DNA of 64,000 nucleotides from Campylobacter curvus (GTDB taxonomy: Bacteria > Campylobacterota > Campylobacteria > Campylobacterales > Campylobacteraceae): positions 1,178,001-1,242,000 of the forward strand of contig NZ_CP053826.1 of assembly GCF_013372125.1 (NCBI RefSeq), given 5' to 3'. Each line of letters starts with the position of its first letter. Position 1 is the first letter of the stretch. This document shows, piece after piece, positions 1-64,000 of the stretch. The notes below the pieces were generated by a model that ran no database searches, was not told the DNA's origin, and saw only the letters and a program-made list of their open reading frames with translations. The position numbers and the translations under genes were made by a program.

Positions 1-292
1 GAAAGGGCTCGATGAAGCTTGGGTGATTGTGACTCTCCATCTTAAACACCGCCGCGACTCCGCCGCCAACATCGATGACGCCGGCGTTCTCGCCCGGTCC
101 TTGGATCACCCACGGCGCTTTGGTCGGGAAGCCGTTTAGGTATTTTTTGCTCGATTTGTAGCTGCAATGCTCGCTCCACATCGCCGAAAATATGCCAAGT
201 TCAAGTAAATTTGGCTCGCGCCCTAAAATCTTTAAAATTTCTTCATACTCTTGCTCGCTGATCTTGTGCGCTTTTATCGTCGCTTTGTCCAT
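1..292 (-). CDS. purL: Phosphoribosylformylglycinamidine synthase II, N-terminal part (cut by window edge)
   Basis: PurL catalyses the ATP-dependent conversion of FGAR plus ammonia to FGAM in purine synthesis. Reading the minus strand from an ATG at 290-292 gives 97 codons without a stop. They include the conserved [14 protein letters not shown] segment (about residues 37-50) and, close to the window edge, [13 protein letters not shown], both hallmarks of the PurL N-terminal ATP/substrate-binding region. The rest of the gene lies to the left of the window. An AAAG purine stretch precedes the ATG. The identification is secure; only the completeness cannot be judged. Confidence 0.93.
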
Positions 293-442
293 CTTTCGCC
301 TTTGTAAAATTTTGCTTTATTTTACTTTAATCAGCATAAAAAGTTGATAAACTGCGAGCTGAATTTGCGGCTTAAAAAATGGTATAGCAAGAGAATTTAA
401 AACGTTTTATGGCTCTATGCTTTTCGATACTCCAAAACAAAG

Positions 443-468
443 GCTTCACAAAGTGCGTAGCGTGAAGC
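443..468 (-). terminator. Hairpin downstream of the mnmE-lipoprotein operon, possible terminator
   Basis: GCTTCAC (443-449) and GTGAAGC (462-468) form a perfect 7-bp stem with a 12-base loop. On the minus strand it lies just after the last small ORF of the operon and is followed by CTTTGTTTT, a weak T-rich tail. A role as terminator is an inference. The rest of 293-518 shows nothing that looks coding. Confidence 0.4.
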
Positions 469-518
469 GTCTTGAAAAGGGGAAAACGCAAGCAATAAAA
501 TCGGCGGCGATAAGCTCG

Positions 519-665
519 CTAATAAGGCTCGTATGTTTCAAACGCCACGCAGACGATATTTCTCAGCACTCGCTCTTGCTTTTTTAGATCATTGTTGATG
601 ACCCTTTGTCTGAAATCTTCCAACATTGCCTCGGCTCTAACCTTGGCTAAATTTTCATCTTTCAT
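519..665 (-). CDS. Small hypothetical protein, 48 aa
   Basis: An ATG at 663-665 opens a 48-codon frame ending in TAG at 519-521. It starts inside the end of the upstream lipoprotein gene (overlap 655-665), a typical arrangement for translational coupling. The product begins MKDENLAKVRAEAMLEDF and ends in AFETYEPY; it is charged, has no signal peptide or membrane segment, and is probably helical over residues 5-40. I do not recognise the family. The tight overlap with the upstream gene and the hairpin just downstream are the main arguments that it is real. It could equally be a chance frame. Confidence 0.45.
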   Translation of the reverse strand: MKDENLAKVRAEAMLEDFRQRVINNDLKKQERVLRNIVCVAFETYEPY

Positions 666-1272
666 GAAAAAATTTAAATTCTAAATTTGCAAGCTCACTC
701 TCGCTCTTAAATTTAACCTCGCTTTGTATCAAAGTCGCGAAAAATTCACCGTTTTGTCCGATGTTATAGTTTGTCACGACTCTTGCGCCGATACTTTCGC
801 CGATGTAAAACGCCATGCACAAGGGCTTATCCGCGCTATAAACTATCGTCTCAAAGATACCGTTTCCAAACTCGTAAAATTTGACGCTTTTTGATCCGCC
901 AAGGCGCATCATTTCATCTTCGTCGTTTAAATTTACGTCGCGGTCCAGCTCCAAATCGCGCACGATGACAAACTGTCCGCCGCTCATAAACATATCGCCG
1001 ATTTTTAGGGGTTTTGAGCCGTCCATTCTGGTGAGAGCAAAGCCGACCCTATCGCCGTCTTGCGGCTGATTGGGCGCATCTTGTGAGAAAAGTACGACCT
1101 GAGCGATATTGCCGTCATTTTCGAGATATTTTTCCCACTCTTCTTTTAGCGCCTGCTTGACCGCCTCGCTATCCATAAAGTCGCTTTTTGGCGCGCAGCC
1201 ACCGAGCAAAACCGTCGCAAGAGCGAGCACGTAAAATCTATTTGCCAAGGCAAAAATGGCTAAACATCTCAT
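655..1272 (-). CDS. Putative lipoprotein, unknown function, 205 aa
   Basis: The first 26 residues form a signal peptide ending in a lipobox (LLGGC, cysteine at residue 26), so the protein is predicted to be lipidated and anchored in the inner or outer membrane. The mature part (about 180 residues) is acidic, with no recognised domain; residues 80-150 are rich in alternating hydrophobic and charged residues and look like a beta-rich soluble domain. The chosen ATG lies inside the 3' end of mnmE (35-bp overlap). A TTG at Leu9 would also leave a complete signal peptide, so the exact start is uncertain. It is the next-to-last gene of the rpmH-mnmE run. Confidence 0.75.
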   Translation of the reverse strand: MRCLAIFALANRFYVLALATVLLGGCAPKSDFMDSEAVKQALKEEWEKYLENDGNIAQVVLFSQDAPNQPQDGDRVGFALTRMDGSKPLKIGDMFMSGGQFVIVRDLELDRDVNLNDEDEMMRLGGSKSVKFYEFGNGIFETIVYSADKPLCMAFYIGESIGARVVTNYNIGQNGEFFATLIQSEVKFKSESELANLEFKFFHER

Positions 1273-2572
1273 CTAAAATTTCACTCCTCTCAAATGGTCT
1301 TGTGATCGCGGCTATCGCAGCTATCGCGGTATTTATCTCGTAGGCAAAGAGTTCAAGCTCGTCACCGAGCAAATTTAACGCTCTTTTTATCGCTACACTT
1401 GCGTCTTTACATTGTTTGATCTGGTGATTCGAGCTTAGCATCATCTCGCTACTATCCTGGGAGTCAAGATAATCCCGTAGCCGCCCCACTATCTCGTCAG
1501 TCCTTTTTTTTGCCGAAATTTTGATGCTAGGACTTAAATCAAGGTCAAATTTAAAAGCCAGATCGCTTTTATTAAGGATGAAAAATACCTTCTTGCCGGA
1601 ATTTTTGACTAGCTCGACGATGCGTTCGTCTTGCTCGTCGCTGGCGCTAGAGCTATCAAAAACGGCCAAAACGATATCGGCCTCCTCGATCGCCGCTAGT
1701 GAGTAGCGGATACCGATCTCCTCGATCTTGCCGACGTTTTTACGGATCCCTGCCGTATCGATGATGCGTACCATGTGCGTTCCGACCTTGAAATTTTCCT
1801 CTATCCTGTCGCGTGTGGTGCCAGCCTCGTCGCTGATGATCGCGCGCTCGTAGGATAAAAGTGAGTTTAAAATAGAGCTTTTGCCGACATTTGGTTTGCC
1901 GACTATCGCGACCTTAAAGCCATCGATCAACCCGCGCCTTTGCTCGCTTATTTGCACTATTTTATCAAGCTTTGCGGCATTTGCTTCGAGCATAGCCTTT
2001 ATCTGCTCTAGCAAATCGCCGGGCAAATCGTCATCCGCATAGTCGATACTAGTCTCCACAAAGGCAAGCGTCTTTACGAGTTCATTTCGCATCTGCTCGA
2101 TATATCGGCTCAGATCGCCTCGCATCTGACGGGCTAAAATTTTAGCCGCAGCCTCACTCCTTGAGTTTATGAGCCCTTGTATCGCCTCGGCCTTAGCAAG
2201 GTCGAGCTTGTCGTTTAAAAACGCTCTTTTGCTGAATTCTCCGGGCTCGGCCAGCCGCACGCCAAGTTTTACGAGCTCGTTTAATATCATATCAGCCACG
2301 ACAAATCCGCCGTGAGTGTGAAATTCCACCACATCTTCACCAGTGAAGCTGGCGGGCGCTTTGAAATAAATCATTATCGCTTCGTCTAAAAATTCTTTAT
2401 CGAGCGAGTAAATTTTAGTAAGTGTGGCGAGGCGTGGAGAGAGATTTGAAATTTTAGTGAGCTTTAAGGCGCTTTGCAGAGCGGTCGAGCCGCTCAGTCT
2501 GATGATGCAGATCGAGCCAATGCCGTGCGCCGTGGCAATGGCTGCGATATCGTCATTTTTTGAAGAAATCAT
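1238..2572 (-). CDS. mnmE: tRNA uridine-5-carboxymethylaminomethyl(34) synthesis GTPase MnmE
   Basis: MnmE (TrmE) works with MnmG to install the cmnm5 group on U34 of certain tRNAs. The 444-aa protein starts with the tetrahydrofolate-binding N-terminal domain (IAAIATAHGIGSICIIRLSG, about residues 9-28). A central G domain follows, with a P-loop GKPNVGKSS near residue 225, a DTAG switch and an NKSD specificity motif. It ends in CLGK, the C-terminal CxGK motif with the catalytic cysteine. Length is usual for the family. Its start overlaps the end of jag by 20 bp, in the common Campylobacter order yidC-jag-mnmE. Confidence 0.96.
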   Translation of the reverse strand: MISSKNDDIAAIATAHGIGSICIIRLSGSTALQSALKLTKISNLSPRLATLTKIYSLDKEFLDEAIMIYFKAPASFTGEDVVEFHTHGGFVVADMILNELVKLGVRLAEPGEFSKRAFLNDKLDLAKAEAIQGLINSRSEAAAKILARQMRGDLSRYIEQMRNELVKTLAFVETSIDYADDDLPGDLLEQIKAMLEANAAKLDKIVQISEQRRGLIDGFKVAIVGKPNVGKSSILNSLLSYERAIISDEAGTTRDRIEENFKVGTHMVRIIDTAGIRKNVGKIEEIGIRYSLAAIEEADIVLAVFDSSSASDEQDERIVELVKNSGKKVFFILNKSDLAFKFDLDLSPSIKISAKKRTDEIVGRLRDYLDSQDSSEMMLSSNHQIKQCKDASVAIKRALNLLGDELELFAYEINTAIAAIAAITRPFERSEILDEMFSHFCLGK

Positions 2573-3677
2573 TTACCACAACGAATTTCCCGTCGTTACC
2601 CGACTTTATCCCGACATATTTTTGTGGGAATTTCTCGCGTAGCTTTTCAAGAGCTATCTTTACCAAAACACCGTCAAGTGGCTTTGTCTGCGCTCTACCC
2701 GTATTTTGCACGCGTTCTATCACGCCGTTTAGATACTGCTCTATCATCGCCTCTTGATTTTTCAAAAATTCAGCTATCTCAAGGCGTATGGCAAGGTTGT
2801 ATTTTACATTTAGCCAATTATAAAGCAAATATGATATCGCCTTGTATCGGTAGCCTTCTTTGCCTATAAGCAGCGCTGCATCGCCCCCGTCAAGCTCTAT
2901 GAGGACGGTATCGTCGTTAAATTTTGACACCTCTATCTTCGTGATATCAAAGCAACTGGCGGCAAAAAGCTTATTTAAACCATCTTTTATCTCGGGTAAA
3001 ATTTTATCAAAGTCTATCGGCTCTTTCGGGGCTTTTTTAGGTTCGTTTCTACTCTCCGGTACGGTGCTTTCTTGATTGAAATTTTCTAAGATCGACGTGT
3101 CCAAGATATCCTTGCTAGGCTTTTTGCGTGAGCTTGTATCATTTTTTTCATCGTCTATACGTTTGATGACATACTCTGGCTTTGCTACTTCAAACTCGGT
3201 AACTAAATTTTCATCTTCCGTCTTATCTGCAAACGCGGCATGTGCCAAGGTTGAATTTTTCTCGCTTAGACTAGGTCCTGCTTTCTCGGTTTTAAACTCT
3301 TTATCTTCGCGATTTTTCTTATGACGATTACGTTTTTTCTCCGTATGCTCGCGTTTTACGCCGGAATTTACAGACTTTGCTTCCTGTTCGTCGTGCTTGG
3401 AAGAGTTATTTCCGTTAGTATGTCTGCTTTCATTTTTATTGTCGGTATTGTTTTTGTGATTATTTTGTTTTTGCTCGTGCTTGTTCTTAAATTTTTCCTG
3501 TAACTTTTGATTCTGCTTTTCAGGTACGGCCTCTATAATGGCACTCTTTTTGAAAAAGCCGAATATCCCGCCACTTGGATGCTGGATGACCTTTATATCA
3601 AGCTCGGTAACCGAGCATTTTAGCTCGCTTGCAGCCTTTTGAAAAGCCTCTTGTAAATTTTCCGCTTCGATACGCAT
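2553..3677 (-). CDS. jag: RNA-binding protein Jag/KhpB
   Basis: The 374-aa protein has three parts. Residues 1-50 form the Jag N-terminal domain (AFQKAASELKCSVTELDIKV, GGIFGFFKK). Residues about 60-215 form a long, low-complexity linker rich in Lys, Glu and Asn. The C-terminal 140 residues contain a KH domain (ALLIGKEGYRYKAISYLLY) followed by an R3H-like region ending in FVVVNDFFKK. KhpB binds RNA and in other bacteria affects cell division and elongation. The linker is longer than in most Firmicute homologues but is normal for epsilonproteobacteria. Its start abuts the yidC stop; its end overlaps mnmE. Confidence 0.92.
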   Translation of the reverse strand: MRIEAENLQEAFQKAASELKCSVTELDIKVIQHPSGGIFGFFKKSAIIEAVPEKQNQKLQEKFKNKHEQKQNNHKNNTDNKNESRHTNGNNSSKHDEQEAKSVNSGVKREHTEKKRNRHKKNREDKEFKTEKAGPSLSEKNSTLAHAAFADKTEDENLVTEFEVAKPEYVIKRIDDEKNDTSSRKKPSKDILDTSILENFNQESTVPESRNEPKKAPKEPIDFDKILPEIKDGLNKLFAASCFDITKIEVSKFNDDTVLIELDGGDAALLIGKEGYRYKAISYLLYNWLNVKYNLAIRLEIAEFLKNQEAMIEQYLNGVIERVQNTGRAQTKPLDGVLVKIALEKLREKFPQKYVGIKSGNDGKFVVVNDFFKK

Positions 3678-5233
3678 CAGGCCTTTACCTCCACTTTTTT
3701 ATGTTTTTCAAAAAGCTTATTTACAAAAATTTGTTGGATGACGGAGCAGACGTTATTTACAAACCAATAAAGTGTAAGACCTGCCGGGAAAGTCACGAAG
3801 AAAAACGTAAAAATAAGCGGCAGATACTTCATGATCTTTTCTTGCATAGGATCTGTAAACGTCGTCGGCGTGAGCCTTTGCTGTAAAAACATGGTCGCAC
3901 CCATCAAGATAGGTAGGATAAAGAAAGGATCCATCGCCGAAAGATCGTGTATCCAAAGTATCCAAGGAGCGCCTTTAAGCTCGATAGCGTTTAGTAAAAC
4001 GCGGTAGATCGCGAAAAATACGGGGATTTGAAGCAGTATCGGCAAGCATCCGCCCATAGGATTCGCACCGTTTTTCTTATAAAGCTCCATCATGTGGGTG
4101 TTAAGCTTTTGCGGATCGCCTTTGTATTTGGCCTGGATCTCCTTTACCTTAGGCGCAAGCTCTTTGAGCTTGTTCATCGATAGCATGCCCTTATATGTGA
4201 GCGGGAATAAAATGATCCTTATCACAAGCGTCAAAACCACGATCGCCCAGCCCCAGTTGCCTATGTATTTATGTAAAAAGTCGAGAAAGGCAAACATCGG
4301 CTTAGCGATAAAAGTAAACCAGCCGTATTCGATGATATCGGTCAGACGAGGATCCATGCTGTTTAAAATTTTATGATCTTTAGGTCCGATATAGCCGCTC
4401 GTTTTGAAATTTCCATTTTGCTTTACAAAGATGATAGCGTTTTTCTTCGCATCAGTGCTCATGACGACATCAAGAGGCTTGCCAAAGGAATAAAAAAGCG
4501 CCGTATAGTATCTATCTGAAGCCGCGGCGACTGTTATATCGCTGAATTTCTCGGTCCCGTCCAAATCGTCATCTTCAAGTATACTGAGTTTATCGTCTGC
4601 GTGCATTAAAAGCGCACCGTGGATGGTGTAGCTATCTACTGAAATGTTTGGTCTAAAGCCGGGAGTGATGAAATATTCGACATTTTTGCTTAAATTTACC
4701 TCGACTTCGTATCTGCCGTCAGGATAAAAAATTATCTTTTTTACTACGCTAAGCCCGTCTAAATTTTGTGTCAAATTTATAGTCTTTGCGCCGCTAGATA
4801 CGTCAAGCTCACTAACGTCGGCAGTATAGCTCGCCCTAAAGGCTTGATCGTTTATCGCCGCATCGCTAAATCTCATCTCAAGCGGCAAAGGCGAGATGCC
4901 GGTAAGCTCGGTCTTGTTTCCGTCTGCGGTCTCGTATTTTTTCTCGGTCAAATAAAATTTACTGATGCGTCCTAGCTCATCTATCTGCGCCTCGTAGTTC
5001 TGGCCTTTTATTTTGGCTAGAATTTTAGTATTTTGGCTAGGATCGATGCTTGCGGCGACATTTGCACTTTGTGAGGAAGGAGCGGCGTTTGAGCTATTTT
5101 GTGCGGCATTTACGCTGCGGTTTTGCTCGACAGGCATACTCTTTGGGATAAAAAAATAATCGTAAGCTATAAAAAATAAAAATGATAAAAGAGTTGCGAT
5201 GAGAACTCTTTTTTGAGTTGATAATTTATCCAT
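3677..5233 (-). CDS. yidC: Membrane protein insertase YidC
   Basis: YidC inserts and folds inner-membrane proteins, alone or with SecYEG. The 518-aa protein has an N-terminal membrane anchor (residues 9-27), a large periplasmic beta domain (about 60-310) and the conserved C-terminal insertase core. The core contains GWAIVVLTLVIRIILFPLTY with its conserved Arg, PMGGCLPILLQIPVFFAIYRVL and a final FPAGLTLYWFVNNVCSVIQQ. The tail is basic (KLFEKHKKVEVKA). It follows yidD by two bases and overlaps jag by one base, so translation is probably coupled along the rpmH-mnmE operon. Confidence 0.97.
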   Translation of the reverse strand: MDKLSTQKRVLIATLLSFLFFIAYDYFFIPKSMPVEQNRSVNAAQNSSNAAPSSQSANVAASIDPSQNTKILAKIKGQNYEAQIDELGRISKFYLTEKKYETADGNKTELTGISPLPLEMRFSDAAINDQAFRASYTADVSELDVSSGAKTINLTQNLDGLSVVKKIIFYPDGRYEVEVNLSKNVEYFITPGFRPNISVDSYTIHGALLMHADDKLSILEDDDLDGTEKFSDITVAAASDRYYTALFYSFGKPLDVVMSTDAKKNAIIFVKQNGNFKTSGYIGPKDHKILNSMDPRLTDIIEYGWFTFIAKPMFAFLDFLHKYIGNWGWAIVVLTLVIRIILFPLTYKGMLSMNKLKELAPKVKEIQAKYKGDPQKLNTHMMELYKKNGANPMGGCLPILLQIPVFFAIYRVLLNAIELKGAPWILWIHDLSAMDPFFILPILMGATMFLQQRLTPTTFTDPMQEKIMKYLPLIFTFFFVTFPAGLTLYWFVNNVCSVIQQIFVNKLFEKHKKVEVKA

Positions 5234-5235
5234 TT

Positions 5236-5577
5236 TTAACGTTTTTCCTTTAATGAATCTAAAACTTTTATGACATAAAATTTGCTATTTTTATAAGGAA
5301 CGAACCAAAAATCTATATTTGAAAATTCCATCCGTTTAAATATAGAAAAAGATCCGAACCTCTTGCGGATCACTGGGTAGTCTATACCGCCTTTGAACAG
5401 TTGATTGCACCTTAGAATTCTCGCGAGCGTAGCCAAAAGGGCGGAAAAAATATCGTTATTTTTAAATTCCCAAACTGCATACTCGGAGCAAGTAGGATAG
5501 TAACGGCAAGATTTCGGTAAAATTTTGGAGATGTAGTTTTGATAAAATTTTATACAAGAAAGCGCAAAATTCTTCAT
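5236..5577 (-). CDS. yidD: Membrane protein insertion efficiency factor YidD
   Basis: YidD is a small peripheral membrane protein that assists YidC-dependent insertion. The frame is open further upstream, but the best start is the ATG at 5575-5577: it overlaps the rnpA stop (ATGA) and begins [18 protein letters not shown], the usual YidD N-terminus. The cysteine-rich core SCRYYPTCSEYAVWEF and RILRCNQLFKGGIDYPV match the family's signature. At 113 aa it is longer than most YidD proteins (about 75-85 aa) because of a C-terminal extension of about 40 residues ending SLKEKR, which is of unknown function. Confidence 0.93.
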   Translation of the reverse strand: MKNFALSCIKFYQNYISKILPKSCRYYPTCSEYAVWEFKNNDIFSALLATLARILRCNQLFKGGIDYPVIRKRFGSFSIFKRMEFSNIDFWFVPYKNSKFYVIKVLDSLKEKR

Positions 5578-5909
5578 TTTAGACATCCCAGTTTTTTGAG
5601 CGACCAACGCAGATTTTTATGAATTTTGTCAAAAGAAATTTCGATAAGTCCGCACTTGGCTACCATGATATATATACCGTCTTCAAGCTCATCGCAAACC
5701 TCTAAAAAAGCGGCTCTTAAGAGCCTTTTTGTTCTATTTCTTACGACCGCTTTCCCTACTTTTTTACTAGCTACTACCGCTAATTTATTTTCACTTGAAG
5801 GTTTATAAAAAAGCACGCAGGCATCGCAATGCCATTTTTTCGCCTCTTTATAAACCGATGAGAATTCCCTTGAGTCTTTTAAAGGCTCAAAACGGGCTAA
5901 GCCGCCAAT
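5574..5909 (-). CDS. rnpA: Ribonuclease P protein component, apparent ATT (non-standard) start
   Basis: RnpA is the protein subunit of RNase P, which trims tRNA 5' ends. The RNR signature [13 protein letters not shown] is clear. The only standard in-frame start is a GTG at 5814-5816, which would give a clipped 80-aa protein. The frame remains open and conserved upstream of it: [20 protein letters not shown] matches the N-terminus of RnpA proteins. It reaches back to a TAG at 5916-5918 with no ATG, GTG or TTG. The codon ATT at 5907-5909 is the most plausible start; it gives 111 aa, the family's usual length, with a 13-bp overlap with rpmH. A sequencing error is the alternative. Confidence 0.85.
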
Positions 5910-6031
5910 CTTTTTCTACCTTTTGCACGTCTAGCGTTTATGACCTTGCGACCGTTTTTAGTTTTCATCCTTAAGCGAAAACCATGAGTTCGTTTTTTAG
6001 GTGTTTTATGAGGCTGATAAGTCCTTTTCAT
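5897..6031 (-). CDS. rpmH: 50S ribosomal protein L34
   Basis: The minus strand from ATG 6029-6031 to TAG 5897-5899 encodes 44 residues beginning [19 protein letters not shown] and ending in [11 protein letters not shown], an unmistakable L34 sequence. A good ribosome-binding site (AAGGAAAGAG) lies just upstream. It is the first gene of the rpmH-rnpA-yidD-yidC-jag-mnmE operon; its 3' end overlaps the deduced rnpA start. Confidence 0.97.
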
Positions 6032-6142
6032 CTCTTTCCTTAAAGTTAATGTAAAGTTGTGATTTTAGCAAAGCTATACTTAAATTCCTTTGAATAGCTG
6101 ACGGACACGAGAAACATAATTTAAATTTTAAGCAAATTCAAC

Positions 6143-6148
6143 TATAAT
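6143..6148 (+). promoter_or_regulatory. -10 box directly in front of the UDG-like gene
   Basis: TATAAT lies only five bases before the ATG at 6154. A transcript starting the usual 6-8 bases downstream would begin at or next to the start codon. No Shine-Dalgarno sequence is visible in between, so the mRNA may be leaderless. Campylobacter sigma-70 promoters depend mainly on the -10 box. Confidence 0.5.
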
Positions 6149-6153
6149 ACAAA

Positions 6154-6825
6154 ATGAAAATTTCGCAGCGACAAGAAGCATTAAAAAAGCTATATTTCTT
6201 AAAAGCCGTAGGGTATAAATTTATAAATGAAAATTTCATAAATTTATATCAAAGTGGCGAATTTAGCGATCTAAACGAGCTAAATAAACAAATTTCACAC
6301 TGCGCGCTTTGCGCTCTTAGAAAAACGGCAAATCGCACTATTTTGGGGCTAGGAGACAAAAGTAGCAAAGTGATGTTCGTATCTTTAGCGCCCAGCATAA
6401 GCGAGGATCAAGAGGGCGAACATCTTTGCGGCATGGCCGGGATAAAGCTTTGCGAGATGATATATAATTCTTTGGGGCTTAAAAAGGGAGAATTTTACAT
6501 TAGCTCGATCCTGCGCTGTAAATTTTTACCAAACGAAGCTCAAAATGCCGCTACGAACGAATGCTTCGAGCTTTGCAGACCGTATCTGCTCGAAGAGATA
6601 AGACTGCTTAAACCAAAAGTCATCGTGGCCTTAGGAGAACAGGTCTTTTTAAATTTATATCCCGAGAGCCTTTTAAAAAATAGCTTCGAGAGTATCCGCG
6701 GTAGCGTCTTGAAATTTGGCGATATATCGGTGATGCCGACATATTCGCATGTGTGGCTGATGAAAAATCCTAGCTTTGAGTCCGTATTTTTAGACGATCT
6801 AAGAAAGATCAAAGGAATGATATGA
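6154..6825 (+). CDS. Uracil-DNA glycosylase superfamily protein with putative [4Fe-4S] cysteines
   Basis: The 223-aa protein resembles family 4/5 uracil-DNA glycosylases, which remove uracil from DNA. Four cysteines are spaced as the iron-sulfur ligands of that family: Cys50-x2-Cys53, Cys122 and Cys137. Residues 65-100 hold the counterpart of motif A plus the downstream GMAGIKL segment. However, the usual GEAPG motif is replaced by VSLAPSISEDQEG, and the C-terminal motif reads MPTYSHVWLMKNPS instead of the usual HPS/HPAY type, so substrate and activity may differ. About 40 N-terminal residues precede the conserved domain. The stop overlaps the next gene's start (ATGA), indicating an operon. 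Confidence 0.8.
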   Translation: MKISQRQEALKKLYFLKAVGYKFINENFINLYQSGEFSDLNELNKQISHCALCALRKTANRTILGLGDKSSKVMFVSLAPSISEDQEGEHLCGMAGIKLCEMIYNSLGLKKGEFYISSILRCKFLPNEAQNAATNECFELCRPYLLEEIRLLKPKVIVALGEQVFLNLYPESLLKNSFESIRGSVLKFGDISVMPTYSHVWLMKNPSFESVFLDDLRKIKGMI

Positions 6826-8093
6826 GAAAAATTTTTATTATATTTTTTGCATTTTTTATCTGCCTGTGCGCAAAGGAGCAAACCCTATCAAATATACCTC
6901 CGGCAAGCATCGAATATATAAATTTAGAGCCTGAATTTTGCGATGAAGCATGCTTAAAAGAGCTGGTAAACGAAAATTTGCTGGCTAGCTTCATGGCGCG
7001 CTTCGAGCCTGCCAAGACCATAAATAGCGAGTTTTTGAGGCTTTATAACAAGCTTAGCGGTAAATTTACGCCTCAAACCCCACAGGGTGCGAATAAGATC
7101 GCCGTGATAATCCCGCAAAAAACCATAAAATCATATGCCTCCGTCGTTACGAATTCGCTGATATCTTATGTAGCGAGCACGAACGCCAAGATCGAGCTCA
7201 AATTTATAATGAGTGGCGACGAGAGCGCGCAAAACATCACAAACGCCATAAATACGGCGCGCGATCAAAACATCAGCTACTTCATCGCGCCATTCACGCC
7301 AAGCGGCGTGAGAGTACTGGATCAAAACATAGCAGGCAACGAACTAGCTTACGTCCCTAGTGTGCACGCCTCACTCGTAAGCTACGCAAAGCCAAACATC
7401 ATATTTGGCGGCATCGACTATCAAGCGCAGATAGCGGCTCTACTTAAAATTTCAAACGACAAGGTCACAGCATTTAGCGATGCAAGCGGGCTTGGCGAGA
7501 CATTAAACGAATACGTCAGAAAGCTTAGTGCAAGCGAAATTTACGAGGTGCAAGTAACGGGCAAAGAGCTAAAGCTGGATAGCTATCTAAGCAAAAAGTC
7601 TAAATTTGACGGCTCTAGCGTATTTTTAAATCTACCAGTCATCAAAGCCTCCCTCGTCGCGACGCAGATGAGAGGCTACCAGATAACGCCGTTTGCACTG
7701 CTTAGCACGCAGATAAACTACATACCAAACATCTTTGGCGCTATCGCACAGCGCGACAGGCAAAATTTATACATCGCAAACTCGGTAAATCCGCAAAACG
7801 ATCAGCTAGTCGCCACGAACGCGCTTTTTGACGTAGATCTAAGATACAGTCAAATAGGCTATTCTTGCAGCGTCGGACTTGATTATATATATTCAAATTT
7901 CATCGATCCCTCGCACAAGAGGCTATTTAGCGAAAATTTGGTCGGCTCGCAGATCGTTTATGACATCAAATTATTTGAAGCAAAAGGCGAAAATTTCACG
8001 CCTTTAGAGCCGGTAGCTCAAGACTTGGATCCAGTAGCCAAAGATCTAAAAAATGACACTAACTCCTCGCTCATACGGCAAGGCCTAGAGTGA
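6822..8093 (+). CDS. Putative periplasmic protein, periplasmic-binding-protein-like fold
   Basis: Residues 1-17 form a signal peptide (KIFIIFFAFFICLCA), so the 423-aa protein is probably exported to the periplasm. The body has alternating beta/alpha segments, such as NKIAVIIPQKTIKSYASVV, NISYFIAPFTPSGVRVLD and PNIIFGGIDYQAQIAALL. They suggest a type-1 periplasmic-binding fold, as in LivJ or LpoA-type penicillin-binding-protein activators, but I cannot assign a specific family. Two cysteines near the mature N-terminus (CDEAC, residues 40-44) could form a disulfide. It is coupled to the UDG-like gene upstream. Its last 76 bp overlap the end of ybgC on the other strand. Confidence 0.65.
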   Translation: MRKIFIIFFAFFICLCAKEQTLSNIPPASIEYINLEPEFCDEACLKELVNENLLASFMARFEPAKTINSEFLRLYNKLSGKFTPQTPQGANKIAVIIPQKTIKSYASVVTNSLISYVASTNAKIELKFIMSGDESAQNITNAINTARDQNISYFIAPFTPSGVRVLDQNIAGNELAYVPSVHASLVSYAKPNIIFGGIDYQAQIAALLKISNDKVTAFSDASGLGETLNEYVRKLSASEIYEVQVTGKELKLDSYLSKKSKFDGSSVFLNLPVIKASLVATQMRGYQITPFALLSTQINYIPNIFGAIAQRDRQNLYIANSVNPQNDQLVATNALFDVDLRYSQIGYSCSVGLDYIYSNFIDPSHKRLFSENLVGSQIVYDIKLFEAKGENFTPLEPVAQDLDPVAKDLKNDTNSSLIRQGLE

Positions 8094-8425
8094 TCTAGGC
8101 AAGCGACCGTGATATCGGCGCTAAAGATCAGCTCGCTTGAGGCTTCATTTTCTTTAGCTATCCTAAATATCTCTTGTCTTAGCACGAGTGAGGCCTTTTT
8201 GATCTCTTTCGCGCTCGTTTTTACCTCGAGCATGTCGCCCAGGACGGCCGGCTTTATAAATTTCGCATTTATGCCAGTCACTACGAAATAGCAGCTTGGC
8301 GAAAAGACGTCCAGCTTCGAGTCAAAAAGCATCTCGCTACGTGCTCGCTCACAAAATTTTATATAGTTTGCGTGATAGACGATACCGCCAGCATCGGTAT
8401 CCTCGTAATAAATTCGTATTTTCAT
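8018..8425 (-). CDS. ybgC: Acyl-CoA thioesterase, YbgC/4-hydroxybenzoyl-CoA thioesterase family
   Basis: This hotdog-fold enzyme hydrolyses acyl-CoA or acyl-ACP thioesters; in many Gram-negative bacteria it sits beside Tol-Pal, though not here. The 135-aa protein begins MKIRIYYEDTDAGGIVYHAN, which carries the family's catalytic Asp (YxDTDAGG) and the HANY motif. Length is typical. It is the last gene of the minus-strand run from 12.7 kb; its 3' 76 bp overlap the convergent periplasmic-protein gene. The overlap falls in the C-terminal part of both proteins, where conservation is usually low. Confidence 0.92.
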   Translation of the reverse strand: MKIRIYYEDTDAGGIVYHANYIKFCERARSEMLFDSKLDVFSPSCYFVVTGINAKFIKPAVLGDMLEVKTSAKEIKKASLVLRQEIFRIAKENEASSELIFSADITVACLDHSRPCRMSEELVSFFRSLATGSKS

Positions 8426-8438
8426 CTCACTTCCTAAA

Positions 8439-8945
8439 TCAATTTTTTTCGCCCCTAGCTCCCCTTGTCGTCATCAATGACTGCTCGTAAAACATAAGGA
8501 GCGTGACCGAGACGCCTACGCCAAGGGCTAGAGATATGCAGACCGTAGCTAGCGCGTTGTCAAAAAATATCATCAAATATGTCGTTTTTTGGCCTATGTC
8601 CGTACTCTTTATAAACCAAAGCAGTGCCAAAATGCTTTTATAGGCATAGATGCCCGGTATCATCGGTAAAAGCGCGGGAAACGCTATGATCTCGGCAGGT
8701 ACTTTAAGCCTCTTGGCAAAATACATCCCCAAAACGCCTATCAAAAACGAAGCTAGCAAGGTAGCCACCGAGATGCTGAAAATTTCAGTTTGTATCATCA
8801 AATACCTGCTAGAGTGCGCGATAGCCGCCAGTAGCGCCGAAAAAGCCAGCGTCCTTTTTGGAGGTGAGCTGGCATATGCAAAGCCAAACCCGGCTACCGC
8901 TGCAAACGCCGCATCGACCATAGTCGAAAAAAATAGCTCAAACAT
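8439..8945 (-). CDS. Threonine/serine exporter, ThrE small subunit (DUF3815/ThrE_2 type)
   Basis: In Campylobacter and many other bacteria the ThrE exporter is split in two; this 168-aa protein is the smaller, four-to-five-helix half. Membrane segments are visible at about residues 5-25, 30-48, 55-75, 78-100 and 120-150. The segment VPAEIIAFPALLPMIPGIYAYKSI matches the conserved P-x-LLPxxPG motif. It overlaps the larger half by 8 bp, so the two are almost certainly made together. The export substrate (threonine, serine or another small amino acid) is not known from the sequence. Confidence 0.85.
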   Translation of the reverse strand: MFELFFSTMVDAAFAAVAGFGFAYASSPPKRTLAFSALLAAIAHSSRYLMIQTEIFSISVATLLASFLIGVLGMYFAKRLKVPAEIIAFPALLPMIPGIYAYKSILALLWFIKSTDIGQKTTYLMIFFDNALATVCISLALGVGVSVTLLMFYEQSLMTTRGARGEKN

Positions 8946-9717
8946 TTAAAAGCCCTAAATTTGAGATCGCAAGCGTCATATAAACGCCGATAGCTATGCA
9001 GATGATGAGAAGCCCGGTATTTAGGCCCCTGCTGACACCGACTAAAATATTTTCATTTAGCATATCAAATACGGAATTTATGAGATGAACGCCCGGCATC
9101 AAAAACAAAATGCTAGAGCCTATCGCGACGTCCGGTGTGCTCGTGATACCGTAATAAACGCCGATATAAGCGATAAACGAGGAGATGAAAGAGACGATTA
9201 TGTATTGAAATTTCAAATTTATCTTAAATTTCGTCAAGATAAAGCGCAGATAAAATCCGACCAGAGTAGCGACAAAAACGCATCCAACAGAGCCGACATC
9301 ACCCTCAAACAGCCTGCAAAAGGCGGCATTCGCGAGGCTTATAAATAAAAGCGTCTTGTAAAAGCCATTGTTTTTAGAATTTATTATCTCATTAAAATGC
9401 CTTCTCGCCTCGCTCAAATTTATCTTTTCGTCGTAAATTTGCCAGCTGAGCGCGCTCAGCTCGGAGATGAGATTAAAGCTGATAGGCGATGCGACGCTGG
9501 ATTTTACGTATGTGCGGCGGATCGAGTTGTCATTTGGATCCAGCACGCTGATGATGAAGTGCTTGACAAATATCGTCAGGCTCACATCGTAGCCGTAAGT
9601 CCCCGCGATACGAGTCACGCAGCGCTGTATCCTAGCCGTATATGTGCCTACACTTAGCATCTTTGCCGCATAGTCTATCAAAAAGTCGGCGATCTCTTGG
9701 ATATCAGGCCTTTGCAT
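8938..9717 (-). CDS. Threonine/serine exporter, ThrE large subunit (DUF1212 type)
   Basis: The 259-aa protein has a soluble N-terminal region of about 115 residues containing the family motif around residue 10-30 (IDYAAKMLSVGTYTARIQR). Five hydrophobic helices follow, with a PGVHLINSVFDML motif that mirrors the PG motif of the small subunit. It matches the DUF1212/ThrE family, inner-membrane exporters of threonine and serine. The partner gene (8439-8945) overlaps its end, and it follows the DUF4149-like genes by three bases, suggesting co-transcription. Confidence 0.87.
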   Translation of the reverse strand: MQRPDIQEIADFLIDYAAKMLSVGTYTARIQRCVTRIAGTYGYDVSLTIFVKHFIISVLDPNDNSIRRTYVKSSVASPISFNLISELSALSWQIYDEKINLSEARRHFNEIINSKNNGFYKTLLFISLANAAFCRLFEGDVGSVGCVFVATLVGFYLRFILTKFKINLKFQYIIVSFISSFIAYIGVYYGITSTPDVAIGSSILFLMPGVHLINSVFDMLNENILVGVSRGLNTGLLIICIAIGVYMTLAISNLGLLNV

Positions 9718-9720
9718 ATC

Positions 9721-10212
9721 CTAAGCCTCCTTCAAACCTCGCTCTTTTGGGCTACGCCCGATAAATTTAAAGAAAAACAAAAACAGCTGCGCGAGCATCA
9801 TGATCTTCATCACGTATTCGCTCGTTTTATGCACGCTCCTAAACTCATCAGTCGCGGTCGCCGCCTCGCCAAGGCCTTGAGTGTGCAAAATATAGCTCGT
9901 GAAATAAAATACGAAAGCAAGCGCTAGGGCTAAATTTATAAAGCTTAGAGCAAAGGCAGAGATCCTCACGTGCACGCATTCCTCGCCCTTTAGCCCAAAC
10001 GCGTCGAATATAAACGCAAATACGCTCACTGCGAGCAAAACGTAATTGTATTTAAGAAAAATTTGCGTCATCAAAACACCGCTTTGAAAATGTGTGAGCA
10101 CACCCTCGCCTATGAAATTTTGCGGGAAAAACACCACCGGAGCCACAAACGCCCCCAGCGCGATCTCTATGCCAATAAGCGCGGCGATCAAAAACAAATA
10201 TATCTTTTTCAT
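9721..10212 (-). CDS. DUF4149-like membrane protein, 163 aa (paralogue 2)
   Basis: Four membrane segments are predicted (about residues 4-26, 52-75, 84-110 and 135-155). The conserved features are the acidic residue and proline of the first helix (LIGIEIALGAFVAPVVFF), and a final motif with histidine, Met-rich helix and LFLFFFKFIGR. This fits small DUF4149-type integral membrane proteins of unknown function. The adjacent gene encodes a clear paralogue with the same layout, so the pair probably arose by tandem duplication. The start overlaps the upstream paralogue by 4 bp. Confidence 0.7.
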   Translation of the reverse strand: MKKIYLFLIAALIGIEIALGAFVAPVVFFPQNFIGEGVLTHFQSGVLMTQIFLKYNYVLLAVSVFAFIFDAFGLKGEECVHVRISAFALSFINLALALAFVFYFTSYILHTQGLGEAATATDEFRSVHKTSEYVMKIMMLAQLFLFFFKFIGRSPKERGLKEA

Positions 10213-10640
10213 ATCTCTTTTATCTCCTTTTTGGTTTTTATCTCAAGCTTCGTAAATTTTAGGAAAAATACGAACGCCTGTAAAAATATCATGAATTTTA
10301 GCACAGCTTCGCCTATTTTGTAAGCACTGTAAAATTCTCTGCCAAACACATACTGAGTGCCAAAATGTTGGGCGTTTGAGACAAAAAATATAGCCAGCAC
10401 CAAATTTAAAAACAAAACAAACAATAGTCCGGAAATTTTGCTTCTTTTTATCAAAAATAGCTCGCAAATGATAACAAAAATGCTTATGCCCACAAGCAAA
10501 TATTTAAACTGCAAAAACAGGGCGTTACCGCCGGTGCCGATGAGATAATACAAGCTAAATACCGCCGGATGGACCACGAAAAGCACGCAAAGTTCGACGC
10601 CTATCAAAACGGCAAGCGAAAAAAGATATATGCCTATCAA
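10209..10640 (-). CDS. DUF4149-like membrane protein, 143 aa (paralogue 1)
   Basis: This protein has four predicted membrane helices and the same signature positions as its neighbour: GVELCVLFVVHPAVF in helix 1 and YKIGEAVLKFMIFLQAFVFF near the C-terminus. It ends in a lysine-rich tail (KLEIKTKKEIKEI). Function is unknown. It overlaps prmC by 4 bp at its start and its paralogue by 4 bp at its end. The sequence is richer in A+T than prmC, but codon use otherwise looks native. Confidence 0.7.
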   Translation of the reverse strand: MIGIYLFSLAVLIGVELCVLFVVHPAVFSLYYLIGTGGNALFLQFKYLLVGISIFVIICELFLIKRSKISGLLFVLFLNLVLAIFFVSNAQHFGTQYVFGREFYSAYKIGEAVLKFMIFLQAFVFFLKFTKLEIKTKKEIKEI

Positions 10641-11473
10641 CCCTGTCCTTTTTTTAAATTTAATGCCAGTTTTGCCGTAAAGCCTCTATCAAATCCAGCC
10701 AAATCTTGATAAAATTTCGCCTCAAAACCATTAAATTTAAGCGCCTTTTCAAGCGAGCTTTTTTGATCATACCCCATTTCGCAGGCGAGATTTTTTGCGC
10801 GGCGGTTGCGCGCTAGCAAAATGATATTTTTTAAAATTTCATCGCCCATTGCTCCGCCAAAAAGCGCATTATGCGGCTCGTTTAGCACGAATTTATCGAG
10901 CTTATAATCTTGCGCGATGTAAGGCGGATTTGAGACTAGCAGGTCAAATTCGCCGCTTACGTCATCTAAATAAGCGCATTTTACGAATTTTATCCTGTCT
11001 GCGACGCCAAATTTTGCGGCATTTTCGCGAGCTAGATCGAGTGCGGTTTCGTTGATGTCCGTTGCCACGATCTTGGCAGACGAATTTAGCGCGAGGCAAA
11101 TACTGATTATCCCGCTTCCAGTGCCGATCTCGGCGACACGCGCAGCGGGCAAATTTACCAAAATTTCAAGCGATTTATCGACTAAAATTTCAGTCTCAGG
11201 ACGCGGGATCAAAACGCCCTTTCGCACGTTAAAATTTAGCCCGTAAAAGTCCGCCTTGGAGGTGATGTATTCAAGCGGTTCGTACTCGCAAAATCGCCGA
11301 ACGAGCGCAAAATAATCGCTCTCATCGGCCAGATCCGCGCCCAAATTTAAAAATATCCACTCCGCGCTCACGCCCAAATGGTGCATCAAAAGCAGCTTTG
11401 CCACCTTGCGCGGACTTTCACAGACCGCTGAAATTTGCGCGCTCGCCTCTTTTAACGCCGCTTCAATCTTCAC
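10637..11473 (-). CDS. prmC: Peptide chain release factor N5-glutamine methyltransferase PrmC
   Basis: PrmC (HemK) methylates the glutamine of the GGQ motif in release factors RF1 and RF2, using SAM. In the 278-aa protein the SAM-binding motif is VAEIGTGSGIISICLAL (about residues 115-131) and the catalytic motif is SNPPYIAQ. The N-terminal helical domain that recognises the release factor is present, including the PRPETEILVD segment. The length is typical. It overlaps the upstream M48 peptidase gene by 11 bp. Confidence 0.96.
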   Translation of the reverse strand: MKIEAALKEASAQISAVCESPRKVAKLLLMHHLGVSAEWIFLNLGADLADESDYFALVRRFCEYEPLEYITSKADFYGLNFNVRKGVLIPRPETEILVDKSLEILVNLPAARVAEIGTGSGIISICLALNSSAKIVATDINETALDLARENAAKFGVADRIKFVKCAYLDDVSGEFDLLVSNPPYIAQDYKLDKFVLNEPHNALFGGAMGDEILKNIILLARNRRAKNLACEMGYDQKSSLEKALKFNGFEAKFYQDLAGFDRGFTAKLALNLKKGQG

Positions 11474-12665
11474 TTTCCAGCTCGCTTATGCGCTCAAAAA
11501 GGCTTGGGTGGCTGTGATAGACAAAGGCGTAGAGCGGGTGAGCCTTTGGAAACGCCTTGTTTTCACTGCCAAGCTTTTTAAGAGCGCTTATCATATCCGC
11601 GCGACTTTTCACACCCGCGCCAAATTTGTCCGCGCCAAACTCGTTATGGCGGCTGATCGCGGAGATGACGGGTGAGAAAACGAAGCTAAAAATCGGTGAG
11701 AAAAGCACGAGAAAAACGATGATCGCGCCGCCGTTTGGGCTGAGTCCAAGCGCGCTATACGCGGCGTTTGGGATGTTGCCAAAGAGTGTGAAAAGCAAAA
11801 ACAGCATCACCGCGCTCACGGCTATCATTTTAAAGATGTCTTTGTGCTTAAAATGCCCCAGCTCGTGCCCCAAAACCGCGATGATCTCACTTTGCGTGAG
11901 CTTGCTAACCAGCGTATCAAAGAGCACCACGCGCTTCGTCGCTCCAAACCCGCCAAAATAGGCGTTTAGGCGGTTGTCGCGCTTACTCGCGTCGATCGTG
12001 AAAACTCCGCTACTTTTAAAGCCGCACTCAATGAGAAGCCCTTCGATAGAGCTTTTTAGCTCGCCATCTTCCAGCGGTTTCATCTTATTAAAAAGCGGTG
12101 CGATGACGGTTGGGTAGATCAAATTTATGACGATGATGACGGCAAAGCTGAGCACAAACGCCCAAAACCACCAAAACTCGCCCAAAAATCCGATACAAAG
12201 CAGCACGACCCAGACAAAAAGCGAGCCAAAAACGAGCGTGAGAGCAAGCGACTTGGCAAGGTCGAGTGCGAAAATTTTAGGCGTCGTGTTTGAAAAGCCA
12301 AGCCGTCTGTCTTTCGCAAACGTTTCGTAAATGCTAAGTGGAAGTTCAAGCAAAGAGGAGATCACTAAAAAGCTCATCACGAAAATGATATTTTCGCCGA
12401 TACCGCCCGTTTTGACGACGAGCGAATTTAGAAATTTTAGCCCGCAGCCTACCCACATCGTAAAGATAACGGCGTGATAAGCGAGGCTAGCGATTTCAAA
12501 TTTTTGATTTACGATCGCCACGTGCGCGGCATTTTCGTATTCGCTCTGGGGTAGCACTACCGCAGTTTTTCTGGCTTCGTTTTGCACGAAATTTATCTGC
12601 AAAGCCGCAAGATAAATTTTAACGAGCACGTATAAAAAATAAATACCTAGTAAATAAATCATCAT
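11463..12665 (-). CDS. M48-family membrane zinc metallopeptidase (Ste24/CAAX protease-like)
   Basis: The 400-aa protein has the Ste24-type layout. An N-terminal membrane region covers about residues 1-190, the zinc-binding HELGHFKHKD motif (HExxH) lies near residue 265, and a downstream NEFGADKFGA segment supplies the third ligand (Glu). Such enzymes cleave proteins at the inner membrane; bacterial roles include quality control, and no prenylated substrate should be assumed. Helices between HExxH and NEFGAD are also present. It is the first gene of the run leading to ybgC; the ATG at 12665 follows AAGGAAAAT. Confidence 0.9.
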   Translation of the reverse strand: MMIYLLGIYFLYVLVKIYLAALQINFVQNEARKTAVVLPQSEYENAAHVAIVNQKFEIASLAYHAVIFTMWVGCGLKFLNSLVVKTGGIGENIIFVMSFLVISSLLELPLSIYETFAKDRRLGFSNTTPKIFALDLAKSLALTLVFGSLFVWVVLLCIGFLGEFWWFWAFVLSFAVIIVINLIYPTVIAPLFNKMKPLEDGELKSSIEGLLIECGFKSSGVFTIDASKRDNRLNAYFGGFGATKRVVLFDTLVSKLTQSEIIAVLGHELGHFKHKDIFKMIAVSAVMLFLLFTLFGNIPNAAYSALGLSPNGGAIIVFLVLFSPIFSFVFSPVISAISRHNEFGADKFGAGVKSRADMISALKKLGSENKAFPKAHPLYAFVYHSHPSLFERISELESED

Positions 12666-12708
12666 TTTCCTTAAATGTTATAAGTTCTTTTCTGGCAAAG
12701 TATTGAAA

Positions 12709-12831
12709 ACTTCGCAAATAGAATGAGCTTGCGACAGAGTGCCTAACATATAGCACGATTTTCGCGGTCAGCTTTAAAGCTTCCCTGAAAATCGGAGGGC
12801 AATGTCGCCGCTCATCCTAGTTTGACTACGC
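12709..12831 (+). repeat. Intergenic repeat with internal hairpin, copy A
   Basis: This stretch is imperfectly repeated, in reverse orientation, at 26684-26813. The best-conserved core reads CATATAGCACGATTTT in both. CGATTTTC (12756-12763) pairs with GAAAATCG (12787-12794), enclosing the palindrome AGCTTTAAAGCT (12770-12781). In the other copy the inner closing pair is swapped (G-C instead of C-G) and pairing is kept. It fills the gap between the M48 peptidase gene and the beta-propeller gene. It may be a small mobile repeat or a structured RNA. Confidence 0.7.
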
Positions 12832-12855
12832 TTAAATTTTAAAAATCAACGCTTT

Positions 12856-13968
12856 TTAGAAAAGAGCCGCATTATATAAACTAAAACATCCGTAGTCCGT
12901 GCGAACGGCTAAATTTTCATCTATAAATTTCGCCTCGCAGCTTTTTACGATGTGTTCTATTTCAAATTCGCGTGCGTTTTGGCTCGCTAGATCGACGACA
13001 TACGCTCTATTGTAGTCGATCATCACAAGCTTCGTTCGCTCCTCATTTACGCAAATTTTTCTCGCTTCGCCGCACTCATCTTGCCAGCCAAATTTAAGCT
13101 CGCGACCGCTTGAAAGCTCGAAGCAATGCACTTTGCCGCAGTAGTATTCTCTAGCGACGAGCATCTTGTCGTTTAAAAAACAAATCTGATCCAAAACGTC
13201 AAATTTGCCTTCAATGACGTTTAAAATTTCGCCGTTTGTGCCTAAAATTTTGATCTCTCCTGCTGCCGTGTGAAGTGCGAGCCGATCGTCATCAAACGCC
13301 GCACAAAGCGGGGCTTTGCCTTTGATCGGAGTCGTTTTAAACTCGCCAAAATTCAAGACCTTCTCTCCGTCCGTCACGAAAATTTTACCACTCGCTCCAA
13401 ACGCTACTTTACTTTTGCCCTTGCAAACGAAGCTGTAAAAGTTGCCCGAGTCACGCAAATTTAGCTCGTTTGAAAGATTTGTAAATTCGCCCGTTCGCGG
13501 GTCAAATTTATAGATAGTATGGTCTAAATCCAAAATTAAATTTTCGCCCACGCGTGCCGCTTCCCACGCGAGGATCTGCGGTAAAAGGGCCTGCTCTTTT
13601 ACGCACCCGTCTTTATCAAGTACTAGCAAAAAGTCCGCTTGATCGCCATCTTTTTGATCGCCGCATTTATAGATAAATACGCTCTGCTCGCACCTCTCAA
13701 ACGCTAGCGCACCCGAGTAGCCGCCGCCTATATAAACGTGTAAGCACGCCTGCCCGAAATTTACGTTTTCATCACACAAAACATAGCCCTTTTTGAACGT
13801 CTCCCACTCCTTTTTGACGCGGGCTTTTTGCGCTTCTTCGGGATTAGTAAATTCCTTTTTACTTTCCCTTGTTTTGCCGTTTTTTATGCTTTGCGATACG
13901 AGCAAATTCCCGCTTACTTTGAAATTTATCTCATCGCCGTTTGCAAAATTTACAAACTTTCTCATCAA
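12856..13968 (-). CDS. Hypothetical protein, probable beta-propeller (WD40/PQQ-like), 370 aa
   Basis: I do not recognise a named family. The protein is built of repeated short beta-strand units of about 40 residues, such as ENLILDLDHTIYKFDPRTGE, KVAFGASGKIFVTDGEKVL and LALHTAAGEIKILGTNGEI, typical of a seven-bladed propeller. There is no signal peptide, so it should be cytoplasmic; it is rich in Lys, Glu and Cys. It lies three bases downstream of the NSS transporter gene and is probably co-transcribed with it. A role as a sensor or protein-binding scaffold is possible, but nothing in the sequence proves it. Confidence 0.6.
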   Translation of the reverse strand: MMRKFVNFANGDEINFKVSGNLLVSQSIKNGKTRESKKEFTNPEEAQKARVKKEWETFKKGYVLCDENVNFGQACLHVYIGGGYSGALAFERCEQSVFIYKCGDQKDGDQADFLLVLDKDGCVKEQALLPQILAWEAARVGENLILDLDHTIYKFDPRTGEFTNLSNELNLRDSGNFYSFVCKGKSKVAFGASGKIFVTDGEKVLNFGEFKTTPIKGKAPLCAAFDDDRLALHTAAGEIKILGTNGEILNVIEGKFDVLDQICFLNDKMLVAREYYCGKVHCFELSSGRELKFGWQDECGEARKICVNEERTKLVMIDYNRAYVVDLASQNAREFEIEHIVKSCEAKFIDENLAVRTDYGCFSLYNAALF

Positions 13969-13971
13969 TGC

Positions 13972-15348
13972 CTACTTTAAAAAATTATCATAAAAACTGC
14001 TTATGAAAATGACTAAAATGATAAACGGGATGACGTATTTTACGTACCAAAACCAAAAATTTATCACCTTTATATGGCGCTCGCTGCCTTGTAAAATTTC
14101 GCGTTTGGCCTCGTCTTTTAGCACCCAGCCCACAAATATCGCGCATCCCAGCGAAGTCAGCACGAAAAATATCGTCGCACTGATAGCGTCGTATGCGTCA
14201 AATATATTTTTGCCAAAGATCGTGACATCGCTTAGCAGATTTGTCGCCATCAAGGACGGTAGGTTGCCAAGCACGAATATCCCGCCAAGCACGGCAAATA
14301 TCGCCTTTTTTCGCGTGAATTTAAATTTCTCCTGAAGTGTCGTGATAAGGACCTCGTATATCGGCAGCGACGTAGTTAGCGCGGCTATCATCAAAAGCGT
14401 GAAAAACGCCACGGCAAAAAATTCGCCCGCCCACATATGTGAGAAGACTATCGGCAAGCTCTTAAAAACGAGGCTCGGGCCACTATCAGGCGAAACGCCA
14501 AAGCTAAATAGCGACGGAAATATCATAAATCCCGCCAGCACCTCGATAGCCGTATTCAAAACGCCGGTTATAACTGAAATTTTAACCAGCGCCTCGTCCT
14601 TTTTGACAAAGCTTGAAAGCGTGATCATCACGCCAAAACCAAGTGAAAGCGCGAAAAAGACCTGCCCCAAAACATCGATGAAAAGCTTCATATTTATCTT
14701 TGAAAAATCAGGCGTCAAGTAAAATTTCACGCCCTGTGCCGCGCCCTCAAGCGAGAGATTTTTGACGACCATCGTGAGCATCAGCAAAAACAAAAGCGGC
14801 ATGAGGTATTTTGCGGCCTTTTCGATTCCATTGACTGCTCCTTGCACCAAGATGATGTAATTGACGAGTACGAAAACAAGGGTTGCAAAGCTGATAGCAA
14901 GCGGGTTATTTACGATATTTTGCTCGTAAAATTCGCTCGTTACGTTAAAGCTCACGATATTTGAGAGGTCAAACATCCCGAACAATACCTGCGCGATGTA
15001 GTTTAACACCCAGCCGCCGATGACCATGTAATAAGCCATGATGCCAAACGCGCCAAGAAGGCTCATATAGCCCACGCTTTGCCAAAATTTATGTATCTTT
15101 TTGCCGCCCACTTCGCCGCTAAAGGCATCGACGACATTGACTTTCAGGCGCCTACCGATGGCGTTTTCCACTAGGATCATCGGTATGCCGATCACGATCA
15201 TCGCCACGCAAAAAACGAGCACATACGCCCCGCCGCCGTTTTGACCGACCAGATACGGAAAGCGCCAAGTCGCGCCAAATCCCACCGTCGCACCGGCGAC
15301 CGCCAAAATATACGTGAGCCTCGAACTCCAACTTTGTCTTTTTTTCAA
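13972..15348 (-). CDS. Sodium-dependent transporter, neurotransmitter:sodium symporter (NSS/SNF) family
   Basis: The 458-aa protein has eleven to twelve predicted membrane helices and the NSS signature in helix 1: GATWRFPYLVGQNGGGAYVL (about residues 25-44), whose residues bind substrate and sodium. Bacterial members include LeuT, TnaT and MhsT, which import amino acids such as tryptophan or leucine. Campylobacter usually carries two NSS genes of unproven substrate. The N-terminus MKKRQSWSSRLTYILA fits the family. The beta-propeller gene follows directly. Confidence 0.93.
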   Translation of the reverse strand: MKKRQSWSSRLTYILAVAGATVGFGATWRFPYLVGQNGGGAYVLVFCVAMIVIGIPMILVENAIGRRLKVNVVDAFSGEVGGKKIHKFWQSVGYMSLLGAFGIMAYYMVIGGWVLNYIAQVLFGMFDLSNIVSFNVTSEFYEQNIVNNPLAISFATLVFVLVNYIILVQGAVNGIEKAAKYLMPLLFLLMLTMVVKNLSLEGAAQGVKFYLTPDFSKINMKLFIDVLGQVFFALSLGFGVMITLSSFVKKDEALVKISVITGVLNTAIEVLAGFMIFPSLFSFGVSPDSGPSLVFKSLPIVFSHMWAGEFFAVAFFTLLMIAALTTSLPIYEVLITTLQEKFKFTRKKAIFAVLGGIFVLGNLPSLMATNLLSDVTIFGKNIFDAYDAISATIFFVLTSLGCAIFVGWVLKDEAKREILQGSERHIKVINFWFWYVKYVIPFIILVIFISSFYDNFLK

Positions 15349-15547
15349 ATTTTTGCCTTTATCTACGAATTTAAGAGAGGATTTTACCTAATGTGGGTTT
15401 AAATTTAACAACGAATTTGATAAATTTGAAGAAAATTTTGAAATTTATGGAGATTTTACGGACAGCACGCACTACTGTATCGAATTTAATAAATAAGCAA
15501 ATTTTATATCTACTTGTTGCAAAAAGTCTAAATTTAAATTTAGGCGC

Positions 15548-15553
15548 TATAAT
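15548..15553 (+). promoter_or_regulatory. -10 box of the flavin oxidoreductase gene
   Basis: TATAAT within GGCGCTATAATCAGCG lies 26 bases upstream of the ATG at 15580, which has a strong AAAGGAG ribosome-binding site. The remaining intergenic DNA between the divergent NSS and oxidoreductase genes (15349-15547) is A+T-rich and shows nothing else. Confidence 0.55.
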
Positions 15554-15579
15554 CAGCGAAATTTAATAAAGGAGACAAA

Positions 15580-16104
15580 ATGAAAACACTTATCATCGCA
15601 GCGCACCCCGACATCGCGCATTCAAGGGTCAATAAAAGCTGGTTAAACGCCGCTAAAAAGGACGGGGATTTCGTCATTCATGAAATTTACAAAGAGTATC
15701 CAAACTGGCAGATCGACGTGAAAAAGGAGCAAGAGCTGCTCGAAAAATTCGAGTGCGTCGTGTTTGAGTTCCCGCTTTACTGGTATAGCTACCCGCCGCT
15801 TTTGAAAAAATATTTCGACGACGTGTTCGCCTACGGCTGGGCCTATGGCAGCAAAGGCAAGGCGCTAAACGGCAAGAAATTCGCCCTCGCCGTCTCGGTA
15901 GGCGACGATGAGCATGAGTATTCCAAAGATGGTCACATCGGATTTAGCATTGAGGAGGTCGTCACGCCGTTTAAATCAGCAGTAAATTTCGTCGGTGCGA
16001 AGCTGCTTCCTAGCTTTTTCGCGTTTGGCTTTTCGATAGATCCAAGCGACGAGCTCGTGGAAAACAGCACGAAAGAGTATATGAAATTCCTACATCAGCT
16101 TTGA
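15580..16104 (+). CDS. NAD(P)H-dependent flavin oxidoreductase (KefF/YwrO/MdaB family)
   Basis: The 174-aa protein is a flavodoxin-fold quinone/FMN reductase. MKTLIIAAHPDIAHSRVNKS is the N-terminal phosphate-binding strand-loop. FEFPLYWYSYPPLLKKYFDD (about residues 61-80) is the conserved FPLYWYSxPxxLKxWxD motif, and GWAYGSKGKALNGKKF follows it. Such enzymes reduce quinones or act as ancillary subunits of glutathione-gated potassium channels; no kefC homologue is nearby, so quinone or xenobiotic reduction is more likely. It appears to be a single-gene transcription unit. Confidence 0.92.
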   Translation: MKTLIIAAHPDIAHSRVNKSWLNAAKKDGDFVIHEIYKEYPNWQIDVKKEQELLEKFECVVFEFPLYWYSYPPLLKKYFDDVFAYGWAYGSKGKALNGKKFALAVSVGDDEHEYSKDGHIGFSIEEVVTPFKSAVNFVGAKLLPSFFAFGFSIDPSDELVENSTKEYMKFLHQL

Positions 16105-16419
16105 AATTTGGTCTATAAAATTGCGCGCGGATACTGCGAAAAAATTTAATGGCTAGTATTAAATTTTGCTCCACCCTACTCACAAAAGTCGGCATTATCC
16201 ACGCGCTACCAGCGATGCCTTTGCAAGATTTGTAGCCGCATTTGATAAAAACAGCCAACCTTACCAGCTACTTATAAAACGGTGCGATCTTTCCTTTAGC
16301 TAAATTTAGCCAAAGAGCACATGCCTATTATCCGTATGTGGCTTCATAAAATTTCACATTCCACCGCTCAAAAGCCACCAGCGTAGCAAGTAAAGCGCAA
16401 ATTTCAAAATTTAGACTAA
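16105..16419. other. 315-bp gap with no recognisable gene
   Basis: Between the oxidoreductase gene and the Sel1-repeat gene both strands lack an ORF with coding character. I see no strong hairpin, repeat or tRNA. The frame on the minus strand that runs into the oxidoreductase gene is an antisense shadow. Confidence 0.5.
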
Positions 16420-16953
16420 TCAAGGAGTGGTCAAATTTTTTATCAGCTCGCAGGCAGGCTGCAACCCAGCATCACATGCCCTAGTAAAATACCTGCGCGC
16501 CTCTTTCTCGTTCTTTGGCTCGTTTATGCCCTGCAGATAATAAAGTCCCAGCGAAAGCGCCGCCTGCGGGTATTCGAGGCTATCAGAGAGCTGCCAAAGC
16601 TGCTTTGCTCTACCCACATCCTGCGCCGTGCCGCGCCCGGTCATATAAAGCAGCCCCAAGCGGTAGCTAGCAAGCCCTCTTACCTTTGGCTTTTGCGATT
16701 TGACTGCACGCTCATAAAGCTCGAGTGCGCCTTTGACATCCTGTCTAGCGCACTGCCCCTTTTCTTTCATCCAGCCGTAGTTAAAAAGCGCATCAGGATA
16801 GCCTGCGTCCGCTAGCTCCTTATATATCCGCTCGGCGCTCTCGCACTCGCCTTTGTTGAAAGCCTCGACTGCCTGCATAAATTTTTGCGTCTCATTGTGA
16901 TCGCTCGCGTTTAAGACGAACGCACAAAACAAAAATATCAAAATTCCCCTCAT
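16420..16953 (-). CDS. Secreted Sel1-like repeat protein, 177 aa
   Basis: The best start is the ATG at 16951-16953: an AAAGGAG ribosome-binding site lies just upstream, and the product begins with a signal peptide (MRGILIFLFCAFVLNA). The open frame extends 13 codons further upstream without such signals. The mature protein has about four Sel1/TPR-like helical repeats of about 36 residues (YPDALFNYGWMKEKGQ, ASYRLGLLYMTGRG, YPQAALSLGLYYLQG). The last repeat has paired cysteines (CDAGLQPAC), like Helicobacter Hcp proteins. Such proteins usually serve as protein-protein adaptors in the periplasm. The specific partner is unknown. Confidence 0.85.
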   Translation of the reverse strand: MRGILIFLFCAFVLNASDHNETQKFMQAVEAFNKGECESAERIYKELADAGYPDALFNYGWMKEKGQCARQDVKGALELYERAVKSQKPKVRGLASYRLGLLYMTGRGTAQDVGRAKQLWQLSDSLEYPQAALSLGLYYLQGINEPKNEKEARRYFTRACDAGLQPACELIKNLTTP

Positions 16954-16984
16954 TCTGGCTCCTTTTATATCAAATTTTTCCACC

Positions 16985-17476
16985 CTAGCCATCTGACCTT
17001 GCTTCGTTTCGGCTGGCCTCTTTCATAAAGCTCTTTATATTCCACGCTTCACTAAAAAATTTCACACTAAAATATAGCGGTAGCAAAGATATCGAGCTGT
17101 AGCGAGCGAACATAACGATCGTCAAAGCGGACAAACCGGCTAGCAAAAGCCCGATAAATAGGCAAAATTTAAACATATTTTCAGCCCCGAGCCTGCGCTC
17201 CATCGCCGCCAGTGGCCTATCCACGAGCGAGCCACTACCAGCAGCGCATAGCCTTGAGACGCTGACGAGGCGATTTATCGCACCTTCTTTTACATACGCC
17301 ACGCGCAAGGTATCGTCCTCGCCCGTAAAATACGCGCTCATCTCGTCCGCCCCGTCGTCAAAATACCCCACGATCTTCACATCGTCCAGCCAAAAGACCG
17401 CCATAAATTTTACACCTAAATTTTGCTTCGTGATGAGATTTTTGACCTTGCCTGTTTTAAAAAATATCTTTGCCAC
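16985..17476 (-). CDS. Hypothetical membrane protein, 163 aa
   Basis: It starts with GTG directly after the stop of the ABC-F gene (GGAG ribosome-binding site 6-7 bases upstream) and is presumably co-transcribed with it. The first 95 residues are soluble, with short beta segments (MAVFWLDDVKIVGYFDDGAD). Two hydrophobic helices follow at about residues 103-122 and 126-142, then a charged tail (EASRNEARSDG). No family was recognised. An internal ATG at Met25 is an alternative start. Confidence 0.6.
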   Translation of the reverse strand: MAKIFFKTGKVKNLITKQNLGVKFMAVFWLDDVKIVGYFDDGADEMSAYFTGEDDTLRVAYVKEGAINRLVSVSRLCAAGSGSLVDRPLAAMERRLGAENMFKFCLFIGLLLAGLSALTIVMFARYSSISLLPLYFSVKFFSEAWNIKSFMKEASRNEARSDG

Positions 17477-19411
17477 CTAAGCTCCAAATCCCTCGGCGAT
17501 TTCAAGCACTTCAAAGTATTCGTTTTCTAAATTTTCAAGCTCTTTTTTTGCCGCTTCCAGGTCATTGTAAAGCGTGGTGAGCCCCATTTTTTGATAAATT
17601 TCAGGATCACTTAAAGCCGCGTTAAGCTCGGCTATTTTGCCTTCTAAATTTGCGATTTTATCCGGATGAAATTCTAAAATTTGCGTTTGTTTGTAGCTTA
17701 GTTTCGCGGCGGTTTTGCTCTTTTGCTTCGTGCCGCCCTCGCTTAAATTTAGCTCGCTTTCAAATTTAGCCAGCTCGTTTAGCTCGTCTTCAAGCTCCAA
17801 ATAAACGCTGTATTCTTGGTGCAAGACGCCAATATTCGTGCCTTCAAAAGCCCAGAGCTTGTGCGCGATCTTATCGACGAAGTAGCGGTCGTGACTCACG
17901 AGCAAGATCGCTCCCGTGAAGCTTTGCAAGTAGTCCTCTAAAATGTTGATAGTCGCGATGTCAAGGTCGTTTGTGGGCTCGTCAAGCACGAGTACGTCGT
18001 ATTCTTTGGTAAAAAGTAGCGCCAGAGCGACGCGGTTTTTCTCGCCGCCACTTAGCACGCCGATAGGCTTATCAAGAAATTCTTTTGGAAAAAGGAAATT
18101 TTTAAGATAGCCAAAAACGTGCATATTTCGCCCACGCACCATGACGTGATCGCCGCCGTTTGGGCAAAAGGTCTCGATGAGGCTCTTTTCGTCATTTAGC
18201 GCACTTCGCGACTGGTCGAAATACCCCACGCGCACGTCTCCACGCTTTATCTCGCCACCGCTCGCACTCTCAAATCCAAGCAAAATTTTAAGTAGCGTGC
18301 TCTTGCCGCTGCCGTTTCGTCCGACGATAGCGATGCGCTCACCTTGCAGCACGCGCGCGTCAAATTTTTCAAAAAGCAGCTTACCGCCGATATTTTTGCT
18401 CAAATTTTTGATCTCAAAGAGCATTTTTTTGCGGTTGGTGCTTTGCGTCTGGTTGAAATTTTTACTCGCGCGTTCGAGCTCCAAGCGCACACGTCGGATG
18501 ACGCCCGGATTTTTCTTCGCCTCCTCGCGCATAGCTAGCACTCGCTCCTTACGCCCTTCGTTACGTTTTAGACGGGCTTTGACGCCCCGCCTGAGCCACT
18601 CTTCCTCGCTTTTTAGCTGTTTTAGTAGCGTCTCGTGCGACTTGGTTAGGCTTTCTAAAAGCTCTTGCTTCCTCATTAGATAGTTCGCGTATCCGCCTTC
18701 AAAGCTGCGTATTTGCGCCTCCTCTATCTCGACCGTGTGCGTAGCGAGGACGTCGATGAAATAGCGATCGTGGCTAATGAAAACTATCGTCTGGCGCGAG
18801 CTTTTAAGCATCTCTTCAAGAAATTTCACCATATAAACATCAAGGTGATTGGTCGGCTCGTCAAGCAGCAGCACGTCAGGGTGCTTTAAGATGAGCGCGC
18901 CAAGCGCCACGCGGCGGATCTCGCCCCCGCTGAGCGAGCAAACCGCCCTGTTTTCATACTCTTTTAGCTTAAATTTTTCCAGCACTCGCTCGATCTTTCG
19001 CTCGATGTCCCAGCCCTCTTTTGCTTCGATAAATTTTACCAGCTCATCTGAATGCGCGTGAAGCTCCTTGTTTTCGGGCTGGGCGGCTAGTTTTTCAAGG
19101 ACGGCGGCGTATTGCTCTCTGGCGTCAAAAATTTCTTTTAGCTCGCGGTTCATCGCCTCTTTGACGCTTAAATTTTCGTCAAATTTTGGCGTTTGAGCGA
19201 GCATCGCCACGCTGATATTATTTTGCGTTATGACCCGCCCGCTATCAGGCTCGTAAGCCCCGCATAAAATTTTCATCAGAGTGCTTTTGCCACCGCCGTT
19301 TTTACCCACGATTGCGATACGCTCGCGCTCATTCACACTAAAATTTACCTCGTTTAAAATTTCATTTGCACCGAATTTTTTACTGACTTCTATGAGATCG
19401 ATGAGTGCCAT
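17477..19411 (-). CDS. ABC-F family ATPase (Uup-like)
   Basis: The 644-aa cytosolic protein has two ABC ATPase domains in tandem and no membrane segments, as ABC-F proteins do. Walker A motifs are GKNGGGKST (near residue 36) and GRNGSGKST (near 365). Signature motifs are LSGGEIRRVALG and LSGGEKNRVALA, and each Walker B ends in LLDEPTNHLD or LDEPTNDLD. A linker and a C-terminal coiled coil (EGKIAELNAALSDPEIYQK) resemble Uup. ABC-F proteins act on the ribosome, or in Uup's case on DNA/ribosome-linked processes. Which one applies here is not decided by the sequence. Confidence 0.93.
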   Translation of the reverse strand: MALIDLIEVSKKFGANEILNEVNFSVNERERIAIVGKNGGGKSTLMKILCGAYEPDSGRVITQNNISVAMLAQTPKFDENLSVKEAMNRELKEIFDAREQYAAVLEKLAAQPENKELHAHSDELVKFIEAKEGWDIERKIERVLEKFKLKEYENRAVCSLSGGEIRRVALGALILKHPDVLLLDEPTNHLDVYMVKFLEEMLKSSRQTIVFISHDRYFIDVLATHTVEIEEAQIRSFEGGYANYLMRKQELLESLTKSHETLLKQLKSEEEWLRRGVKARLKRNEGRKERVLAMREEAKKNPGVIRRVRLELERASKNFNQTQSTNRKKMLFEIKNLSKNIGGKLLFEKFDARVLQGERIAIVGRNGSGKSTLLKILLGFESASGGEIKRGDVRVGYFDQSRSALNDEKSLIETFCPNGGDHVMVRGRNMHVFGYLKNFLFPKEFLDKPIGVLSGGEKNRVALALLFTKEYDVLVLDEPTNDLDIATINILEDYLQSFTGAILLVSHDRYFVDKIAHKLWAFEGTNIGVLHQEYSVYLELEDELNELAKFESELNLSEGGTKQKSKTAAKLSYKQTQILEFHPDKIANLEGKIAELNAALSDPEIYQKMGLTTLYNDLEAAKKELENLENEYFEVLEIAEGFGA

Positions 19412-19543
19412 AGATTTTCCTTAAAATAAAATTATGATTTTAACAAAAACAAAATTTATCTAGCTTGAAAATTACGATACGGATCGCCCAGGCTGGCTAA
19501 ATTTGCATATTTTTTGCTAAAATACGCTTTTTAAAGGCGATTT

Positions 19544-20863
19544 ATGAACTTATCTCTTAAAAAACTCACCGTGCCGATATTCATCGATCTGTTTTTGCAC
19601 TTCATCACGCTCATCATGAACACTTACATGGTCGCAAAAGTGAGCATACATCTAGTCGGAGCGATGGGTGCTGGCAACGAAGTGATGGATCTTTTTATCA
19701 CGATATTTAACTTCCTTAGCGTGGGCTGCTCCGTCGTGGTAGCGCAGGCTCTGGGTGCACGAAACAACAACCTAGCAAAGCGCGTCATACACGCGAGCCT
19801 AACCTTTAACACCATCATCGGCATCGTCTCGGCCAGCGTCATTTACTTTTTTGGATATGAAATTTTAGAGCTTTTACGAGTGCCTCAGCAGCTCAGAGGA
19901 GACAGCTTTAGCTACTTGCACATACTTGGCATCGCGCTCGCGTTTGATGGTATAGGCATGGTGCTAGCCGCCGTCCTTCGCGTGTATAATCTCGCGACCG
20001 CCGTCATGCTCGTATCACTTTTAATGAACGTCATCACTCTTTTTGGCAATGCAGTCGCGCTCTTTGGCTGGTTTGGACTGGCTAACTACGGGCTTTACGG
20101 CGTCGGGCTCTCCACGCTCATCGGACGCCTCATCGGGGGTTTTGTCCTGCTTTGGATACTCGTGCGTGTGGCGAAAGTAAGAATTTATATCAAGATGTTG
20201 TTTAGCTTGCCGTTTAACATCTTAAAGAAAATTTTATCGGTCGGACTACCGAGTGCTGGTGAAAATTTACTCTGGACGACGCAATATCTAGTCGCTTTTA
20301 GCTTCATCGCGAGCATGGGTGAGGCGAGCCTGAACGTGCAGACCATTTACTTTCAGATCACGCTTCTCATCTTACTTTGCGGAGCGAGCATAAGCGTGGC
20401 AAACGAAGTCATCGTCGGGCACCTCGTAGGTGCGATGAAATTTGACGAGGCATACACGCGCACGTTTCATGCGCTAAGGCTCGGCCTCATCGCTACGCTC
20501 GTGGTCGTGCTGGTGGCATATTTTGCGAAATTTGAGATCATGCAGCGGCTAAATTTGACCCCCGAGCTTCAAAAGGTCATGCTCCCGCTTTTCACGCTCT
20601 CCATCGTGCTAGAAACTGGTCGCACTTTTAACGTCGTCATCGTAAATGCCCTGCGCGCGAGCGGAGACGCGAAATTCCCGCTGATGACGGGCTTTATCTT
20701 CATGTGGGGGCTTAGCTTGCCGCTTGGATATTTTTTAGGCATACACCTAGGATACGGCATTGTGGGCGTTTGGGTCGGATTTGTCGCGGACGAGTGGCTA
20801 CGAGGGCTCGTCAATACCTGGCGGTGGCGAAGCCGAAAATGGCAGTCAAAAAGGCTTGTGTGA
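19544..20863 (+). CDS. MATE family efflux transporter
   Basis: The 439-aa protein has twelve predicted membrane helices and matches the MATE/DinF-NorM family, which exports cationic drugs and metabolites using Na+ or H+. Typical features are an N-terminal helix with VPIFIDLFLHFITLIMNTYM, the VVAQALGARN motif (about residues 66-75) and its half-repeat counterpart ANEVIVGHLVGAMKF. An extended -10-like TGCTAAAAT lies upstream. The YgjP-like peptidase gene starts immediately after its stop. Confidence 0.92.
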   Translation: MNLSLKKLTVPIFIDLFLHFITLIMNTYMVAKVSIHLVGAMGAGNEVMDLFITIFNFLSVGCSVVVAQALGARNNNLAKRVIHASLTFNTIIGIVSASVIYFFGYEILELLRVPQQLRGDSFSYLHILGIALAFDGIGMVLAAVLRVYNLATAVMLVSLLMNVITLFGNAVALFGWFGLANYGLYGVGLSTLIGRLIGGFVLLWILVRVAKVRIYIKMLFSLPFNILKKILSVGLPSAGENLLWTTQYLVAFSFIASMGEASLNVQTIYFQITLLILLCGASISVANEVIVGHLVGAMKFDEAYTRTFHALRLGLIATLVVVLVAYFAKFEIMQRLNLTPELQKVMLPLFTLSIVLETGRTFNVVIVNALRASGDAKFPLMTGFIFMWGLSLPLGYFLGIHLGYGIVGVWVGFVADEWLRGLVNTWRWRSRKWQSKRLV

Positions 20864-21556
20864 TTGTTCGGTTTTAAATTCATACAAAAACCAAAGCCGC
20901 CAAAACCCGCCAGCAAAAAGGTACAGGTAAATTTTAACGGACTGGCGGTGGCGCTAAATTTTAAAAAGGGAGTGAAAAACTTTCGGCTCAAAGTCGCTAA
21001 AAGTGGCGAGATCTCGCTCTCGATGCCATTTTATGCCACGCAAAAATCGGGCTTTGAGTTTTTGGTCAAGCACGCAGGCTGGCTCGCCATGACGCACGCA
21101 AAAATTTTAGCGAATTTACCAAAAGAGGACGAATTTAGACTGCTTGGTAAAATTTATCGCATTAAAATAGACGCAAATTTAAAGGAAGTAAATTTGACCA
21201 AATTTGACGGCGAGATCCACGCGCCAAATTTCAAAGCGCTTGAAATTTACAAAAAAGCCGTAGCAAAGCAAATTTTTACCGAATTTATCGATAAATTCAC
21301 ACCTGTCATCAACCGTAAGATAAATCGCCTAACGATCCGCAAAATGCAGACTCGCTGGGGCAGCTGCAATCACAAAAAAGGCTATATAAACCTCAGCCTA
21401 AACCTCATCGAAAAAGCTCCCGAACTAGTCGAATACGTCGTGCTGCACGAGATGACGCATCTCATTTTCCCACATCATCAAAAGAGCTTTTATGAATTTA
21501 TAGCGGACATCATGCCAGATCACAAGGTAAGAGAGCTCGCACTAAACGGCAAATAG
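20864..21556 (+). CDS. YgjP-like (SprT/M48-related) zinc metallopeptidase domain protein
   Basis: This 230-aa protein belongs to the YgjP/DUF45 family of putative zinc peptidases. The signature is MQTRWGSCNHKKGYINLSLN followed by the zinc motif HEMTHLIFPHHQKSFYEF, where HExxH plus a later His are the expected ligands. The start is a TTG directly after the MATE stop codon, so translation is probably coupled. An ATG is absent nearby; the first 15 residues (KFIQKPKPPKPASKK) are basic and prolin-rich. The substrate is unknown. Confidence 0.87.
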   Translation: MFGFKFIQKPKPPKPASKKVQVNFNGLAVALNFKKGVKNFRLKVAKSGEISLSMPFYATQKSGFEFLVKHAGWLAMTHAKILANLPKEDEFRLLGKIYRIKIDANLKEVNLTKFDGEIHAPNFKALEIYKKAVAKQIFTEFIDKFTPVINRKINRLTIRKMQTRWGSCNHKKGYINLSLNLIEKAPELVEYVVLHEMTHLIFPHHQKSFYEFIADIMPDHKVRELALNGK

Positions 21557-21637
21557 ATACTCTTGCGCTTTGTCAAGTAAAATATAATCTTAAATATGCT
21601 AAAATCACGTATTTTAAATTTTAATTAAGGAATTTTA

Positions 21638-22147
21638 ATGAAAAAAATGTTGTTACTATTTGTTGTCGCGCTATGCGCTTTTGGCGGCGATTTTGAGGAC
21701 GGACTCGAGGCTTATACCAAGGCTGACTTCAAAACGGCATTTGATAAATTCAGCGCCGCTTGCGAAGCCAATAATGGCGACGCATGCACCAAGCTTGGCT
21801 CGATGTATTATTTTTCAAGAGGTGTCAAAACCGATAAGCAAAAGGCTTTCGAGCTATTTACCAAAGCGTGCGACGCAAATTCCAAAGATGGGTGCTCAAG
21901 TCTGGGTGGAATGTATAAAAAAGGTGAGAGCGTAAGCGCCGACGCACAAAAAGCGCAAGAGCTTTTCGAGAAGGCTTGCGAGCTGAAAGAAGGATATTCT
22001 TGTTCGGTAGCGGGGTCTTATTATCTTGAAAAGCAAACTCCGGAAGGCTTTAAAAAAGCAAAAGAATTTTTTGATAAATCTTGCAGCCTAGGCGACAAGA
22101 TGGGTTGCCAGTTCGCAGGCGATCTAAGACGCTCAAAAAGACTGTGA
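21638..22147 (+). CDS. Secreted cysteine-rich Sel1 repeat protein (Hcp-like)
   Basis: The 169-aa protein has a short signal peptide (KKMLLLFVVALCAFGG). It then has four Sel1 repeats, each carrying two cysteines about nine residues apart: ACEANNGDAC, ACDANSKDGC, ACELKEGYSC and SCSLGDKMGC. This is the disulfide-stapled helical-hairpin pattern of Helicobacter Hcp proteins, which are secreted, provoke host immune responses, and in some cases bind penicillin. The A+T-rich promoter region ends in TTAAGGAATTTTAATG. A bidirectional hairpin follows the stop. Confidence 0.9.
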   Translation: MKKMLLLFVVALCAFGGDFEDGLEAYTKADFKTAFDKFSAACEANNGDACTKLGSMYYFSRGVKTDKQKAFELFTKACDANSKDGCSSLGGMYKKGESVSADAQKAQELFEKACELKEGYSCSVAGSYYLEKQTPEGFKKAKEFFDKSCSLGDKMGCQFAGDLRRSKRL

Positions 22148-22152
22148 TTCTA

Positions 22153-22179
22153 AATTTGCCGCTTTAACGGCGGCAAATT
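22153..22179. terminator. Bidirectional hairpin between converging genes
   Basis: AATTTGCCGC (22153-22162) and GCGGCAAATT (22170-22179) form a perfect 10-bp stem with a 7-base loop, flanked by A/T-rich DNA on both sides. It separates the Hcp-like gene (plus) from the TRAP permease gene (minus), so it probably ends transcription from both. Confidence 0.8.
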
Positions 22180-22187
22180 CTACCTTT

Positions 22188-24257
22188 CTACGCGGCCGCC
22201 TTTGAAGCGGCTTTATCCTTTTGATTTTTGCCCCATTGAGTCATGAATACAAAAAAGTATATCGCTGTGCCTATCATGTAGCCTACATATTCGTTTGGTA
22301 TGACGGAGTATTTGGCGCAGATATTTGGCACTAGCGTCAAAGGAACGACAAGCAAAAGTAAAATGCGCTCCCAAATGCGAACCTTCGTCACGAAGTAGCC
22401 CTGAAGCACGCTCGAAAATGCAAACATCCCGATGATAGCCATGCCAAATACGAGCACGATCTCAAATGGATTACTCATCCAAACGATACCTTTTGCGTCT
22501 AGAGGATCTTTTGCATCGATGCTTTCTATCAGCATCAGTTTATTGTTGAAGAAAAAGGCAAACGGCAATATCGCGGTCCTTAGATCGTAAAAAAAGCCTT
22601 GCATGCCTACGGTGACAGGGTTTGCCTTTGCAATACCTGCGGCTGCATAGGCGGCGATACCGACAGGCGGCGTATCATCAGCTAAAATTCCAAAATAAAA
22701 TACGAAAAGATGCACCGCGATGGCAGGTATCAAAAAGCCGTTTTTATGCGCTAAAAATAAAATGACCGGTGCAACGAGGCTTGATACTACGATATAGTTT
22801 GCCGTAGTCGGCAAGCCCATGCCAAGTATGAGCGACATCACGGCAGTCAGGATCAAGATAAGAATGATGTTGTTTCCGGCAAGCTGCTCCACAATATCTG
22901 AGAGCACTTGACCAAGCCCGGTCAATGATATAGAGCCGACGATTATGCCGGCCAAACCCGTAGCTATCGCGATCGTAGTCATGCTTTTTGCAGCAGTCAC
23001 CATCGCCCAAAATATATCGCTAAAACCGAGCAAAGCATCGTTTAGTCCGACCTTCTCGCCTGCAGCCAGCTTTTTGGCCGGCTCTTGAAATATCATGATC
23101 AAAAATAAAAATCCGATCGCGTTGAACGCCGCCGAGATAGCGGACTCTTTTAGGATCAAAAGTGTATAAAGCAGGATGAGGATCGGCGTGAGATAATGAA
23201 GCCCGCTGAGAAAAATTTTAAATCTCGAGTGATATTCGCTTTGATCGATGCCTTTTAGGCCTATCTTACAGCTCTCTAAATGCACGATGAAAAATAGCGA
23301 GATATAACATGCAAACGCCGGGATGACGGCCGACATCATGACATTAGTGTAGCTCATGCCCAAAAATTCCGCTATGATGAATGCAGCCGCTCCCATGATA
23401 GGCGGCATGAGCTGTCCGTTTACGCCCGCTGCGACCTCGATAGCTCCGGCCTTCACACGAGAAAGTCCCGCTTTTTTCATTAGCGGTATCGTAAATGTAC
23501 CGACAGTCACGACATTTGCAGTCGAGCTTCCCGAGACCATGCCCGTCAGTCCGCTGGCGATGACTGATGCTTTTGCCGGACCGCCTCTAAATTTACCAAG
23601 CAATGAAAAGGCTAAATTTATGAAATATTGCCCCGCTCCGGCTCTTTCAAGTAGCGAACCGAATAAAACGAATAAATAGATAAAGCTGACGCTAACGCCG
23701 ATAGGAACGCCAAATATGCCCTCCGTCGTAAGGAACATATGCCCCGCAAGCTTTTCCAGACTGGCACCTTGATGAGCGATGATATCTGGCATATAAGGAC
23801 CAAAATAATCATATATCAAAAACAAAATACAGATGATGCCAAGTGCAGGCCCGATGACGCGTCTACCGGCTTCTATAAGGATGATTATGGCTACGAAAGC
23901 CACTATGACGTCTCTTTGCAAATAATCTCCCGGTCTTGAAGCAAGCCCGTAAAAATCGATCGCCGGATAGAGCACTACGGCAGTTCCTAAAACGCAAAGA
24001 GCGATATCGTAAAATGGCATGGAAAAATGCGCTTTTTTATGAAATTTCACAGGGTAAAGCAAAAATACGAGCGCGATCGCAAATGTAAGGTGGATAGAGC
24101 GAGAGATGTTCGTATTCATGGGAAAATACGCGATATAAAGCTGAAAAACCGACCATGAAAAACATAATACCGCAATGAAATAATTATAAAAATTGTTGTT
24201 TATCTCCCTAGTTTTGACCTCTACAAACTGCTCTTCGTTTTCGTTGATATTGTTCAT
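22188..24257 (-). CDS. TRAP transporter permease, fused DctQ/DctM type (TAXI system)
   Basis: The 689-aa protein is the fused membrane component of a TRAP-TAXI transporter, which imports organic acids using an ion gradient and a periplasmic binding protein. About 18 hydrophobic helices are visible. The DctM signature occurs around GVSVSFIYLFVLFGSLLERA, SGLTGMVSGSSTANVVTVG (about residues 234-252), AAGVNGQLMPPIMGAAAFI and LGMGLPTTANYIVVSS. The solute-binding gene lies upstream in the same direction, separated by a hairpin. Substrate is unknown; glutamate or dicarboxylates are known for some TAXI systems. Confidence 0.95.
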   Translation of the reverse strand: MNNINENEEQFVEVKTREINNNFYNYFIAVLCFSWSVFQLYIAYFPMNTNISRSIHLTFAIALVFLLYPVKFHKKAHFSMPFYDIALCVLGTAVVLYPAIDFYGLASRPGDYLQRDVIVAFVAIIILIEAGRRVIGPALGIICILFLIYDYFGPYMPDIIAHQGASLEKLAGHMFLTTEGIFGVPIGVSVSFIYLFVLFGSLLERAGAGQYFINLAFSLLGKFRGGPAKASVIASGLTGMVSGSSTANVVTVGTFTIPLMKKAGLSRVKAGAIEVAAGVNGQLMPPIMGAAAFIIAEFLGMSYTNVMMSAVIPAFACYISLFFIVHLESCKIGLKGIDQSEYHSRFKIFLSGLHYLTPILILLYTLLILKESAISAAFNAIGFLFLIMIFQEPAKKLAAGEKVGLNDALLGFSDIFWAMVTAAKSMTTIAIATGLAGIIVGSISLTGLGQVLSDIVEQLAGNNIILILILTAVMSLILGMGLPTTANYIVVSSLVAPVILFLAHKNGFLIPAIAVHLFVFYFGILADDTPPVGIAAYAAAGIAKANPVTVGMQGFFYDLRTAILPFAFFFNNKLMLIESIDAKDPLDAKGIVWMSNPFEIVLVFGMAIIGMFAFSSVLQGYFVTKVRIWERILLLLVVPLTLVPNICAKYSVIPNEYVGYMIGTAIYFFVFMTQWGKNQKDKAASKAAA

Positions 24258-24327
24258 CTTTCCCCTTAACTAAAATTTAAAGATACCAAATTTCGCCTAA
24301 TTGATATTTGTAAATTTTAAAATTTCA

Positions 24328-24345
24328 GGCAGGATTCCTCCTGCC
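24328..24345 (-). terminator. Hairpin between TAXI binding-protein and permease genes
   Basis: GGCAGGA (24328-24334) pairs with TCCTGCC (24339-24345) around a 4-base loop. On the minus strand it follows the stop of the binding-protein gene and is itself followed by TGAAATTTT. As a partial terminator it would let the binding protein be made in excess over the permease, a common pattern; this is inference. Confidence 0.7.
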
Positions 24346-24350
24346 AAATT

Positions 24351-25289
24351 TTATTTTAGTATACCAGCCTCTTTAAACACGGCCTCTGCAGCCGGGTGAA
24401 GCGGAGCGGATAGCCCTTCTACCAGGCTCTCTTTCGTCACTGCTTTTAGCGCAGGATGAAGGGTTTTATATTCCTCGAAGTTATCGAGTATCGACTTTAC
24501 CACCGCCTTTACAGCCGTATCGCTCACACTTTGATCAGCCACCAAAACAGCCTTCACGCCAACACTGTTTACATCATGGTCTACGCCTTCATAAGAGCCT
24601 TTTGGTATCACGCCTTTAGCAAAATACGGATACTCGGCCATCATCTTGTCGATATCGGCACCCTCGATATTTAAAATATCTATCGGAAGCGAATTTGCCG
24701 CATCGGTGATATTTGCAGTCGGGTGTCCGACCATGAAGCTATATCCGTCTATTTTTTTATCCTTTAGCGCATGCGGGCACTCTTGGACAGTCAAAACGCC
24801 ACGGTAGCCAAGCTTTGCCACATCAAAGCCCTTAGCTGCAAATACCGCGAGTGTGGTTACCTCGTTACCGCTGCCGGGATTGCCGACGTTATACTTTTTA
24901 CCGACAAGATCGCCGACATCTTTTATGCCGCTCTCTTTCGAGACCACAAACGCCAAAAGCTCCGGATATATCGAAACCACCGAGCGAAGTTTATTATCGC
25001 CCATATTTTCAAATTTTCCTTTGCCGTTATATTTGTCATACACGACGTCGCTTTGCACGAAACCAAATGTGAGCTCTTTTTTGAGCACGTTATTTACGTT
25101 ATAAACGGAGCCGCCTGTTGATTGGACGGAGCATTTGATATTTGGATCCTTATTTACCAAACGGCATATCGCGCCGCCTATTGGATAATACGTACCGGTC
25201 ATTCCGCCGGTGCCGATACTTACAAACTCTTTCGCGCCAAGCGTTGAAGCCAAAAGCAAACCTGCCAATACCACAGAAGTCTTTTTCAT
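24351..25289 (-). CDS. TAXI family TRAP transporter solute-binding protein
   Basis: This 312-aa periplasmic protein captures the solute and delivers it to the permease encoded downstream. A signal peptide covers about residues 1-19 (MKKTSVVLAGLLLASTLGAK). The start of the mature protein, FVSIGTGGMTGTYYPIGGAI, is the TAXI family hallmark. Other typical segments are QSDVVYDKYNGKGKF and NVGNPGSGNEVTTLAVF. The ATG is preceded by AGGAGCG. Confidence 0.95.
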   Translation of the reverse strand: MKKTSVVLAGLLLASTLGAKEFVSIGTGGMTGTYYPIGGAICRLVNKDPNIKCSVQSTGGSVYNVNNVLKKELTFGFVQSDVVYDKYNGKGKFENMGDNKLRSVVSIYPELLAFVVSKESGIKDVGDLVGKKYNVGNPGSGNEVTTLAVFAAKGFDVAKLGYRGVLTVQECPHALKDKKIDGYSFMVGHPTANITDAANSLPIDILNIEGADIDKMMAEYPYFAKGVIPKGSYEGVDHDVNSVGVKAVLVADQSVSDTAVKAVVKSILDNFEEYKTLHPALKAVTKESLVEGLSAPLHPAAEAVFKEAGILK

Positions 25290-25644
25290 TGAAGACGCTC
25301 CTTTTGTAAAATTTTGAGTTTTTATCCTATCATAAAAAATATAAAATTTTTATTTTTCAGTTTAAATTTATATTTTTGAGTCTTAAAATTTGATAATTTT
25401 ACACATTTGCCACAGAAAAAGAAGTCCTAAGTTTCAATTAATATTAAATTTTATAGCTTTTCAAAAATTATACTAAAAAGCTGGTGGATTTTGGCTAAAG
25501 ACTGACAATAAAAATTTTATGGGTCAAATAGAGTAGCAAAAAATAAAGGCCATGATATCTATCTTGCATAGCTACCTCGATTGATCAAATTTTAAAAAAG
25601 CGAGATTAAATTTTAAGGCGGTTTAAATTCTAAACCGCCAAATT
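25290..25644. other. 355-bp A+T-rich gap holding the TAXI promoter region
   Basis: No coding frame with credible start and content is seen on either strand. The stretch next to 25289 must hold the promoter of the TAXI gene (several TATAAA/TAAAAT-like boxes between 25320 and 25400, none decisive). The other end holds the aguB terminator. Confidence 0.5.
25617..25639 (-). terminator. Terminator hairpin after aguB
   Basis: GGCGGTTTA (25617-25625) and TAAACCGCC (25631-25639) make a perfect 9-bp stem with a 5-base loop, immediately after the aguB stop on the minus strand and followed by TTAAAATTTAA. Confidence 0.82.
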
Positions 25645-26517
25645 TCAGTCGATAAACCTCTTCGTCAAATTTGCATACGCATCGATGCGACGGTCGCGTA
25701 AAAAAGGCCAAATTCTGCGCACTTCTTCGCTGCGTTTCATATCCACTTCCACGATCTTGCAAAGCTCCCTCTCGCTATCTGCACGCCAAAGCTGCTCGCC
25801 CTGCGCACCAAAGACAAAACTGTTGCCCCAAAATTTGATGCCCGCCATCACGCCACTATCGTCTTTTTCAAAGCCAACGCGATTGACCGCGACGACCGGC
25901 AGCCCGTTTGCGACCGCGTGTCCTCGCTGCACAGCGACCCAGGCTTCGAGCTGACGGGATTTCTCCTCCTCGCTGTCGGCTTCAAACCAGCCTATCGCAG
26001 TCGGATAGATTAGGATTTTCGCCCCGCGTAGCGCCATCAGACGCGCCGCCTCGGGATACCACTGATCCCAGCAAATGAGCACCCCAAGCCGCCCCGCGCT
26101 CGTGTCGATAGGCTCAAAGCCGATGTCACCCGGCGTAAAGTAAAATTTCTCATAAAAGCCCGGGTCGTCCGGAATGTGCATTTTGCGGTATTTGCCGGCG
26201 ATACTACCGTCTTTTTCAAAGACAAAAGCCGTATTGTGATAAAGCCCGTCGGCGCGCTTTTCAAAGAGTGAAGTAACGAGCACGACGCCGTTTGCGCGCG
26301 CCACGTCCGCCCAAAATCTCACGTCCGCCTCCCACTCGCCCGCAAGGTCAAAAAAGCCCGTCTCCTCGCTCTGGCAAAAATACTGCGTCTGATGTAGCTC
26401 CTGACAAACCACTAGCTGCGCTCCACCCTGCGCCGCCTCGCGCACGAACTCCACGGTCTTTTTGGCGGTCGCCTCTTTTGAGCCGTGGAATTTTTGTTGT
26501 AAAAGCGCTATTTTCAT
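25645..26517 (-). CDS. aguB: N-carbamoylputrescine amidase
   Basis: AguB hydrolyses N-carbamoylputrescine to putrescine, CO2 and ammonia, the last step of the agmatine route to polyamines. The 290-aa protein is a nitrilase-superfamily member. The Glu-Lys-Cys triad is visible as VVCQELHQTQYF (Glu near 41), KYRKMHIPDD (Lys near 120) and VLICWDQWYPEAARL (Cys near 157). Length and these motifs match AguB closely. Its pathway partner aguA lies 1.3 kb upstream on the same strand, separated by a cation efflux gene and the intergenic repeat. Confidence 0.95.
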   Translation of the reverse strand: MKIALLQQKFHGSKEATAKKTVEFVREAAQGGAQLVVCQELHQTQYFCQSEETGFFDLAGEWEADVRFWADVARANGVVLVTSLFEKRADGLYHNTAFVFEKDGSIAGKYRKMHIPDDPGFYEKFYFTPGDIGFEPIDTSAGRLGVLICWDQWYPEAARLMALRGAKILIYPTAIGWFEADSEEEKSRQLEAWVAVQRGHAVANGLPVVAVNRVGFEKDDSGVMAGIKFWGNSFVFGAQGEQLWRADSERELCKIVEVDMKRSEEVRRIWPFLRDRRIDAYANLTKRFID

Positions 26518-26683
26518 TGTTTCTCCTTTGTTTAGTTGCCATAAAATTTACCAGTTTCATCAAAAGACGAGTGAAACTTTTTGCGAAATCAAATTTGACT
26601 AGCGAACTTCGCACCGCACGTAAAATTAGATATTTTAAGGTTCTGTTCTAAAAAGCATTAGTTTTTAAAATTTTAAACGTTCT

Positions 26684-26813
26684 AGCATAGTCAAATCTTA
26701 TGAAGTGACACTATCGCCGCCGATTTTGAGGGAAGCTGTAAAGCTGACCGCCAAAATCGTGCTATATGTTCGGCGCTTTGTGGAGCAAGTAAGATTTGCG
26801 AAGCATTCGTTTA
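26684..26813 (-). repeat. Intergenic repeat with internal hairpin, copy B
   Basis: Reversed, this stretch matches 12709-12831 along its length, with some gaps and substitutions. CGATTTTG (26721-26728) pairs with CAAAATCG (26752-26759) around an AGCT...AGCT inner stem (26734-26745). Compared with copy A the closing pair is changed on both sides, so pairing is conserved. It occupies most of the 350-bp gap between the cation efflux gene and aguB, which otherwise shows no gene. Confidence 0.7.
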
Positions 26814-26867
26814 AGACTATCAACACTTTTCAAAGCAGAGCTTATTTTGATAAATCGCTCACGATTT

Positions 26868-27803
26868 TCATATCTCACACGCCCCAAACCTATCATCGCA
26901 CGGGTCAAGATGCGCCGTGATCTCCCAGCTAAACCGGCTAAATTTAGCCCTTATCTCGCGCTCTAGCTCGTCTGAGACCGCGTGCGCGTCAAAGAGCGAA
27001 ATATCTCGCTCAAACACCAAATGCACGCCCAAAAAGCAAGTCTCACCGCTACGCCTGGTCGCGAGATAGTGAAAGCTTAAAATCTCCTTTTTGGATTTTA
27101 TCATATTTTTGATCGCTTCTATCATCGCGGGTTCAAGCGCGCGGTCAAGTAGCACGGTAAAGCTCTCTTTCATCAAATTTACCGCCGAGTGCGCGATATA
27201 GCCGCTGATAATCAGCCCCAGCACCGCATCGACTATCATTAGCCCAGTAAATTTGATAACGATGAGCGCGGCGATGACGGCTAAATTCGTGTAAAAATCG
27301 CTCTTGTAATGCAGCGCGTCGGCTCGCAGGATGAGATTGTCCGTGCGCTTTGCGACCGAGCTTAGAAACGCTATGAGCGCACCCGTGACGACGAGCGAAA
27401 AGCACATCACCCAAAGACTAGCGCCCACATCGATAGCGGCGTCATCTTGCTTAAATTTTAAAATGCTCTCGTAAAATATAAACGCTGCGATACCGATGAT
27501 AAAAACGCCCTCAAACAGCGCAGCCATCGCTTCTAGCTTGGTGTAGCCGAAGTTGAAATTTTCATTTGCCGCGGCGCGCGACTTTTTGAGCGCGAAAAAA
27601 TTTAAAAGCGACACGATAAAATCAAGCATCGAATCGATAGCCGAGCTCATCACGGCCACCGAGCCGCTCGCGATGCCTGTGATAAATTTGATGACAGCAA
27701 GCAAAAACGCGGTCGCGCCAGCTGCCATGACCGCTTTATTTGCGCTATTATCCGCCTTTTGACGGCTTAAATTTACGTTCGTCTCGTAGTCAAATTTTTG
27801 CAA
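26868..27803 (-). CDS. Cation diffusion facilitator family metal exporter
   Basis: CDF proteins export divalent metals (Zn2+, Fe2+, Cd2+, Mn2+, Co2+) from the cytoplasm in exchange for protons. The 311-aa protein has six predicted helices. The metal-binding residues appear in SSAIDSMLDFIVS (helix 2, DxxxD) and HYKSDFYTN (helix 5, HxxxD). A soluble C-terminal domain with several histidines follows (HYLATRRSGE, HLVFERDI). The HxxxD/DxxxD pattern fits FieF-like members, but the metal cannot be set from this. It follows aguA by two bases. Confidence 0.93.
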   Translation of the reverse strand: MQKFDYETNVNLSRQKADNSANKAVMAAGATAFLLAVIKFITGIASGSVAVMSSAIDSMLDFIVSLLNFFALKKSRAAANENFNFGYTKLEAMAALFEGVFIIGIAAFIFYESILKFKQDDAAIDVGASLWVMCFSLVVTGALIAFLSSVAKRTDNLILRADALHYKSDFYTNLAVIAALIVIKFTGLMIVDAVLGLIISGYIAHSAVNLMKESFTVLLDRALEPAMIEAIKNMIKSKKEILSFHYLATRRSGETCFLGVHLVFERDISLFDAHAVSDELEREIRAKFSRFSWEITAHLDPCDDRFGACEI

Positions 27804-27805
27804 AT

Positions 27806-28795
27806 TTAGCCCCGCTCTTTGCGCTCATTTTGCTTCATAAATTTATTCTGGCTAGAACAGTGAAGCGAGCCATTTTGACGCACGAAAACGAGTGAATTTA
27901 CACCGATCACTTCGCGTCCTGGCAGTGCCGCTCGCAGCCTTTCAAGCACGAGCTCGTCGTTCGCGTCGTCATACGTAGGCACGATGAGCGCGCCGTTTAT
28001 AAAAATAAAATTCGCATACGTGCAGCCAAGTCGCTTGCCGCGGTAAAATTTCGCCTTTGGTAGCGGCAGCGGCACGAGCTTAAAGCCCATCGTTTCAAGC
28101 TCCGCTCTCATCGCATTTAGCGGCTCAAAATGTTCATCGCTCGGGTCATCGCAGCTAGCATACGCGATAGTGTCCGGCGAGATGAAGCGAGCGAGCGTAT
28201 CGACGTGACTGTCGGTGTCATCGCCTCTGATGAAGCCGTTTTTAAGCCAGATGATGCGATCTAATCCGAATAGCTCTTTTAGCCGAGCGTCTATTTGCTC
28301 CTTGTTTAGGTGCGGGTTGCGGTTATCGTTTAGTAGGCACATCTCAGTTGTCAGCATCACGCCAGAGCCGTTAAAATCGATACTGCCGCCCTCCAAAATG
28401 AGATCAACGGGCTTTAAATTCGCACCCAAAATTTTTGCCAGCTCGCCATTTACCGCATCGTCTTTCGCGCTTTTAAATTTACCGCCCCAAGCGTTAAATT
28501 TAAAATCATAGCTCAAAATTTCGCCGCCCCGCTCCACGTCAATCATCCCGTAGTCGCGTATCCACGTGTCATCGGTGTCGATTTTGACGAGACGGGCGTT
28601 TTTTAATTTGCCAAAACGCGCGAGAATTTGCTCGTCAGGGCAGATCAGCGCGACCTTTTGAAAGGGCGTGATAGCCGCCACTAGCTGCTCATACGAAGCC
28701 AAAATTTCATCCAGATACTCGCACCAGTCCGTGCCCGCGTGCGGAAGCGATAAAAGTAAAAGCTCTTGTTTTTCCCATTCGCCAAATGCTCTCAA
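27806..28795 (-). CDS. aguA: Agmatine deiminase
   Basis: AguA converts agmatine to N-carbamoylputrescine and ammonia. The 329-aa protein shows the peptidylarginine-deiminase-like fold motifs: DDTWIRDYG (about residues 77-85), ILEGGSIDFNG, DDTDSHVDTLARFI with the catalytic His, and LGCTYANFIFINGALIVPT with the nucleophile Cys near residue 270. With aguB it completes a putrescine route from agmatine. The ATG overlaps the stop of the small membrane protein gene (4 bp). Confidence 0.94.
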   Translation of the reverse strand: MRAFGEWEKQELLLLSLPHAGTDWCEYLDEILASYEQLVAAITPFQKVALICPDEQILARFGKLKNARLVKIDTDDTWIRDYGMIDVERGGEILSYDFKFNAWGGKFKSAKDDAVNGELAKILGANLKPVDLILEGGSIDFNGSGVMLTTEMCLLNDNRNPHLNKEQIDARLKELFGLDRIIWLKNGFIRGDDTDSHVDTLARFISPDTIAYASCDDPSDEHFEPLNAMRAELETMGFKLVPLPLPKAKFYRGKRLGCTYANFIFINGALIVPTYDDANDELVLERLRAALPGREVIGVNSLVFVRQNGSLHCSSQNKFMKQNERKERG

Positions 28796-29034
28796 ATTTT
28801 TCTCCTGTAAATTTTAAATATCCCGTAAATAGTAATGCCTATCCAAAAGACCTCGATCAAAAATGAGCCAAGGTTAAAATGCACCAAAAGCGAGACGGTG
28901 AGCAGCACTGCACCGGCTAAATTTAGTAGCTGATAGCTCATATGCTCGCTCGTGAGCCTACCAAGCTGCAAGAGCAAATACCCAAGCACGATGCAAATCA
29001 TCCCCACAAGCCCGATAAACTGAAAAATATCCAC
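28792..29034 (-). CDS. CBU_0592-like small membrane protein, 80 aa
   Basis: Three hydrophobic helices are seen (about residues 5-23, 33-52 and 57-75). The sequence, for example FIGLVGMICIVLGYLLLQLG and LNLAGAVLLTVSLLVHFN, resembles the CBU_0592 family of small integral membrane proteins of unknown function. It is the first gene of the aguA-CDF run and overlaps aguA by 4 bp. A role in transport of polyamine precursors is only a guess from position. Confidence 0.7.
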   Translation of the reverse strand: MDIFQFIGLVGMICIVLGYLLLQLGRLTSEHMSYQLLNLAGAVLLTVSLLVHFNLGSFLIEVFWIGITIYGIFKIYRRKI

Positions 29035-29152
29035 AAATTTCCTTAAATTTAAAACGAGATTGTAGCATATTTTACGCGCCAGGCTTTTATAAATTTTTCA
29101 ATAAAATATTAGTATTATATCATTTTTTTAAAAAATATTTAAGGAGTGTAAT

Positions 29153-30142
29153 GTGAAAATCACTATTTTGTTGCCACTTGCGGCCTGTTGCCTGCCAAAT
29201 TCCGCCTTTGCATTCGACGCGGCGAAAAACAAGGCTAAAAACGCGCTTCCTTTTGAGGCCAAGGTGCAGGAATTTAAGCTGCCAGCAGCCATAGACGAAA
29301 ACGGTGTCATCGATGAGAGCAAGCTTGGCGACTCACCGTATGCAAAGGCCGTGATCTACGGCTCAAAGCTCATAAACGAGACTACAAGGTATCTAGGGCT
29401 TCAGGCAAAGGACGAGAAAAAGCGCTTTGCCGGAAACAACCTCTCATGCTCGAGCTGCCACGCAAGCGGCGGAGTCGTGCAGACGCAAAGCTCGTTTGTA
29501 GGTATCACGGCGAGATTTCCGCAGTATAACTCAAGAGGCGATCGCATCATCACCTTACAAGACCGCATCAACGGCTGCTTCATGCGCTCGATGTCTGGCA
29601 AGCCCATACCTACAAATTCCGACGAGATGAGAGCGATGCTAGCCTATATGCACTATCTCTCGGTCGGCTACGGGGTGGGCTCAAAGGTAAAAGGCACGGT
29701 GGTAAAGCCCGAATTTATAGATAGAGCCGCCGATCCCAAAAAAGGAGCTAAAATTTATGCGGATAGGTGCGCCTCCTGCCACGGAGAAAACGGCGAAGGC
29801 ATGATAAACGAAGAGTTTGCAAAAGGCGGAGACTACTACACTTTCCCGCCTCTTTGGGGCAAGGATAGCTACAACACGGGTGCCGGGATGTATCGCCTCA
29901 TAAAGGCCGCGGGCTACGTAAAATCAAGCATGCCAAAGGGCGATGCGACGCTAAGCTGGGAGGAGGCTTACGACGTGGCCGCCTTCATGAACTCGCACGA
30001 GCGACCTATCAAAGAGGGGCGCGAGAAAGACTTTCCAGACCGCGATATAAAACCTATGGATATGGACGTGGGACCTTACAACGACGGCTTTGACGAGAAC
30101 ACCCATAGGTTTGGACCTTACAAACAAATGATCAAAAAATAA
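29153..30142 (+). CDS. tsdA: Dihaem c-type cytochrome, TsdA-like thiosulfate dehydrogenase/tetrathionate reductase
   Basis: TsdA interconverts thiosulfate and tetrathionate in the periplasm. The 329-aa protein starts with GTG (AAGGAG site upstream; the ATG two bases earlier reads straight into TGA) and has a signal peptide (residues 1-20). Two haem sites are present: CSSCH (99-103) and CASCH (206-210). The conserved DRINGCFMRSMSGKPIP segment provides Cys142, 39 residues after the first haem histidine, matching the position of the unusual Cys axial haem ligand of TsdA. Campylobacter jejuni uses related enzymes as tetrathionate reductases. Direction of the reaction in vivo is not known. Confidence 0.85.
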   Translation: MKITILLPLAACCLPNSAFAFDAAKNKAKNALPFEAKVQEFKLPAAIDENGVIDESKLGDSPYAKAVIYGSKLINETTRYLGLQAKDEKKRFAGNNLSCSSCHASGGVVQTQSSFVGITARFPQYNSRGDRIITLQDRINGCFMRSMSGKPIPTNSDEMRAMLAYMHYLSVGYGVGSKVKGTVVKPEFIDRAADPKKGAKIYADRCASCHGENGEGMINEEFAKGGDYYTFPPLWGKDSYNTGAGMYRLIKAAGYVKSSMPKGDATLSWEEAYDVAAFMNSHERPIKEGREKDFPDRDIKPMDMDVGPYNDGFDENTHRFGPYKQMIKK

Positions 30143-30157
30143 TTTTCTTAAATTTAA

Positions 30158-30197
30158 GAAGTAATACTAGATTTGTCTTTAAATTTAGCATTACTTC
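30158..30197. promoter_or_regulatory. Inverted repeat in front of the amino acid ABC transporter operon
   Basis: GAAGTAAT (30158-30165) and ATTACTTC (30190-30197) are perfect inverted 8-mers, 24 bases apart. They sit just upstream of a TACAAT -10 box (30200-30205) for the ABC transporter genes. They could be an operator for a dimeric regulator or a long-loop terminator of tsdA. Confidence 0.4.
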
Positions 30198-30239
30198 GCT
30201 ACAATCTCGCAAAAATTTCAGTCGAGAGAAGCTAAGTTT

Positions 30240-30893
30240 ATGGATTTTGAGTTTATAGCAAAATTTTACCCGATGTATGTAAAAGCCGCGATACTGACGA
30301 TAAATATCGCATTTTGGGGCATACTTTTTTCGCTCATCGTCGGTATGTTTTGCACGCTAGTGAAATTTTACAAGGTCAAATTCTTGATCCCGTTGATAAA
30401 CTGCTACATCGAGCTTTCGCGCAACACGCCGCTGCTTATCCAGCTGTTTTTCCTCTACTACGGCTTGCCAAAGCTTGGCGTGCAGATTGGCTCATTTACC
30501 TGCGCGGTGATCGGACTTACGTTTCTTGGCGGCAGCTATATGGCTGAGAGCTTTCGACTGGGCTTTGAGGCAGTGAGGAAAAGTCAGATTGAGGCGGGGC
30601 TTAGCATCGGGCTTAGCCAAAACCAGCTCCTACGCTACGTTATCGTCCCGCAGGCATTTGGCGTATCCCTGCCATCTATCAGCGCAAACGTGATATTTTT
30701 ACTCAAAGAGACCTCGATCGTAAGCATCGTCGCACTGGCAGATCTCGTCTATGTCGCAAAGGACATCATCGGACTTTACTACAAGACGGACGAGGCGCTT
30801 TTTATGCTCGTCGTAAGCTACCTTGTCCTAATACTGCCGATCTCGCTAGCACTTACATGGCTTGAAAAAAGGATGAGAGTTGCAAGGAGTTAG
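30240..30893 (+). CDS. Amino acid ABC transporter permease 1 (HisM/ArtQ family)
   Basis: The 217-aa protein has five predicted helices and the permease signature that contacts the ATPase: EAGLSIGLSQNQLLRYVIVP (about residues 117-136). ELSRNTPLLIQLFFLYYGLP, found in polar amino acid permeases, is also present. It forms the membrane channel with the next gene's product, with which it overlaps by 14 bp. The downstream CjaA-type binding protein indicates cysteine (or cystine) uptake. Confidence 0.92.
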   Translation: MDFEFIAKFYPMYVKAAILTINIAFWGILFSLIVGMFCTLVKFYKVKFLIPLINCYIELSRNTPLLIQLFFLYYGLPKLGVQIGSFTCAVIGLTFLGGSYMAESFRLGFEAVRKSQIEAGLSIGLSQNQLLRYVIVPQAFGVSLPSISANVIFLLKETSIVSIVALADLVYVAKDIIGLYYKTDEALFMLVVSYLVLILPISLALTWLEKRMRVARS

Positions 30894-31548
30894 CATTTTA
30901 TTTGACTGGCAAAATTTAGTGCGCCTTGGCGAAGGACTGCTCGTCAGCACTGAAATTTCTCTCATCTCGATCATCGTCTCGCTCGTCGGCGGCTTATTTT
31001 TGGGCGTTTTGATGAGCTCGAAAAATAAATTTATATTCTACACGCTAAAAATTTGCCTAGAAATCGTGCGGATAATGCCGCAAATCGTCTGGCTGTTTTT
31101 GTTTTATTTTGGCGTCAGCAAGGCTTTTGGCATCCATCTATCGGCATTTAACGCATCGCTTATCGTTTTTAGCCTTTGGGGCGTGTTTGAGATGATGGAT
31201 ATCGTGCGCGGAGCGATCGCGTCGATACCAAAGCATCAGTTTGAAAGTGCGGCATCGCTGGGGCTTAGCAAGGCGCAAATTTACACCTACGTCATCATAC
31301 CTCTTGCCACGCGCCGCTTAGTGCCGGGTGCCGTAAATCTGCTAAGTCGTATGATAAAGACCACGTCGATAGTCGTGCTTATCGGCGTTATCGAGGTCGT
31401 CAAAGTCGGCCAGCAGATCATCGAAAGAAACGTCTTTACGAACCCGATGGCGCCGTTTTGGATCTACGGGCTGATATTCTTTTTGTATTTTATAGTCTGT
31501 TTTCCGATCTCAAAGCTTTCAAAACGGCTCGAAGAAAAATGGGGATAA
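30880..31548 (+). CDS. Amino acid ABC transporter permease 2
   Basis: The 222-aa protein is a second HisM-type permease subunit, with EIVRIMPQIVWLFLFYFGVS and the EAA-like loop ESAASLGLSKAQIYTYVIIP. The start is a TTG inside the end of the previous gene, so translation is probably coupled; AGGAG lies within the first codons rather than before them, so a nearby internal start cannot be excluded. Nine bases separate it from the ATPase gene. Confidence 0.9.
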   Translation: MQGVSILFDWQNLVRLGEGLLVSTEISLISIIVSLVGGLFLGVLMSSKNKFIFYTLKICLEIVRIMPQIVWLFLFYFGVSKAFGIHLSAFNASLIVFSLWGVFEMMDIVRGAIASIPKHQFESAASLGLSKAQIYTYVIIPLATRRLVPGAVNLLSRMIKTTSIVVLIGVIEVVKVGQQIIERNVFTNPMAPFWIYGLIFFLYFIVCFPISKLSKRLEEKWG

Positions 31549-31557
31549 GGGGAGAAA

Positions 31558-32295
31558 ATGAGCGAATACATACTAGAACTTAAAAATTTAGAGAAATACT
31601 ACGGGCAAAATCACGCGCTAAAAAATATAAATTTAGGCGTAAAAAGCGGCGAAGTCGTGGTACTACTTGGACCATCAGGATGCGGTAAAAGCACGACGCT
31701 TCGTTGTATAAACGGCTTGGAGCAAATTTACTCCGGACAGATCGTCATCAACGGCGAAATGATCGATAAAAATTTCAAAGACTGGCAAAGGATCCGCCAA
31801 AAAGTCGGCATGGTCTTTCAAAGCTACGAGCTGTTTGACCATATGAACGTGATCGAAAATGTCTTGCTCGGGCCTCTCAAAGTGCAAGGCAAAAGCCGCG
31901 AAGAAGCCGAGAAAACCGCCGATATGTGGCTAAAACGAGTCGGACTCATAGAAAAAAAATATGCCTATCCAAAGGAGCTTAGCGGCGGGCAAAAGCAGCG
32001 CATCGCTATCGTTAGGAGTCTTTGCCTAAACCCTGAGATCATGCTATTTGACGAGGTTACTGCCGCACTTGATCCGGAGATCGTGCGCGAAGTGCTCGAT
32101 GTCATCATAAATTTAGCGCGAGAGGGCATGACGATGCTGATCGTTACGCACGAGATGAGCTTTGCCAGAGCTGTTGCAAACAGGATAGTGTTTATGGACG
32201 CGGGCGAGATCGTGGAAATAAGCGAACCGGAGCTCTTTTTTACACAGCCGCAAAGCGAACGAGCGAAAAAATTCCTAAATTTATTCTCATTTTAG
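31558..32295 (+). CDS. Amino acid ABC transporter ATP-binding protein (GlnQ-type)
   Basis: The 245-aa protein powers the transporter. It has a Walker A motif GPSGCGKST (about residues 38-46), Q-loop VFQSYELFDH, the signature LSGGQKQRIAIVRSL and Walker B MLFDEVTAALDPE. This is the standard polar amino acid ATPase layout except for VTAALDPE where STSALDPE is usual, a small change also seen in Campylobacter PebC-type proteins. GGGGAGAAA precedes the ATG. Confidence 0.95.
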   Translation: MSEYILELKNLEKYYGQNHALKNINLGVKSGEVVVLLGPSGCGKSTTLRCINGLEQIYSGQIVINGEMIDKNFKDWQRIRQKVGMVFQSYELFDHMNVIENVLLGPLKVQGKSREEAEKTADMWLKRVGLIEKKYAYPKELSGGQKQRIAIVRSLCLNPEIMLFDEVTAALDPEIVREVLDVIINLAREGMTMLIVTHEMSFARAVANRIVFMDAGEIVEISEPELFFTQPQSERAKKFLNLFSF

Positions 32296-32364
32296 TAAAA
32301 ACAAGAGATAATTTATCCGTTTCCAATCCCTGTTTAGACCAAATTTTTGAGTCTTATATCTTTC

Positions 32365-32381
32365 GTGGCATATTGTGCCAC
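32365..32381 (+). terminator. Intra-operon hairpin in front of cjaA
   Basis: GTGGCATATTGTGCCAC is a perfect 6-bp stem with a 5-base loop, followed by TTATTTT and then the cjaA ribosome-binding site. It may act as a partial terminator or mRNA stabiliser that adjusts binding-protein levels relative to the membrane parts; this is inference. Confidence 0.5.
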
Positions 32382-32400
32382 TTATTTTAAAGGAGAAAGA

Positions 32401-33267
32401 ATGAGAAAATTTAGTATTTTCTTTTTGGCAGTAATCGCTACCGTCTTTCTAACGGGTTGTGGTGAAGAAAAAGGTGCTGACAAGTCAGCCTCCGCGCCGT
32501 CCGAGCAAAAAGCCGGCGCTATCGCTAAGATCAAAGAGCGCGGCTACGTGCGCATAGGCGTTTTTAGCGACAAACCACCGTTTGGCTACGTCGACAAAGA
32601 CGGTAAAAATCAAGGCTACGACATCTACTTTGCAAAACGCATCGCAAAAGATATGCTTGGCGATGAGAGCAAGGTGAAATTTGAACTGGTCGAAGCTGCC
32701 GGACGCGTAGAGGTTTTAACCGCTGATAAGGTCGATATAACTTTGGCAAATTTCACAAAAACACCTGAACGAGCACAGGTTGTTGATTTTGCGCTTCCAT
32801 ATATGAAAGTCTCACTTGGCGTCGTTAGCCCGGAAGGAGACGTGATAAAAAGCGTAGATGAGCTAAAAGGCAAAAAGCTGATCGTCAATAAAGGTACGAC
32901 TGCGGACGCGTATTTTACAAAAAACTATCCTGACATAGAGCTTGTCAAATACGATCAAAATACCGAGACCTTCGCGGCTTTGGTCGATAAACGCGGGGCA
33001 GCTCTTGCACATGATAATGCTCTGCTCTTTGCGTGGGCAAAGGAAAATCCGGGCTTTGTAGTCGGTATCGAGGCGCTTGGCGATGTCGATGTGATCGCAC
33101 CTGCGGTCAAAAAGGGCAACACGGCTTTACTTGAATGGCTAAACAACGAAATAATCGAACTTGGAAAGGAAAATTTCTTCCACAAAGACTACGATGCGAC
33201 GCTAAAACCTATATATGGCGATAGCGTAAATCCAGAATCTCTCGTCGTCGAGGGCGGGAAACTGTAA
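32401..33267 (+). CDS. cjaA: Cysteine-binding ABC transporter lipoprotein, CjaA family
   Basis: The start is the ATG at 32401 with an AAAGGAG site; the frame extends 18 codons upstream without support. Residues 1-20 are a lipoprotein signal peptide (lipobox LTGC, Cys20). The mature protein is a polar amino acid binding protein that resembles Campylobacter jejuni CjaA from memory of that sequence: KERGYVRIGVFSDKPPFGYV, KGTTADAYFTKNYPDIELVK and VIAPAVKKGN. CjaA binds cysteine and is a strong surface antigen. It is probably inner-membrane anchored, facing the periplasm. The two permeases and the ATPase are encoded just upstream. Confidence 0.92.
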   Translation: MRKFSIFFLAVIATVFLTGCGEEKGADKSASAPSEQKAGAIAKIKERGYVRIGVFSDKPPFGYVDKDGKNQGYDIYFAKRIAKDMLGDESKVKFELVEAAGRVEVLTADKVDITLANFTKTPERAQVVDFALPYMKVSLGVVSPEGDVIKSVDELKGKKLIVNKGTTADAYFTKNYPDIELVKYDQNTETFAALVDKRGAALAHDNALLFAWAKENPGFVVGIEALGDVDVIAPAVKKGNTALLEWLNNEIIELGKENFFHKDYDATLKPIYGDSVNPESLVVEGGKL

Positions 33268-33274
33268 TTTATCT

Positions 33275-33298
33275 GTTTGGTGGATTTTTTCACCAAAC
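33275..33298. terminator. Bidirectional hairpin between cjaA and the glycan locus
   Basis: GTTTGGTG (33275-33282) and CACCAAAC (33291-33298) form a perfect 8-bp stem around GGATTTTTT-type loop bases. It separates the converging cjaA and sugar-transferase genes and probably terminates both units. Confidence 0.75.
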
Positions 33299-33301
33299 AT
33301 C

Positions 33302-34612
33302 CTAACTTGCTCCTTTGCGCGCCAAAACGACCTTAAATGTTTTGATAATGATGACGATGTCGTTCCAAATACTCCAATTTTTCATATACCACGCATCCAT
33401 CTGCGCTCTGGTTTCAAAATCAACATCGCTCCTACCGCTGACCTGCCAGATGCCGGTGATGCCCGGACGCACGGCAAGGATGAGATCTGCGTATTTACCC
33501 ATATCCTTTTTCTCATACTGAGCGCAGGGTCTAGGGCCTACGATGCTCATCTCACCTTTTAACACGTTGATAAGCTGGGGCAACTCATCAAGAGAAGTCT
33601 TGCGGATAAAATTTCCAAATTTTGTGATCCTTGGGTCGTGCTCATATTTGTGATATTTTTCAAAATACTGGATCTCTTGCGGATTTGCCTTTAGATACTC
33701 TTGCAAAATTTGCGAGCTGTTTTCACGCATAGATCTAAATTTCAAGCATCCAAAAAGCCTGCCGTTTCGTCCCATTCTTTCGTGCGAGAAAAATATTTTT
33801 GCATTTGGCTCTTTTATCTTTATCATAGCCATTATTACTAAAAATATCGGCACTAAAATAGGAAGCGCAAGGACGATAAGCACGATGTCAAGGCATCTTT
33901 TCATTACCATACGCGACCTGCTTTTTAAAGAATTTTGGATAGCAAAAATATTTGTCCTAGAATTAAAAAAACCATAAATATGGGCTTTTGTGAAATCATA
34001 GGTTTGCAACATGGGCGCAAATAAAATTTCTTTATTCGCAATTATATTTTGCTCAATCAGCTCATTTAAAATTTCGGGTTTTAATTTCTCATTGGTTATA
34101 AAAAGAGATTCGTAACCTCCACCCGTCTCTTTCACATATCCAAGATATCGATTTGTAAAAATTTCAAGCTCAAAGTCCGTATTTTCGCCGACAACTTTTG
34201 CTCTTTTTTGCCAAATTCCTACTGCAAAAAGCTGTCTTTTTAGTATAAATTTCGATATCGGCAACAAAAACATCATAAAAATAAAGCTCAAAATAAAAAC
34301 CATTCTTGAATATTCATAATTTATCTTTATCAAAGCCAAGATCGCAAGGCTCAAAAATAGCCCCAAAAAGCAGCTCCTGACTATAATGTAGCTCTCATGC
34401 CAAAAATCATATCTTCTAGTATAAACCCCTTGAAAAACAAATAAAAAGATCATGATCGCTTGCACCAAAAAAAGACCAATATACCTGCTGGCATCGTGAA
34501 AAGCTCCACCACCATAGATAAAATTTTTAATCAAAACGGAAAGAGCAATACAAAGCGAGATAACAAAGATGTCACAAATCAGCAAAATCAAAAAAGATAG
34601 ATATTTTTTCAT
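33302..34612 (-). CDS. Undecaprenyl-phosphate sugar-1-phosphate transferase (WbaP/WcaJ family)
   Basis: This enzyme starts glycan repeat-unit assembly by moving a hexose-1-phosphate from a nucleotide sugar to undecaprenyl phosphate. The 436-aa protein has four N-terminal helices (about residues 5-130), a nucleotide-binding-like middle, and a C-terminal catalytic domain. The catalytic domain contains KRCLDIVLIVLALPILVPIF (re-entrant helix), KFRSMRENS, TSLDELPQLINVLKGEMSIVGPRP and RPGITGIWQVSGRSD. The sugar (galactose, glucose or another hexose) is not fixed by these motifs. It is the last gene of the long glycan operon and overlaps manC by 4 bp. Confidence 0.93.
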   Translation of the reverse strand: MKKYLSFLILLICDIFVISLCIALSVLIKNFIYGGGAFHDASRYIGLFLVQAIMIFLFVFQGVYTRRYDFWHESYIIVRSCFLGLFLSLAILALIKINYEYSRMVFILSFIFMMFLLPISKFILKRQLFAVGIWQKRAKVVGENTDFELEIFTNRYLGYVKETGGGYESLFITNEKLKPEILNELIEQNIIANKEILFAPMLQTYDFTKAHIYGFFNSRTNIFAIQNSLKSRSRMVMKRCLDIVLIVLALPILVPIFLVIMAMIKIKEPNAKIFFSHERMGRNGRLFGCLKFRSMRENSSQILQEYLKANPQEIQYFEKYHKYEHDPRITKFGNFIRKTSLDELPQLINVLKGEMSIVGPRPCAQYEKKDMGKYADLILAVRPGITGIWQVSGRSDVDFETRAQMDAWYMKNWSIWNDIVIIIKTFKVVLARKGAS

Positions 34613-35982
34613 GATTTATCATACCTTCTGAAATCATCTTCGAGCCTTACTATATCGTCTTCACCGGTATATTTACCTACCTGCGCTTCGATCAAAACGA
34701 CCGGAATTTTTCCCTCGTTTGAGAGGCGATGAATTTCGCCCATTTTTATATATGTCGATTCGTTTTCTCTAAGCAAAAACGTATCATCTCCTATCCTGAC
34801 CGTAGCAGTTCCACAAACCACGATCCAGTGCTCGTTTCTATGAAAATGCTTTTGTAGCGACAGCCTTTTGCCGGGCTTTACCACGATACGTTTTATTTTG
34901 TATCCGTCCGCATTTTCTAAAACCGTATAACTTCCCCAAGGTCTATGCGTAGTAAGATGAGTGCTAACAAGCTCGCTACCCTCCAGTTTTTTGACGACTT
35001 GTTTTATCTTTTGACCGGAACCTTTTTTGCAAATCAGCAAGGCATCTTTCGTGTCAATTATGATGCATCCTTCCATATCTACCGTAGCTATTTTTCTATC
35101 GCTTCCGTATATCAGGTTATTTGACGAATCCACGCAGATATGGTTTAAATTTGTCGTATTGCCGAATTTATCTTTCGGCAGCTCTTCATATAGGCTATCA
35201 AAGCTTCCTAGGTCGCTCCAGCCCATATCGCAATGCACCATCTTGACGTTTTTTGACTTTTCCATTACGGCATAGTCAATGCTATCTTCCGGGATATTTG
35301 CCATATCTTCAAATTTTATTTTTATGACGTCCTCTTTTTTAGCATTCTCAAACGCCTTTAAAGACGCATCGTAAATTTGCGGCGCATGCGCTTTAAGCTC
35401 GTTCAAAAACACTCCCGCTTTAAACATAAACATACCGCTGTTCCAATAATACCCGCCGTCAGCTAAATACTCTTTCGCCTTTTGCTCGCTTGGTTTTTCG
35501 TGAAAGGATATGACATCGTCCGCGCTGCTTTGTATGTAGCCAAAGCCGGTATTGAGGGATGTCGGCTTTATACCAAAAACTACGATATGTCCTTGTGCGG
35601 CAAAATTTTCCGCTTTTTTTACGGCTTCGTTGTAGGCTTTGGCGTTTTTTATCAGATGATCGGACGGGGTGATGAAAACGATCTCGTCTCGATCTGTGCC
35701 GAGGCACGCCAAAGCGATCGCGGGCGCGGTGTTTCTAGCGACAGGCTCCAAAAGATACCTTGTGCCGCTTGCGCCTATCTCTTCAAGCTGGTCTAGCGAC
35801 AAAAAATACTGCTCGGCATTTGAAACGACAAGAATGCTCTCGCATAGCTTTAAATTTCGCTCGTAAGTTAGCTGAAACAACGACTTATCGTCAAATAATT
35901 TTATAAACTGCTTTGGCATGAGAGTCCTACTGATAGGCCAAAGCCTGGTACCGCTTCCGCCACATAGGATAATATTTGTCAT
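34609..35982 (-). CDS. manC: Mannose-1-phosphate guanylyltransferase/mannose-6-phosphate isomerase
   Basis: The bifunctional enzyme makes GDP-mannose. The 457-aa protein has the nucleotidyltransferase motif CGGSGTRLWPISRTLMPKQF (residues 7-26), a FITPSDHLI metal-binding motif and a C-terminal cupin isomerase domain (RPWGSYTVLE, KPGKRLSLQKHFHRNEHWIV). Together with manB at the other end of the operon it supplies GDP-mannose, presumably for the adjacent WbaZ-like mannosyltransferase. It overlaps both neighbours by 4 bp. Confidence 0.95.
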   Translation of the reverse strand: MTNIILCGGSGTRLWPISRTLMPKQFIKLFDDKSLFQLTYERNLKLCESILVVSNAEQYFLSLDQLEEIGASGTRYLLEPVARNTAPAIALACLGTDRDEIVFITPSDHLIKNAKAYNEAVKKAENFAAQGHIVVFGIKPTSLNTGFGYIQSSADDVISFHEKPSEQKAKEYLADGGYYWNSGMFMFKAGVFLNELKAHAPQIYDASLKAFENAKKEDVIKIKFEDMANIPEDSIDYAVMEKSKNVKMVHCDMGWSDLGSFDSLYEELPKDKFGNTTNLNHICVDSSNNLIYGSDRKIATVDMEGCIIIDTKDALLICKKGSGQKIKQVVKKLEGSELVSTHLTTHRPWGSYTVLENADGYKIKRIVVKPGKRLSLQKHFHRNEHWIVVCGTATVRIGDDTFLLRENESTYIKMGEIHRLSNEGKIPVVLIEAQVGKYTGEDDIVRLEDDFRRYDKS

Positions 35983-37103
35983 ACGCTTAGCCTTTCTTTA
36001 AAATTTTTATATTTTTCCTCTACGAATTCTTTTATCTCTCTCTCAAATCTCTCTTTTGAAAATTTTAGCGCATGTCGCCTTATCTTTGAGGGTTCAAAAA
36101 TTTCTATATTTTTTTCGAATTTATCCACCGCATCAAGTAAATTCGGTAAATTTTGCTCACTAAAATGCACTCCCGTCACCATATCCGCGATCGTTTCTTT
36201 CGCGCCGCCTTTGCCTAAGCAAATGACCGGCGTGCCGCACGCCTGAGCCTCTACCGGCGTAATACCGAAGTCCTCCTCGGCGGCAAACACGAATGCCTTT
36301 GCTCTTTGCATCGTTTCTTGCATAACATCATCATTTTGGTAGCCCAGAATTTCGATATTTTTCGCGGCCTTTGACCTTACCTTTGCCATATCGGGACCGT
36401 CACCTATGACGACTAGGCGTTTGCCGCTCTTGCTAAACGCCTCCACGATGAGGTCGATCTTTTTATACGGCACCATCCTTGAAGCCGTGAGGTAAAAATC
36501 ATCTTTTCGCTCTTTTAGCTCAAATTTAGCCGTATCGACTGGCGGGTAGATGACTGCGCTATCCTTGCCATAGATCCTTTTTATCCGCCTTGCTACGTAG
36601 CGGCTGTTTGCTATATAGTGATCGACTCTGTTCGCGCAGCTCGCGTCCCAGATGCGAATTTTATGCAAAAAATATTTCGCCAAAAGCCCTTTTAAACCGT
36701 GCTCTAACCCGCTTTCTTTTAGGTATTGATGGTACAGATCCCACGCATATCGTATCGGCGTATGCACGTATGAGATGTGAAGTTGATTTGCATTTGTGAG
36801 CACTCCTTTTGCCACGGCGTGCGAGCTGGAAAGCACAAGATCGAATTCGCTCAAATCAAATCGCTCGATCGCAAAAGGAAATAGAGGCAGATAGTTTCGG
36901 TATTTGATTTTGGCAAACGGTAAATTTTGAATGAAGCTAGTATGCGCCCTTTTGCCTTTTAAGACAGCGCATCTATCCTTCTCGTCCAAAAAATCGATTA
37001 GGCTAAAAATTTCAAAATCATCCCAGATATTCGTAAAACTCTCTACGCATTTTTCGGCTCCGGCATATACGCTAAACCAGTCGTGGATCAAGGCTTTTTT
37101 CAT
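35979..37103 (-). CDS. GT4-family glycosyltransferase, WbaZ-like (mannosyltransferase?)
   Basis: The 374-aa GT-B-fold enzyme begins MKKALIHDWFSVYAGAEK, like WbaZ and related mannosyltransferases. It carries the retaining-GT4 motif EEDFGITPVEAQACGTPVI (E-x7-E, about residues 272-290). SYVHTPIRYAWDLYHQYLKE is also typical of that group. Its base composition is like that of the core genome; the next gene upstream (37100) is the first of the A+T-rich block. GDP-mannose as donor is inferred from the neighbouring manC. Confidence 0.88.
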   Translation of the reverse strand: MKKALIHDWFSVYAGAEKCVESFTNIWDDFEIFSLIDFLDEKDRCAVLKGKRAHTSFIQNLPFAKIKYRNYLPLFPFAIERFDLSEFDLVLSSSHAVAKGVLTNANQLHISYVHTPIRYAWDLYHQYLKESGLEHGLKGLLAKYFLHKIRIWDASCANRVDHYIANSRYVARRIKRIYGKDSAVIYPPVDTAKFELKERKDDFYLTASRMVPYKKIDLIVEAFSKSGKRLVVIGDGPDMAKVRSKAAKNIEILGYQNDDVMQETMQRAKAFVFAAEEDFGITPVEAQACGTPVICLGKGGAKETIADMVTGVHFSEQNLPNLLDAVDKFEKNIEIFEPSKIRRHALKFSKERFEREIKEFVEEKYKNFKERLSV

Positions 37104-38188
37104 TTTGCTTCCATCTCTTTAAAAATTTTTATTATTTTTTCTGCGGACTTTTGCCAGCTAAATCTTTTTATATTCTCAAAGCCTTTTTGCCTAAGTTCAT
37201 TTTGCATTTTTTCATCGCTCATTAAATTTTCTATATTTTTAGCAATATCATCAACATTATAAGGATCAAAATAAACTACACTATCTACACATACTTCAGG
37301 CAGGCTTGCAGCATTGGAGCACAGCACTGGACAACCGCATGCCTGAGCTTCTAGTGGTGGTAGTCCAAAACCCTCATAAAAAGACGGGAATACAAAGATT
37401 TTAGCTAGATTATAAATAAAAGCAATATCTTCATCATCAACAAAACCCGTAAAATAAACCTTTTTTACCAAATTTTGATCTTTCAATATCTCATCAATAC
37501 CTCCATCTTGTGTTAGAAAGCCATCTCTTTTGCCCACTATCACAAGATTCTCGTCTATATTTTTTAAGGCCAAGAGTAAATTTTTTATATTTTTATTTGG
37601 CTTTACATTTCCAACGAATAAGATAAAATCTTGTGGCAAATTGTATTTTTTAAAAATATAATTTAAATTTTGTCTTTCTTTAATAACTTTAAATTTATTA
37701 ATATCAATTGCATTATAAACAATATATATTTGCTTACAAATTTTAGTATATTCTTCTATTTCTTTTGATGCAAAATTAGATACACTTAAAATTCTATCAC
37801 TTTTTTTTGTGGCCGCTTTTATCATAAACCTAGCATATATCTGTTTTGGTAGTGATAAAGTATCAATAAAAGCTAAATGAAAAACATCATGTATCGTTAC
37901 AACTCTTTTTTTAGCCCTTATTGGTAGGACTGGAATATTGTAGTGAGGCGACCAGAAAATATCACATTTTGGCACTTTTAAAAATAGCTCTAACTGCTCT
38001 TTTATCGAATATACTTTCGCGCCACATTCTATGATTTTGACCTTTTTAGCCCATCCGTATTTTTCTATCTCGTTTTTATTTCCAAGAAGTAAAATTTCAA
38101 ACTCATCAACTAAAAAAGGTATTATATTTTTGATATATGTTCCGATACCAGAAAAGTTATGCATACGAAAATCTACAACAATCTTCAT
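37100..38188 (-). CDS. GT4-family glycosyltransferase
   Basis: The 362-aa protein starts MKIVVDFRMHNFSGIGTYIK, with the glycine-rich N-terminal loop of GT4 enzymes. It has the donor-binding motif FPSFYEGFGLPPLEAQACGC (E-x7-E, about residues 266-285). It is likely to add one sugar of the repeat unit on the cytoplasmic face of the membrane. Donor and acceptor are unknown. From this gene to 54.1 kb the DNA becomes much richer in A+T than the surrounding genes. Confidence 0.88.
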   Translation of the reverse strand: MKIVVDFRMHNFSGIGTYIKNIIPFLVDEFEILLLGNKNEIEKYGWAKKVKIIECGAKVYSIKEQLELFLKVPKCDIFWSPHYNIPVLPIRAKKRVVTIHDVFHLAFIDTLSLPKQIYARFMIKAATKKSDRILSVSNFASKEIEEYTKICKQIYIVYNAIDINKFKVIKERQNLNYIFKKYNLPQDFILFVGNVKPNKNIKNLLLALKNIDENLVIVGKRDGFLTQDGGIDEILKDQNLVKKVYFTGFVDDEDIAFIYNLAKIFVFPSFYEGFGLPPLEAQACGCPVLCSNAASLPEVCVDSVVYFDPYNVDDIAKNIENLMSDEKMQNELRQKGFENIKRFSWQKSAEKIIKIFKEMEAK

Positions 38189-38189
38189 T

Positions 38190-39314
38190 TTATTCCTTTA
38201 TTATCTGCTTTATTTTACTAGTCCAGCCGTTTGTTTTTGCAAATTCAAGATAAATTTGTCTATCTTGAACGCTTATAGCTTTTTGTAAAAAAGAGGCAAA
38301 TTTATTATAATTTGAAGCAAGAAAAGCTGGACTATTTATATGCTCTAGCTCCTGCCACTTTACAGATACAACAGGCAGTCCAGCCGCCATATACTCATAT
38401 AGTTTCAATGGACTGATGGCATCTATCAGCTTCATATCGGTTCTAAAAGGGATAATGCCAACCGATGAATATCTCAAAAAATTTGGCACTAATGCGTTAT
38501 CTACTTTGCCATAAAATGTGATATTTTCCATATCTTTTAGCTTGCTACAATTTTTAGGCTCATATCTTACATCGCCTATTATCAAAAAATGTATATCTTT
38601 TAGCTTACTGGCTAAAAATTCAAGTAGCTCAAAGTCAAACCATCTCTCGATAGCTCCGACATAAACTGCAACTGGCACTTTTATAGAGTTAAAAAAATCA
38701 GGCTTTTCAAAATCACCTTGAAATTTATAAAAATCAACTCCGTTTGGAACATATAACGAGTTACCGTTTAATTTTTTTATGTATTCTTGTAAAGTAGATG
38801 AAGTGTAGATAACCTTATTTGCCAGCTTTATCAGCTCATTTTCTGCCTTTAATGCAGCCTTTGAGACGCCAAAGCCATCAAGCCTATCTGTTACCCTCAC
38901 TATCAGTTTTTTATATTTTATGAGATTAACTAATGGTAAAAAAGCAAAGTTATCTATCACCAAAATATCAACATCTAAAAAAGAGTATTTTTTCAAGATA
39001 TTTTTTAAATTTGGAATAGTAAAAAAAATCCAAATTTTTATAATAAAATAAAATGCAAGTGGTAGCTTTTTAATAGGTGGTAATATAGTATAAGGCGTAT
39101 ATACAAAATAGTTTTTAAATGCCTTAAATACGCCTTTCTTAGCCTGTTTAAATCTAATTTTATTTACGCTTTTTTCATGAAATGGCGAAATAGGAGGCGA
39201 TATAAAAAATACACTATTTCCATCTTTAGCAAGCAGCTCACTATAATAATTGCACCCAACTTTTAAGTGAGTTCCATAATACGAATTTCCACACCAAAGT
39301 ATTTTTTTAGACAT
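38190..39314 (-). CDS. GT4-like glycosyltransferase
   Basis: The 374-aa protein shows GT-B features: an N-terminal ILWCGNSYYGTHLKVGCNYY, a central VAVYVGAIERWFDFELLEFL and the C-terminal SPLKLYEYMAAGLPVVS, which is the conserved donor site (K-x-x-EYMA-x-G-x-P) of many GT4 enzymes. No specific donor can be assigned. It overlaps the acyltransferase gene by 8 bp, supporting one transcription unit. Confidence 0.82.
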   Translation of the reverse strand: MSKKILWCGNSYYGTHLKVGCNYYSELLAKDGNSVFFISPPISPFHEKSVNKIRFKQAKKGVFKAFKNYFVYTPYTILPPIKKLPLAFYFIIKIWIFFTIPNLKNILKKYSFLDVDILVIDNFAFLPLVNLIKYKKLIVRVTDRLDGFGVSKAALKAENELIKLANKVIYTSSTLQEYIKKLNGNSLYVPNGVDFYKFQGDFEKPDFFNSIKVPVAVYVGAIERWFDFELLEFLASKLKDIHFLIIGDVRYEPKNCSKLKDMENITFYGKVDNALVPNFLRYSSVGIIPFRTDMKLIDAISPLKLYEYMAAGLPVVSVKWQELEHINSPAFLASNYNKFASFLQKAISVQDRQIYLEFAKTNGWTSKIKQIIKE

Positions 39315-40341
39315 TTTTATGCCTTATATTATATAAACTATTTGTTTTTAGTCCTAAAATCGGTTTTTCTACGACAAACCAACTAATAACGCCACACAAA
39401 AGTGATAACAACATGACCATAAAGGCGTATTTTTGCTCTTTTGTATATCCAAGCTCGACAAATATATTTATAAAATACATATGATAAATATATGTTCCGT
39501 AAGTAAAGTCATTATTTTTAAAAATTTTATTTAATCCACCAAAACTATAGGCGAAACTAAAAACTAAAAAAGAAAATATAATACAATTAATCATTATATC
39601 CATAGCAATGCTCGGAAAATAGTAATTGAAAATTTTGAATATGCAAAAAATAAGTAAATAGATATAAAAATTATTATATATATATATATGCAAAAAGCTA
39701 AAATATCTATAAAAATAAAAACCTAGTAAAAAAATAAATAAATAAGGCAAAAGAGAGACATTTATGAGCTTATTTATAAAAATATTGTGATCACTTAAAC
39801 GATTATATACAAAGAATATTAAAGATATAACAAAAAGGATAAAAACGATACTTTTACTTTTTTTAAATATCCAAAATATTACAGGCAAACTAGCATAAAA
39901 GAACAGTTCAATCGATATTGTCCAAAGTGGAGCATTTATCTCACCAGTACCAAATGCCTCACTTGCTTTGAGATTAAAAAACTGCAAACAAGTAAGCTGA
40001 GTACATAGCCACTTTAAAAATTCATAGTCAAATTTAACAGGATAAAAATAGTTTAACAAAAATATGCCCATTAATAAATTCACATATAAAGCCGGAAATA
40101 TCCTTAAAAATCTATTTTTAAAATAGATAAAAATATCCTTATTTCTATCGTAAGAATAACTGATCAAAAACCCACTAATCAAGAAAAATATAGCTACTCC
40201 GTAAAAATTACTAAAAAATTCAGTAATAGCATAAAATTCCGTATTTTCTACTTTTAAAAAATATGCCGTATGCCCAAACATTATCTGACATGCAGCAAAT
40301 AAACGTAAAAAATCAAAATTATTATTTTTAATATCTATCAT
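39307..40341 (-). CDS. Acyltransferase family 3 membrane protein (OafA-like)
   Basis: These integral membrane enzymes attach acetyl or other acyl groups to surface sugars. The 344-aa protein has about ten helices and the N-terminal signature NNFDFLRLFAACQIMFGHTA, with the expected Arg and His. I chose the ATG at 40339-40341 because MIDIKNNNFDFLRL is the typical N-terminus. A frame-open ATG seven codons upstream lies inside the end of the FemAB/deacetylase gene. (TA)7 at 39675-39688 lies inside the gene. The sequence is extremely A+T-rich. Confidence 0.87.
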   Translation of the reverse strand: MIDIKNNNFDFLRLFAACQIMFGHTAYFLKVENTEFYAITEFFSNFYGVAIFFLISGFLISYSYDRNKDIFIYFKNRFLRIFPALYVNLLMGIFLLNYFYPVKFDYEFLKWLCTQLTCLQFFNLKASEAFGTGEINAPLWTISIELFFYASLPVIFWIFKKSKSIVFILFVISLIFFVYNRLSDHNIFINKLINVSLLPYLFIFLLGFYFYRYFSFLHIYIYNNFYIYLLIFCIFKIFNYYFPSIAMDIMINCIIFSFLVFSFAYSFGGLNKIFKNNDFTYGTYIYHMYFINIFVELGYTKEQKYAFMVMLLSLLCGVISWFVVEKPILGLKTNSLYNIRHKNV

Positions 40342-40345
40342 AAAC

Positions 40346-42283
40346 TCAATGTTCCATATCATATAAAGTTTTAAAATTGTATCGCTTAATTATTTTATCT
40401 AGGCATTTTATAGATTCCAAAGAAATAGATTTAGGGTGTGATATAAAAATAATATTTCTACTTCTACTTTTATTTATTGCAATATTTATTAAAAAACTAG
40501 ACATATTATCTATGCTTAATGGCCTTCTGCGACTTCCCAACTTGGCAAATACGGACTTTTTATCCATATTTATACCTTTTCCGTCTCCATATATTTTAGA
40601 ATTAGTCAGCTTTAAAAGTATTTTATTAATTATTTTAAAAAACATACTGGCACAAAATGTACCAATTGGCATTTCTATAAATTTACCATTTTTATCTTCA
40701 ATCAAAACATCATCAGTAAATCTATATGCCTCAATGTTTTTAAGCTTTGTAAAATCAAAATAGTGTATATTGTTATTAGATTTAATACCCTGCATAACAG
40801 ATGTATCAACTAAAATTTTGTGTTGCAACAAGGCTTTTTTTAATTTATCAAATGGTTGAATACACCATCCACCAGCTCTATAAGAATGCAGCCTATACTC
40901 GTCATCTACCTCTTTTATAATATCGTAAAGAATTCTTACTGATTTATTTATTATATTTTGAACCTTTATTTCAGTATATGATTGAATTTTATAATGTTTA
41001 TAGGTTGGAAATACCCATTTTTTAGAGCCTTCCTGATAAATTGCATCATACCAATGTGGGTGTATATGTAGCTCTACTCTATGTCCCGTCCTAACCATAT
41101 CTTGTATTTGTTTCTTTATAAGGTTATATTCTAATTTAAGATTTAGATCTAAAATTCTTTCAATATAAATTGTATCAATGTAAAAGGTAGCTTTAATTCC
41201 ACTTTTATTTAATGAATCAAGCAAAATACTAGTTGGCTTTAAAATAGAGTTTTCTAGCGTTCCGCTATCATCTCCAAAGAATAGCTCATAATCAAATGTC
41301 AGAAGAATTGTCTTAGTTTTTATCTCTTGATCTATAATGTCGCCAATATATTTGTTGCCATTTAAAAAGGCATAAGAGTATTTTAAATATTCAAACAACT
41401 TATATTTTAGTGGTTTTATAGGATATTTCCAAAGATAGCCAACTTTCATTTTTCCACCAAATCTTGACTTAAACCTCTGGATACCTTCAAGTTTGCCTCC
41501 TTTTATGGGATTTATTCTAGCACCAACGAAATCATAAATCTTAATGCCCTTAGATTTCATATCTTTTATAATTTGCCAATGTAGTAAATTTAAAGAGCCG
41601 CTATATGGATGAGATATGCTACCACCATATATATAATAAGCACAAGAACAATCATAATAAACAATAGCACAGCCTTGATATATCCCGTTTTTTTCTGCTA
41701 CATAAATTTTAATATTATTCTTTAATGCATTAAGCTCCTTATATAAAACTGTTTTTTGAGGAGACATCATATTTTGTCTAAGCATTGTGTCTTTTATTAA
41801 AGAAACGGCTATTTCTTTAAAATCTAAGCCCTCCTTTATAAAAACTTCATCTTTTATGGCTTTTTTTATAGCATTACGATGTTTTGTATGTATATTTGAA
41901 AAAATAGTTTGCTCACTTTGGTCTAATCGTATTTGATATGAACCAAACCGCGTGTATAAACAACCATCTGGATACACTCCGAAAACGACACTGGATGGAG
42001 GTTGTGCTATAAAATCAACATATTTCATTTGACTTTTTACTATGCCCACTACATCATTTAAAAAATTCTTTTCCTCTATAATCGTTAATGTTTCGTCTTT
42101 ATATATTGTCTGATATGGTAGTACGACATAAGAAAAGATTAGTTTTTTATTTATATAAAATGGCAATATAAAATTTTTATCAACAAACCAACCAAATTTG
42201 GTTGATCTGGATGACAAGAATTCCTTTTTAGCAAATATTGGCAATTCAATTTCTGTATCTAAATCATTAATTATTTTTATCAT
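40346..42283 (-). CDS. Fusion of FemAB-like GNAT acyltransferase and polysaccharide deacetylase
   Basis: The 645-aa protein joins two domains that are normally separate. Residues about 60-300 resemble FemAB/lipid II:glycine glycyltransferase or PEP-CTERM GNAT-like proteins (SEQTIFSNIHTKHRNAIKKA, LNLLHWQIIKDMKSKGIKIY, FKSRFGG). Residues about 325-640 form a NodB-type deacetylase: TFDYELFFGDD (329-339, metal-binding Asp) and ELHIHPHW (404-411, metal-binding His pair), with a late DTSVMQ segment. A plausible job is removing an N-acetyl from a glycan sugar and adding another acyl or aminoacyl group. Substrate unknown. Confidence 0.82.
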   Translation of the reverse strand: MIKIINDLDTEIELPIFAKKEFLSSRSTKFGWFVDKNFILPFYINKKLIFSYVVLPYQTIYKDETLTIIEEKNFLNDVVGIVKSQMKYVDFIAQPPSSVVFGVYPDGCLYTRFGSYQIRLDQSEQTIFSNIHTKHRNAIKKAIKDEVFIKEGLDFKEIAVSLIKDTMLRQNMMSPQKTVLYKELNALKNNIKIYVAEKNGIYQGCAIVYYDCSCAYYIYGGSISHPYSGSLNLLHWQIIKDMKSKGIKIYDFVGARINPIKGGKLEGIQRFKSRFGGKMKVGYLWKYPIKPLKYKLFEYLKYSYAFLNGNKYIGDIIDQEIKTKTILLTFDYELFFGDDSGTLENSILKPTSILLDSLNKSGIKATFYIDTIYIERILDLNLKLEYNLIKKQIQDMVRTGHRVELHIHPHWYDAIYQEGSKKWVFPTYKHYKIQSYTEIKVQNIINKSVRILYDIIKEVDDEYRLHSYRAGGWCIQPFDKLKKALLQHKILVDTSVMQGIKSNNNIHYFDFTKLKNIEAYRFTDDVLIEDKNGKFIEMPIGTFCASMFFKIINKILLKLTNSKIYGDGKGINMDKKSVFAKLGSRRRPLSIDNMSSFLINIAINKSRSRNIIFISHPKSISLESIKCLDKIIKRYNFKTLYDMEH

Positions 42284-42286
42284 AGC

Positions 42287-43462
42287 CTACTTATCCATAT
42301 CATTTAAATTTCTCAATAATGAATTCATTATTTTAAATTGATTATCCATAAACCACTCATCTTTTTTTATTTTTATATTTTTCCTAATATCTTCTATATA
42401 TTCAATATTTATGTATTCATCAATGGCATAAGCCATATCTTTGATATTTTTATAGTCAAACGCCAATCCAAATTTATTTTTTACTATAATGTCTTTCGCA
42501 TCTCCATCAGGCAAAGCACCCAAAATAGGAATCTCTAAATTTATATATTCATATATTTTTGATGGGACGCAGGCTCCAAAATAATCATTTGATAAAGATA
42601 CGAAACCAATATCAATATTTTCGAGCATAAAATTCATAAAATGTTCATGATCTAGGTAATCTATAAAAATAATATTTGGATCATTGATATTCATTAGCGG
42701 TCTATACGCAGAGTAATTTCCTATAAAATAAATTTGTATACGAGCTTTATATTTTAAATTTTTATATACCTCATAAAGTATTTCTGGGCTTTGGTATTTT
42801 GACATCGCACCAACATATGCTATACAAATCGTATCGCCGACAATCTTTCGTTTTGAAATAGTAGTTTTAGCAATATATCCAAAATAATTATTATGTATTA
42901 CTTCTTTAAGATTTGGGTATTTTTTTTGCAACGACCGCCTATTTGTAAGTGACGATGTTATTATCATATCGGTTTGCTCAAGATATTTTTTTTCGGATTT
43001 TTCTCTACTAATGTGAAATCTATTATCTATTTTTAATCCACAAACCTTAGAATATGCTATTGGATCATGGAAATTTACAATAAGTTTACAGTTATACCTT
43101 TGTTTTAGTAGGCTTCCAAGCTTTATCATTCCAAGCTCGCCACCACTAGTAGCAAACAGTATATCACTACTATCAATTTTATCTTTTAAAATTTCAAAAG
43201 CTTGCTTTACCCATCCATCCAAGTAATCTTCATAAATTCCAAGTCTTTCAAAAATATTTGCAATCTTTTGATTGTATATTGCCGAAAACGGAACATGGTA
43301 TACGCCATTCTCTATAACGAGTTTTTTGCTATTATAGTTTGGAGTAACGGTTTCAATATTCCAGCCAAATTTCTTAAAATTTTTAACTTGACTTGTTCTA
43401 ATTAAAGCACCACCTGTTTTTATAAATGGATAAAAAGATCTCGTAAAATACCATATCTTCAT
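42287..43462 (-). CDS. GT4-family glycosyltransferase
   Basis: The 391-aa protein begins MKIWYFTRSFYPFIKTGGAL, the usual GT4 N-terminus with a glycine-rich acceptor loop. It has a C-terminal donor motif around FVSLSNDYFGACVPSKIYEY, with the catalytic E replaced by surrounding polar residues, so assignment is to the broader GT-B group. Two A8 tracts lie in the coding strand. It overlaps the flippase gene by 4 bp and is part of the A+T-rich block. Confidence 0.8.
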   Translation of the reverse strand: MKIWYFTRSFYPFIKTGGALIRTSQVKNFKKFGWNIETVTPNYNSKKLVIENGVYHVPFSAIYNQKIANIFERLGIYEDYLDGWVKQAFEILKDKIDSSDILFATSGGELGMIKLGSLLKQRYNCKLIVNFHDPIAYSKVCGLKIDNRFHISREKSEKKYLEQTDMIITSSLTNRRSLQKKYPNLKEVIHNNYFGYIAKTTISKRKIVGDTICIAYVGAMSKYQSPEILYEVYKNLKYKARIQIYFIGNYSAYRPLMNINDPNIIFIDYLDHEHFMNFMLENIDIGFVSLSNDYFGACVPSKIYEYINLEIPILGALPDGDAKDIIVKNKFGLAFDYKNIKDMAYAIDEYINIEYIEDIRKNIKIKKDEWFMDNQFKIMNSLLRNLNDMDK

Positions 43463-44745
43463 AATTTTATATTATCCCTTAATGTACGTTTTTCACAATA
43501 TGCTGATACGACAAAAATGCTTAGCATTGAAAGCACAAATGAGTAAATAGACGCATACTCTACTTCTATAAAATATAATATATAATACATAAAAATAAAA
43601 GACAATAGCCCAACTGCGCGTATAACAATTATAATGTTATATAATCCATATGATTTTATTATAGAATCCGAAAAATTTACATACATAACAAATGGAAGTG
43701 CAACTATTAAAATGTTTATCATTTCATAAGAGTTTATATACTGCTCTGGAAATATATAACCAATAATCATTTTAGATAGCAGCCAACAGCTAGTTATAGA
43801 CGCTACGCCAAAAATAATAAGCAAAATAATTATTTTTCTTTGGATTATTTTTACTTCAATAAAATTCTTGTACCCAATTAGTCTTGATATATGAGGGAAC
43901 AAAAATCTACCTAATGGCCAAGAACAAATTGATATTAAAGCAAAATATATACTTCTTGCAACAACTTGGAAATTACCAAGTTCTGCGATATTTTCTTCTC
44001 TTGTCATCATAAAAACTGGTGCAAACAATAAAACCCCATAAATAAAAAAACCAAAACTTGATACAAAACTCATTTTTATATTTTCTATAATATTGCGCTC
44101 TTTAAAGTCAAATTTATAATATGTAATAACCATCTTTATATACTTTTTATCTAGCTTTATAAAAATGGTAAAACATCCAATTAAAAAGATGATAAATTCA
44201 ACAGATATAAAAGTGATTATAAGTACATTATATCTTGCATAATCTTTCACTATAATAGTTTCCAAAAAAATAACCAAAACAAATAGTATCACTTTGGCTA
44301 TACTAAGTATGGAAAGCATTATGTTGTATTTTCTAAGCAGTAGCAAATTATCAATATAGCTATTAAAGCTCAATATAATAAACAAAAAAGACAGATATAA
44401 CCAATTTATCTGCGAACCATTTATATCTCCAAACATTAGGAAATATCTAGAAAATGGAATTATACAAAAGCCAACAAAAGCAATAAAAATAGTAAATAAT
44501 ATAGTAAAAATATTTAAAAATCTAATTTTATTGTAAGTATCAATAATCTTATTGTAAGTTGTTACTAGGGCATCTTTAAATCCTATAAAAAACCTCATTG
44601 CCAATGTTACAATATCAATAATGGTATAATATACCACAAGCTCATTACTTGGGAATTTCCTAGTTAAATATATCTTAAATATAAAATTGATAAGTATTGC
44701 CAAAAGGGTAACGGAAGAATTTAATAATAATGAAATTTTTAGCAC
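43459..44745 (-). CDS. Polysaccharide flippase, Wzx-like (MATE/MOP superfamily)
   Basis: The 428-aa protein has twelve to thirteen hydrophobic helices, basic short loops and no soluble domain, as expected of a Wzx-type flippase that turns undecaprenyl-linked repeat units to the periplasm. Sequence similarity within this family is low; the call rests on topology, size and its place in the glycan operon. It starts with GTG inside the last codons of the LicD-like gene. No Wzy-type polymerase or ABC exporter gene was recognised in the operon. Confidence 0.78.
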   Translation of the reverse strand: MLKISLLLNSSVTLLAILINFIFKIYLTRKFPSNELVVYYTIIDIVTLAMRFFIGFKDALVTTYNKIIDTYNKIRFLNIFTILFTIFIAFVGFCIIPFSRYFLMFGDINGSQINWLYLSFLFIILSFNSYIDNLLLLRKYNIMLSILSIAKVILFVLVIFLETIIVKDYARYNVLIITFISVEFIIFLIGCFTIFIKLDKKYIKMVITYYKFDFKERNIIENIKMSFVSSFGFFIYGVLLFAPVFMMTREENIAELGNFQVVARSIYFALISICSWPLGRFLFPHISRLIGYKNFIEVKIIQRKIIILLIIFGVASITSCWLLSKMIIGYIFPEQYINSYEMINILIVALPFVMYVNFSDSIIKSYGLYNIIIVIRAVGLLSFIFMYYILYFIEVEYASIYSFVLSMLSIFVVSAYCEKRTLRDNIKL

Positions 44746-46214
44746 GAGCTACATCCAGCATCATCAAAGAGTCTATAATCTGACCTATTTATATAGTAAA
44801 AGAATTTCTTTGTCTTTTTATAAACTAAAAGTATATTTTCTTTATCATCCTTGCTAAATATAGCATTTACAAACTCCTTAATATATATAAAATTTATATC
44901 AAAAAAATCTCTATAATTGGTTTGCATTTTTGCAAATAGATAGAATATATCAAAATAGATCTGCTCTTCGTTAGATAAATAATCACTAAATACAAATTCA
45001 TAATTATATATGATAATATTTGGATTTCTAAGGCAATCTATATCTATCATAATATTATCTATACAAAAATTTCCACTAGAAACTCCCATTTTCATATATT
45101 TTAAAATAGTACACTTTAAAATATTAAAAAAAATATTATCGTTGATAAAAAAACTTATTGGTTTAATATTTTGTGCAGTAGGGATTATGATCATGTTATT
45201 AATGTTTCTTGCCTTGCTAGTGTCATTTGCTTTATTAAATTTATTAACCTGCATTAAAACTATATCTTGCTGGTTAAAGATAAAAATAGGCTCAACATTT
45301 TTACTAATAATTTTTCGCATGAAAATATCATATTTATTTTTATTAAAAATCTTTAGCAAGAAATATCCATCGGCAATTACTTTAAATGAATCAAAAAAAT
45401 AACTATTTCCAATCTCTTCAAATTTAATGGACTTTATTGCCTTAATATCAAACTCATTAAGCACTTTCAATTTTACAGCTAATACAAAATTTTTAAAAGC
45501 ATATGTCGTATTTAAACAATATTTTATACTCTTTTTAATCAGTTTTTTAGTCTTTACTATTTTATCTGAGAGATCAACTCCAATATAGCGTGTATATTTA
45601 TGGTGCTCAAAGTCTTTAATCGGTATTATCCAGTTTTTGCCATACAAAAATTCTAAAAATTTTTTGGTATTACAAGGAATATTGACTGTACGTTCCATAA
45701 AATAAATTTTATCTAACGATTTTAAAAATTTATTTGGAATCATGTTTGATGATGAACGTGAGGCAAAAAAGTATTTTTCATTATTTTTATATATAGTTAT
45801 ATCTATTATTAAATTATTATATCTAATGGAAACACTACTTTCATCTGTTGAAATTTTATATATTTTAAAGCCATTTATTCTATCAAGTTTCCCAAGGAAT
45901 AAAAAAAGTTTATACCTCTCATACTCAAACATACCAAAATCTAAATCATTATCATATTCTATAAAGTTATTATCCCTAATAGCCCCCAAACAAGTCCCAT
46001 GTGTTATAAAAAAATTTATGCCAGTACTATTAAATAGATCAACTATAATCTCAAATGCATATTTTTTATCATCAAATGGTATCTTTTTACTACTATCCAA
46101 ACAAACAGCATTATCGACATTTATGATATATTTTCCAAATGTATCATACTCTTCGTATATTAAATTTGCATCCTTAAAATATATCGTATATAAATTTTTA
46201 AGATTATCGCTCAT
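44739..46214 (-). CDS. LicD-like phosphotransferase with an unassigned C-terminal domain
   Basis: Residues about 45-130 hold a LicD/fukutin-type nucleotidyltransferase motif: FFITHGTCLGAIRDNNFIEY followed by DNDLDFGM, where the acidic pair binds metal. LicD enzymes move phosphocholine and similar groups from CDP donors to sugars. The protein is 491 aa, about twice a plain LicD. The C-terminal 250 residues resemble, weakly, a kinase-like fold (SSGNFCIDNIMIDID, then YNYEF, where kinases have an Asp in the second motif); this is uncertain. With CMP-activated phosphonate made by neighbouring genes, it is a candidate phosphonate transferase. Confidence 0.72.
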   Translation of the reverse strand: MSDNLKNLYTIYFKDANLIYEEYDTFGKYIINVDNAVCLDSSKKIPFDDKKYAFEIIVDLFNSTGINFFITHGTCLGAIRDNNFIEYDNDLDFGMFEYERYKLFLFLGKLDRINGFKIYKISTDESSVSIRYNNLIIDITIYKNNEKYFFASRSSSNMIPNKFLKSLDKIYFMERTVNIPCNTKKFLEFLYGKNWIIPIKDFEHHKYTRYIGVDLSDKIVKTKKLIKKSIKYCLNTTYAFKNFVLAVKLKVLNEFDIKAIKSIKFEEIGNSYFFDSFKVIADGYFLLKIFNKNKYDIFMRKIISKNVEPIFIFNQQDIVLMQVNKFNKANDTSKARNINNMIIIPTAQNIKPISFFINDNIFFNILKCTILKYMKMGVSSGNFCIDNIMIDIDCLRNPNIIIYNYEFVFSDYLSNEEQIYFDIFYLFAKMQTNYRDFFDINFIYIKEFVNAIFSKDDKENILLVYKKTKKFFYYINRSDYRLFDDAGCSSC

Positions 46215-46217
46215 AAT

Positions 46218-48152
46218 TTACAAATCGACCCTTTCATTAAAAAATTGCTCTTTAAAAAATATATATGACAATATCTTTTCAACACTTTTATAGTCATTTT
46301 TGATTATTTGACCATAATTCATCTTGCTGTCATAGTTTTGTAGTATGCTAATTATAAATTTGTTAAGCTCTTTATTTGTACTAGCATAATAATACGATGC
46401 ATCCGGATATGGTAACTTTTTCTTATTCCATAAAATTTTATCAGGTATCTTTCCAATAAACGAATATCTGGATATAAATTTTGTAAAACCATTATGCATT
46501 TTATAATTTTCTGGTAAATTAACAACAAATTCGAGTAATCTAAAATCAAGGTATGGCAATCTTGACTCAACAGAAAACATCATAGAGTCTCTATCACCCG
46601 TATAAAGCAAATATGGTAAGCCATCTTGTAAAGAATAAATAATAGCATCATTCAAATTATATTCTTGATTAGCTCTATATCTGCGTTCAAAGTTATTTCT
46701 ATACAACATATATTCAAAAAGCTCATTTGATAGTTCAATATTAAACATATCTGTATGTTTTTTTAGTATCTTTTTATATAGAGTTTCAAATGTAAAATTA
46801 GACAAAATAGAATTTGAAAGCACTCCTTTCAGTATAGTTTTTAACTTCTTTATATCGCCACTTACGTATCTTTGGGCTTCTAAAATCTTATAAAATTTAA
46901 AAACTCTAAAAAAGTTAAACCAGTTATCTGTATATCCTGATAAAAGCTCATCAGCACCCTGCCCTTCAAGCACTACTTTAATATTTGATTCTTTTATCCT
47001 TTTATAAACGCTATATCCACTAAAACCGATACTAGGAACTGGTGCATCATATGCCCAAGTCTTTTCTCTATAAACTGATAAAAAAAGATCTAAATCATTA
47101 TAATCAGTAATAATTGGATTGTAATTAAAATTAGTATTTTTTAGAGCTTCTTGTATATCTTTACTTTCATCTATGTCGCTTAAATTTTTATCATCAAAAA
47201 CTGAACTAAATACATTAATAGGCTTTGTGCCACCAAGTAGCTCTTTCATTATGTGATAAATTGTATTGCTATCTAGCCCACCAGACAAGGTAATAGATAC
47301 ATCAACATCGCTTCTAAGCCTTATTTTCACCGCATCATATAAAATATCATAAAATTCATGACTATATTCCATCAGTTTTTTATTATCAACCCTATCATAA
47401 ACGTGCTCATGGTCATATCCTAATTCCCAGTATCGCTTAAAATCAAATTTAAAATCATAAATATTTGTCTCAATAAAATGAGACGATGGAAATTTAAAGA
47501 CGTTGTTAAATGAAGTATATTTTGTATATCCGCTAGAATCATTAAGCAATATCGCATGAGTTTCTAATGTATTTTCTGTTAAATCAACTACTGGCAACAT
47601 TTGCTTTATTTCAGAAGAAAAAATAATAAAATTATTATCCTCAAAATAATAAAGTGGTTTTTCCCCGATCCTATCTCTACTAATAACTATATTTTTTGTC
47701 TTTATATCGTATATAACAATAGACCACATGCCATTAAGCATAGACCAAACAGCCTCTCCCCATTTTATATAGGCTTTTAGCACAACTTCTGTATCTGTAT
47801 CTGTGTAAAATTCAAAGCCTAGATCAATAAGCTGTTGTCTTAACTCTATATAGTTATAAATTTCTCCATTAAAAACTATCCAGTATCTATCATTTAGATC
47901 ATTAGCTGTAAATGGCTGTCTTCCCTTTGAAGACAAATCAAGTATGCTGAGCCTCGCATGCCCCATAAAAAAGTCAAATTTTACCTCCGCATCTTGCGAT
48001 ACACTATCTAAATAAGTAAATTTATTATCCAAAAAAGCAACCAATGAGCTATCATCTGGCCCCCTATAACGTATGCATTCTATGGTTTTAAATAATATAT
48101 ATTTTTTAACAGGTTTTTTATTTTTATTTATAATTCCAACAATCCCACACAC
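46218..48152 (-). CDS. AsnB-type glutamine-dependent amidotransferase
   Basis: The protein has a class II glutaminase domain and an Asn-synthetase-type ATP pyrophosphatase domain (VSITLSGGLDSNTIYHI). The start is set by chemistry: the nucleophile Cys must follow the initiator Met. The GTG at 48150-48152 gives MCGIVGIINKNKK, whereas the open frame begins two codons earlier with TTG; AGGAGAG lies upstream at the right distance. It gives 644 aa. In glycan loci such enzymes often amidate a uronic acid; wecB and wecC supply UDP-ManNAcA here, so a ManNAcA amide is a reasonable guess. Plain asparagine synthesis remains possible. Confidence 0.85.
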   Translation of the reverse strand: MCGIVGIINKNKKPVKKYILFKTIECIRYRGPDDSSLVAFLDNKFTYLDSVSQDAEVKFDFFMGHARLSILDLSSKGRQPFTANDLNDRYWIVFNGEIYNYIELRQQLIDLGFEFYTDTDTEVVLKAYIKWGEAVWSMLNGMWSIVIYDIKTKNIVISRDRIGEKPLYYFEDNNFIIFSSEIKQMLPVVDLTENTLETHAILLNDSSGYTKYTSFNNVFKFPSSHFIETNIYDFKFDFKRYWELGYDHEHVYDRVDNKKLMEYSHEFYDILYDAVKIRLRSDVDVSITLSGGLDSNTIYHIMKELLGGTKPINVFSSVFDDKNLSDIDESKDIQEALKNTNFNYNPIITDYNDLDLFLSVYREKTWAYDAPVPSIGFSGYSVYKRIKESNIKVVLEGQGADELLSGYTDNWFNFFRVFKFYKILEAQRYVSGDIKKLKTILKGVLSNSILSNFTFETLYKKILKKHTDMFNIELSNELFEYMLYRNNFERRYRANQEYNLNDAIIYSLQDGLPYLLYTGDRDSMMFSVESRLPYLDFRLLEFVVNLPENYKMHNGFTKFISRYSFIGKIPDKILWNKKKLPYPDASYYYASTNKELNKFIISILQNYDSKMNYGQIIKNDYKSVEKILSYIFFKEQFFNERVDL

Positions 48153-48165
48153 TACCAATACTCTC

Positions 48166-48906
48166 CTAAATTTTAGACCAAATCAAATAACCACTCCTTA
48201 ATGCCTTAAATATTTCACGCAAATAAGAGATTATATATATACAAAATACAAGAATAAGTAAAAATTTACCAAAAAATATCAAGTAAAAAAGCCCAAGAAA
48301 CAATAATTGATTTCTCCATATATAAATAGTCTTTATTAAATTTACTATCCCTTGCTTTAAAGGCACACCAATAATGCGTAACATATCCTCATGATCATGC
48401 TCCACAGTGGTTACCACTTTTGTACCCCCCCCCATTTTTTTATCTACACTATTTGCTATTTTCCTAAAATACTCTACGAAATAGTAGAGCATGATGCAAG
48501 CCATGCTTAAATAAATAAAAATAACATCGGAAGAAAAAACAAATGCACCATATGCAACACTAAATCCAAGAGGTCCGTATTCCGCTGCAAAAAGCTCATC
48601 AGTGATATATTCATAATATTGTCCTAACTTGGAACATTGATTTTTAAGTCTAGCAAGCATTCCATCTGCATGATCTAAAATTTCAGCAATTTCAAATAAG
48701 ACTATCGCAACGATAAAAGAAATAGCCGACCCATACATAAAAAGCAAAAGATAAAAGACTGCTATTATAGATCTAAAAAGTGTTACTTGATTTGGCGTTA
48801 TATTTGTATTCCATATCGCCATAACAAATTCTTGTGCAAGAGGTCTTACTATGTAGCTATGTATTACTGTTTCTTGTCTAAATTTTCTTCTTTTTGGCTT
48901 TTGCAT
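48166..48906 (-). CDS. CDP-alcohol phosphatidyltransferase-family enzyme with internal poly-G tract
   Basis: The 246-aa membrane protein belongs to the CDP-alcohol phosphotransferase family, which moves a substituted phosphate (or phosphonate) from a CMP-linked donor to an alcohol. The motif D78-x2-D81-G82-x2-A85-R86-x8-G95-x3-E99-x3-D103 is complete except that the third Asp is Glu. Residues 157-162 are encoded over a run of nine Gs (minus strand, 48425-48433), which can slip. As read here the gene is in frame (ON). It lies next to the phosphonate genes, so CMP-hydroxyethylphosphonate is the inferred donor; the acceptor could be a lipid or a sugar. Confidence 0.85.
   Translation of the reverse strand: MQKPKRRKFRQETVIHSYIVRPLAQEFVMAIWNTNITPNQVTLFRSIIAVFYLLLFMYGSAISFIVAIVLFEIAEILDHADGMLARLKNQCSKLGQYYEYITDELFAAEYGPLGFSVAYGAFVFSSDVIFIYLSMACIMLYYFVEYFRKIANSVDKKMGGGTKVVTTVEHDHEDMLRIIGVPLKQGIVNLIKTIYIWRNQLLFLGLFYLIFFGKFLLILVFCIYIISYLREIFKALRSGYLIWSKI
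48425..48433 (-). repeat. G9 homopolymer tract (probable phase-variation switch)
   Basis: Nine consecutive Cs on the plus strand (Gs in the coding sense) lie within the CDP-alcohol phosphotransferase gene, encoding part of KKMGGGTK. Campylobacter varies surface structures through slipped-strand changes in poly-G tracts of about this length. Gain or loss of one G would truncate the protein at about two thirds of its length. Confidence 0.85.
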
Positions 48907-48915
48907 TTTTATATC

Positions 48916-49986
48916 CTAAATAAGTGAGTTGGATGCCCGCGGGTTATTTTTTATATTATCCAAAAGGCCTTGCATTTCTACTTCATCTATGCCGTAATCC
49001 TCAAATTTTACAGATATACCAAGCTTTTGAAACATCTTTCTTAGTGTCTCAGATGACAACTCTTCAAAAATCTCTTTTAACGCATTATCTATAAATTTAT
49101 ATTTACCTATCACTTTATCAACTAAATAAGGAAGAGTGAAACTGCAAGCTATACCGTGAGGAATGCCTTTATGAGTGGTTATATAGTAACTCATAGCATG
49201 AGCTAAGGCTGTTTGTGTATTAGAAAAAGCAAGCCCAGCATACATACAAGCTTTTAAAATTTCAGTTCTATACTCTATATTTTCTAAATCATCTATTAGT
49301 TTTGGTAAATATTTCATGATTAGTTTTGATGCTTTTATGGCGTAGTTGATAGTTATCTCGTTTGAGTTTTTATTCCATATAGACTCAAAAGAATGAGATA
49401 AGGCGTCAAGTCCGGTTTGTATTGTGATATCTCTGGGAACGCTTATAGTTAAAAGCGGATCATATATAGCTACTTTACTAAAAAGCTCTGGCAAATGAAG
49501 TGAATACTTTTTCTTTTCATTCATATCCCAAATAGTTGCCCATGGCGTTATCTCACTTCCAGTACCAGCCGTAGTCGGGATACAAATTAGCGGGATATGC
49601 GAGTATTCATCTGCTTTATTATTATTTTTAATTAAATTTGTTACAAATTTAGCCTCTTTTGTATAGTTGTAAATACTAAAAAATTTAGATGCATCAATAA
49701 TACTCCCGCCACCAATAGCTAAAATCATATCAAATTCATTTTTATGTATTTCATTATATATCTTTTCCAAATCTTTAAATTCTGGATGAGATTTTACGTC
49801 AGTAAAAATTTTTACTACGTTATCTCCTATTAAAGATTCAAGACGATCTTTAAGTCCTCTTTTGATAAACCCATTTGATGTTACAACTATTACTCTTTCA
49901 TTATTAATATAACTTGGCAGATCATCAAATTTATTTATTCCAAATACTATTTTTGTCGGCATATAATATGAAAAAGAATTATTCAT
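48916..49986 (-). CDS. Iron-containing alcohol dehydrogenase, probable phosphonoacetaldehyde reductase
   Basis: The 356-aa protein is a group III Fe-dependent alcohol dehydrogenase: MILAIGGGSIIDASKFFS (NAD(P)-binding GGGS, about residues 90-107), CIPTTAGTGSEITPWAT, DALSHSFESIW and HAMSYYITTHKGIPHG with the iron-binding histidines. Coupled to PEP mutase and phosphonopyruvate decarboxylase, homologues such as FomC and DhpG reduce phosphonoacetaldehyde to 2-hydroxyethylphosphonate. That role is inferred from context. It overlaps the decarboxylase gene by 8 bp. Confidence 0.88.
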   Translation of the reverse strand: MNNSFSYYMPTKIVFGINKFDDLPSYINNERVIVVTSNGFIKRGLKDRLESLIGDNVVKIFTDVKSHPEFKDLEKIYNEIHKNEFDMILAIGGGSIIDASKFFSIYNYTKEAKFVTNLIKNNNKADEYSHIPLICIPTTAGTGSEITPWATIWDMNEKKKYSLHLPELFSKVAIYDPLLTISVPRDITIQTGLDALSHSFESIWNKNSNEITINYAIKASKLIMKYLPKLIDDLENIEYRTEILKACMYAGLAFSNTQTALAHAMSYYITTHKGIPHGIACSFTLPYLVDKVIGKYKFIDNALKEIFEELSSETLRKMFQKLGISVKFEDYGIDEVEMQGLLDNIKNNPRASNSLI

Positions 49987-51055
49987 AAATTTTATTCACC
50001 CTTACAGCTTCATATGGTGGTCTTGGCATCTCATCATCAACACCGCACTTTACATGTAAAAAATTTAGTCCATATTTTTGTGATAATTCAAGCATAGCTT
50101 GACTAAAATTTTTAACCGACGAAACAACCTCTTGATGCACATTAAAACCGCATGCTTTTGCTATCAAAGTATAATCAATATGTTTTTGATATGTATTTTG
50201 CCCACCTGTTGATTTATTTTGTTCGTTATCAAATAAAATATAAGTTAAATCAATCTCTTTTGCATATCTTCCAGTAGTACTTAGCCCACCCATATGCATA
50301 ACAAATTCAGCATCTCCCCCACATACAATAGCCTTTTTACCTGCTTTTGCAACACCAAGCCCGATACTTAATGCACCACCCATATTTCCTACCATATAAA
50401 AATTTTTAGTATCTTTCATTATATTATACATCTCTCTGGCAGTATTCCCAGTAGTTCCTATAAAAATCATATCCGAATGCCCAAACATTTCATTTAGTAC
50501 TATCAAAAATTGACTTCTAGGGGCATAGTTTAGGCTTAATCTATATTCTTCATCTAATAAAATTTTAGTAAATGTATCCTTTTTTATTATACATATAGTT
50601 TGTGTGTTATTGCAAAATTCTATTTGCGAAATAGCACTATCAATATCATCTTGATCTAACACTACATAATCATATCCATACGCATTTATTAGATCTGGAA
50701 GTTTTTTGGCTAAATGTTGATGCTGTATCTCACTGTCACCCTCTTTATATGTCCTCCAACTAGTCAATATAGGAAAAGCAATATTATATGGCTTTAAAAG
50801 GCTAGTTATGCAGCTCCCCATGTTTGTTAAACCACTTGATTGGATTATAACAATAGGCTTTTTACCAGATATTTTAAGCCCAGCAGCTACAGAGCAAGCC
50901 ACTGCTTCACTAGCGCATGGGAGGTACTCTATTTTTGGATTATTTATAGCTTCGTTTATTGGATATTTTGCAAAGCTACACGGCACAACACAGACGTGCG
51001 TATAATCTTTTAATATTAAAGATTTTATAAAATTCTTAGTATCTAATGCCATCAT
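49979..51055 (-). CDS. Phosphonopyruvate decarboxylase
   Basis: This TPP-dependent enzyme converts phosphonopyruvate to phosphonoacetaldehyde and drives the unfavourable PEP mutase step. The 358-aa single polypeptide has the N-terminal pyrimidine-binding region ([37 protein letters not shown], with the key Glu). The TPP-binding C-terminal region reads [20 protein letters not shown] and [20 protein letters not shown], ending in DNEQN. A closely similar family is sulfopyruvate decarboxylase, but the upstream PEP mutase settles the assignment. It overlaps both neighbours by a few bases. Confidence 0.92.
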
Positions 51056-52344
51056 CTAGTACCTGGTATAAGATCTAATATCTCTTTTATAGACAACAGA
51101 TCTTTTTCAGTCTCTAAACTTCTATCATTATCAAGGATAGATTTTGCAACATTTTTCATGCCTGGATATGCAGCACGTAGCATATGATTTGCATAAATAA
51201 CTATATTTACACCGGCCTTGCTCAGCTGCGTAGCGGTTATTTGGTTAAAGGATGTTGGCACTACAACTATCGGGATAGAGTTATTATGCTCCCTTAAAAT
51301 TTTACAAAACTGCAATATCTCATCAGGTTCTTTTTTTCTTGAATGTATCATAATGCCGTCTGCACCAGCCTTTATATAAGCCTTTGCCCTATTGACCGCA
51401 TCATCCATACCCTTATCCAAGATTAAGCTTTCTATCCTTGCTATAATCATAAACTCATCAGTTATCTTTGCTCTTTTGCCCATTTGTATTTTATCTGAGA
51501 AATTTTCAATGCTGTCTTGCGACTGAACCACATCATTTCCAAAAAGAGAATTTTTCTTTAATCCTATCTTGTCTTCAATTATCACAGCACTAACACCCAG
51601 TCTTTCTAATGTCCTGACCGTATAAACAAAATGCTCTGCTATACCACCAGTATCTGCATCATAGATCATAGGCTTTGTGGTAACCTCAAAAATTTCATTT
51701 AATGTATTTGTTCTGCTTGTTATATCAACAGCTTCTATATCTGGCTTACCTTTTGATGTAGAGTCTGTTAAAGAGCTACTCCACATCCCATCATAATATA
51801 CACCATTATCACCAACTATATTTTCTACTATCAACCCACTTAAAGCACTATGTGCTTCCATTATCCTAACCACCGGCCTAGCATCTATAAGCCTTCTTAA
51901 TGCTTTTCGCCTAATATCTGGGGTTGTGCCAATCTCTTTTAAAGCTTTATTCAAAAGTGTAGATGATATGCCATCGGTATATTCTGGCTCTATAAGCACA
52001 CCTCCCCATTTCGAGATAGTTTCGATAACTTGTTCCCTGGTTTTAGACTGCACTCCATTTTTCCAGTCATTTCCATGGACTACAAAATCTGGCTTAATCT
52101 TTTCTAAATTTGCCCTGTAATCAAGCGTCTCTTGCGCAATTACCTCCTTAACGCCTTTTATATTTTCTACGACTGATTTTCTTTGCTCAAAAGTCATATA
52201 AGGAAGTCTTTTATAACTAGCTATAGCCTGATCTGTCAGCAGCCCAACTATCACATCTCCGTATCCTGATGCTATTTTTAATATATTTATATGACCAGGA
52301 TGTAGTAAATCTGCACTCATTCCTACATAAACTTTTTTATTCAT
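51052..52344 (-). CDS. Cytidylyltransferase-phosphoenolpyruvate mutase fusion
   Basis: PEP mutase makes the C-P bond (PEP to phosphonopyruvate). The 430-aa protein has two domains. Residues 1-135 are a HxGH nucleotidyltransferase: HPGH at 15-18 and the DGISSTLL motif at 124-131, as in TagD-type cytidylyltransferases. Residues 150-430 are PEP mutase: DADTGG (229-234, metal site) and the diagnostic [10 protein letters not shown] (257-266). The fusion suggests that the phosphonate end product is activated as a CMP conjugate, as reported for nucleotidyl activation in other bacterial phosphonate pathways. Which phosphonate is activated is not known. Confidence 0.93.
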
Positions 52345-54143
52345 TACTTTCTCCTTGCGATAATCACGCTATATCTATTCATCATAGACCTAATACCACC
52401 CCTAGAACAGAAGGCATATGTTTTATACACTGTAAAGTCGTGCTTGGCAAGCATTTGTTTCCACCTATCGATCGTATACCACTTCTCTATAAATGGACTA
52501 TCAAACGAATACATCCACTTTCCTCTAAATTCCCAAATAGACTTCAAAAAGCCAATCACAGATATAGGATTTCGATCGCATATTATAAGCATTCCATTTT
52601 TTTCAACTAGATTATTTTTGATATTATCTATTGCAACATCTATATATTTGACATGTTGTAAAACTTCTATGCAGTATATAAGATCAAATTTTATATTGCT
52701 ATTGATAGTATATGTATCTCCAATAAAGATATTTTTATCATTATAGTAGTACGGGTCTATACCGACAATATTTTTATTTTCAAATTTACTATTAAATATA
52801 TTTATATACTTTCCTTTACCACAGCCAAGGTCTAGTATATTGTGACTATCCTTTATGTATTTGCTTAAAATTTTAATATAATTTTGTGCAGTATAGGTAA
52901 GCTTTGTATCTACAACATCATTATTAAATTTAAAACATTCGCCTATCCATAGATTGCTGTCTTCTATTAGTGAAAATTTATATTTATTGCTCTGCAAAAG
53001 AGCATCTATAAAAAATTTAACACTCCAATTTACTGCACTAAATGGAGCATAAACTCCCCAAAATGGCACAGAACCAGGTAAAGATCCCATTAAATCATTG
53101 CCTTCTTTAAACTGTTTTGATTTAATATAATAAAGCGTTTTCCTAGCACATAACAAATACTCGTCATCTTTGGTTAGTTCATATAGTTTAAATGATAAAT
53201 TTGCCCATTGCGCCAACCCAGTAATGCATCTCTCATTATTTACAGATTCGAATTTATCATTATATTGAGACGATAGTAAAAGTTCTTTGTTTATATTTAT
53301 TTCTTTTAATACATTAGTATTTTTCAGTAAAGAGTCTAATATATCGGCTCTTTGCGTATAAGTATAGTAATCAAACAAGCCCTCTAATACGTATATCATA
53401 GTATGTAATACATTTTCTTCATCTGCTTGAAATTTTAAATTATCAAAAAAGCCATTTTCTTTTTGACGAGATAAAACCCATGATATATTTTTATCTGCAC
53501 ATTTTTTAAATTCATCATTTTTAAATACACATCCTGCCTTGTATAATATAGATGCCACTCTCGAATAATAAGAATGCGGAATTTTATTAAAGCCATATGC
53601 AGTCCAACTCCCATCAATATCTTGCACAGAGCATAACCATTCGCAAGCCTTATACGAAGCTATTTTAAATTTTTCCTTACTATCCTTATCTATTTTTTCA
53701 TTTTCATATAACGCTATCAGCCCATACAAAACTTGACCGGTATCAAAAACTAGCTCTATGTCATTATCTATATCAGTAAATGCGCCATTATCTTTTTGAA
53801 CGCCAAGTAACCATATACCAGCCTTATAAGCAGATTCATAATATCTTTCATCTTTTGTTTTTTCATATACTTCAAGCATGGTAGGAATAATATAGCCGGT
53901 GGTCTCTATATAGCTTTTATCCCAACCACTTTTATAAAGATAAAATCCCCGAGAATATCCATCATCGCCCCCAGTCTCTTGAGCCTTTAATAGCCAATTT
54001 GCCGCCAACAGTATATGTTTATTATTTTCATATATATCTTCATTTCTAATGTATTTAAAAAATAGCAATAAACTACTAAAATTTTTAAAAACCGATTGGA
54101 GCAAAAATTTAATTTTTCTTAGTCTTATTTTTATATTTTTCAT
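52344..54143 (-). CDS. Fusion of alpha/alpha-toroid (prenyltransferase/cyclase-like) domain and SAM methyltransferase
   Basis: The 599-aa protein carries repeated helical units with QxxDGSW-like motifs in residues 45-390 ([53 protein letters not shown]), typical of alpha/alpha-toroids such as squalene-cyclase-like or glycoside-processing folds. Residues about 405-599 form a class I methyltransferase: DLGCGKGKY (438-446), GIDP (461-464), [16 protein letters not shown] methyltransferase in this position could cap a glycan end or O-methylate the phosphonate; the toroid might bind the chain. Both are guesses. One base overlaps the PEP mutase gene. Confidence 0.8.
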
Positions 54144-55348
54144 ACGTTAATAAGTCCAGCAAAGTCAATTACATATCGATCTTTTATTGAGGCATAAATT
54201 TCTTTAAATTCCTTATGCGCGACTAAAAACACGACTATATCAGCCTGTACTACGGCGTCTTTAAAATTTACGATTTCCAGTTCTTTGTGCGTTTTGATAT
54301 TTGGCTCGACCGCCAGCACATCAAAGCCCGCACTTGATAGTTCCTTCGCAATAAAAAGTGCGGGTGACTCACGTAAATCATCGATATTTGGTTTAAATGC
54401 AAGTCCCATACAAGCGATTTTCGCCTTTTTGCGATTTTTATTTTCAAATTCTAGTGCGGCATTTTTTATCTTTTCTATCGCCCATTTTGTTTTGTAATTA
54501 TTTACTTCGCGGCTAGTTTTTATGAGTCTCGCCTCGTTCTTTGCCGCATGGACGATAAACCACGGATCGACTGCGATGCAGTGCCCGCCCACACCACATC
54601 CCGGGCTTAAAATATTTACGCGCGGATGCCTATTGGCGAGCCTGATTAACTCCCAAACATCAATATTAAATTTATCGCATATCATGCTAAGCTCGTTTGC
54701 AAACGCGATATTTACGTCTCTAAACGAATTTTCGACCAGCTTTGACATCTCGGCTGTTCTGGCGTCCGTTTGCAGCACCTCGCCATTTACGAAAGTTTTA
54801 TAAAACTCGGATGTTTTTTTTGTCGCTCCGTCACTAAGCCCGCCCACGATCCTATCGTTATTTACGAGCTCTTTCATGATCTTACCGGGTAGCACGCGCT
54901 CCGGACAATGCGCGAAATAAACCCCGCTCGTATCCGTGCCGCACTCCTCTACCCTTTTTTTGACGAGCTCGGTCGTCCCCACGGGCGAAGTCGATTCTAA
55001 AATGACGATATTTCCGCTCTTTACAAAAGGTGCTATGCTTTTTGCCGCCGCTTCAACATAGTCTAAATTCGGCTCATAGTCATTTTTAAAAGGCGTAGGC
55101 ACGGCGATGATGAAGATGTCTGCAAATTTTGGCTTCGTGTCCGCTTTTAGCCTGCCGCTTGTGACGGCAGCCTTTACAAAGAGATCAAGCTCGGGCTCGA
55201 CGATGTGAATTCTGCCGCCGTTTATCGTCTCTACGACCTCGCTTGAAACATCGACGCCATGCACATCATAACCCTTACTCGCCAAAAGTGCAGCCGTCGG
55301 AAGCCCGATATATCCAAGCCCGATAATGCAAATTTTTCTATTCATCAC
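54140..55348 (-). CDS. wecC: UDP-N-acetyl-D-mannosamine dehydrogenase
   Basis: WecC oxidises UDP-ManNAc to UDP-ManNAcA with two NAD+. The 402-aa protein has the N-terminal NAD motif ICIIGLGYIGLPTAALLASKG and the catalytic cysteine segment SPGCGVGGHCIAVDPWFI (Cys near 260). A C-terminal sugar-binding domain includes GLAFKPNIDDLRESPA. The dehydrogenase could also act on UDP-Glc-type substrates, but the adjacent wecB supports ManNAc. Base composition is normal, marking the edge of the A+T-rich block. It overlaps both neighbours by 4 bp. Confidence 0.94.
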   Translation of the reverse strand: MMNRKICIIGLGYIGLPTAALLASKGYDVHGVDVSSEVVETINGGRIHIVEPELDLFVKAAVTSGRLKADTKPKFADIFIIAVPTPFKNDYEPNLDYVEAAAKSIAPFVKSGNIVILESTSPVGTTELVKKRVEECGTDTSGVYFAHCPERVLPGKIMKELVNNDRIVGGLSDGATKKTSEFYKTFVNGEVLQTDARTAEMSKLVENSFRDVNIAFANELSMICDKFNIDVWELIRLANRHPRVNILSPGCGVGGHCIAVDPWFIVHAAKNEARLIKTSREVNNYKTKWAIEKIKNAALEFENKNRKKAKIACMGLAFKPNIDDLRESPALFIAKELSSAGFDVLAVEPNIKTHKELEIVNFKDAVVQADIVVFLVAHKEFKEIYASIKDRYVIDFAGLINV

Positions 55349-56484
55349 AAATTTCCTTTTAAAAATTCTACTATCCGCTCGGACGCCTTGCCGTCGCCGT
55401 AGGGGTTTTGCGAGACGGACATCTTGCGGTATTCGTTTTCGTCGTCCAGTAACTGCCTAGCCTCGCTTGTTATCTTTTCAAAATTCGTTCCCACGAGCTT
55501 TACCACACCAGCTTCGAAGGCTTCCGGTCGCTCGGTCGTCTCTCTCATCACCAGCACCGGCTTGCCTAGGCTCGGGGCTTCTTCTTGGATGCCGCCGCTA
55601 TCGGTGATGATAAATTTAGCCCTGCTCATCAGATATAAAAAGCTTTCGTATTCCAGCGGCTTTATGAGATGGATGTTCGGGATGTTTGATAAAATTTCAT
55701 TTACCGGCTTTTGGACGTTTGGATTTAGATGCACGGGATAGACGATGTCGATGTTCGGGTAGTTTTTGGCGATCGCTTTTAGCGCTTTGCAGATATTTAA
55801 AAGCCCTTCGCCGAAATTTTCCCTCCTGTGCCCGGTAACCAATATAAATTCCCGACTGCCATCAAATTTATACTGCAAATTTATATTTTTTTCTATTTTA
55901 TTTCTCACTCGCTCGTCGTTCTTTATCCGTTCGAGTGTCAAAAATAGCGCGTCAATGACGGTGTTGCCGGTCACGATGATATTTTTTTCGCTTTTACCCT
56001 CTGTGAGTAAATTTTGCCTTGCCTTTTGCGTCGGGGCGAAGTGAAAATTCGCTAGCACGCCGACTATTTGCCTATTCGCCTCCTCCGGATAGGGAGAGTA
56101 AATATCATGCGTGCGTAGTCCCGCCTCGACGTGTCCTACTTTTATCTTCGCATAAAATGCCGCGAGCGCAGCGACTGCGCTTGTCGATGTGTCGCCATGC
56201 ACGAGCACGATGTCGGGCTGATAGCGACTAAAAACGTCTCTAAGCCCCAGTATCACGCGAGAAGTGATGTCATAAAGATCTTGCCCCGGCTGCATCACGT
56301 TTAGATCGAAGTCGGGGCTTATATCAAAAAGCTCTAAAATTTGATCTAGCATCTGTCTGTGCTGAGCGGTGATACAAATTTTTATATCAAAAGCGTCCGA
56401 ATTTTTCTCAAATTTTTTGATAAGCGGCGCCATTTTTATGGCTTCGGGACGAGTCCCGAAGATAAACATAACTTTTTTGGGCAT
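55345..56484 (-). CDS. wecB: UDP-N-acetylglucosamine 2-epimerase (non-hydrolysing)
   Basis: WecB interconverts UDP-GlcNAc and UDP-ManNAc. The 379-aa protein begins KKVMFIFGTRPEAIKMAPLI, the family's signature, and contains HVEAGLRTHDIYSPYPEE (catalytic His and Glu region), TGHRRENFGEG and ITDSGGIQEEAPSLGKPVLV. Length is typical. It feeds wecC, overlapping it by 4 bp, and follows manB by five bases. Confidence 0.96.
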   Translation of the reverse strand: MPKKVMFIFGTRPEAIKMAPLIKKFEKNSDAFDIKICITAQHRQMLDQILELFDISPDFDLNVMQPGQDLYDITSRVILGLRDVFSRYQPDIVLVHGDTSTSAVAALAAFYAKIKVGHVEAGLRTHDIYSPYPEEANRQIVGVLANFHFAPTQKARQNLLTEGKSEKNIIVTGNTVIDALFLTLERIKNDERVRNKIEKNINLQYKFDGSREFILVTGHRRENFGEGLLNICKALKAIAKNYPNIDIVYPVHLNPNVQKPVNEILSNIPNIHLIKPLEYESFLYLMSRAKFIITDSGGIQEEAPSLGKPVLVMRETTERPEAFEAGVVKLVGTNFEKITSEARQLLDDENEYRKMSVSQNPYGDGKASERIVEFLKGNL

Positions 56485-56489
56485 TTAGA

Positions 56490-57860
56490 CTATCCGATTA
56501 AATTTTTTATAATATTATTAATATTTTTTTGAATTAGAACTAAAAATTCCTCACTCTTCGCCTCAAACCTAGTCACGATCACTGGTGTCGTATTTGAGGC
56601 TCGCACGAGTGCCCAGCCATCTTCAAACTGTATCCTGATGCCGTCTATCTCGATAATATTTAAAATTTTAGGTAGCTCGCATTCGCCATTTTTTATGCGA
56701 TTTTTTAGCTCTTCTACTATCTTAAATTTATTTTCTTCACTAACTTTTATTTTTATCTCATCGGTACTAAAAACCGGAGGCATTTTATCAAGCTCACCGT
56801 CTAGATTAAAGCCTTTATGCACGAGCTCCAGTACACGCATCATAGCATAAAGCGCATCATCAAAGCCAAAATATCGCTCCTTAAAAAATATATGTCCGCT
56901 CACTTCAGCGGCGAGATCGACATTTAGCTCTTTCATCATCTTTTTTATATTGCTATGCCCAGTTTTACCCATGAAAACCTCGCCGATCTTAGCGATCTCG
57001 TCATACATATTTTGTGAGCATTTGACCTCACCCAGTACTCGCGGATTTTTCATATTTAGCGCATACAAGTATGCAAGCTCGTCACCTTTTATGTTTCGCT
57101 TAGGGGTGATCACAGCGATCCTATCGCCGTCTCCGTCAAAGCCAAAACCAAGACTGCACTCTTTTTTTTCTATGCATTCAAAAATATCTTTTAAATTTTC
57201 TTTTTCACTAGGATCTGGGTGGTGATTTGGGAAATTCCCGTCAGGCTCGGAGTATAAAATTTTAGCGTTTAGTCCAAGTGACTTTATGATAGGCACGACG
57301 CTAACGCCCATAGCGCCATTTGCACAGTCGATGATAAAAGGCTGCTTAAAATTTCTTAGTTCGCTAAATTCTTTGACAAAAAATTGTACGTAAGGTGTTA
57401 AAATATCAAATTTTTCACAACTAAAATCATCTGAAATTTTTACCTCGCTAGCGATTATTTCATTCACATCAAATTTTAGTTTCTGCAGATCTTGGCCAAA
57501 AAAACTATCCTTTTTTATCGTTATTTTAAAGCCATTGTATTCTTTTGGATTATGAGAGCCAGTTATCATTATGTTTGCATCGAAATAATCGGCATAAACG
57601 CTAAAATATCCGACCGGTGTCGGCAGTAGACCTATATCGTAAATCTTTAGCCCGCCAGCTTTATTTAACCCGCTTAGTAAAAATTTAAAAAGATCGCCGG
57701 CACTTAGTCTGGCATCATGGCCGATACTTAGTGTCTTTACGCCGCGCTCTTTCATTTTTTCACCAAGCGCTAAACCGATCGCCTTCACGCTCGTTTCGTT
57801 CAGATCTTTTTCATAAATTCCACGTATATCATATTCTCTAAAAATTTCATCATATTTCAT
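56490..57860 (-). CDS. manB: Phosphomannomutase/phosphoglucomutase
   Basis: ManB converts mannose-6-phosphate to mannose-1-phosphate (and often the glucose equivalents), providing substrate for ManC. The 456-aa protein has the alpha-D-phosphohexomutase layout. MKYDEIFREYDIRGIYEKDL is the N-terminus, ITGSHNPKEYNGFKIT holds the phosphoserine loop, FGFDGDGDRIAVI the metal-binding loop and EVSGHIFFKERYFGFDDA the sugar-binding loop. It is the first gene of the 24.5-kb glycan operon; the promoter should lie at 57865-57940. Confidence 0.95.
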   Translation of the reverse strand: MKYDEIFREYDIRGIYEKDLNETSVKAIGLALGEKMKERGVKTLSIGHDARLSAGDLFKFLLSGLNKAGGLKIYDIGLLPTPVGYFSVYADYFDANIMITGSHNPKEYNGFKITIKKDSFFGQDLQKLKFDVNEIIASEVKISDDFSCEKFDILTPYVQFFVKEFSELRNFKQPFIIDCANGAMGVSVVPIIKSLGLNAKILYSEPDGNFPNHHPDPSEKENLKDIFECIEKKECSLGFGFDGDGDRIAVITPKRNIKGDELAYLYALNMKNPRVLGEVKCSQNMYDEIAKIGEVFMGKTGHSNIKKMMKELNVDLAAEVSGHIFFKERYFGFDDALYAMMRVLELVHKGFNLDGELDKMPPVFSTDEIKIKVSEENKFKIVEELKNRIKNGECELPKILNIIEIDGIRIQFEDGWALVRASNTTPVIVTRFEAKSEEFLVLIQKNINNIIKNLIG

Positions 57861-57884
57861 TGATTTAAGTCCTAAAAATAAAGT

Positions 57885-57900
57885 GTATGATACATAAAGA
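57885..57900 (-). promoter_or_regulatory. Possible promoter region of the glycan operon
   Basis: On the minus strand upstream of manB, TATGTATCATACAC contains a plausible -10 box (TATCAT), followed by an A+T-rich leader and a weak AGGAC site before the ATG. No -35 box is obvious, as is common in Campylobacter. The groEL terminator lies further upstream, so the operon needs its own promoter here. Confidence 0.4.
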
Positions 57901-57940
57901 AGTATTAAAAATGAGTAAATTTAAAATTTTGTAGAAAATT

Positions 57941-57972
57941 TAATCTAGCCCACCGGGCGATGAGCTAGATTA
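57941..57972 (-). terminator. Terminator hairpin after groEL
   Basis: TAATCTAGC (57941-57949) and GCTAGATTA (57964-57972) form a perfect 9-bp stem. It lies directly after the groEL stop on the minus strand and is followed by AAATTTTC. Confidence 0.8.
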
Positions 57973-57978
57973 GGCGTA

Positions 57979-59625
<1,647 letters not shown>

Positions 59626-59636
59626 TTAAATTTAAA

Positions 59637-59897
59637 TTATTTTATCACACCCAAAACATCGTCAATGTTTAAAACAAGATATGTTTTATCGTCAAGATTT
59701 ATCTCGGTCCCGCCGTATTTTGCAAAAACGACTTTATCGCCGGTTTTTACGCCCTCTACCTCAGGGCCGACTGCTTTTACTTCGCCGCTTAAAGGTTTTT
59801 CTTTTGCATTGTCAGGTATAATGATGCCTGATGCTGTGGTTTTTGTCTCTTCCACACGCTCGACTAGAACGCGCTTGCCTAATGGTTGAAAATTCAT
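59637..59897 (-). CDS. groES: Co-chaperonin GroES
   Basis: GroES is the 10-kDa lid of the GroEL chamber. The 86-aa protein starts [17 protein letters not shown], has the mobile loop [16 protein letters not shown], and ends in [28 protein letters not shown] precedes the ATG. The gene lies 23 bases upstream of groEL. Confidence 0.97.
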
Positions 59898-59927
59898 TGT
59901 TCATCCTTTTGGTTTGATTTTCATTTT

Positions 59928-59954
59928 TTAGCACTCTTTATTTTTGAGTGATGA
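59928..59954 (-). promoter_or_regulatory. CIRCE operator (HrcA site) of groESL
   Basis: TTAGCACTC, nine spacer bases and GAGTGATGA match the CIRCE consensus TTAGCACTC-N9-GAGTGCTAA, with two mismatches in the right arm. It lies between the promoter and the groES start, so HrcA would block transcription until heat shock. Confidence 0.9.
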
Positions 59955-59955
59955 A

Positions 59956-59984
59956 ATATTAGCATCTTTTTATATAAAAGTCAA
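59956..59984 (-). promoter_or_regulatory. Sigma-70 promoter of groESL
   Basis: On the minus strand TTGACT (59979-59984) and TAATAT (59956-59961) are separated by exactly 17 bases, an unusually complete -35/-10 pair for Campylobacter. The CIRCE element follows directly. Confidence 0.8.
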
Positions 59985-60067
59985 TAATTTATATAAAATT
60001 TATTAAAAACTTTAGTATATCATACTCAAGTTATATGACAAATAAAACTAAATTTAAAGGAGACAAT

Positions 60068-62098
60068 ATGAAAATTTTAGCTTACGCGCTCGGAGTTCTG
60101 CTTATACTGGCTATTTGTGCCACCGGGTTCATTTTTAGCGGCTTTGGTAACGATATGATCGCCTCCTACGCACAAAAAATTGCTCTCGAAAAAGGTGTCA
60201 AACTTGAATTCACTAAATTTAAGCTCGGTCTTACGAGCGTCGATATAAGCGCAAAGATAAATGGCGAGATCGTGGCAAATATCTCCGGTGGACTCTCGAT
60301 ATTCACGCAAAATTTAGACCTTATCTATAACATAACCGCAAACGATCTAAAATCGGCAAACCTAAATTTACGTCAGCCTATCGATCTAAGCGGTCAGATA
60401 AAGGGTAAATTCAGCGACTTTGACGCAAACGGCGCGGGCAAAGCGCTTGGCTCAAATATAAATTTCATAGCGAATTTAAAGGATCAAAATCCTACGACCA
60501 TCGAGCTAAATGCCAAAAATTTAGATATAAACGAGGCTTTGGCGCTACTTGCAAAGCCAGCCTATGCAAGCGGCAAGGTCGATATAGTCGCAAATGTCAA
60601 AGAACAAAATGGCAAGCCTAAGGGAACGGCTGAAATTTTGATCTACGACGGAGCCGCGAATGACGCCTTGATAGCAAAGGACTTCAACGTCACCTTGCCT
60701 AAAAATTTTACCTTTAAGGGTGCGACGACGGCCGATATCGACGGCCTCACAGCGACCGCAAAGAGTCTTTTTGTCTCGTCCGTCGCGACTGTCAGCGCAA
60801 ACAAAACTATCTACGATATAAGAAAAAAATCGCTTGAAAGCGACTTTAACGTAAATATCGACGATCTTGGCAAGCTAGAAAGCATAGTGGGACAAAAGCT
60901 AAATGGAGCGGTAAATTTAAGTGGCGACGTTAAAGCCGTAAATGACAAACTAAGCGAGCTAAATATCGCCGGAACGGCACTTGGCGGTAATCTCAGCGCA
61001 AAGCTAAAAGATGAAAAGCTAAATGCTAATCTTAAAAACGGCATGCTAAAGGATCTGTTCTCATTAGTCGGTCAAAAGCCGTTAGCAAACGCAAACATCG
61101 ATATTAGCGCAAATTTAAGCTCACTTGATACGAAAAATTTAAACGGCGATGCGAGCGTGAAGCTAAGCGGTGGCGAAATTTATGAAAAAGCTATGAGCCA
61201 GATCTTTGGTAAAGACTTCCCAACAGGCACGAAATTTGAGCTAAATTCCGATATAAAGATCGCACAAAGTGTGGCAAATTTCACCGGTGAACTAGCCTCG
61301 AGCCTGGCCGATCTAAAAAATATAAAAGGAAATTTTGACATGAGTAGCAGCGCGGCAAACGTAAAATTTGACGCGAACGTGCCCGATCTTAAAAAACTCG
61401 CCTTTGCCACCGGCAGACAGCTACACGGCGCTTTAAACGCAAACGTGACGGCTGCCAAACAAGGCGAAAATTTGACCGCCGAGATAACCTCGCAAAATTT
61501 GATGAACGGCAAATTTGACGCCAAGCTAAAAAACAACGACCTAAACGCTGTTTTACAAAATTTCACATTTAAAGGACTCAGCCAAATGCTGGGCATCGAC
61601 CATGTCTATGACGGAGTGGGCGACGGAAAGCTGGACTATAACATCGCCTCCCAGCAAGGAAAATTTAACATCGATATCAACGAAGGCAGGCTGGTCGCTT
61701 CAAATTTCACGAATACCATAAAAACGCTAAGTGGGCGCGATATTACGACTGAAATTTACAAAAACGGCGTGATAAACGGCACGATAGATAAAAATATGAT
61801 AAATTTCGCAGCCAAAATGAGTGCACAAAGAAGCGATATAAACGTGACAAAAGGCACCTATAACACGGCAAATTCAGCTATAAATATCCCGATCGATTTC
61901 AGATATGAAAAAACTGACGCCAAGATCGATGTCACCGGCACTGCTGGGGACCCCAAATACTCGGTCAGCTCGAACTATCTAAAAGGCAAAGTGGAAAAGG
62001 AGATCGGTAGATTTTTAGACAAAAAGCTGGGCGGTGACAGCAACTCCACAAACAGTACGAAAGACGCGGTAAAAGGGCTACTTAAAAATTTATTTTGA
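60068..62098 (+). CDS. AsmA-like envelope protein, 676 aa
   Basis: The start is the ATG at 60068 with an AAAGGAG site; the frame runs 11 codons further upstream without support. A single N-terminal membrane anchor (about residues 3-22) is followed by a long, repetitive beta-rich region (NINDLGKLESIVGQKLNGAV, NISANLSSLD-type repeats). It ends with the AsmA C-terminal segment around LDYNIASQQGKFNIDINEGR, NGVINGTIDKNMINFAAKM and DPKYSVSSNYL. AsmA-type proteins are thought to carry lipids between the inner and outer membranes. It is divergent from groESL. Confidence 0.8.
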   Translation: MKILAYALGVLLILAICATGFIFSGFGNDMIASYAQKIALEKGVKLEFTKFKLGLTSVDISAKINGEIVANISGGLSIFTQNLDLIYNITANDLKSANLNLRQPIDLSGQIKGKFSDFDANGAGKALGSNINFIANLKDQNPTTIELNAKNLDINEALALLAKPAYASGKVDIVANVKEQNGKPKGTAEILIYDGAANDALIAKDFNVTLPKNFTFKGATTADIDGLTATAKSLFVSSVATVSANKTIYDIRKKSLESDFNVNIDDLGKLESIVGQKLNGAVNLSGDVKAVNDKLSELNIAGTALGGNLSAKLKDEKLNANLKNGMLKDLFSLVGQKPLANANIDISANLSSLDTKNLNGDASVKLSGGEIYEKAMSQIFGKDFPTGTKFELNSDIKIAQSVANFTGELASSLADLKNIKGNFDMSSSAANVKFDANVPDLKKLAFATGRQLHGALNANVTAAKQGENLTAEITSQNLMNGKFDAKLKNNDLNAVLQNFTFKGLSQMLGIDHVYDGVGDGKLDYNIASQQGKFNIDINEGRLVASNFTNTIKTLSGRDITTEIYKNGVINGTIDKNMINFAAKMSAQRSDINVTKGTYNTANSAINIPIDFRYEKTDAKIDVTGTAGDPKYSVSSNYLKGKVEKEIGRFLDKKLGGDSNSTNSTKDAVKGLLKNLF

Positions 62099-62124
62099 AA
62101 ACAGATGCGACAAAAGGAGCGAAA

Positions 62125-62637
62125 ATGGTGCAAAAACACATCGTCATCACGAAAAAGACGATAGAAAATTTAAACGAGGATAACTATTTTGACGTGATAG
62201 AGCCACTTTGGTTCAGTGTCGATATTTATGATAGTTACGAGATTTACGAGCGCACATTGCAGCCTTTTTCGCGCGAGCAGCGATACGTCTTTACTACGGA
62301 GTGGCTGATAGCGGAGGTTAGCAACGGCGGCTTCGAGCAGTTTTTTGACAACTCGACTGGCATCGTTTTAAAAGATGCTTTGGAGGGTTTGAAGCAGATG
62401 GATTGCGATGATGCGGTCAGTGTGATAGAGCGCGTCATAGAGTGCTACGGCGTGTTTTCCTCGCTTGATCGCAAGACGCGCTGGGTGGAGATGGAAAACA
62501 TAAGCGACGAGGCGTGGGAGAAAATAGACGCGCTTAATGATGAATTTTACAAGCTTGAAATTTATCCCAAAATGCTAAGCTATATCAAGGCAAACGCCGA
62601 TAAATTTTTATTTGACGGCGTGGTGGATACGGAGTGA
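62125..62637 (+). CDS. DUF4375 (DMP19-like) protein, possible immunity-type protein
   Basis: The ATG at 62125 has an AAAGGAG site; an upstream TTG overlapping the AsmA stop is less likely. The 170-aa soluble protein has a DUF4375/DMP19-like core (EQRYVFTTEWLIAEVSNGGF, EQFFDNSTG). DMP19-type proteins often appear among immunity genes of toxin loci; here a SUFU-type and an Imm26-like gene follow, which supports that reading but does not prove it. No partner toxin is in the window. Confidence 0.72.
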   Translation: MVQKHIVITKKTIENLNEDNYFDVIEPLWFSVDIYDSYEIYERTLQPFSREQRYVFTTEWLIAEVSNGGFEQFFDNSTGIVLKDALEGLKQMDCDDAVSVIERVIECYGVFSSLDRKTRWVEMENISDEAWEKIDALNDEFYKLEIYPKMLSYIKANADKFLFDGVVDTE

Positions 62638-62640
62638 GAA

Positions 62641-62773
62641 ATGAAAACTACCGATGAGAAAATGTCGATCATAAACGGCGGCAAATATGACACCGATATG
62701 ATACTTTAAGCTATGCCAGCGAGCTTGTTTTTCTCAATTATTACGTCTCTTGGGGCGATATCACAAAATAAAG
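62641..62773 (+). pseudogene. Remnant of a small frameshifted ORF
   Basis: An ATG at 62641 opens 22 codons ending MILstop at 62707-62709. In another frame the next 20 codons (TLSYASELVFLNYYVSWGDI) continue without a stop to a TAA at about 62773 and read like protein. A single frameshift near 62700 would join them into a product of about 43 residues. It may be the remains of another immunity-type gene; no family was recognised. Confidence 0.35.
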
Positions 62774-62781
62774 GAGCAAAT

Positions 62782-63342
62782 ATGGCGCCGACAAGCAGAC
62801 AAAAGGAGCTTTTTAAAAAGCTTGCGCCGATACTTGGCATAGATACGCGCGTTGTGGGATACGGCGATGACGAGGGCAAAAACAGCATCGACATTTTAAG
62901 CTGCCCCGACCCCACAGACGCCGAAGTGATGTTTTACTCCACGATCGGGCTATCGGAGCGCGAAATAGATGGCAGGCGGTATGAGATATTGATGAGCGGA
63001 CGGCGCGAATTTGACTTCGTGCCCAATATCCTAAGCACCTGCGCCTTTTTCGTGATAAAGGACGGCTGGAAGTGCGCTTGCGGAAATACCTTTGATACGT
63101 TAGTGCAGATGTATCACCCGAGCAAGGAGATGAAGCACATTTTATTCACCGAACCTTATTTGTGGGAGGATAAGCTGCACGGCTTTACAGCGGGCGGCGA
63201 AGCGGTCTAATTTGTGCTCGCCGTGCCGATCGCGCAAAATGAGCTTGAGTATAAAGCTAAATTTGGACTTGACGCGCTGGAAACGCTGCTTGAGGAGCGT
63301 GAAACGGATATTTTCGACCTTGATAGGAAGTCAGTCGTCTAA
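62782..63342 (+). pseudogene. SUFU (suppressor of fused) domain gene with an in-frame stop
   Basis: The ATG at 62782 (AAAGGAG site) opens a 142-codon frame ending in TAA at 63208-63210. The same frame continues after the stop with FVLAVPIAQNELEYKAKFGL and DIFDLDRKSVV, ending at 63342. These are the conserved end of bacterial SUFU-domain proteins, where an aromatic residue normally sits at the stop position, so TAC/TAT to TAA is the likely change. The N-terminal part has the matching HILFTEPYLWEDKLH. SUFU-domain proteins are common immunity proteins of polymorphic toxin systems. Confidence 0.8.
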
Positions 63343-63348
63343 ATTTAG

Positions 63349-63459
63349 AAATTTATCATCGAATTTGGCAGTGCTCGTAGGGCGATTGGGCAATTATTTA
63401 GACCCGATGAGAAAATCAGTAGTCCTGCAAAATTTTATGAAAATATAAACAATAAATAA
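63349..63459 (+). pseudogene. Short gene fragment before the Imm26-like gene
   Basis: In one plus-strand frame 36 codons (KFIIEFGSARRAIGQLFRPD, then a short tail ending YENINNK) run to a TAA without a start codon. It reads like the C-terminal end of a protein rather than random DNA. The family is unknown; low confidence. Confidence 0.3.
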
Positions 63460-63487
63460 GGTTCGTTCGGTTTTAAGGAGAATTTTT

Positions 63488-64000
63488 ATGGCGAGATATG
63501 AATTAGGTGCAGTGTATAAAATAGAAGGCAGCAATAAAACATATTATGCACGGCTCGTCGGAAAAGATTGTTACGGTATTTACGCTCCCTTTGAGGAAAA
63601 TCCAAGCGAGCAGGTTTTAGAAAAAACACCCTATCGCCTCTATATCGTTTGCAATAGCTTTCCTGTAAAGCGCGGTATTTGGGAAAAGGTATTGCCTTCG
63701 CCTGCTCCCAAAGATACCAAGCGATGGCAGGCTCCCGAAAGAGCAAACTATGCAAACTTTAATCCGGCATTGTTTTTACGGCAGCATAGAATTTTTAGGC
63801 AAGACGGGAATATATGAATGCGGCAAAGAACATTTTATCGCTTTGGTAAAAGCTGGTATGATAGAGCATATTTTTAACAGGCACGAACATATTCCGAACT
63901 TTTTAGGATGTTATTACGACGGCTATCCTGAAAGTTATATTTTAGAGGAGGCGTGGTTAAAAAGCGGTATTATCGAGGCTCAAAGGGAAAAAGCTGCCGC
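63488..64000 (+). pseudogene. Imm26-like immunity protein gene, frameshifted and cut by window edge
   Basis: The ATG at 63488 (TTAAGGAG site) opens a 109-codon frame that starts MARYELGAVYKIEGSNKTYY, followed by KRGIWEKVLPSPAP, resembling Imm26-type immunity proteins. At a T5 run (63773-63777) the natural reading seems to shift: with one T fewer the protein continues FYGSIEFLGKTGIYECGKEH and runs open to the end of the window (AWLKSGIIEAQREKAA). The uncorrected frame stops at 63817. Either the gene is broken or the T run is a sequencing error or switch. Confidence 0.6.

Follow-up and report, generated by a model that had tools for sequence, protein, structure and literature searches.

The window, that is, the whole 64-kb stretch of DNA analysed, carries on its minus strand a glycan operon that runs from 57860 to 33302 and comprises 19 co-directional ORFs of the window's ORF list (Table 1). 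With the listed starts, the junctions between genes measure -17 to +9 nt; the gap before the AsnB-type gene is 13 nt if this gene starts at the GTG of 48152, which immediately precedes Cys, the listed start being a TTG at 48158. The sequence-only reading of this DNA had described a single-direction glycan operon with manB/manC, wecB/wecC, glycosyltransferases and a LicD-like gene, and the layout and the family profile matches bear this out. Five features are additional to that reading: the cytidylyltransferase joined to PEP mutase, the AsnB-type gene, the fusion of toroid and methyltransferase domains, the FemAB/deacetylase fusion and the G9 tract of the CDP-alcohol phosphotransferase gene. 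It had also named a flippase; the protein gave no Pfam match in the profile search, and its name comes from similarity to the protein found at the same place in relatives. Against G106 and G384 this match was confined to a 63-residue stretch, and the G384 counterpart itself scored 27.9 bits with Polysacc_synt, just below the cut-off of 28.2. As had also been noted, the genes for a PEP mutase, a phosphonopyruvate decarboxylase (Ppd), an Fe alcohol dehydrogenase (Fe-ADH) and a CDP-alcohol phosphotransferase (CDP-OH) stand back to back: pepM and ppd overlap by 4 nt, ppd and the Fe-ADH gene by 8 nt, and 9 nt separate the latter from the CDP-OH gene.

The groEL gene lies 118 nt upstream of manB. 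GroEL of the host shares 87% identity with its counterpart in the named Campylobacter sp. W0018; the figures for Helicobacter, Arcobacter and Campylobacteraceae MAGs are 74-75%, and one more named MAG, the fifth, had no match. Judged by these identities, the host belongs to Campylobacter in the broad sense.

Table 1. Features of the operon, from first to last gene, with positions in the window
Feature	Position	Strand	Evidence
manB, phosphomannomutase/phosphoglucomutase, first gene	56490..57860	-	Pfam PGM_PMM I-IV; 78% identity in G039, same place beside groEL
wecB, UDP-GlcNAc 2-epimerase	55345..56484	-	TIGR00236 509 bits (cut-off 210)
wecC, UDP-ManNAc dehydrogenase (to ManNAcA)	54140..55348	-	NF008286 565 bits (cut-off 459)
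toroid-MT, alpha/alpha-toroid domain + SAM methyltransferase fusion	52344..54143	-	weak C5-epimerase/cyclase-type toroid matches; Methyltransf_23 56.6 bits
pepM, cytidylyltransferase-PEP mutase fusion (Fom1 architecture)	51052..52344	-	CTP_transf_like 53.8 bits; PEP_mutase 188.5 bits; TIGR02320 406 bits (cut-off 319.6); 5x3d identity
ppd, phosphonopyruvate decarboxylase, divergent subfamily	49979..51055	-	TIGR03297 best model, 200 bits, below curated cut-off 312.5
Fe-ADH, predicted phosphonoacetaldehyde reductase giving HEP	48916..49986	-	TIGR03405 best model, 362 bits, below curated cut-off 423.7
CDP-OH, proposed HEP transferase	48166..48906	-	PF01066 48.8 bits (cut-off 22); motif; 42-43% identity to G384 enzyme
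G9 tract in CDP-OH gene, predicted on/off switch	48425..48433	-	sole G/C run of at least 7 in window
AsnB-type amidotransferase	46218..48152	-	TIGR01536 352 bits (cut-off 267)
LicD-like domain + C-terminal kinase-like domain fusion	44739..46214	-	PF04991 (LicD) 29.6 bits (cut-off 22.6), match spanning only 35 residues
probable Wzx flippase	43459..44745	-	26-31% over 356-436 residues to same-place protein in five relatives
glycosyltransferase group 1	42287..43462	-	family profile match
FemAB/GNAT-like domain + polysaccharide deacetylase fusion	40346..42283	-	family profile match
membrane acyltransferase (Acyl_transf_3)	39307..40362	-	family profile match
glycosyltransferase	38190..39314	-	family profile match
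glycosyltransferase group 1	37100..38188	-	family profile match
glycosyltransferase group 1	35979..37103	-	family profile match
manC, GDP-mannose pyrophosphorylase/mannose-6-P isomerase	34609..35982	-	TIGR01479 537 bits (cut-off 373)
WbaP-like initiating phosphoglycosyl transferase, last gene	33302..34612	-	Bac_transf 222.7 bits; TIGR03022 400.6, just below cut-off 403

Predicted synthesis and activation of 2-hydroxyethylphosphonate

The PEP mutase motif EDKxxxxxNS is present in the fusion protein (as [10 protein letters not shown], residues 257-266), and PepM scored above the cut-off of the PEP mutase model TIGR02320, in contrast to 157 bits with the hydrolase model TIGR02321 (cut-off 374.4). 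Joined to PepM at its N-terminus is a PF01467 cytidylyltransferase (CyTase) domain with an HxGH motif (HPGH, residue 15) and an ISST motif (residue 126), which is the architecture of Fom1. Among solved enzymes the CyTase best matched the PEP mutase 5x3d (194 bits; next best, 69 bits), with 88 of 132 residues identical to chain A (67%). We take 5x3d to be Fom1, the maker of CMP-hydroxyethylphosphonate. According to PMC6697681, the PepM-fused CyTase of Fom1 makes CMP-2-hydroxyethylphosphonate (CMP-HEP); on the strength of the 67% identity, the CyTase of the operon is predicted to make CMP-HEP from CTP and HEP. Given the fused CyTase, the CTP activation proposed by the sequence-only reading is supported as a prediction, and more strongly than that reading knew.

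Ppd and Fe-ADH owe their names to best models whose curated cut-offs they do not reach. By these scores, Ppd appears to be a divergent relative outside the TIGR03297 equivalog, 67-68% identical to the ppd products beside PepM in three loci with a lost CyTase motif (G035, G079 and L118), and Fe-ADH a divergent relative of the phosphonate Fe-ADH of TIGR03405. Fe-ADH has D/H-bearing segments starting at 193, 261 and 274, which presumably serve as ligands. A whole-genome profile search of the host found no aminoethylphosphonate (AEP) transaminase above the cut-off (best, 42 bits against 360.8), so that PepM, Ppd and Fe-ADH occur together without this enzyme, as in the HEP branch. PEP mutase would form phosphonopyruvate, Ppd would convert it to phosphonoacetaldehyde, Fe-ADH would reduce this to HEP and the CyTase would yield CMP-HEP. 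The two scores below cut-off speak against this pathway; the earlier proposal of HEP synthesis by a mutase, a decarboxylase and a dehydrogenase is supported as a prediction.

We then compared 89 PepM-fusion loci, window included, and counted the 78 with at least 3 kb downstream. An intact CyTase motif, as defined after the motifs had been inspected, went with a nearby Fe-ADH in 66/69 loci and with an AEP transaminase in none of the 69; where the motif was lost, Fe-ADH was present in 1/9 (L116) and AEP transaminase in 7/9. The three remaining intact loci (L104, G101 and G115) had enough DNA and neither enzyme. This association rests on few events and does not reach significance when corrected for phylogeny (three supported independent pairs, median p 0.5). 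Because intact CyTase goes with Fe-ADH and never with AEP transaminase, the counts support CMP-HEP as the donor, and the state of the CyTase motif is a candidate marker for sorting HEP from AEP clusters in genomes. That the phosphonate is instead AEP is extremely improbable, since no AEP transaminase in the host genome passes the cut-off. AEP is the surface phosphonate that PMC6697681 names in its abstract, and two genomes of the same genus, G035 and G036, have AEP-type clusters, but in the operon Fe-ADH occupies the place of the transaminase of such clusters, and the 69 intact-motif loci also lack that enzyme.

Toroid-MT loci, candidate transferases and the G9 tract

Among 397 genomes of the phylum, homologues of the toroid-MT over most of its length were found in seven others. 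Counting the window, this makes eight loci, and in each of them toroid-MT is followed by a nucleotidyltransferase and a CDP-OH transferase. As in the window, the seven relatives (L131, L146-L151) have a single row that holds toroid-MT, CDP-OH and flippase (7/7), with wecB directly before toroid-MT in five and not adjoining it in G078 and G075. They differ from the window in carrying IspD-reductase or free CyTase cartridges, in having no PEP mutase and in the presence of PglB near the locus (6/7), of which the window has none. Since toroid-MT and CDP-OH occur without PEP mutase in these relatives, they are not phosphonate-specific; and because the same row there flanks a different nucleotidyltransferase, the HEP module has the look of a head-group cartridge that can be exchanged for others.

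The CDP-OH enzyme reads D-x2-DG-x2-AR-x8-G-x3-E-x3-D against the reference D-x2-DG-x2-AR-x8-G-x3-D-x3-D, with Glu at the third Asp, as also in G384 and L078. In the LicD-like protein the acidic motif is DND where DDD is usual; its C-terminus is 29% identical over 79 aa to a G384 kinase and has SGN in place of HGD, so that this domain seems to lack catalytic residues and looks dead. Because of the altered motif and the apparently dead domain, we consider two candidate transferases. In 54 named loci we scanned the gene directly 3' of Fe-ADH (E 0.001 or better): it belonged to a CDP-donor phosphotransferase family in 26 (LicD 14, TagF 10, CDP-OH 2). In a control of 44 genes of the same loci, which fell into 73 families, the 25 families listed included neither LicD nor TagF nor CDP-OH, so each of these had at most one member.

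The HEP-phosphonoyl group would most likely be moved onto the glycan by CDP-OH, whose gene adjoins that of Fe-ADH. A variant, whose confidence overlaps with that of this reading, has the LicD-like protein attach HEP while CDP-OH attaches something else or helps to build the acceptor. LicD is the commonest family directly after Fe-ADH, and the seven relatives indicate that CDP-OH need not be HEP-specific, but the short, weak LicD match, the altered acidic motif and the lack of any other match to this protein at E 1e-10 or better in the 397 genomes make the variant somewhat unlikely.

The CDP-OH gene carries within its reading frame a long homopolymer tract of the kind expected in a phase-variable gene: this is a G9, and no other G/C run in the 64 kb reaches 7 (one observed, 0.01 expected from shuffles). 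It suggests phase-variable HEP attachment, through a switch that could turn the likely attaching enzyme on and off. A tract length that varies between isolates would be a further sign of phase variation; in the relatives G035 and G036 a different gene, for a methyltransferase, differs as G9/G8, with a second gap as well.

We tentatively propose, as a possibility still short of an even chance, that decoration in Campylobacterota is modular. One conserved row of genes (toroid-MT, CDP-OH, flippase and usually wecB) would take interchangeable head-group cartridges, and the nucleotidyltransferase in each cartridge is predicted to form an alcohol activated with CDP. The cartridges would be IspD-reductase, free CyTase, CyTase with kinases and, for the Campylobacter studied here, the full CMP-HEP pathway. 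The last of these would put a C-P linkage that resists hydrolysis in the place of a phosphate ester, and poly-G switching of the transfer would leave some cells of a clone with surface phosphonate and others without it.

Predicted surface glycan and comparison with known systems

CDP-OH enzymes classically make lipids, and the three other PF01066 genes of the host genome make that of the operon an extra one. The sequence-only reading had left the acceptor as a mannose/ManNAcA glycan or a lipid. The glycan part is plausible from manBC and wecBC, which point to ManNAc(A) and possibly mannose; a lipid acceptor is possible but less probable. It is quite unlikely that CDP-OH moves CMP-HEP onto diacylglycerol or another lipid, with the glycan genes as mere neighbours: phosphonolipids are named beside phosphonoglycans in PMC6697681, but the CDP-OH enzymes of related loci belong to rows of glycan genes that include a flippase in the seven relatives without PEP mutase, six of which also show an oligosaccharyltransferase gene, and LicD or TagF, which are polymer-tailoring families, directly follow related HEP cassettes in 24/54. 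A small diffusible natural product, as in fosfomycin biosynthesis, would fit the PepM-CyTase architecture shared with Fom1. This is very improbable, since no radical-SAM methylase, epoxidase, small-molecule exporter or resistance gene was recognised in the 19 operon genes (one without a family match), and the cassette lies between glycan genes, its relatives being often followed by polymer-tailoring transferases. These observations support a surface glycan over a free product. A point against it is that none of the operon genes could be recognised as Wzy; the genome has a single Wzy_C match, which lies elsewhere.

All in all, the operon probably builds a lipid-linked surface glycan that contains ManNAc/ManNAcA, and perhaps mannose as well, and that is decorated with HEP in a phase-variable manner; Wzx would flip this glycan. 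The genes and their order, the motifs, the fusion, the tract and the conservation of the cassette are observed, and the reactions, the acceptor, the linkage and the switching are predicted. The enzyme kinds are each already known; the combination, the host and the cartridge arrangement appear to be a new variation on them. Campylobacter is a host-associated genus and, if the proposal is true, a member of it wears a C-P bonded group resistant to common phosphatases that can be switched on and off. The earlier reading knew of no phosphonate-modified Campylobacter glycan, and our literature search, made on paper listings and a limited number of passages and covering few subscription papers, came upon none. 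Tailoring steps after C-P bond formation were called enigmatic in 2019 (PMC6697681); the cartridge comparison points to the enzyme expected to move the CMP-activated phosphonate onto the glycan.

Fom1 of Streptomyces wedmorensis shares with the operon an N-terminal PF01467 CyTase fused to PEP mutase and the HEP branch, whereas no later fosfomycin gene was recognised among the 19 genes, which instead include glycan genes and candidate CDP-donor phosphotransferases. HEP-type phosphonoglycans are known from Actinobacteria, so this kind of structure is not new. Those of Glycomyces and Stackebrandtia were reportedly described by Yu et al. in 2014; they too carry phosphonate on a polysaccharide, as predicted here, and pepM-ppd-Fe-ADH is also present in a locus of Candidatus Stackebrandtia (L052), but phylum, sugars and transferases differ, and we know of no phase-variable tract in them. 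The Campylobacter jejuni capsule bears O-methyl phosphoramidate, so that here too a glycan of this genus carries an uncommon phosphorus group, one that is activated with CTP and has phase-variable transferases; its P-N chemistry and enzymes differ from the predicted C-P bond of the operon. Similar in logic are the Pnt and Lic systems, in which, according to PMC6697681, a phosphonate is CTP-activated and then moved to a surface glycan, as predicted for the operon; the enzymes characterised there are AEP-specific PntC proteins of PF12804, whereas the CyTase of the operon belongs to PF01467, is of the HEP type and is accompanied by a CDP-alcohol phosphotransferase.

The phosphonate genes and their operon

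Phosphonate synthesis had been placed by the sequence-only reading within a single-direction glycan operon, and ORF listing and family searches bore this out: 19 minus-strand genes extend from manB to a WbaP-like initiating transferase, with overlaps of at most 17 nt and gaps of at most 9 nt at the junctions, using the listed starts. GC content was 43-46% in four of these genes (manC, wecB, wecC and one glycosyltransferase) and 24-37% in the remaining 15, a pattern that we read as the mosaic usual for a surface-glycan locus. The host genome comprises 1,974,918 bases in one contig, its GroEL shares 87% identity with that of a Campylobacter sp., which supports the genus given in the sequence-only reading if Campylobacter is taken broadly, and its two STT3 genes lie 0.7-0.8 Mb from the locus.

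Family model scores placed the PEP mutase (PepM) above the curated cut-off and led us to reject phosphonopyruvate hydrolase and methylisocitrate lyase as its identity. Phosphonopyruvate decarboxylase (Ppd) and the Fe alcohol dehydrogenase (Fe-ADH) scored best on the correct models, yet under the cut-off, and so count as divergent members of these groups. What matters most, and is absent from the sequence-only reading, is an N-terminal cytidylyltransferase domain (PF01467) on the mutase. Its nearest solved relative was chain A of 5x3d (194 bits, with 69 bits for the runner-up), to which it is identical at 88 of 132 residues; the entry is labelled PEP phosphomutase by its depositors, and we take it to be the cytidylyltransferase domain of Fom1. 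According to PMC6697681, the fused domain of Fom1 makes CMP-2-hydroxyethylphosphonate (CMP-HEP), and 23.6% of PEP mutases carry PF01467. CMP-HEP-dependent surface decoration is a real, well-supported prediction for the function of the operon, drawn from its sequence.

Features in the window, in loci of relatives (L) and in the host genome
Sequence	Position	Feature
Window	33302-57860	Glycan operon, minus strand, manB (57860) to WbaP-like gene (33302)
Window	48916-52344	Phosphonate genes
Window	52344-54143	Toroid-methyltransferase fusion
Window	48166-48906	CDP-alcohol phosphotransferase
Window	44739-46214	LicD-like protein
Window	40346-42283	One protein with FemAB/GNAT-like domain and polysaccharide deacetylase
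Window, outside operon	27806-28795	Porphyromonas-type peptidyl-arginine deiminase family protein (PAD_porph, 342.6 bits)
L131 (genome G384)	6122-13846	Free cytidylyltransferase, kinase that looks active (HGDFHIDN) and thymidylate-kinase-like protein in a glycan row upstream of a PglB gene
L146	11306-12652	IspD/short-chain reductase fusion between toroid-methyltransferase and two CDP-alcohol phosphotransferases
L149	11696-13036	As in L146
L116 (Candidatus Prometheoarchaeum)	9717-14055	PepM fusion in an archaeon, ISST motif altered; Fe-ADH; separate nucleotidyltransferase
L117 (flavobacterial)	10833-14314	Fusion of second cytidylyltransferase-like and aminotransferase-like domains (by eye and profile), then CDP-alcohol phosphotransferase
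L031	10673-11371	Methyltransferase gene of an AEP-type cluster, same genus; paired with that of L034 (one copy G9 with whole frame, the other G8 with split frame)
L034	7633-8328	Partner of the L031 methyltransferase gene, in another same-genus genome
Host genome	near 61728, 314604, 412766, 1782559	Runs of 9-10 G, in or at genes resembling TonB-dependent receptors (by eye)

Hydroxyethylphosphonate versus aminoethylphosphonate

The product of such a pathway could be HEP, made with Fe-ADH, or aminoethylphosphonate (AEP), made with a transaminase. We surveyed 89 loci, namely 80 named loci (the best 80 of at least 577 confirmed relatives in a pattern search), eight from other relatives and the window; genome G074 was excluded because its contig equals L043. 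Counts used the 78 loci with at least 3 kb downstream, and the rule for an intact cytidylyltransferase signature (HxGH, ISST-type) was fixed after the motifs had been viewed. Among these loci, whose named members come from the best 80 of at least 577, an intact motif went with Fe-ADH in 66 of 69 cases and with an AEP transaminase in none, and a lost motif with Fe-ADH in 1 of 9 and with an AEP transaminase in 7 of 9. The exceptions were L104, G101 and G115, which have an intact motif and neither enzyme, L116, which combines a lost motif with Fe-ADH, and G079, which has a lost motif and neither enzyme. Neighbouring genes were inspected in five loci with a lost motif. Four of them (L031, L110, L117 and L118) have a separate nucleotidyltransferase, fused to the transaminase in three; the candidate in the fifth, L098, resembles a sugar-nucleotide enzyme as judged by eye.

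The raw Fisher test of this association gave p = 6e-8, which we dropped as proof, since a tree of the mutase domain holds just four motif changes and leaves three supported independent pairs (median p 0.5), so that significance is gone. As natural history the pattern is strong; its statistical weight is low. A whole-genome model search found no AEP transaminase over the cut-off in the host genome, and on this result and the locus survey AEP was rejected as the product, which leaves HEP as the likely one.

The sequence-only reading proposed looking for the gene set in other Campylobacter genomes. Of 47 genomes of the genus that were searched, four have the full-length fusion, accompanied by Fe-ADH in G025 and G039 and by an AEP transaminase in G035 and G036. 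The position of the G039 cassette, next to manB and groEL, corresponds to that in the window; TagF, Wzy and a CDP-alcohol phosphotransferase other than the window's go with it.

A proposed exchangeable head-group cartridge

Searching 397 phylum genomes with the alpha/alpha-toroid and SAM methyltransferase fusion (toroid-MT) alone gave eight loci, the window among them, all of which were read. In all eight, a nucleotidyltransferase follows toroid-MT and a CDP-alcohol phosphotransferase (PF01066) lies further along, and the genes occupying the slot differ.

Contents of the cartridge slot after toroid-MT
Genome	Slot
G103, G371	IspD fused to short-chain reductase
G106, G135	Free PF01467-type enzyme
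G078, G075	Weak PF01467 enzyme; then methyltransferase (G078) or similar-looking gene, by eye (G075)
G384	AsnB (between toroid-MT and nucleotidyltransferase), free PF01467 enzyme, kinase-like genes
Window	Cytidylyltransferase-PepM, Ppd, Fe-ADH

None of the other seven toroid-MT genomes has a PEP mutase. The phosphonate genes of the window therefore look like an insertion into a system whose versions in these relatives would carry different, putative CDP-activated groups, and toroid-MT, AsnB and the CDP-alcohol phosphotransferase, all present where PEP mutase is absent, are not specific to phosphonate. Nor is wecB a fixed part of the row, since it lies directly upstream of toroid-MT in five of the seven relatives and does not adjoin it in G078 and G075. 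A PglB-like gene was found downstream in six of the eight loci; the G371 contig ends before that point, and the window has none. Nearest in kind is G384, whose CDP-alcohol phosphotransferase is 42-43% identical to that of the window and shares the Glu variant of its motif, and AsnB is present in both. The G384 row suggests a putative CDP-linked group on an N-glycan. The IspD-reductase fusion of L146 and L149 resembles CDP-ribitol-type synthases. PepM-like matches of 26-27% in G061, G067 and G280 were rejected as counterparts, their rows looking by eye like a propionate (methylisocitrate) operon; the CDP-alcohol phosphotransferase gene near them sits in a different kind of row and is likewise no counterpart.

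Candidate transferases and putative switching

LicD, TagF-type and CDP-alcohol phosphotransferase families use CDP-linked donors. The gene after Fe-ADH could be read in 54 of 68 named Fe-ADH loci (from the best 80 of at least 577); in the other 14, no same-strand ORF above 300 nt began within the next 600 nt, for some of them because the contig ends. LicD accounted for 14 of the 54, TagF-type for 10 and CDP-alcohol phosphotransferase for 2 (Pfam, E ≤0.001). As a control, the ORFs following Fe-ADH were counted irrespective of strand, and the fifth was taken from each of the 44 loci that reach that number. All three families were absent from the 25 of 73 control families listed for these 44 genes, and since the listing reaches single members, each has at most one member there. 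Counts come from Pfam only, because a custom TagF profile drifted to GT-B folds, scoring wecB as a match, and was discarded; custom LicD and kinase profiles, which converged on equal-sized sets (40 proteins in 34 loci each), were unused for counts.

In the window, the CDP-alcohol phosphotransferase adjoins Fe-ADH and the LicD-like protein lies two genes beyond. Nothing else in the 397 phylum genomes matched the LicD-like protein at E 1e-10, and its C-terminal part weakly resembles the G384 kinase (29% over 79 residues, E 7e-5), with SGN where that kinase has HGD; this part may therefore be a dead kinase. The identity of the HEP transferase is doubtful.

The sole G/C run of at least 7 in the 64-kb window is a G9 inside the CDP-alcohol phosphotransferase gene (0.01 expected); genome-wide, 22 pattern matches correspond to 10 separate tracts. 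With tract lengths other than G9 (four tried), the protein would stop at 164-170 of 246 residues. Scanning 27 locus pieces of relatives for runs of at least 8 revealed tracts in four phosphonate loci: the AEP-type clusters of G035 (a methyltransferase gene with G9 and an unbroken frame) and G036 (its counterpart, with G8 and a split frame), Campylobacter sp. W0018 (one in a methyltransferase gene, a second outside any called ORF) and a Helicobacter MAG (in a methyltransferase gene). The G035 and G036 methyltransferase copies are 99.4% identical with two gaps, so the tract is possibly not the sole cause of the split frame. No such run was seen in the locus pieces scanned from G025, G039, G096 and the seven toroid-MT relatives, which means that the putative switch does not come with every version of the system.

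Phosphonoglycans of Glycomyces and Stackebrandtia are reportedly the subject of a cited study. The sequence-only reading knew of no described phosphonate-modified Campylobacter glycan, and none was found among the titles and abstract openings listed (15 of 416 papers in one search) from mostly non-subscription literature. In the available parts of the papers, Campylobacter appears solely as Cj1416 and in a reference (PMC6697681), and in two references alone, both on phosphonate breakdown by Campylobacter (PMC8316502); PMC12723261 mentions that Stackebrandtia nassauensis makes phosphonoglycans.
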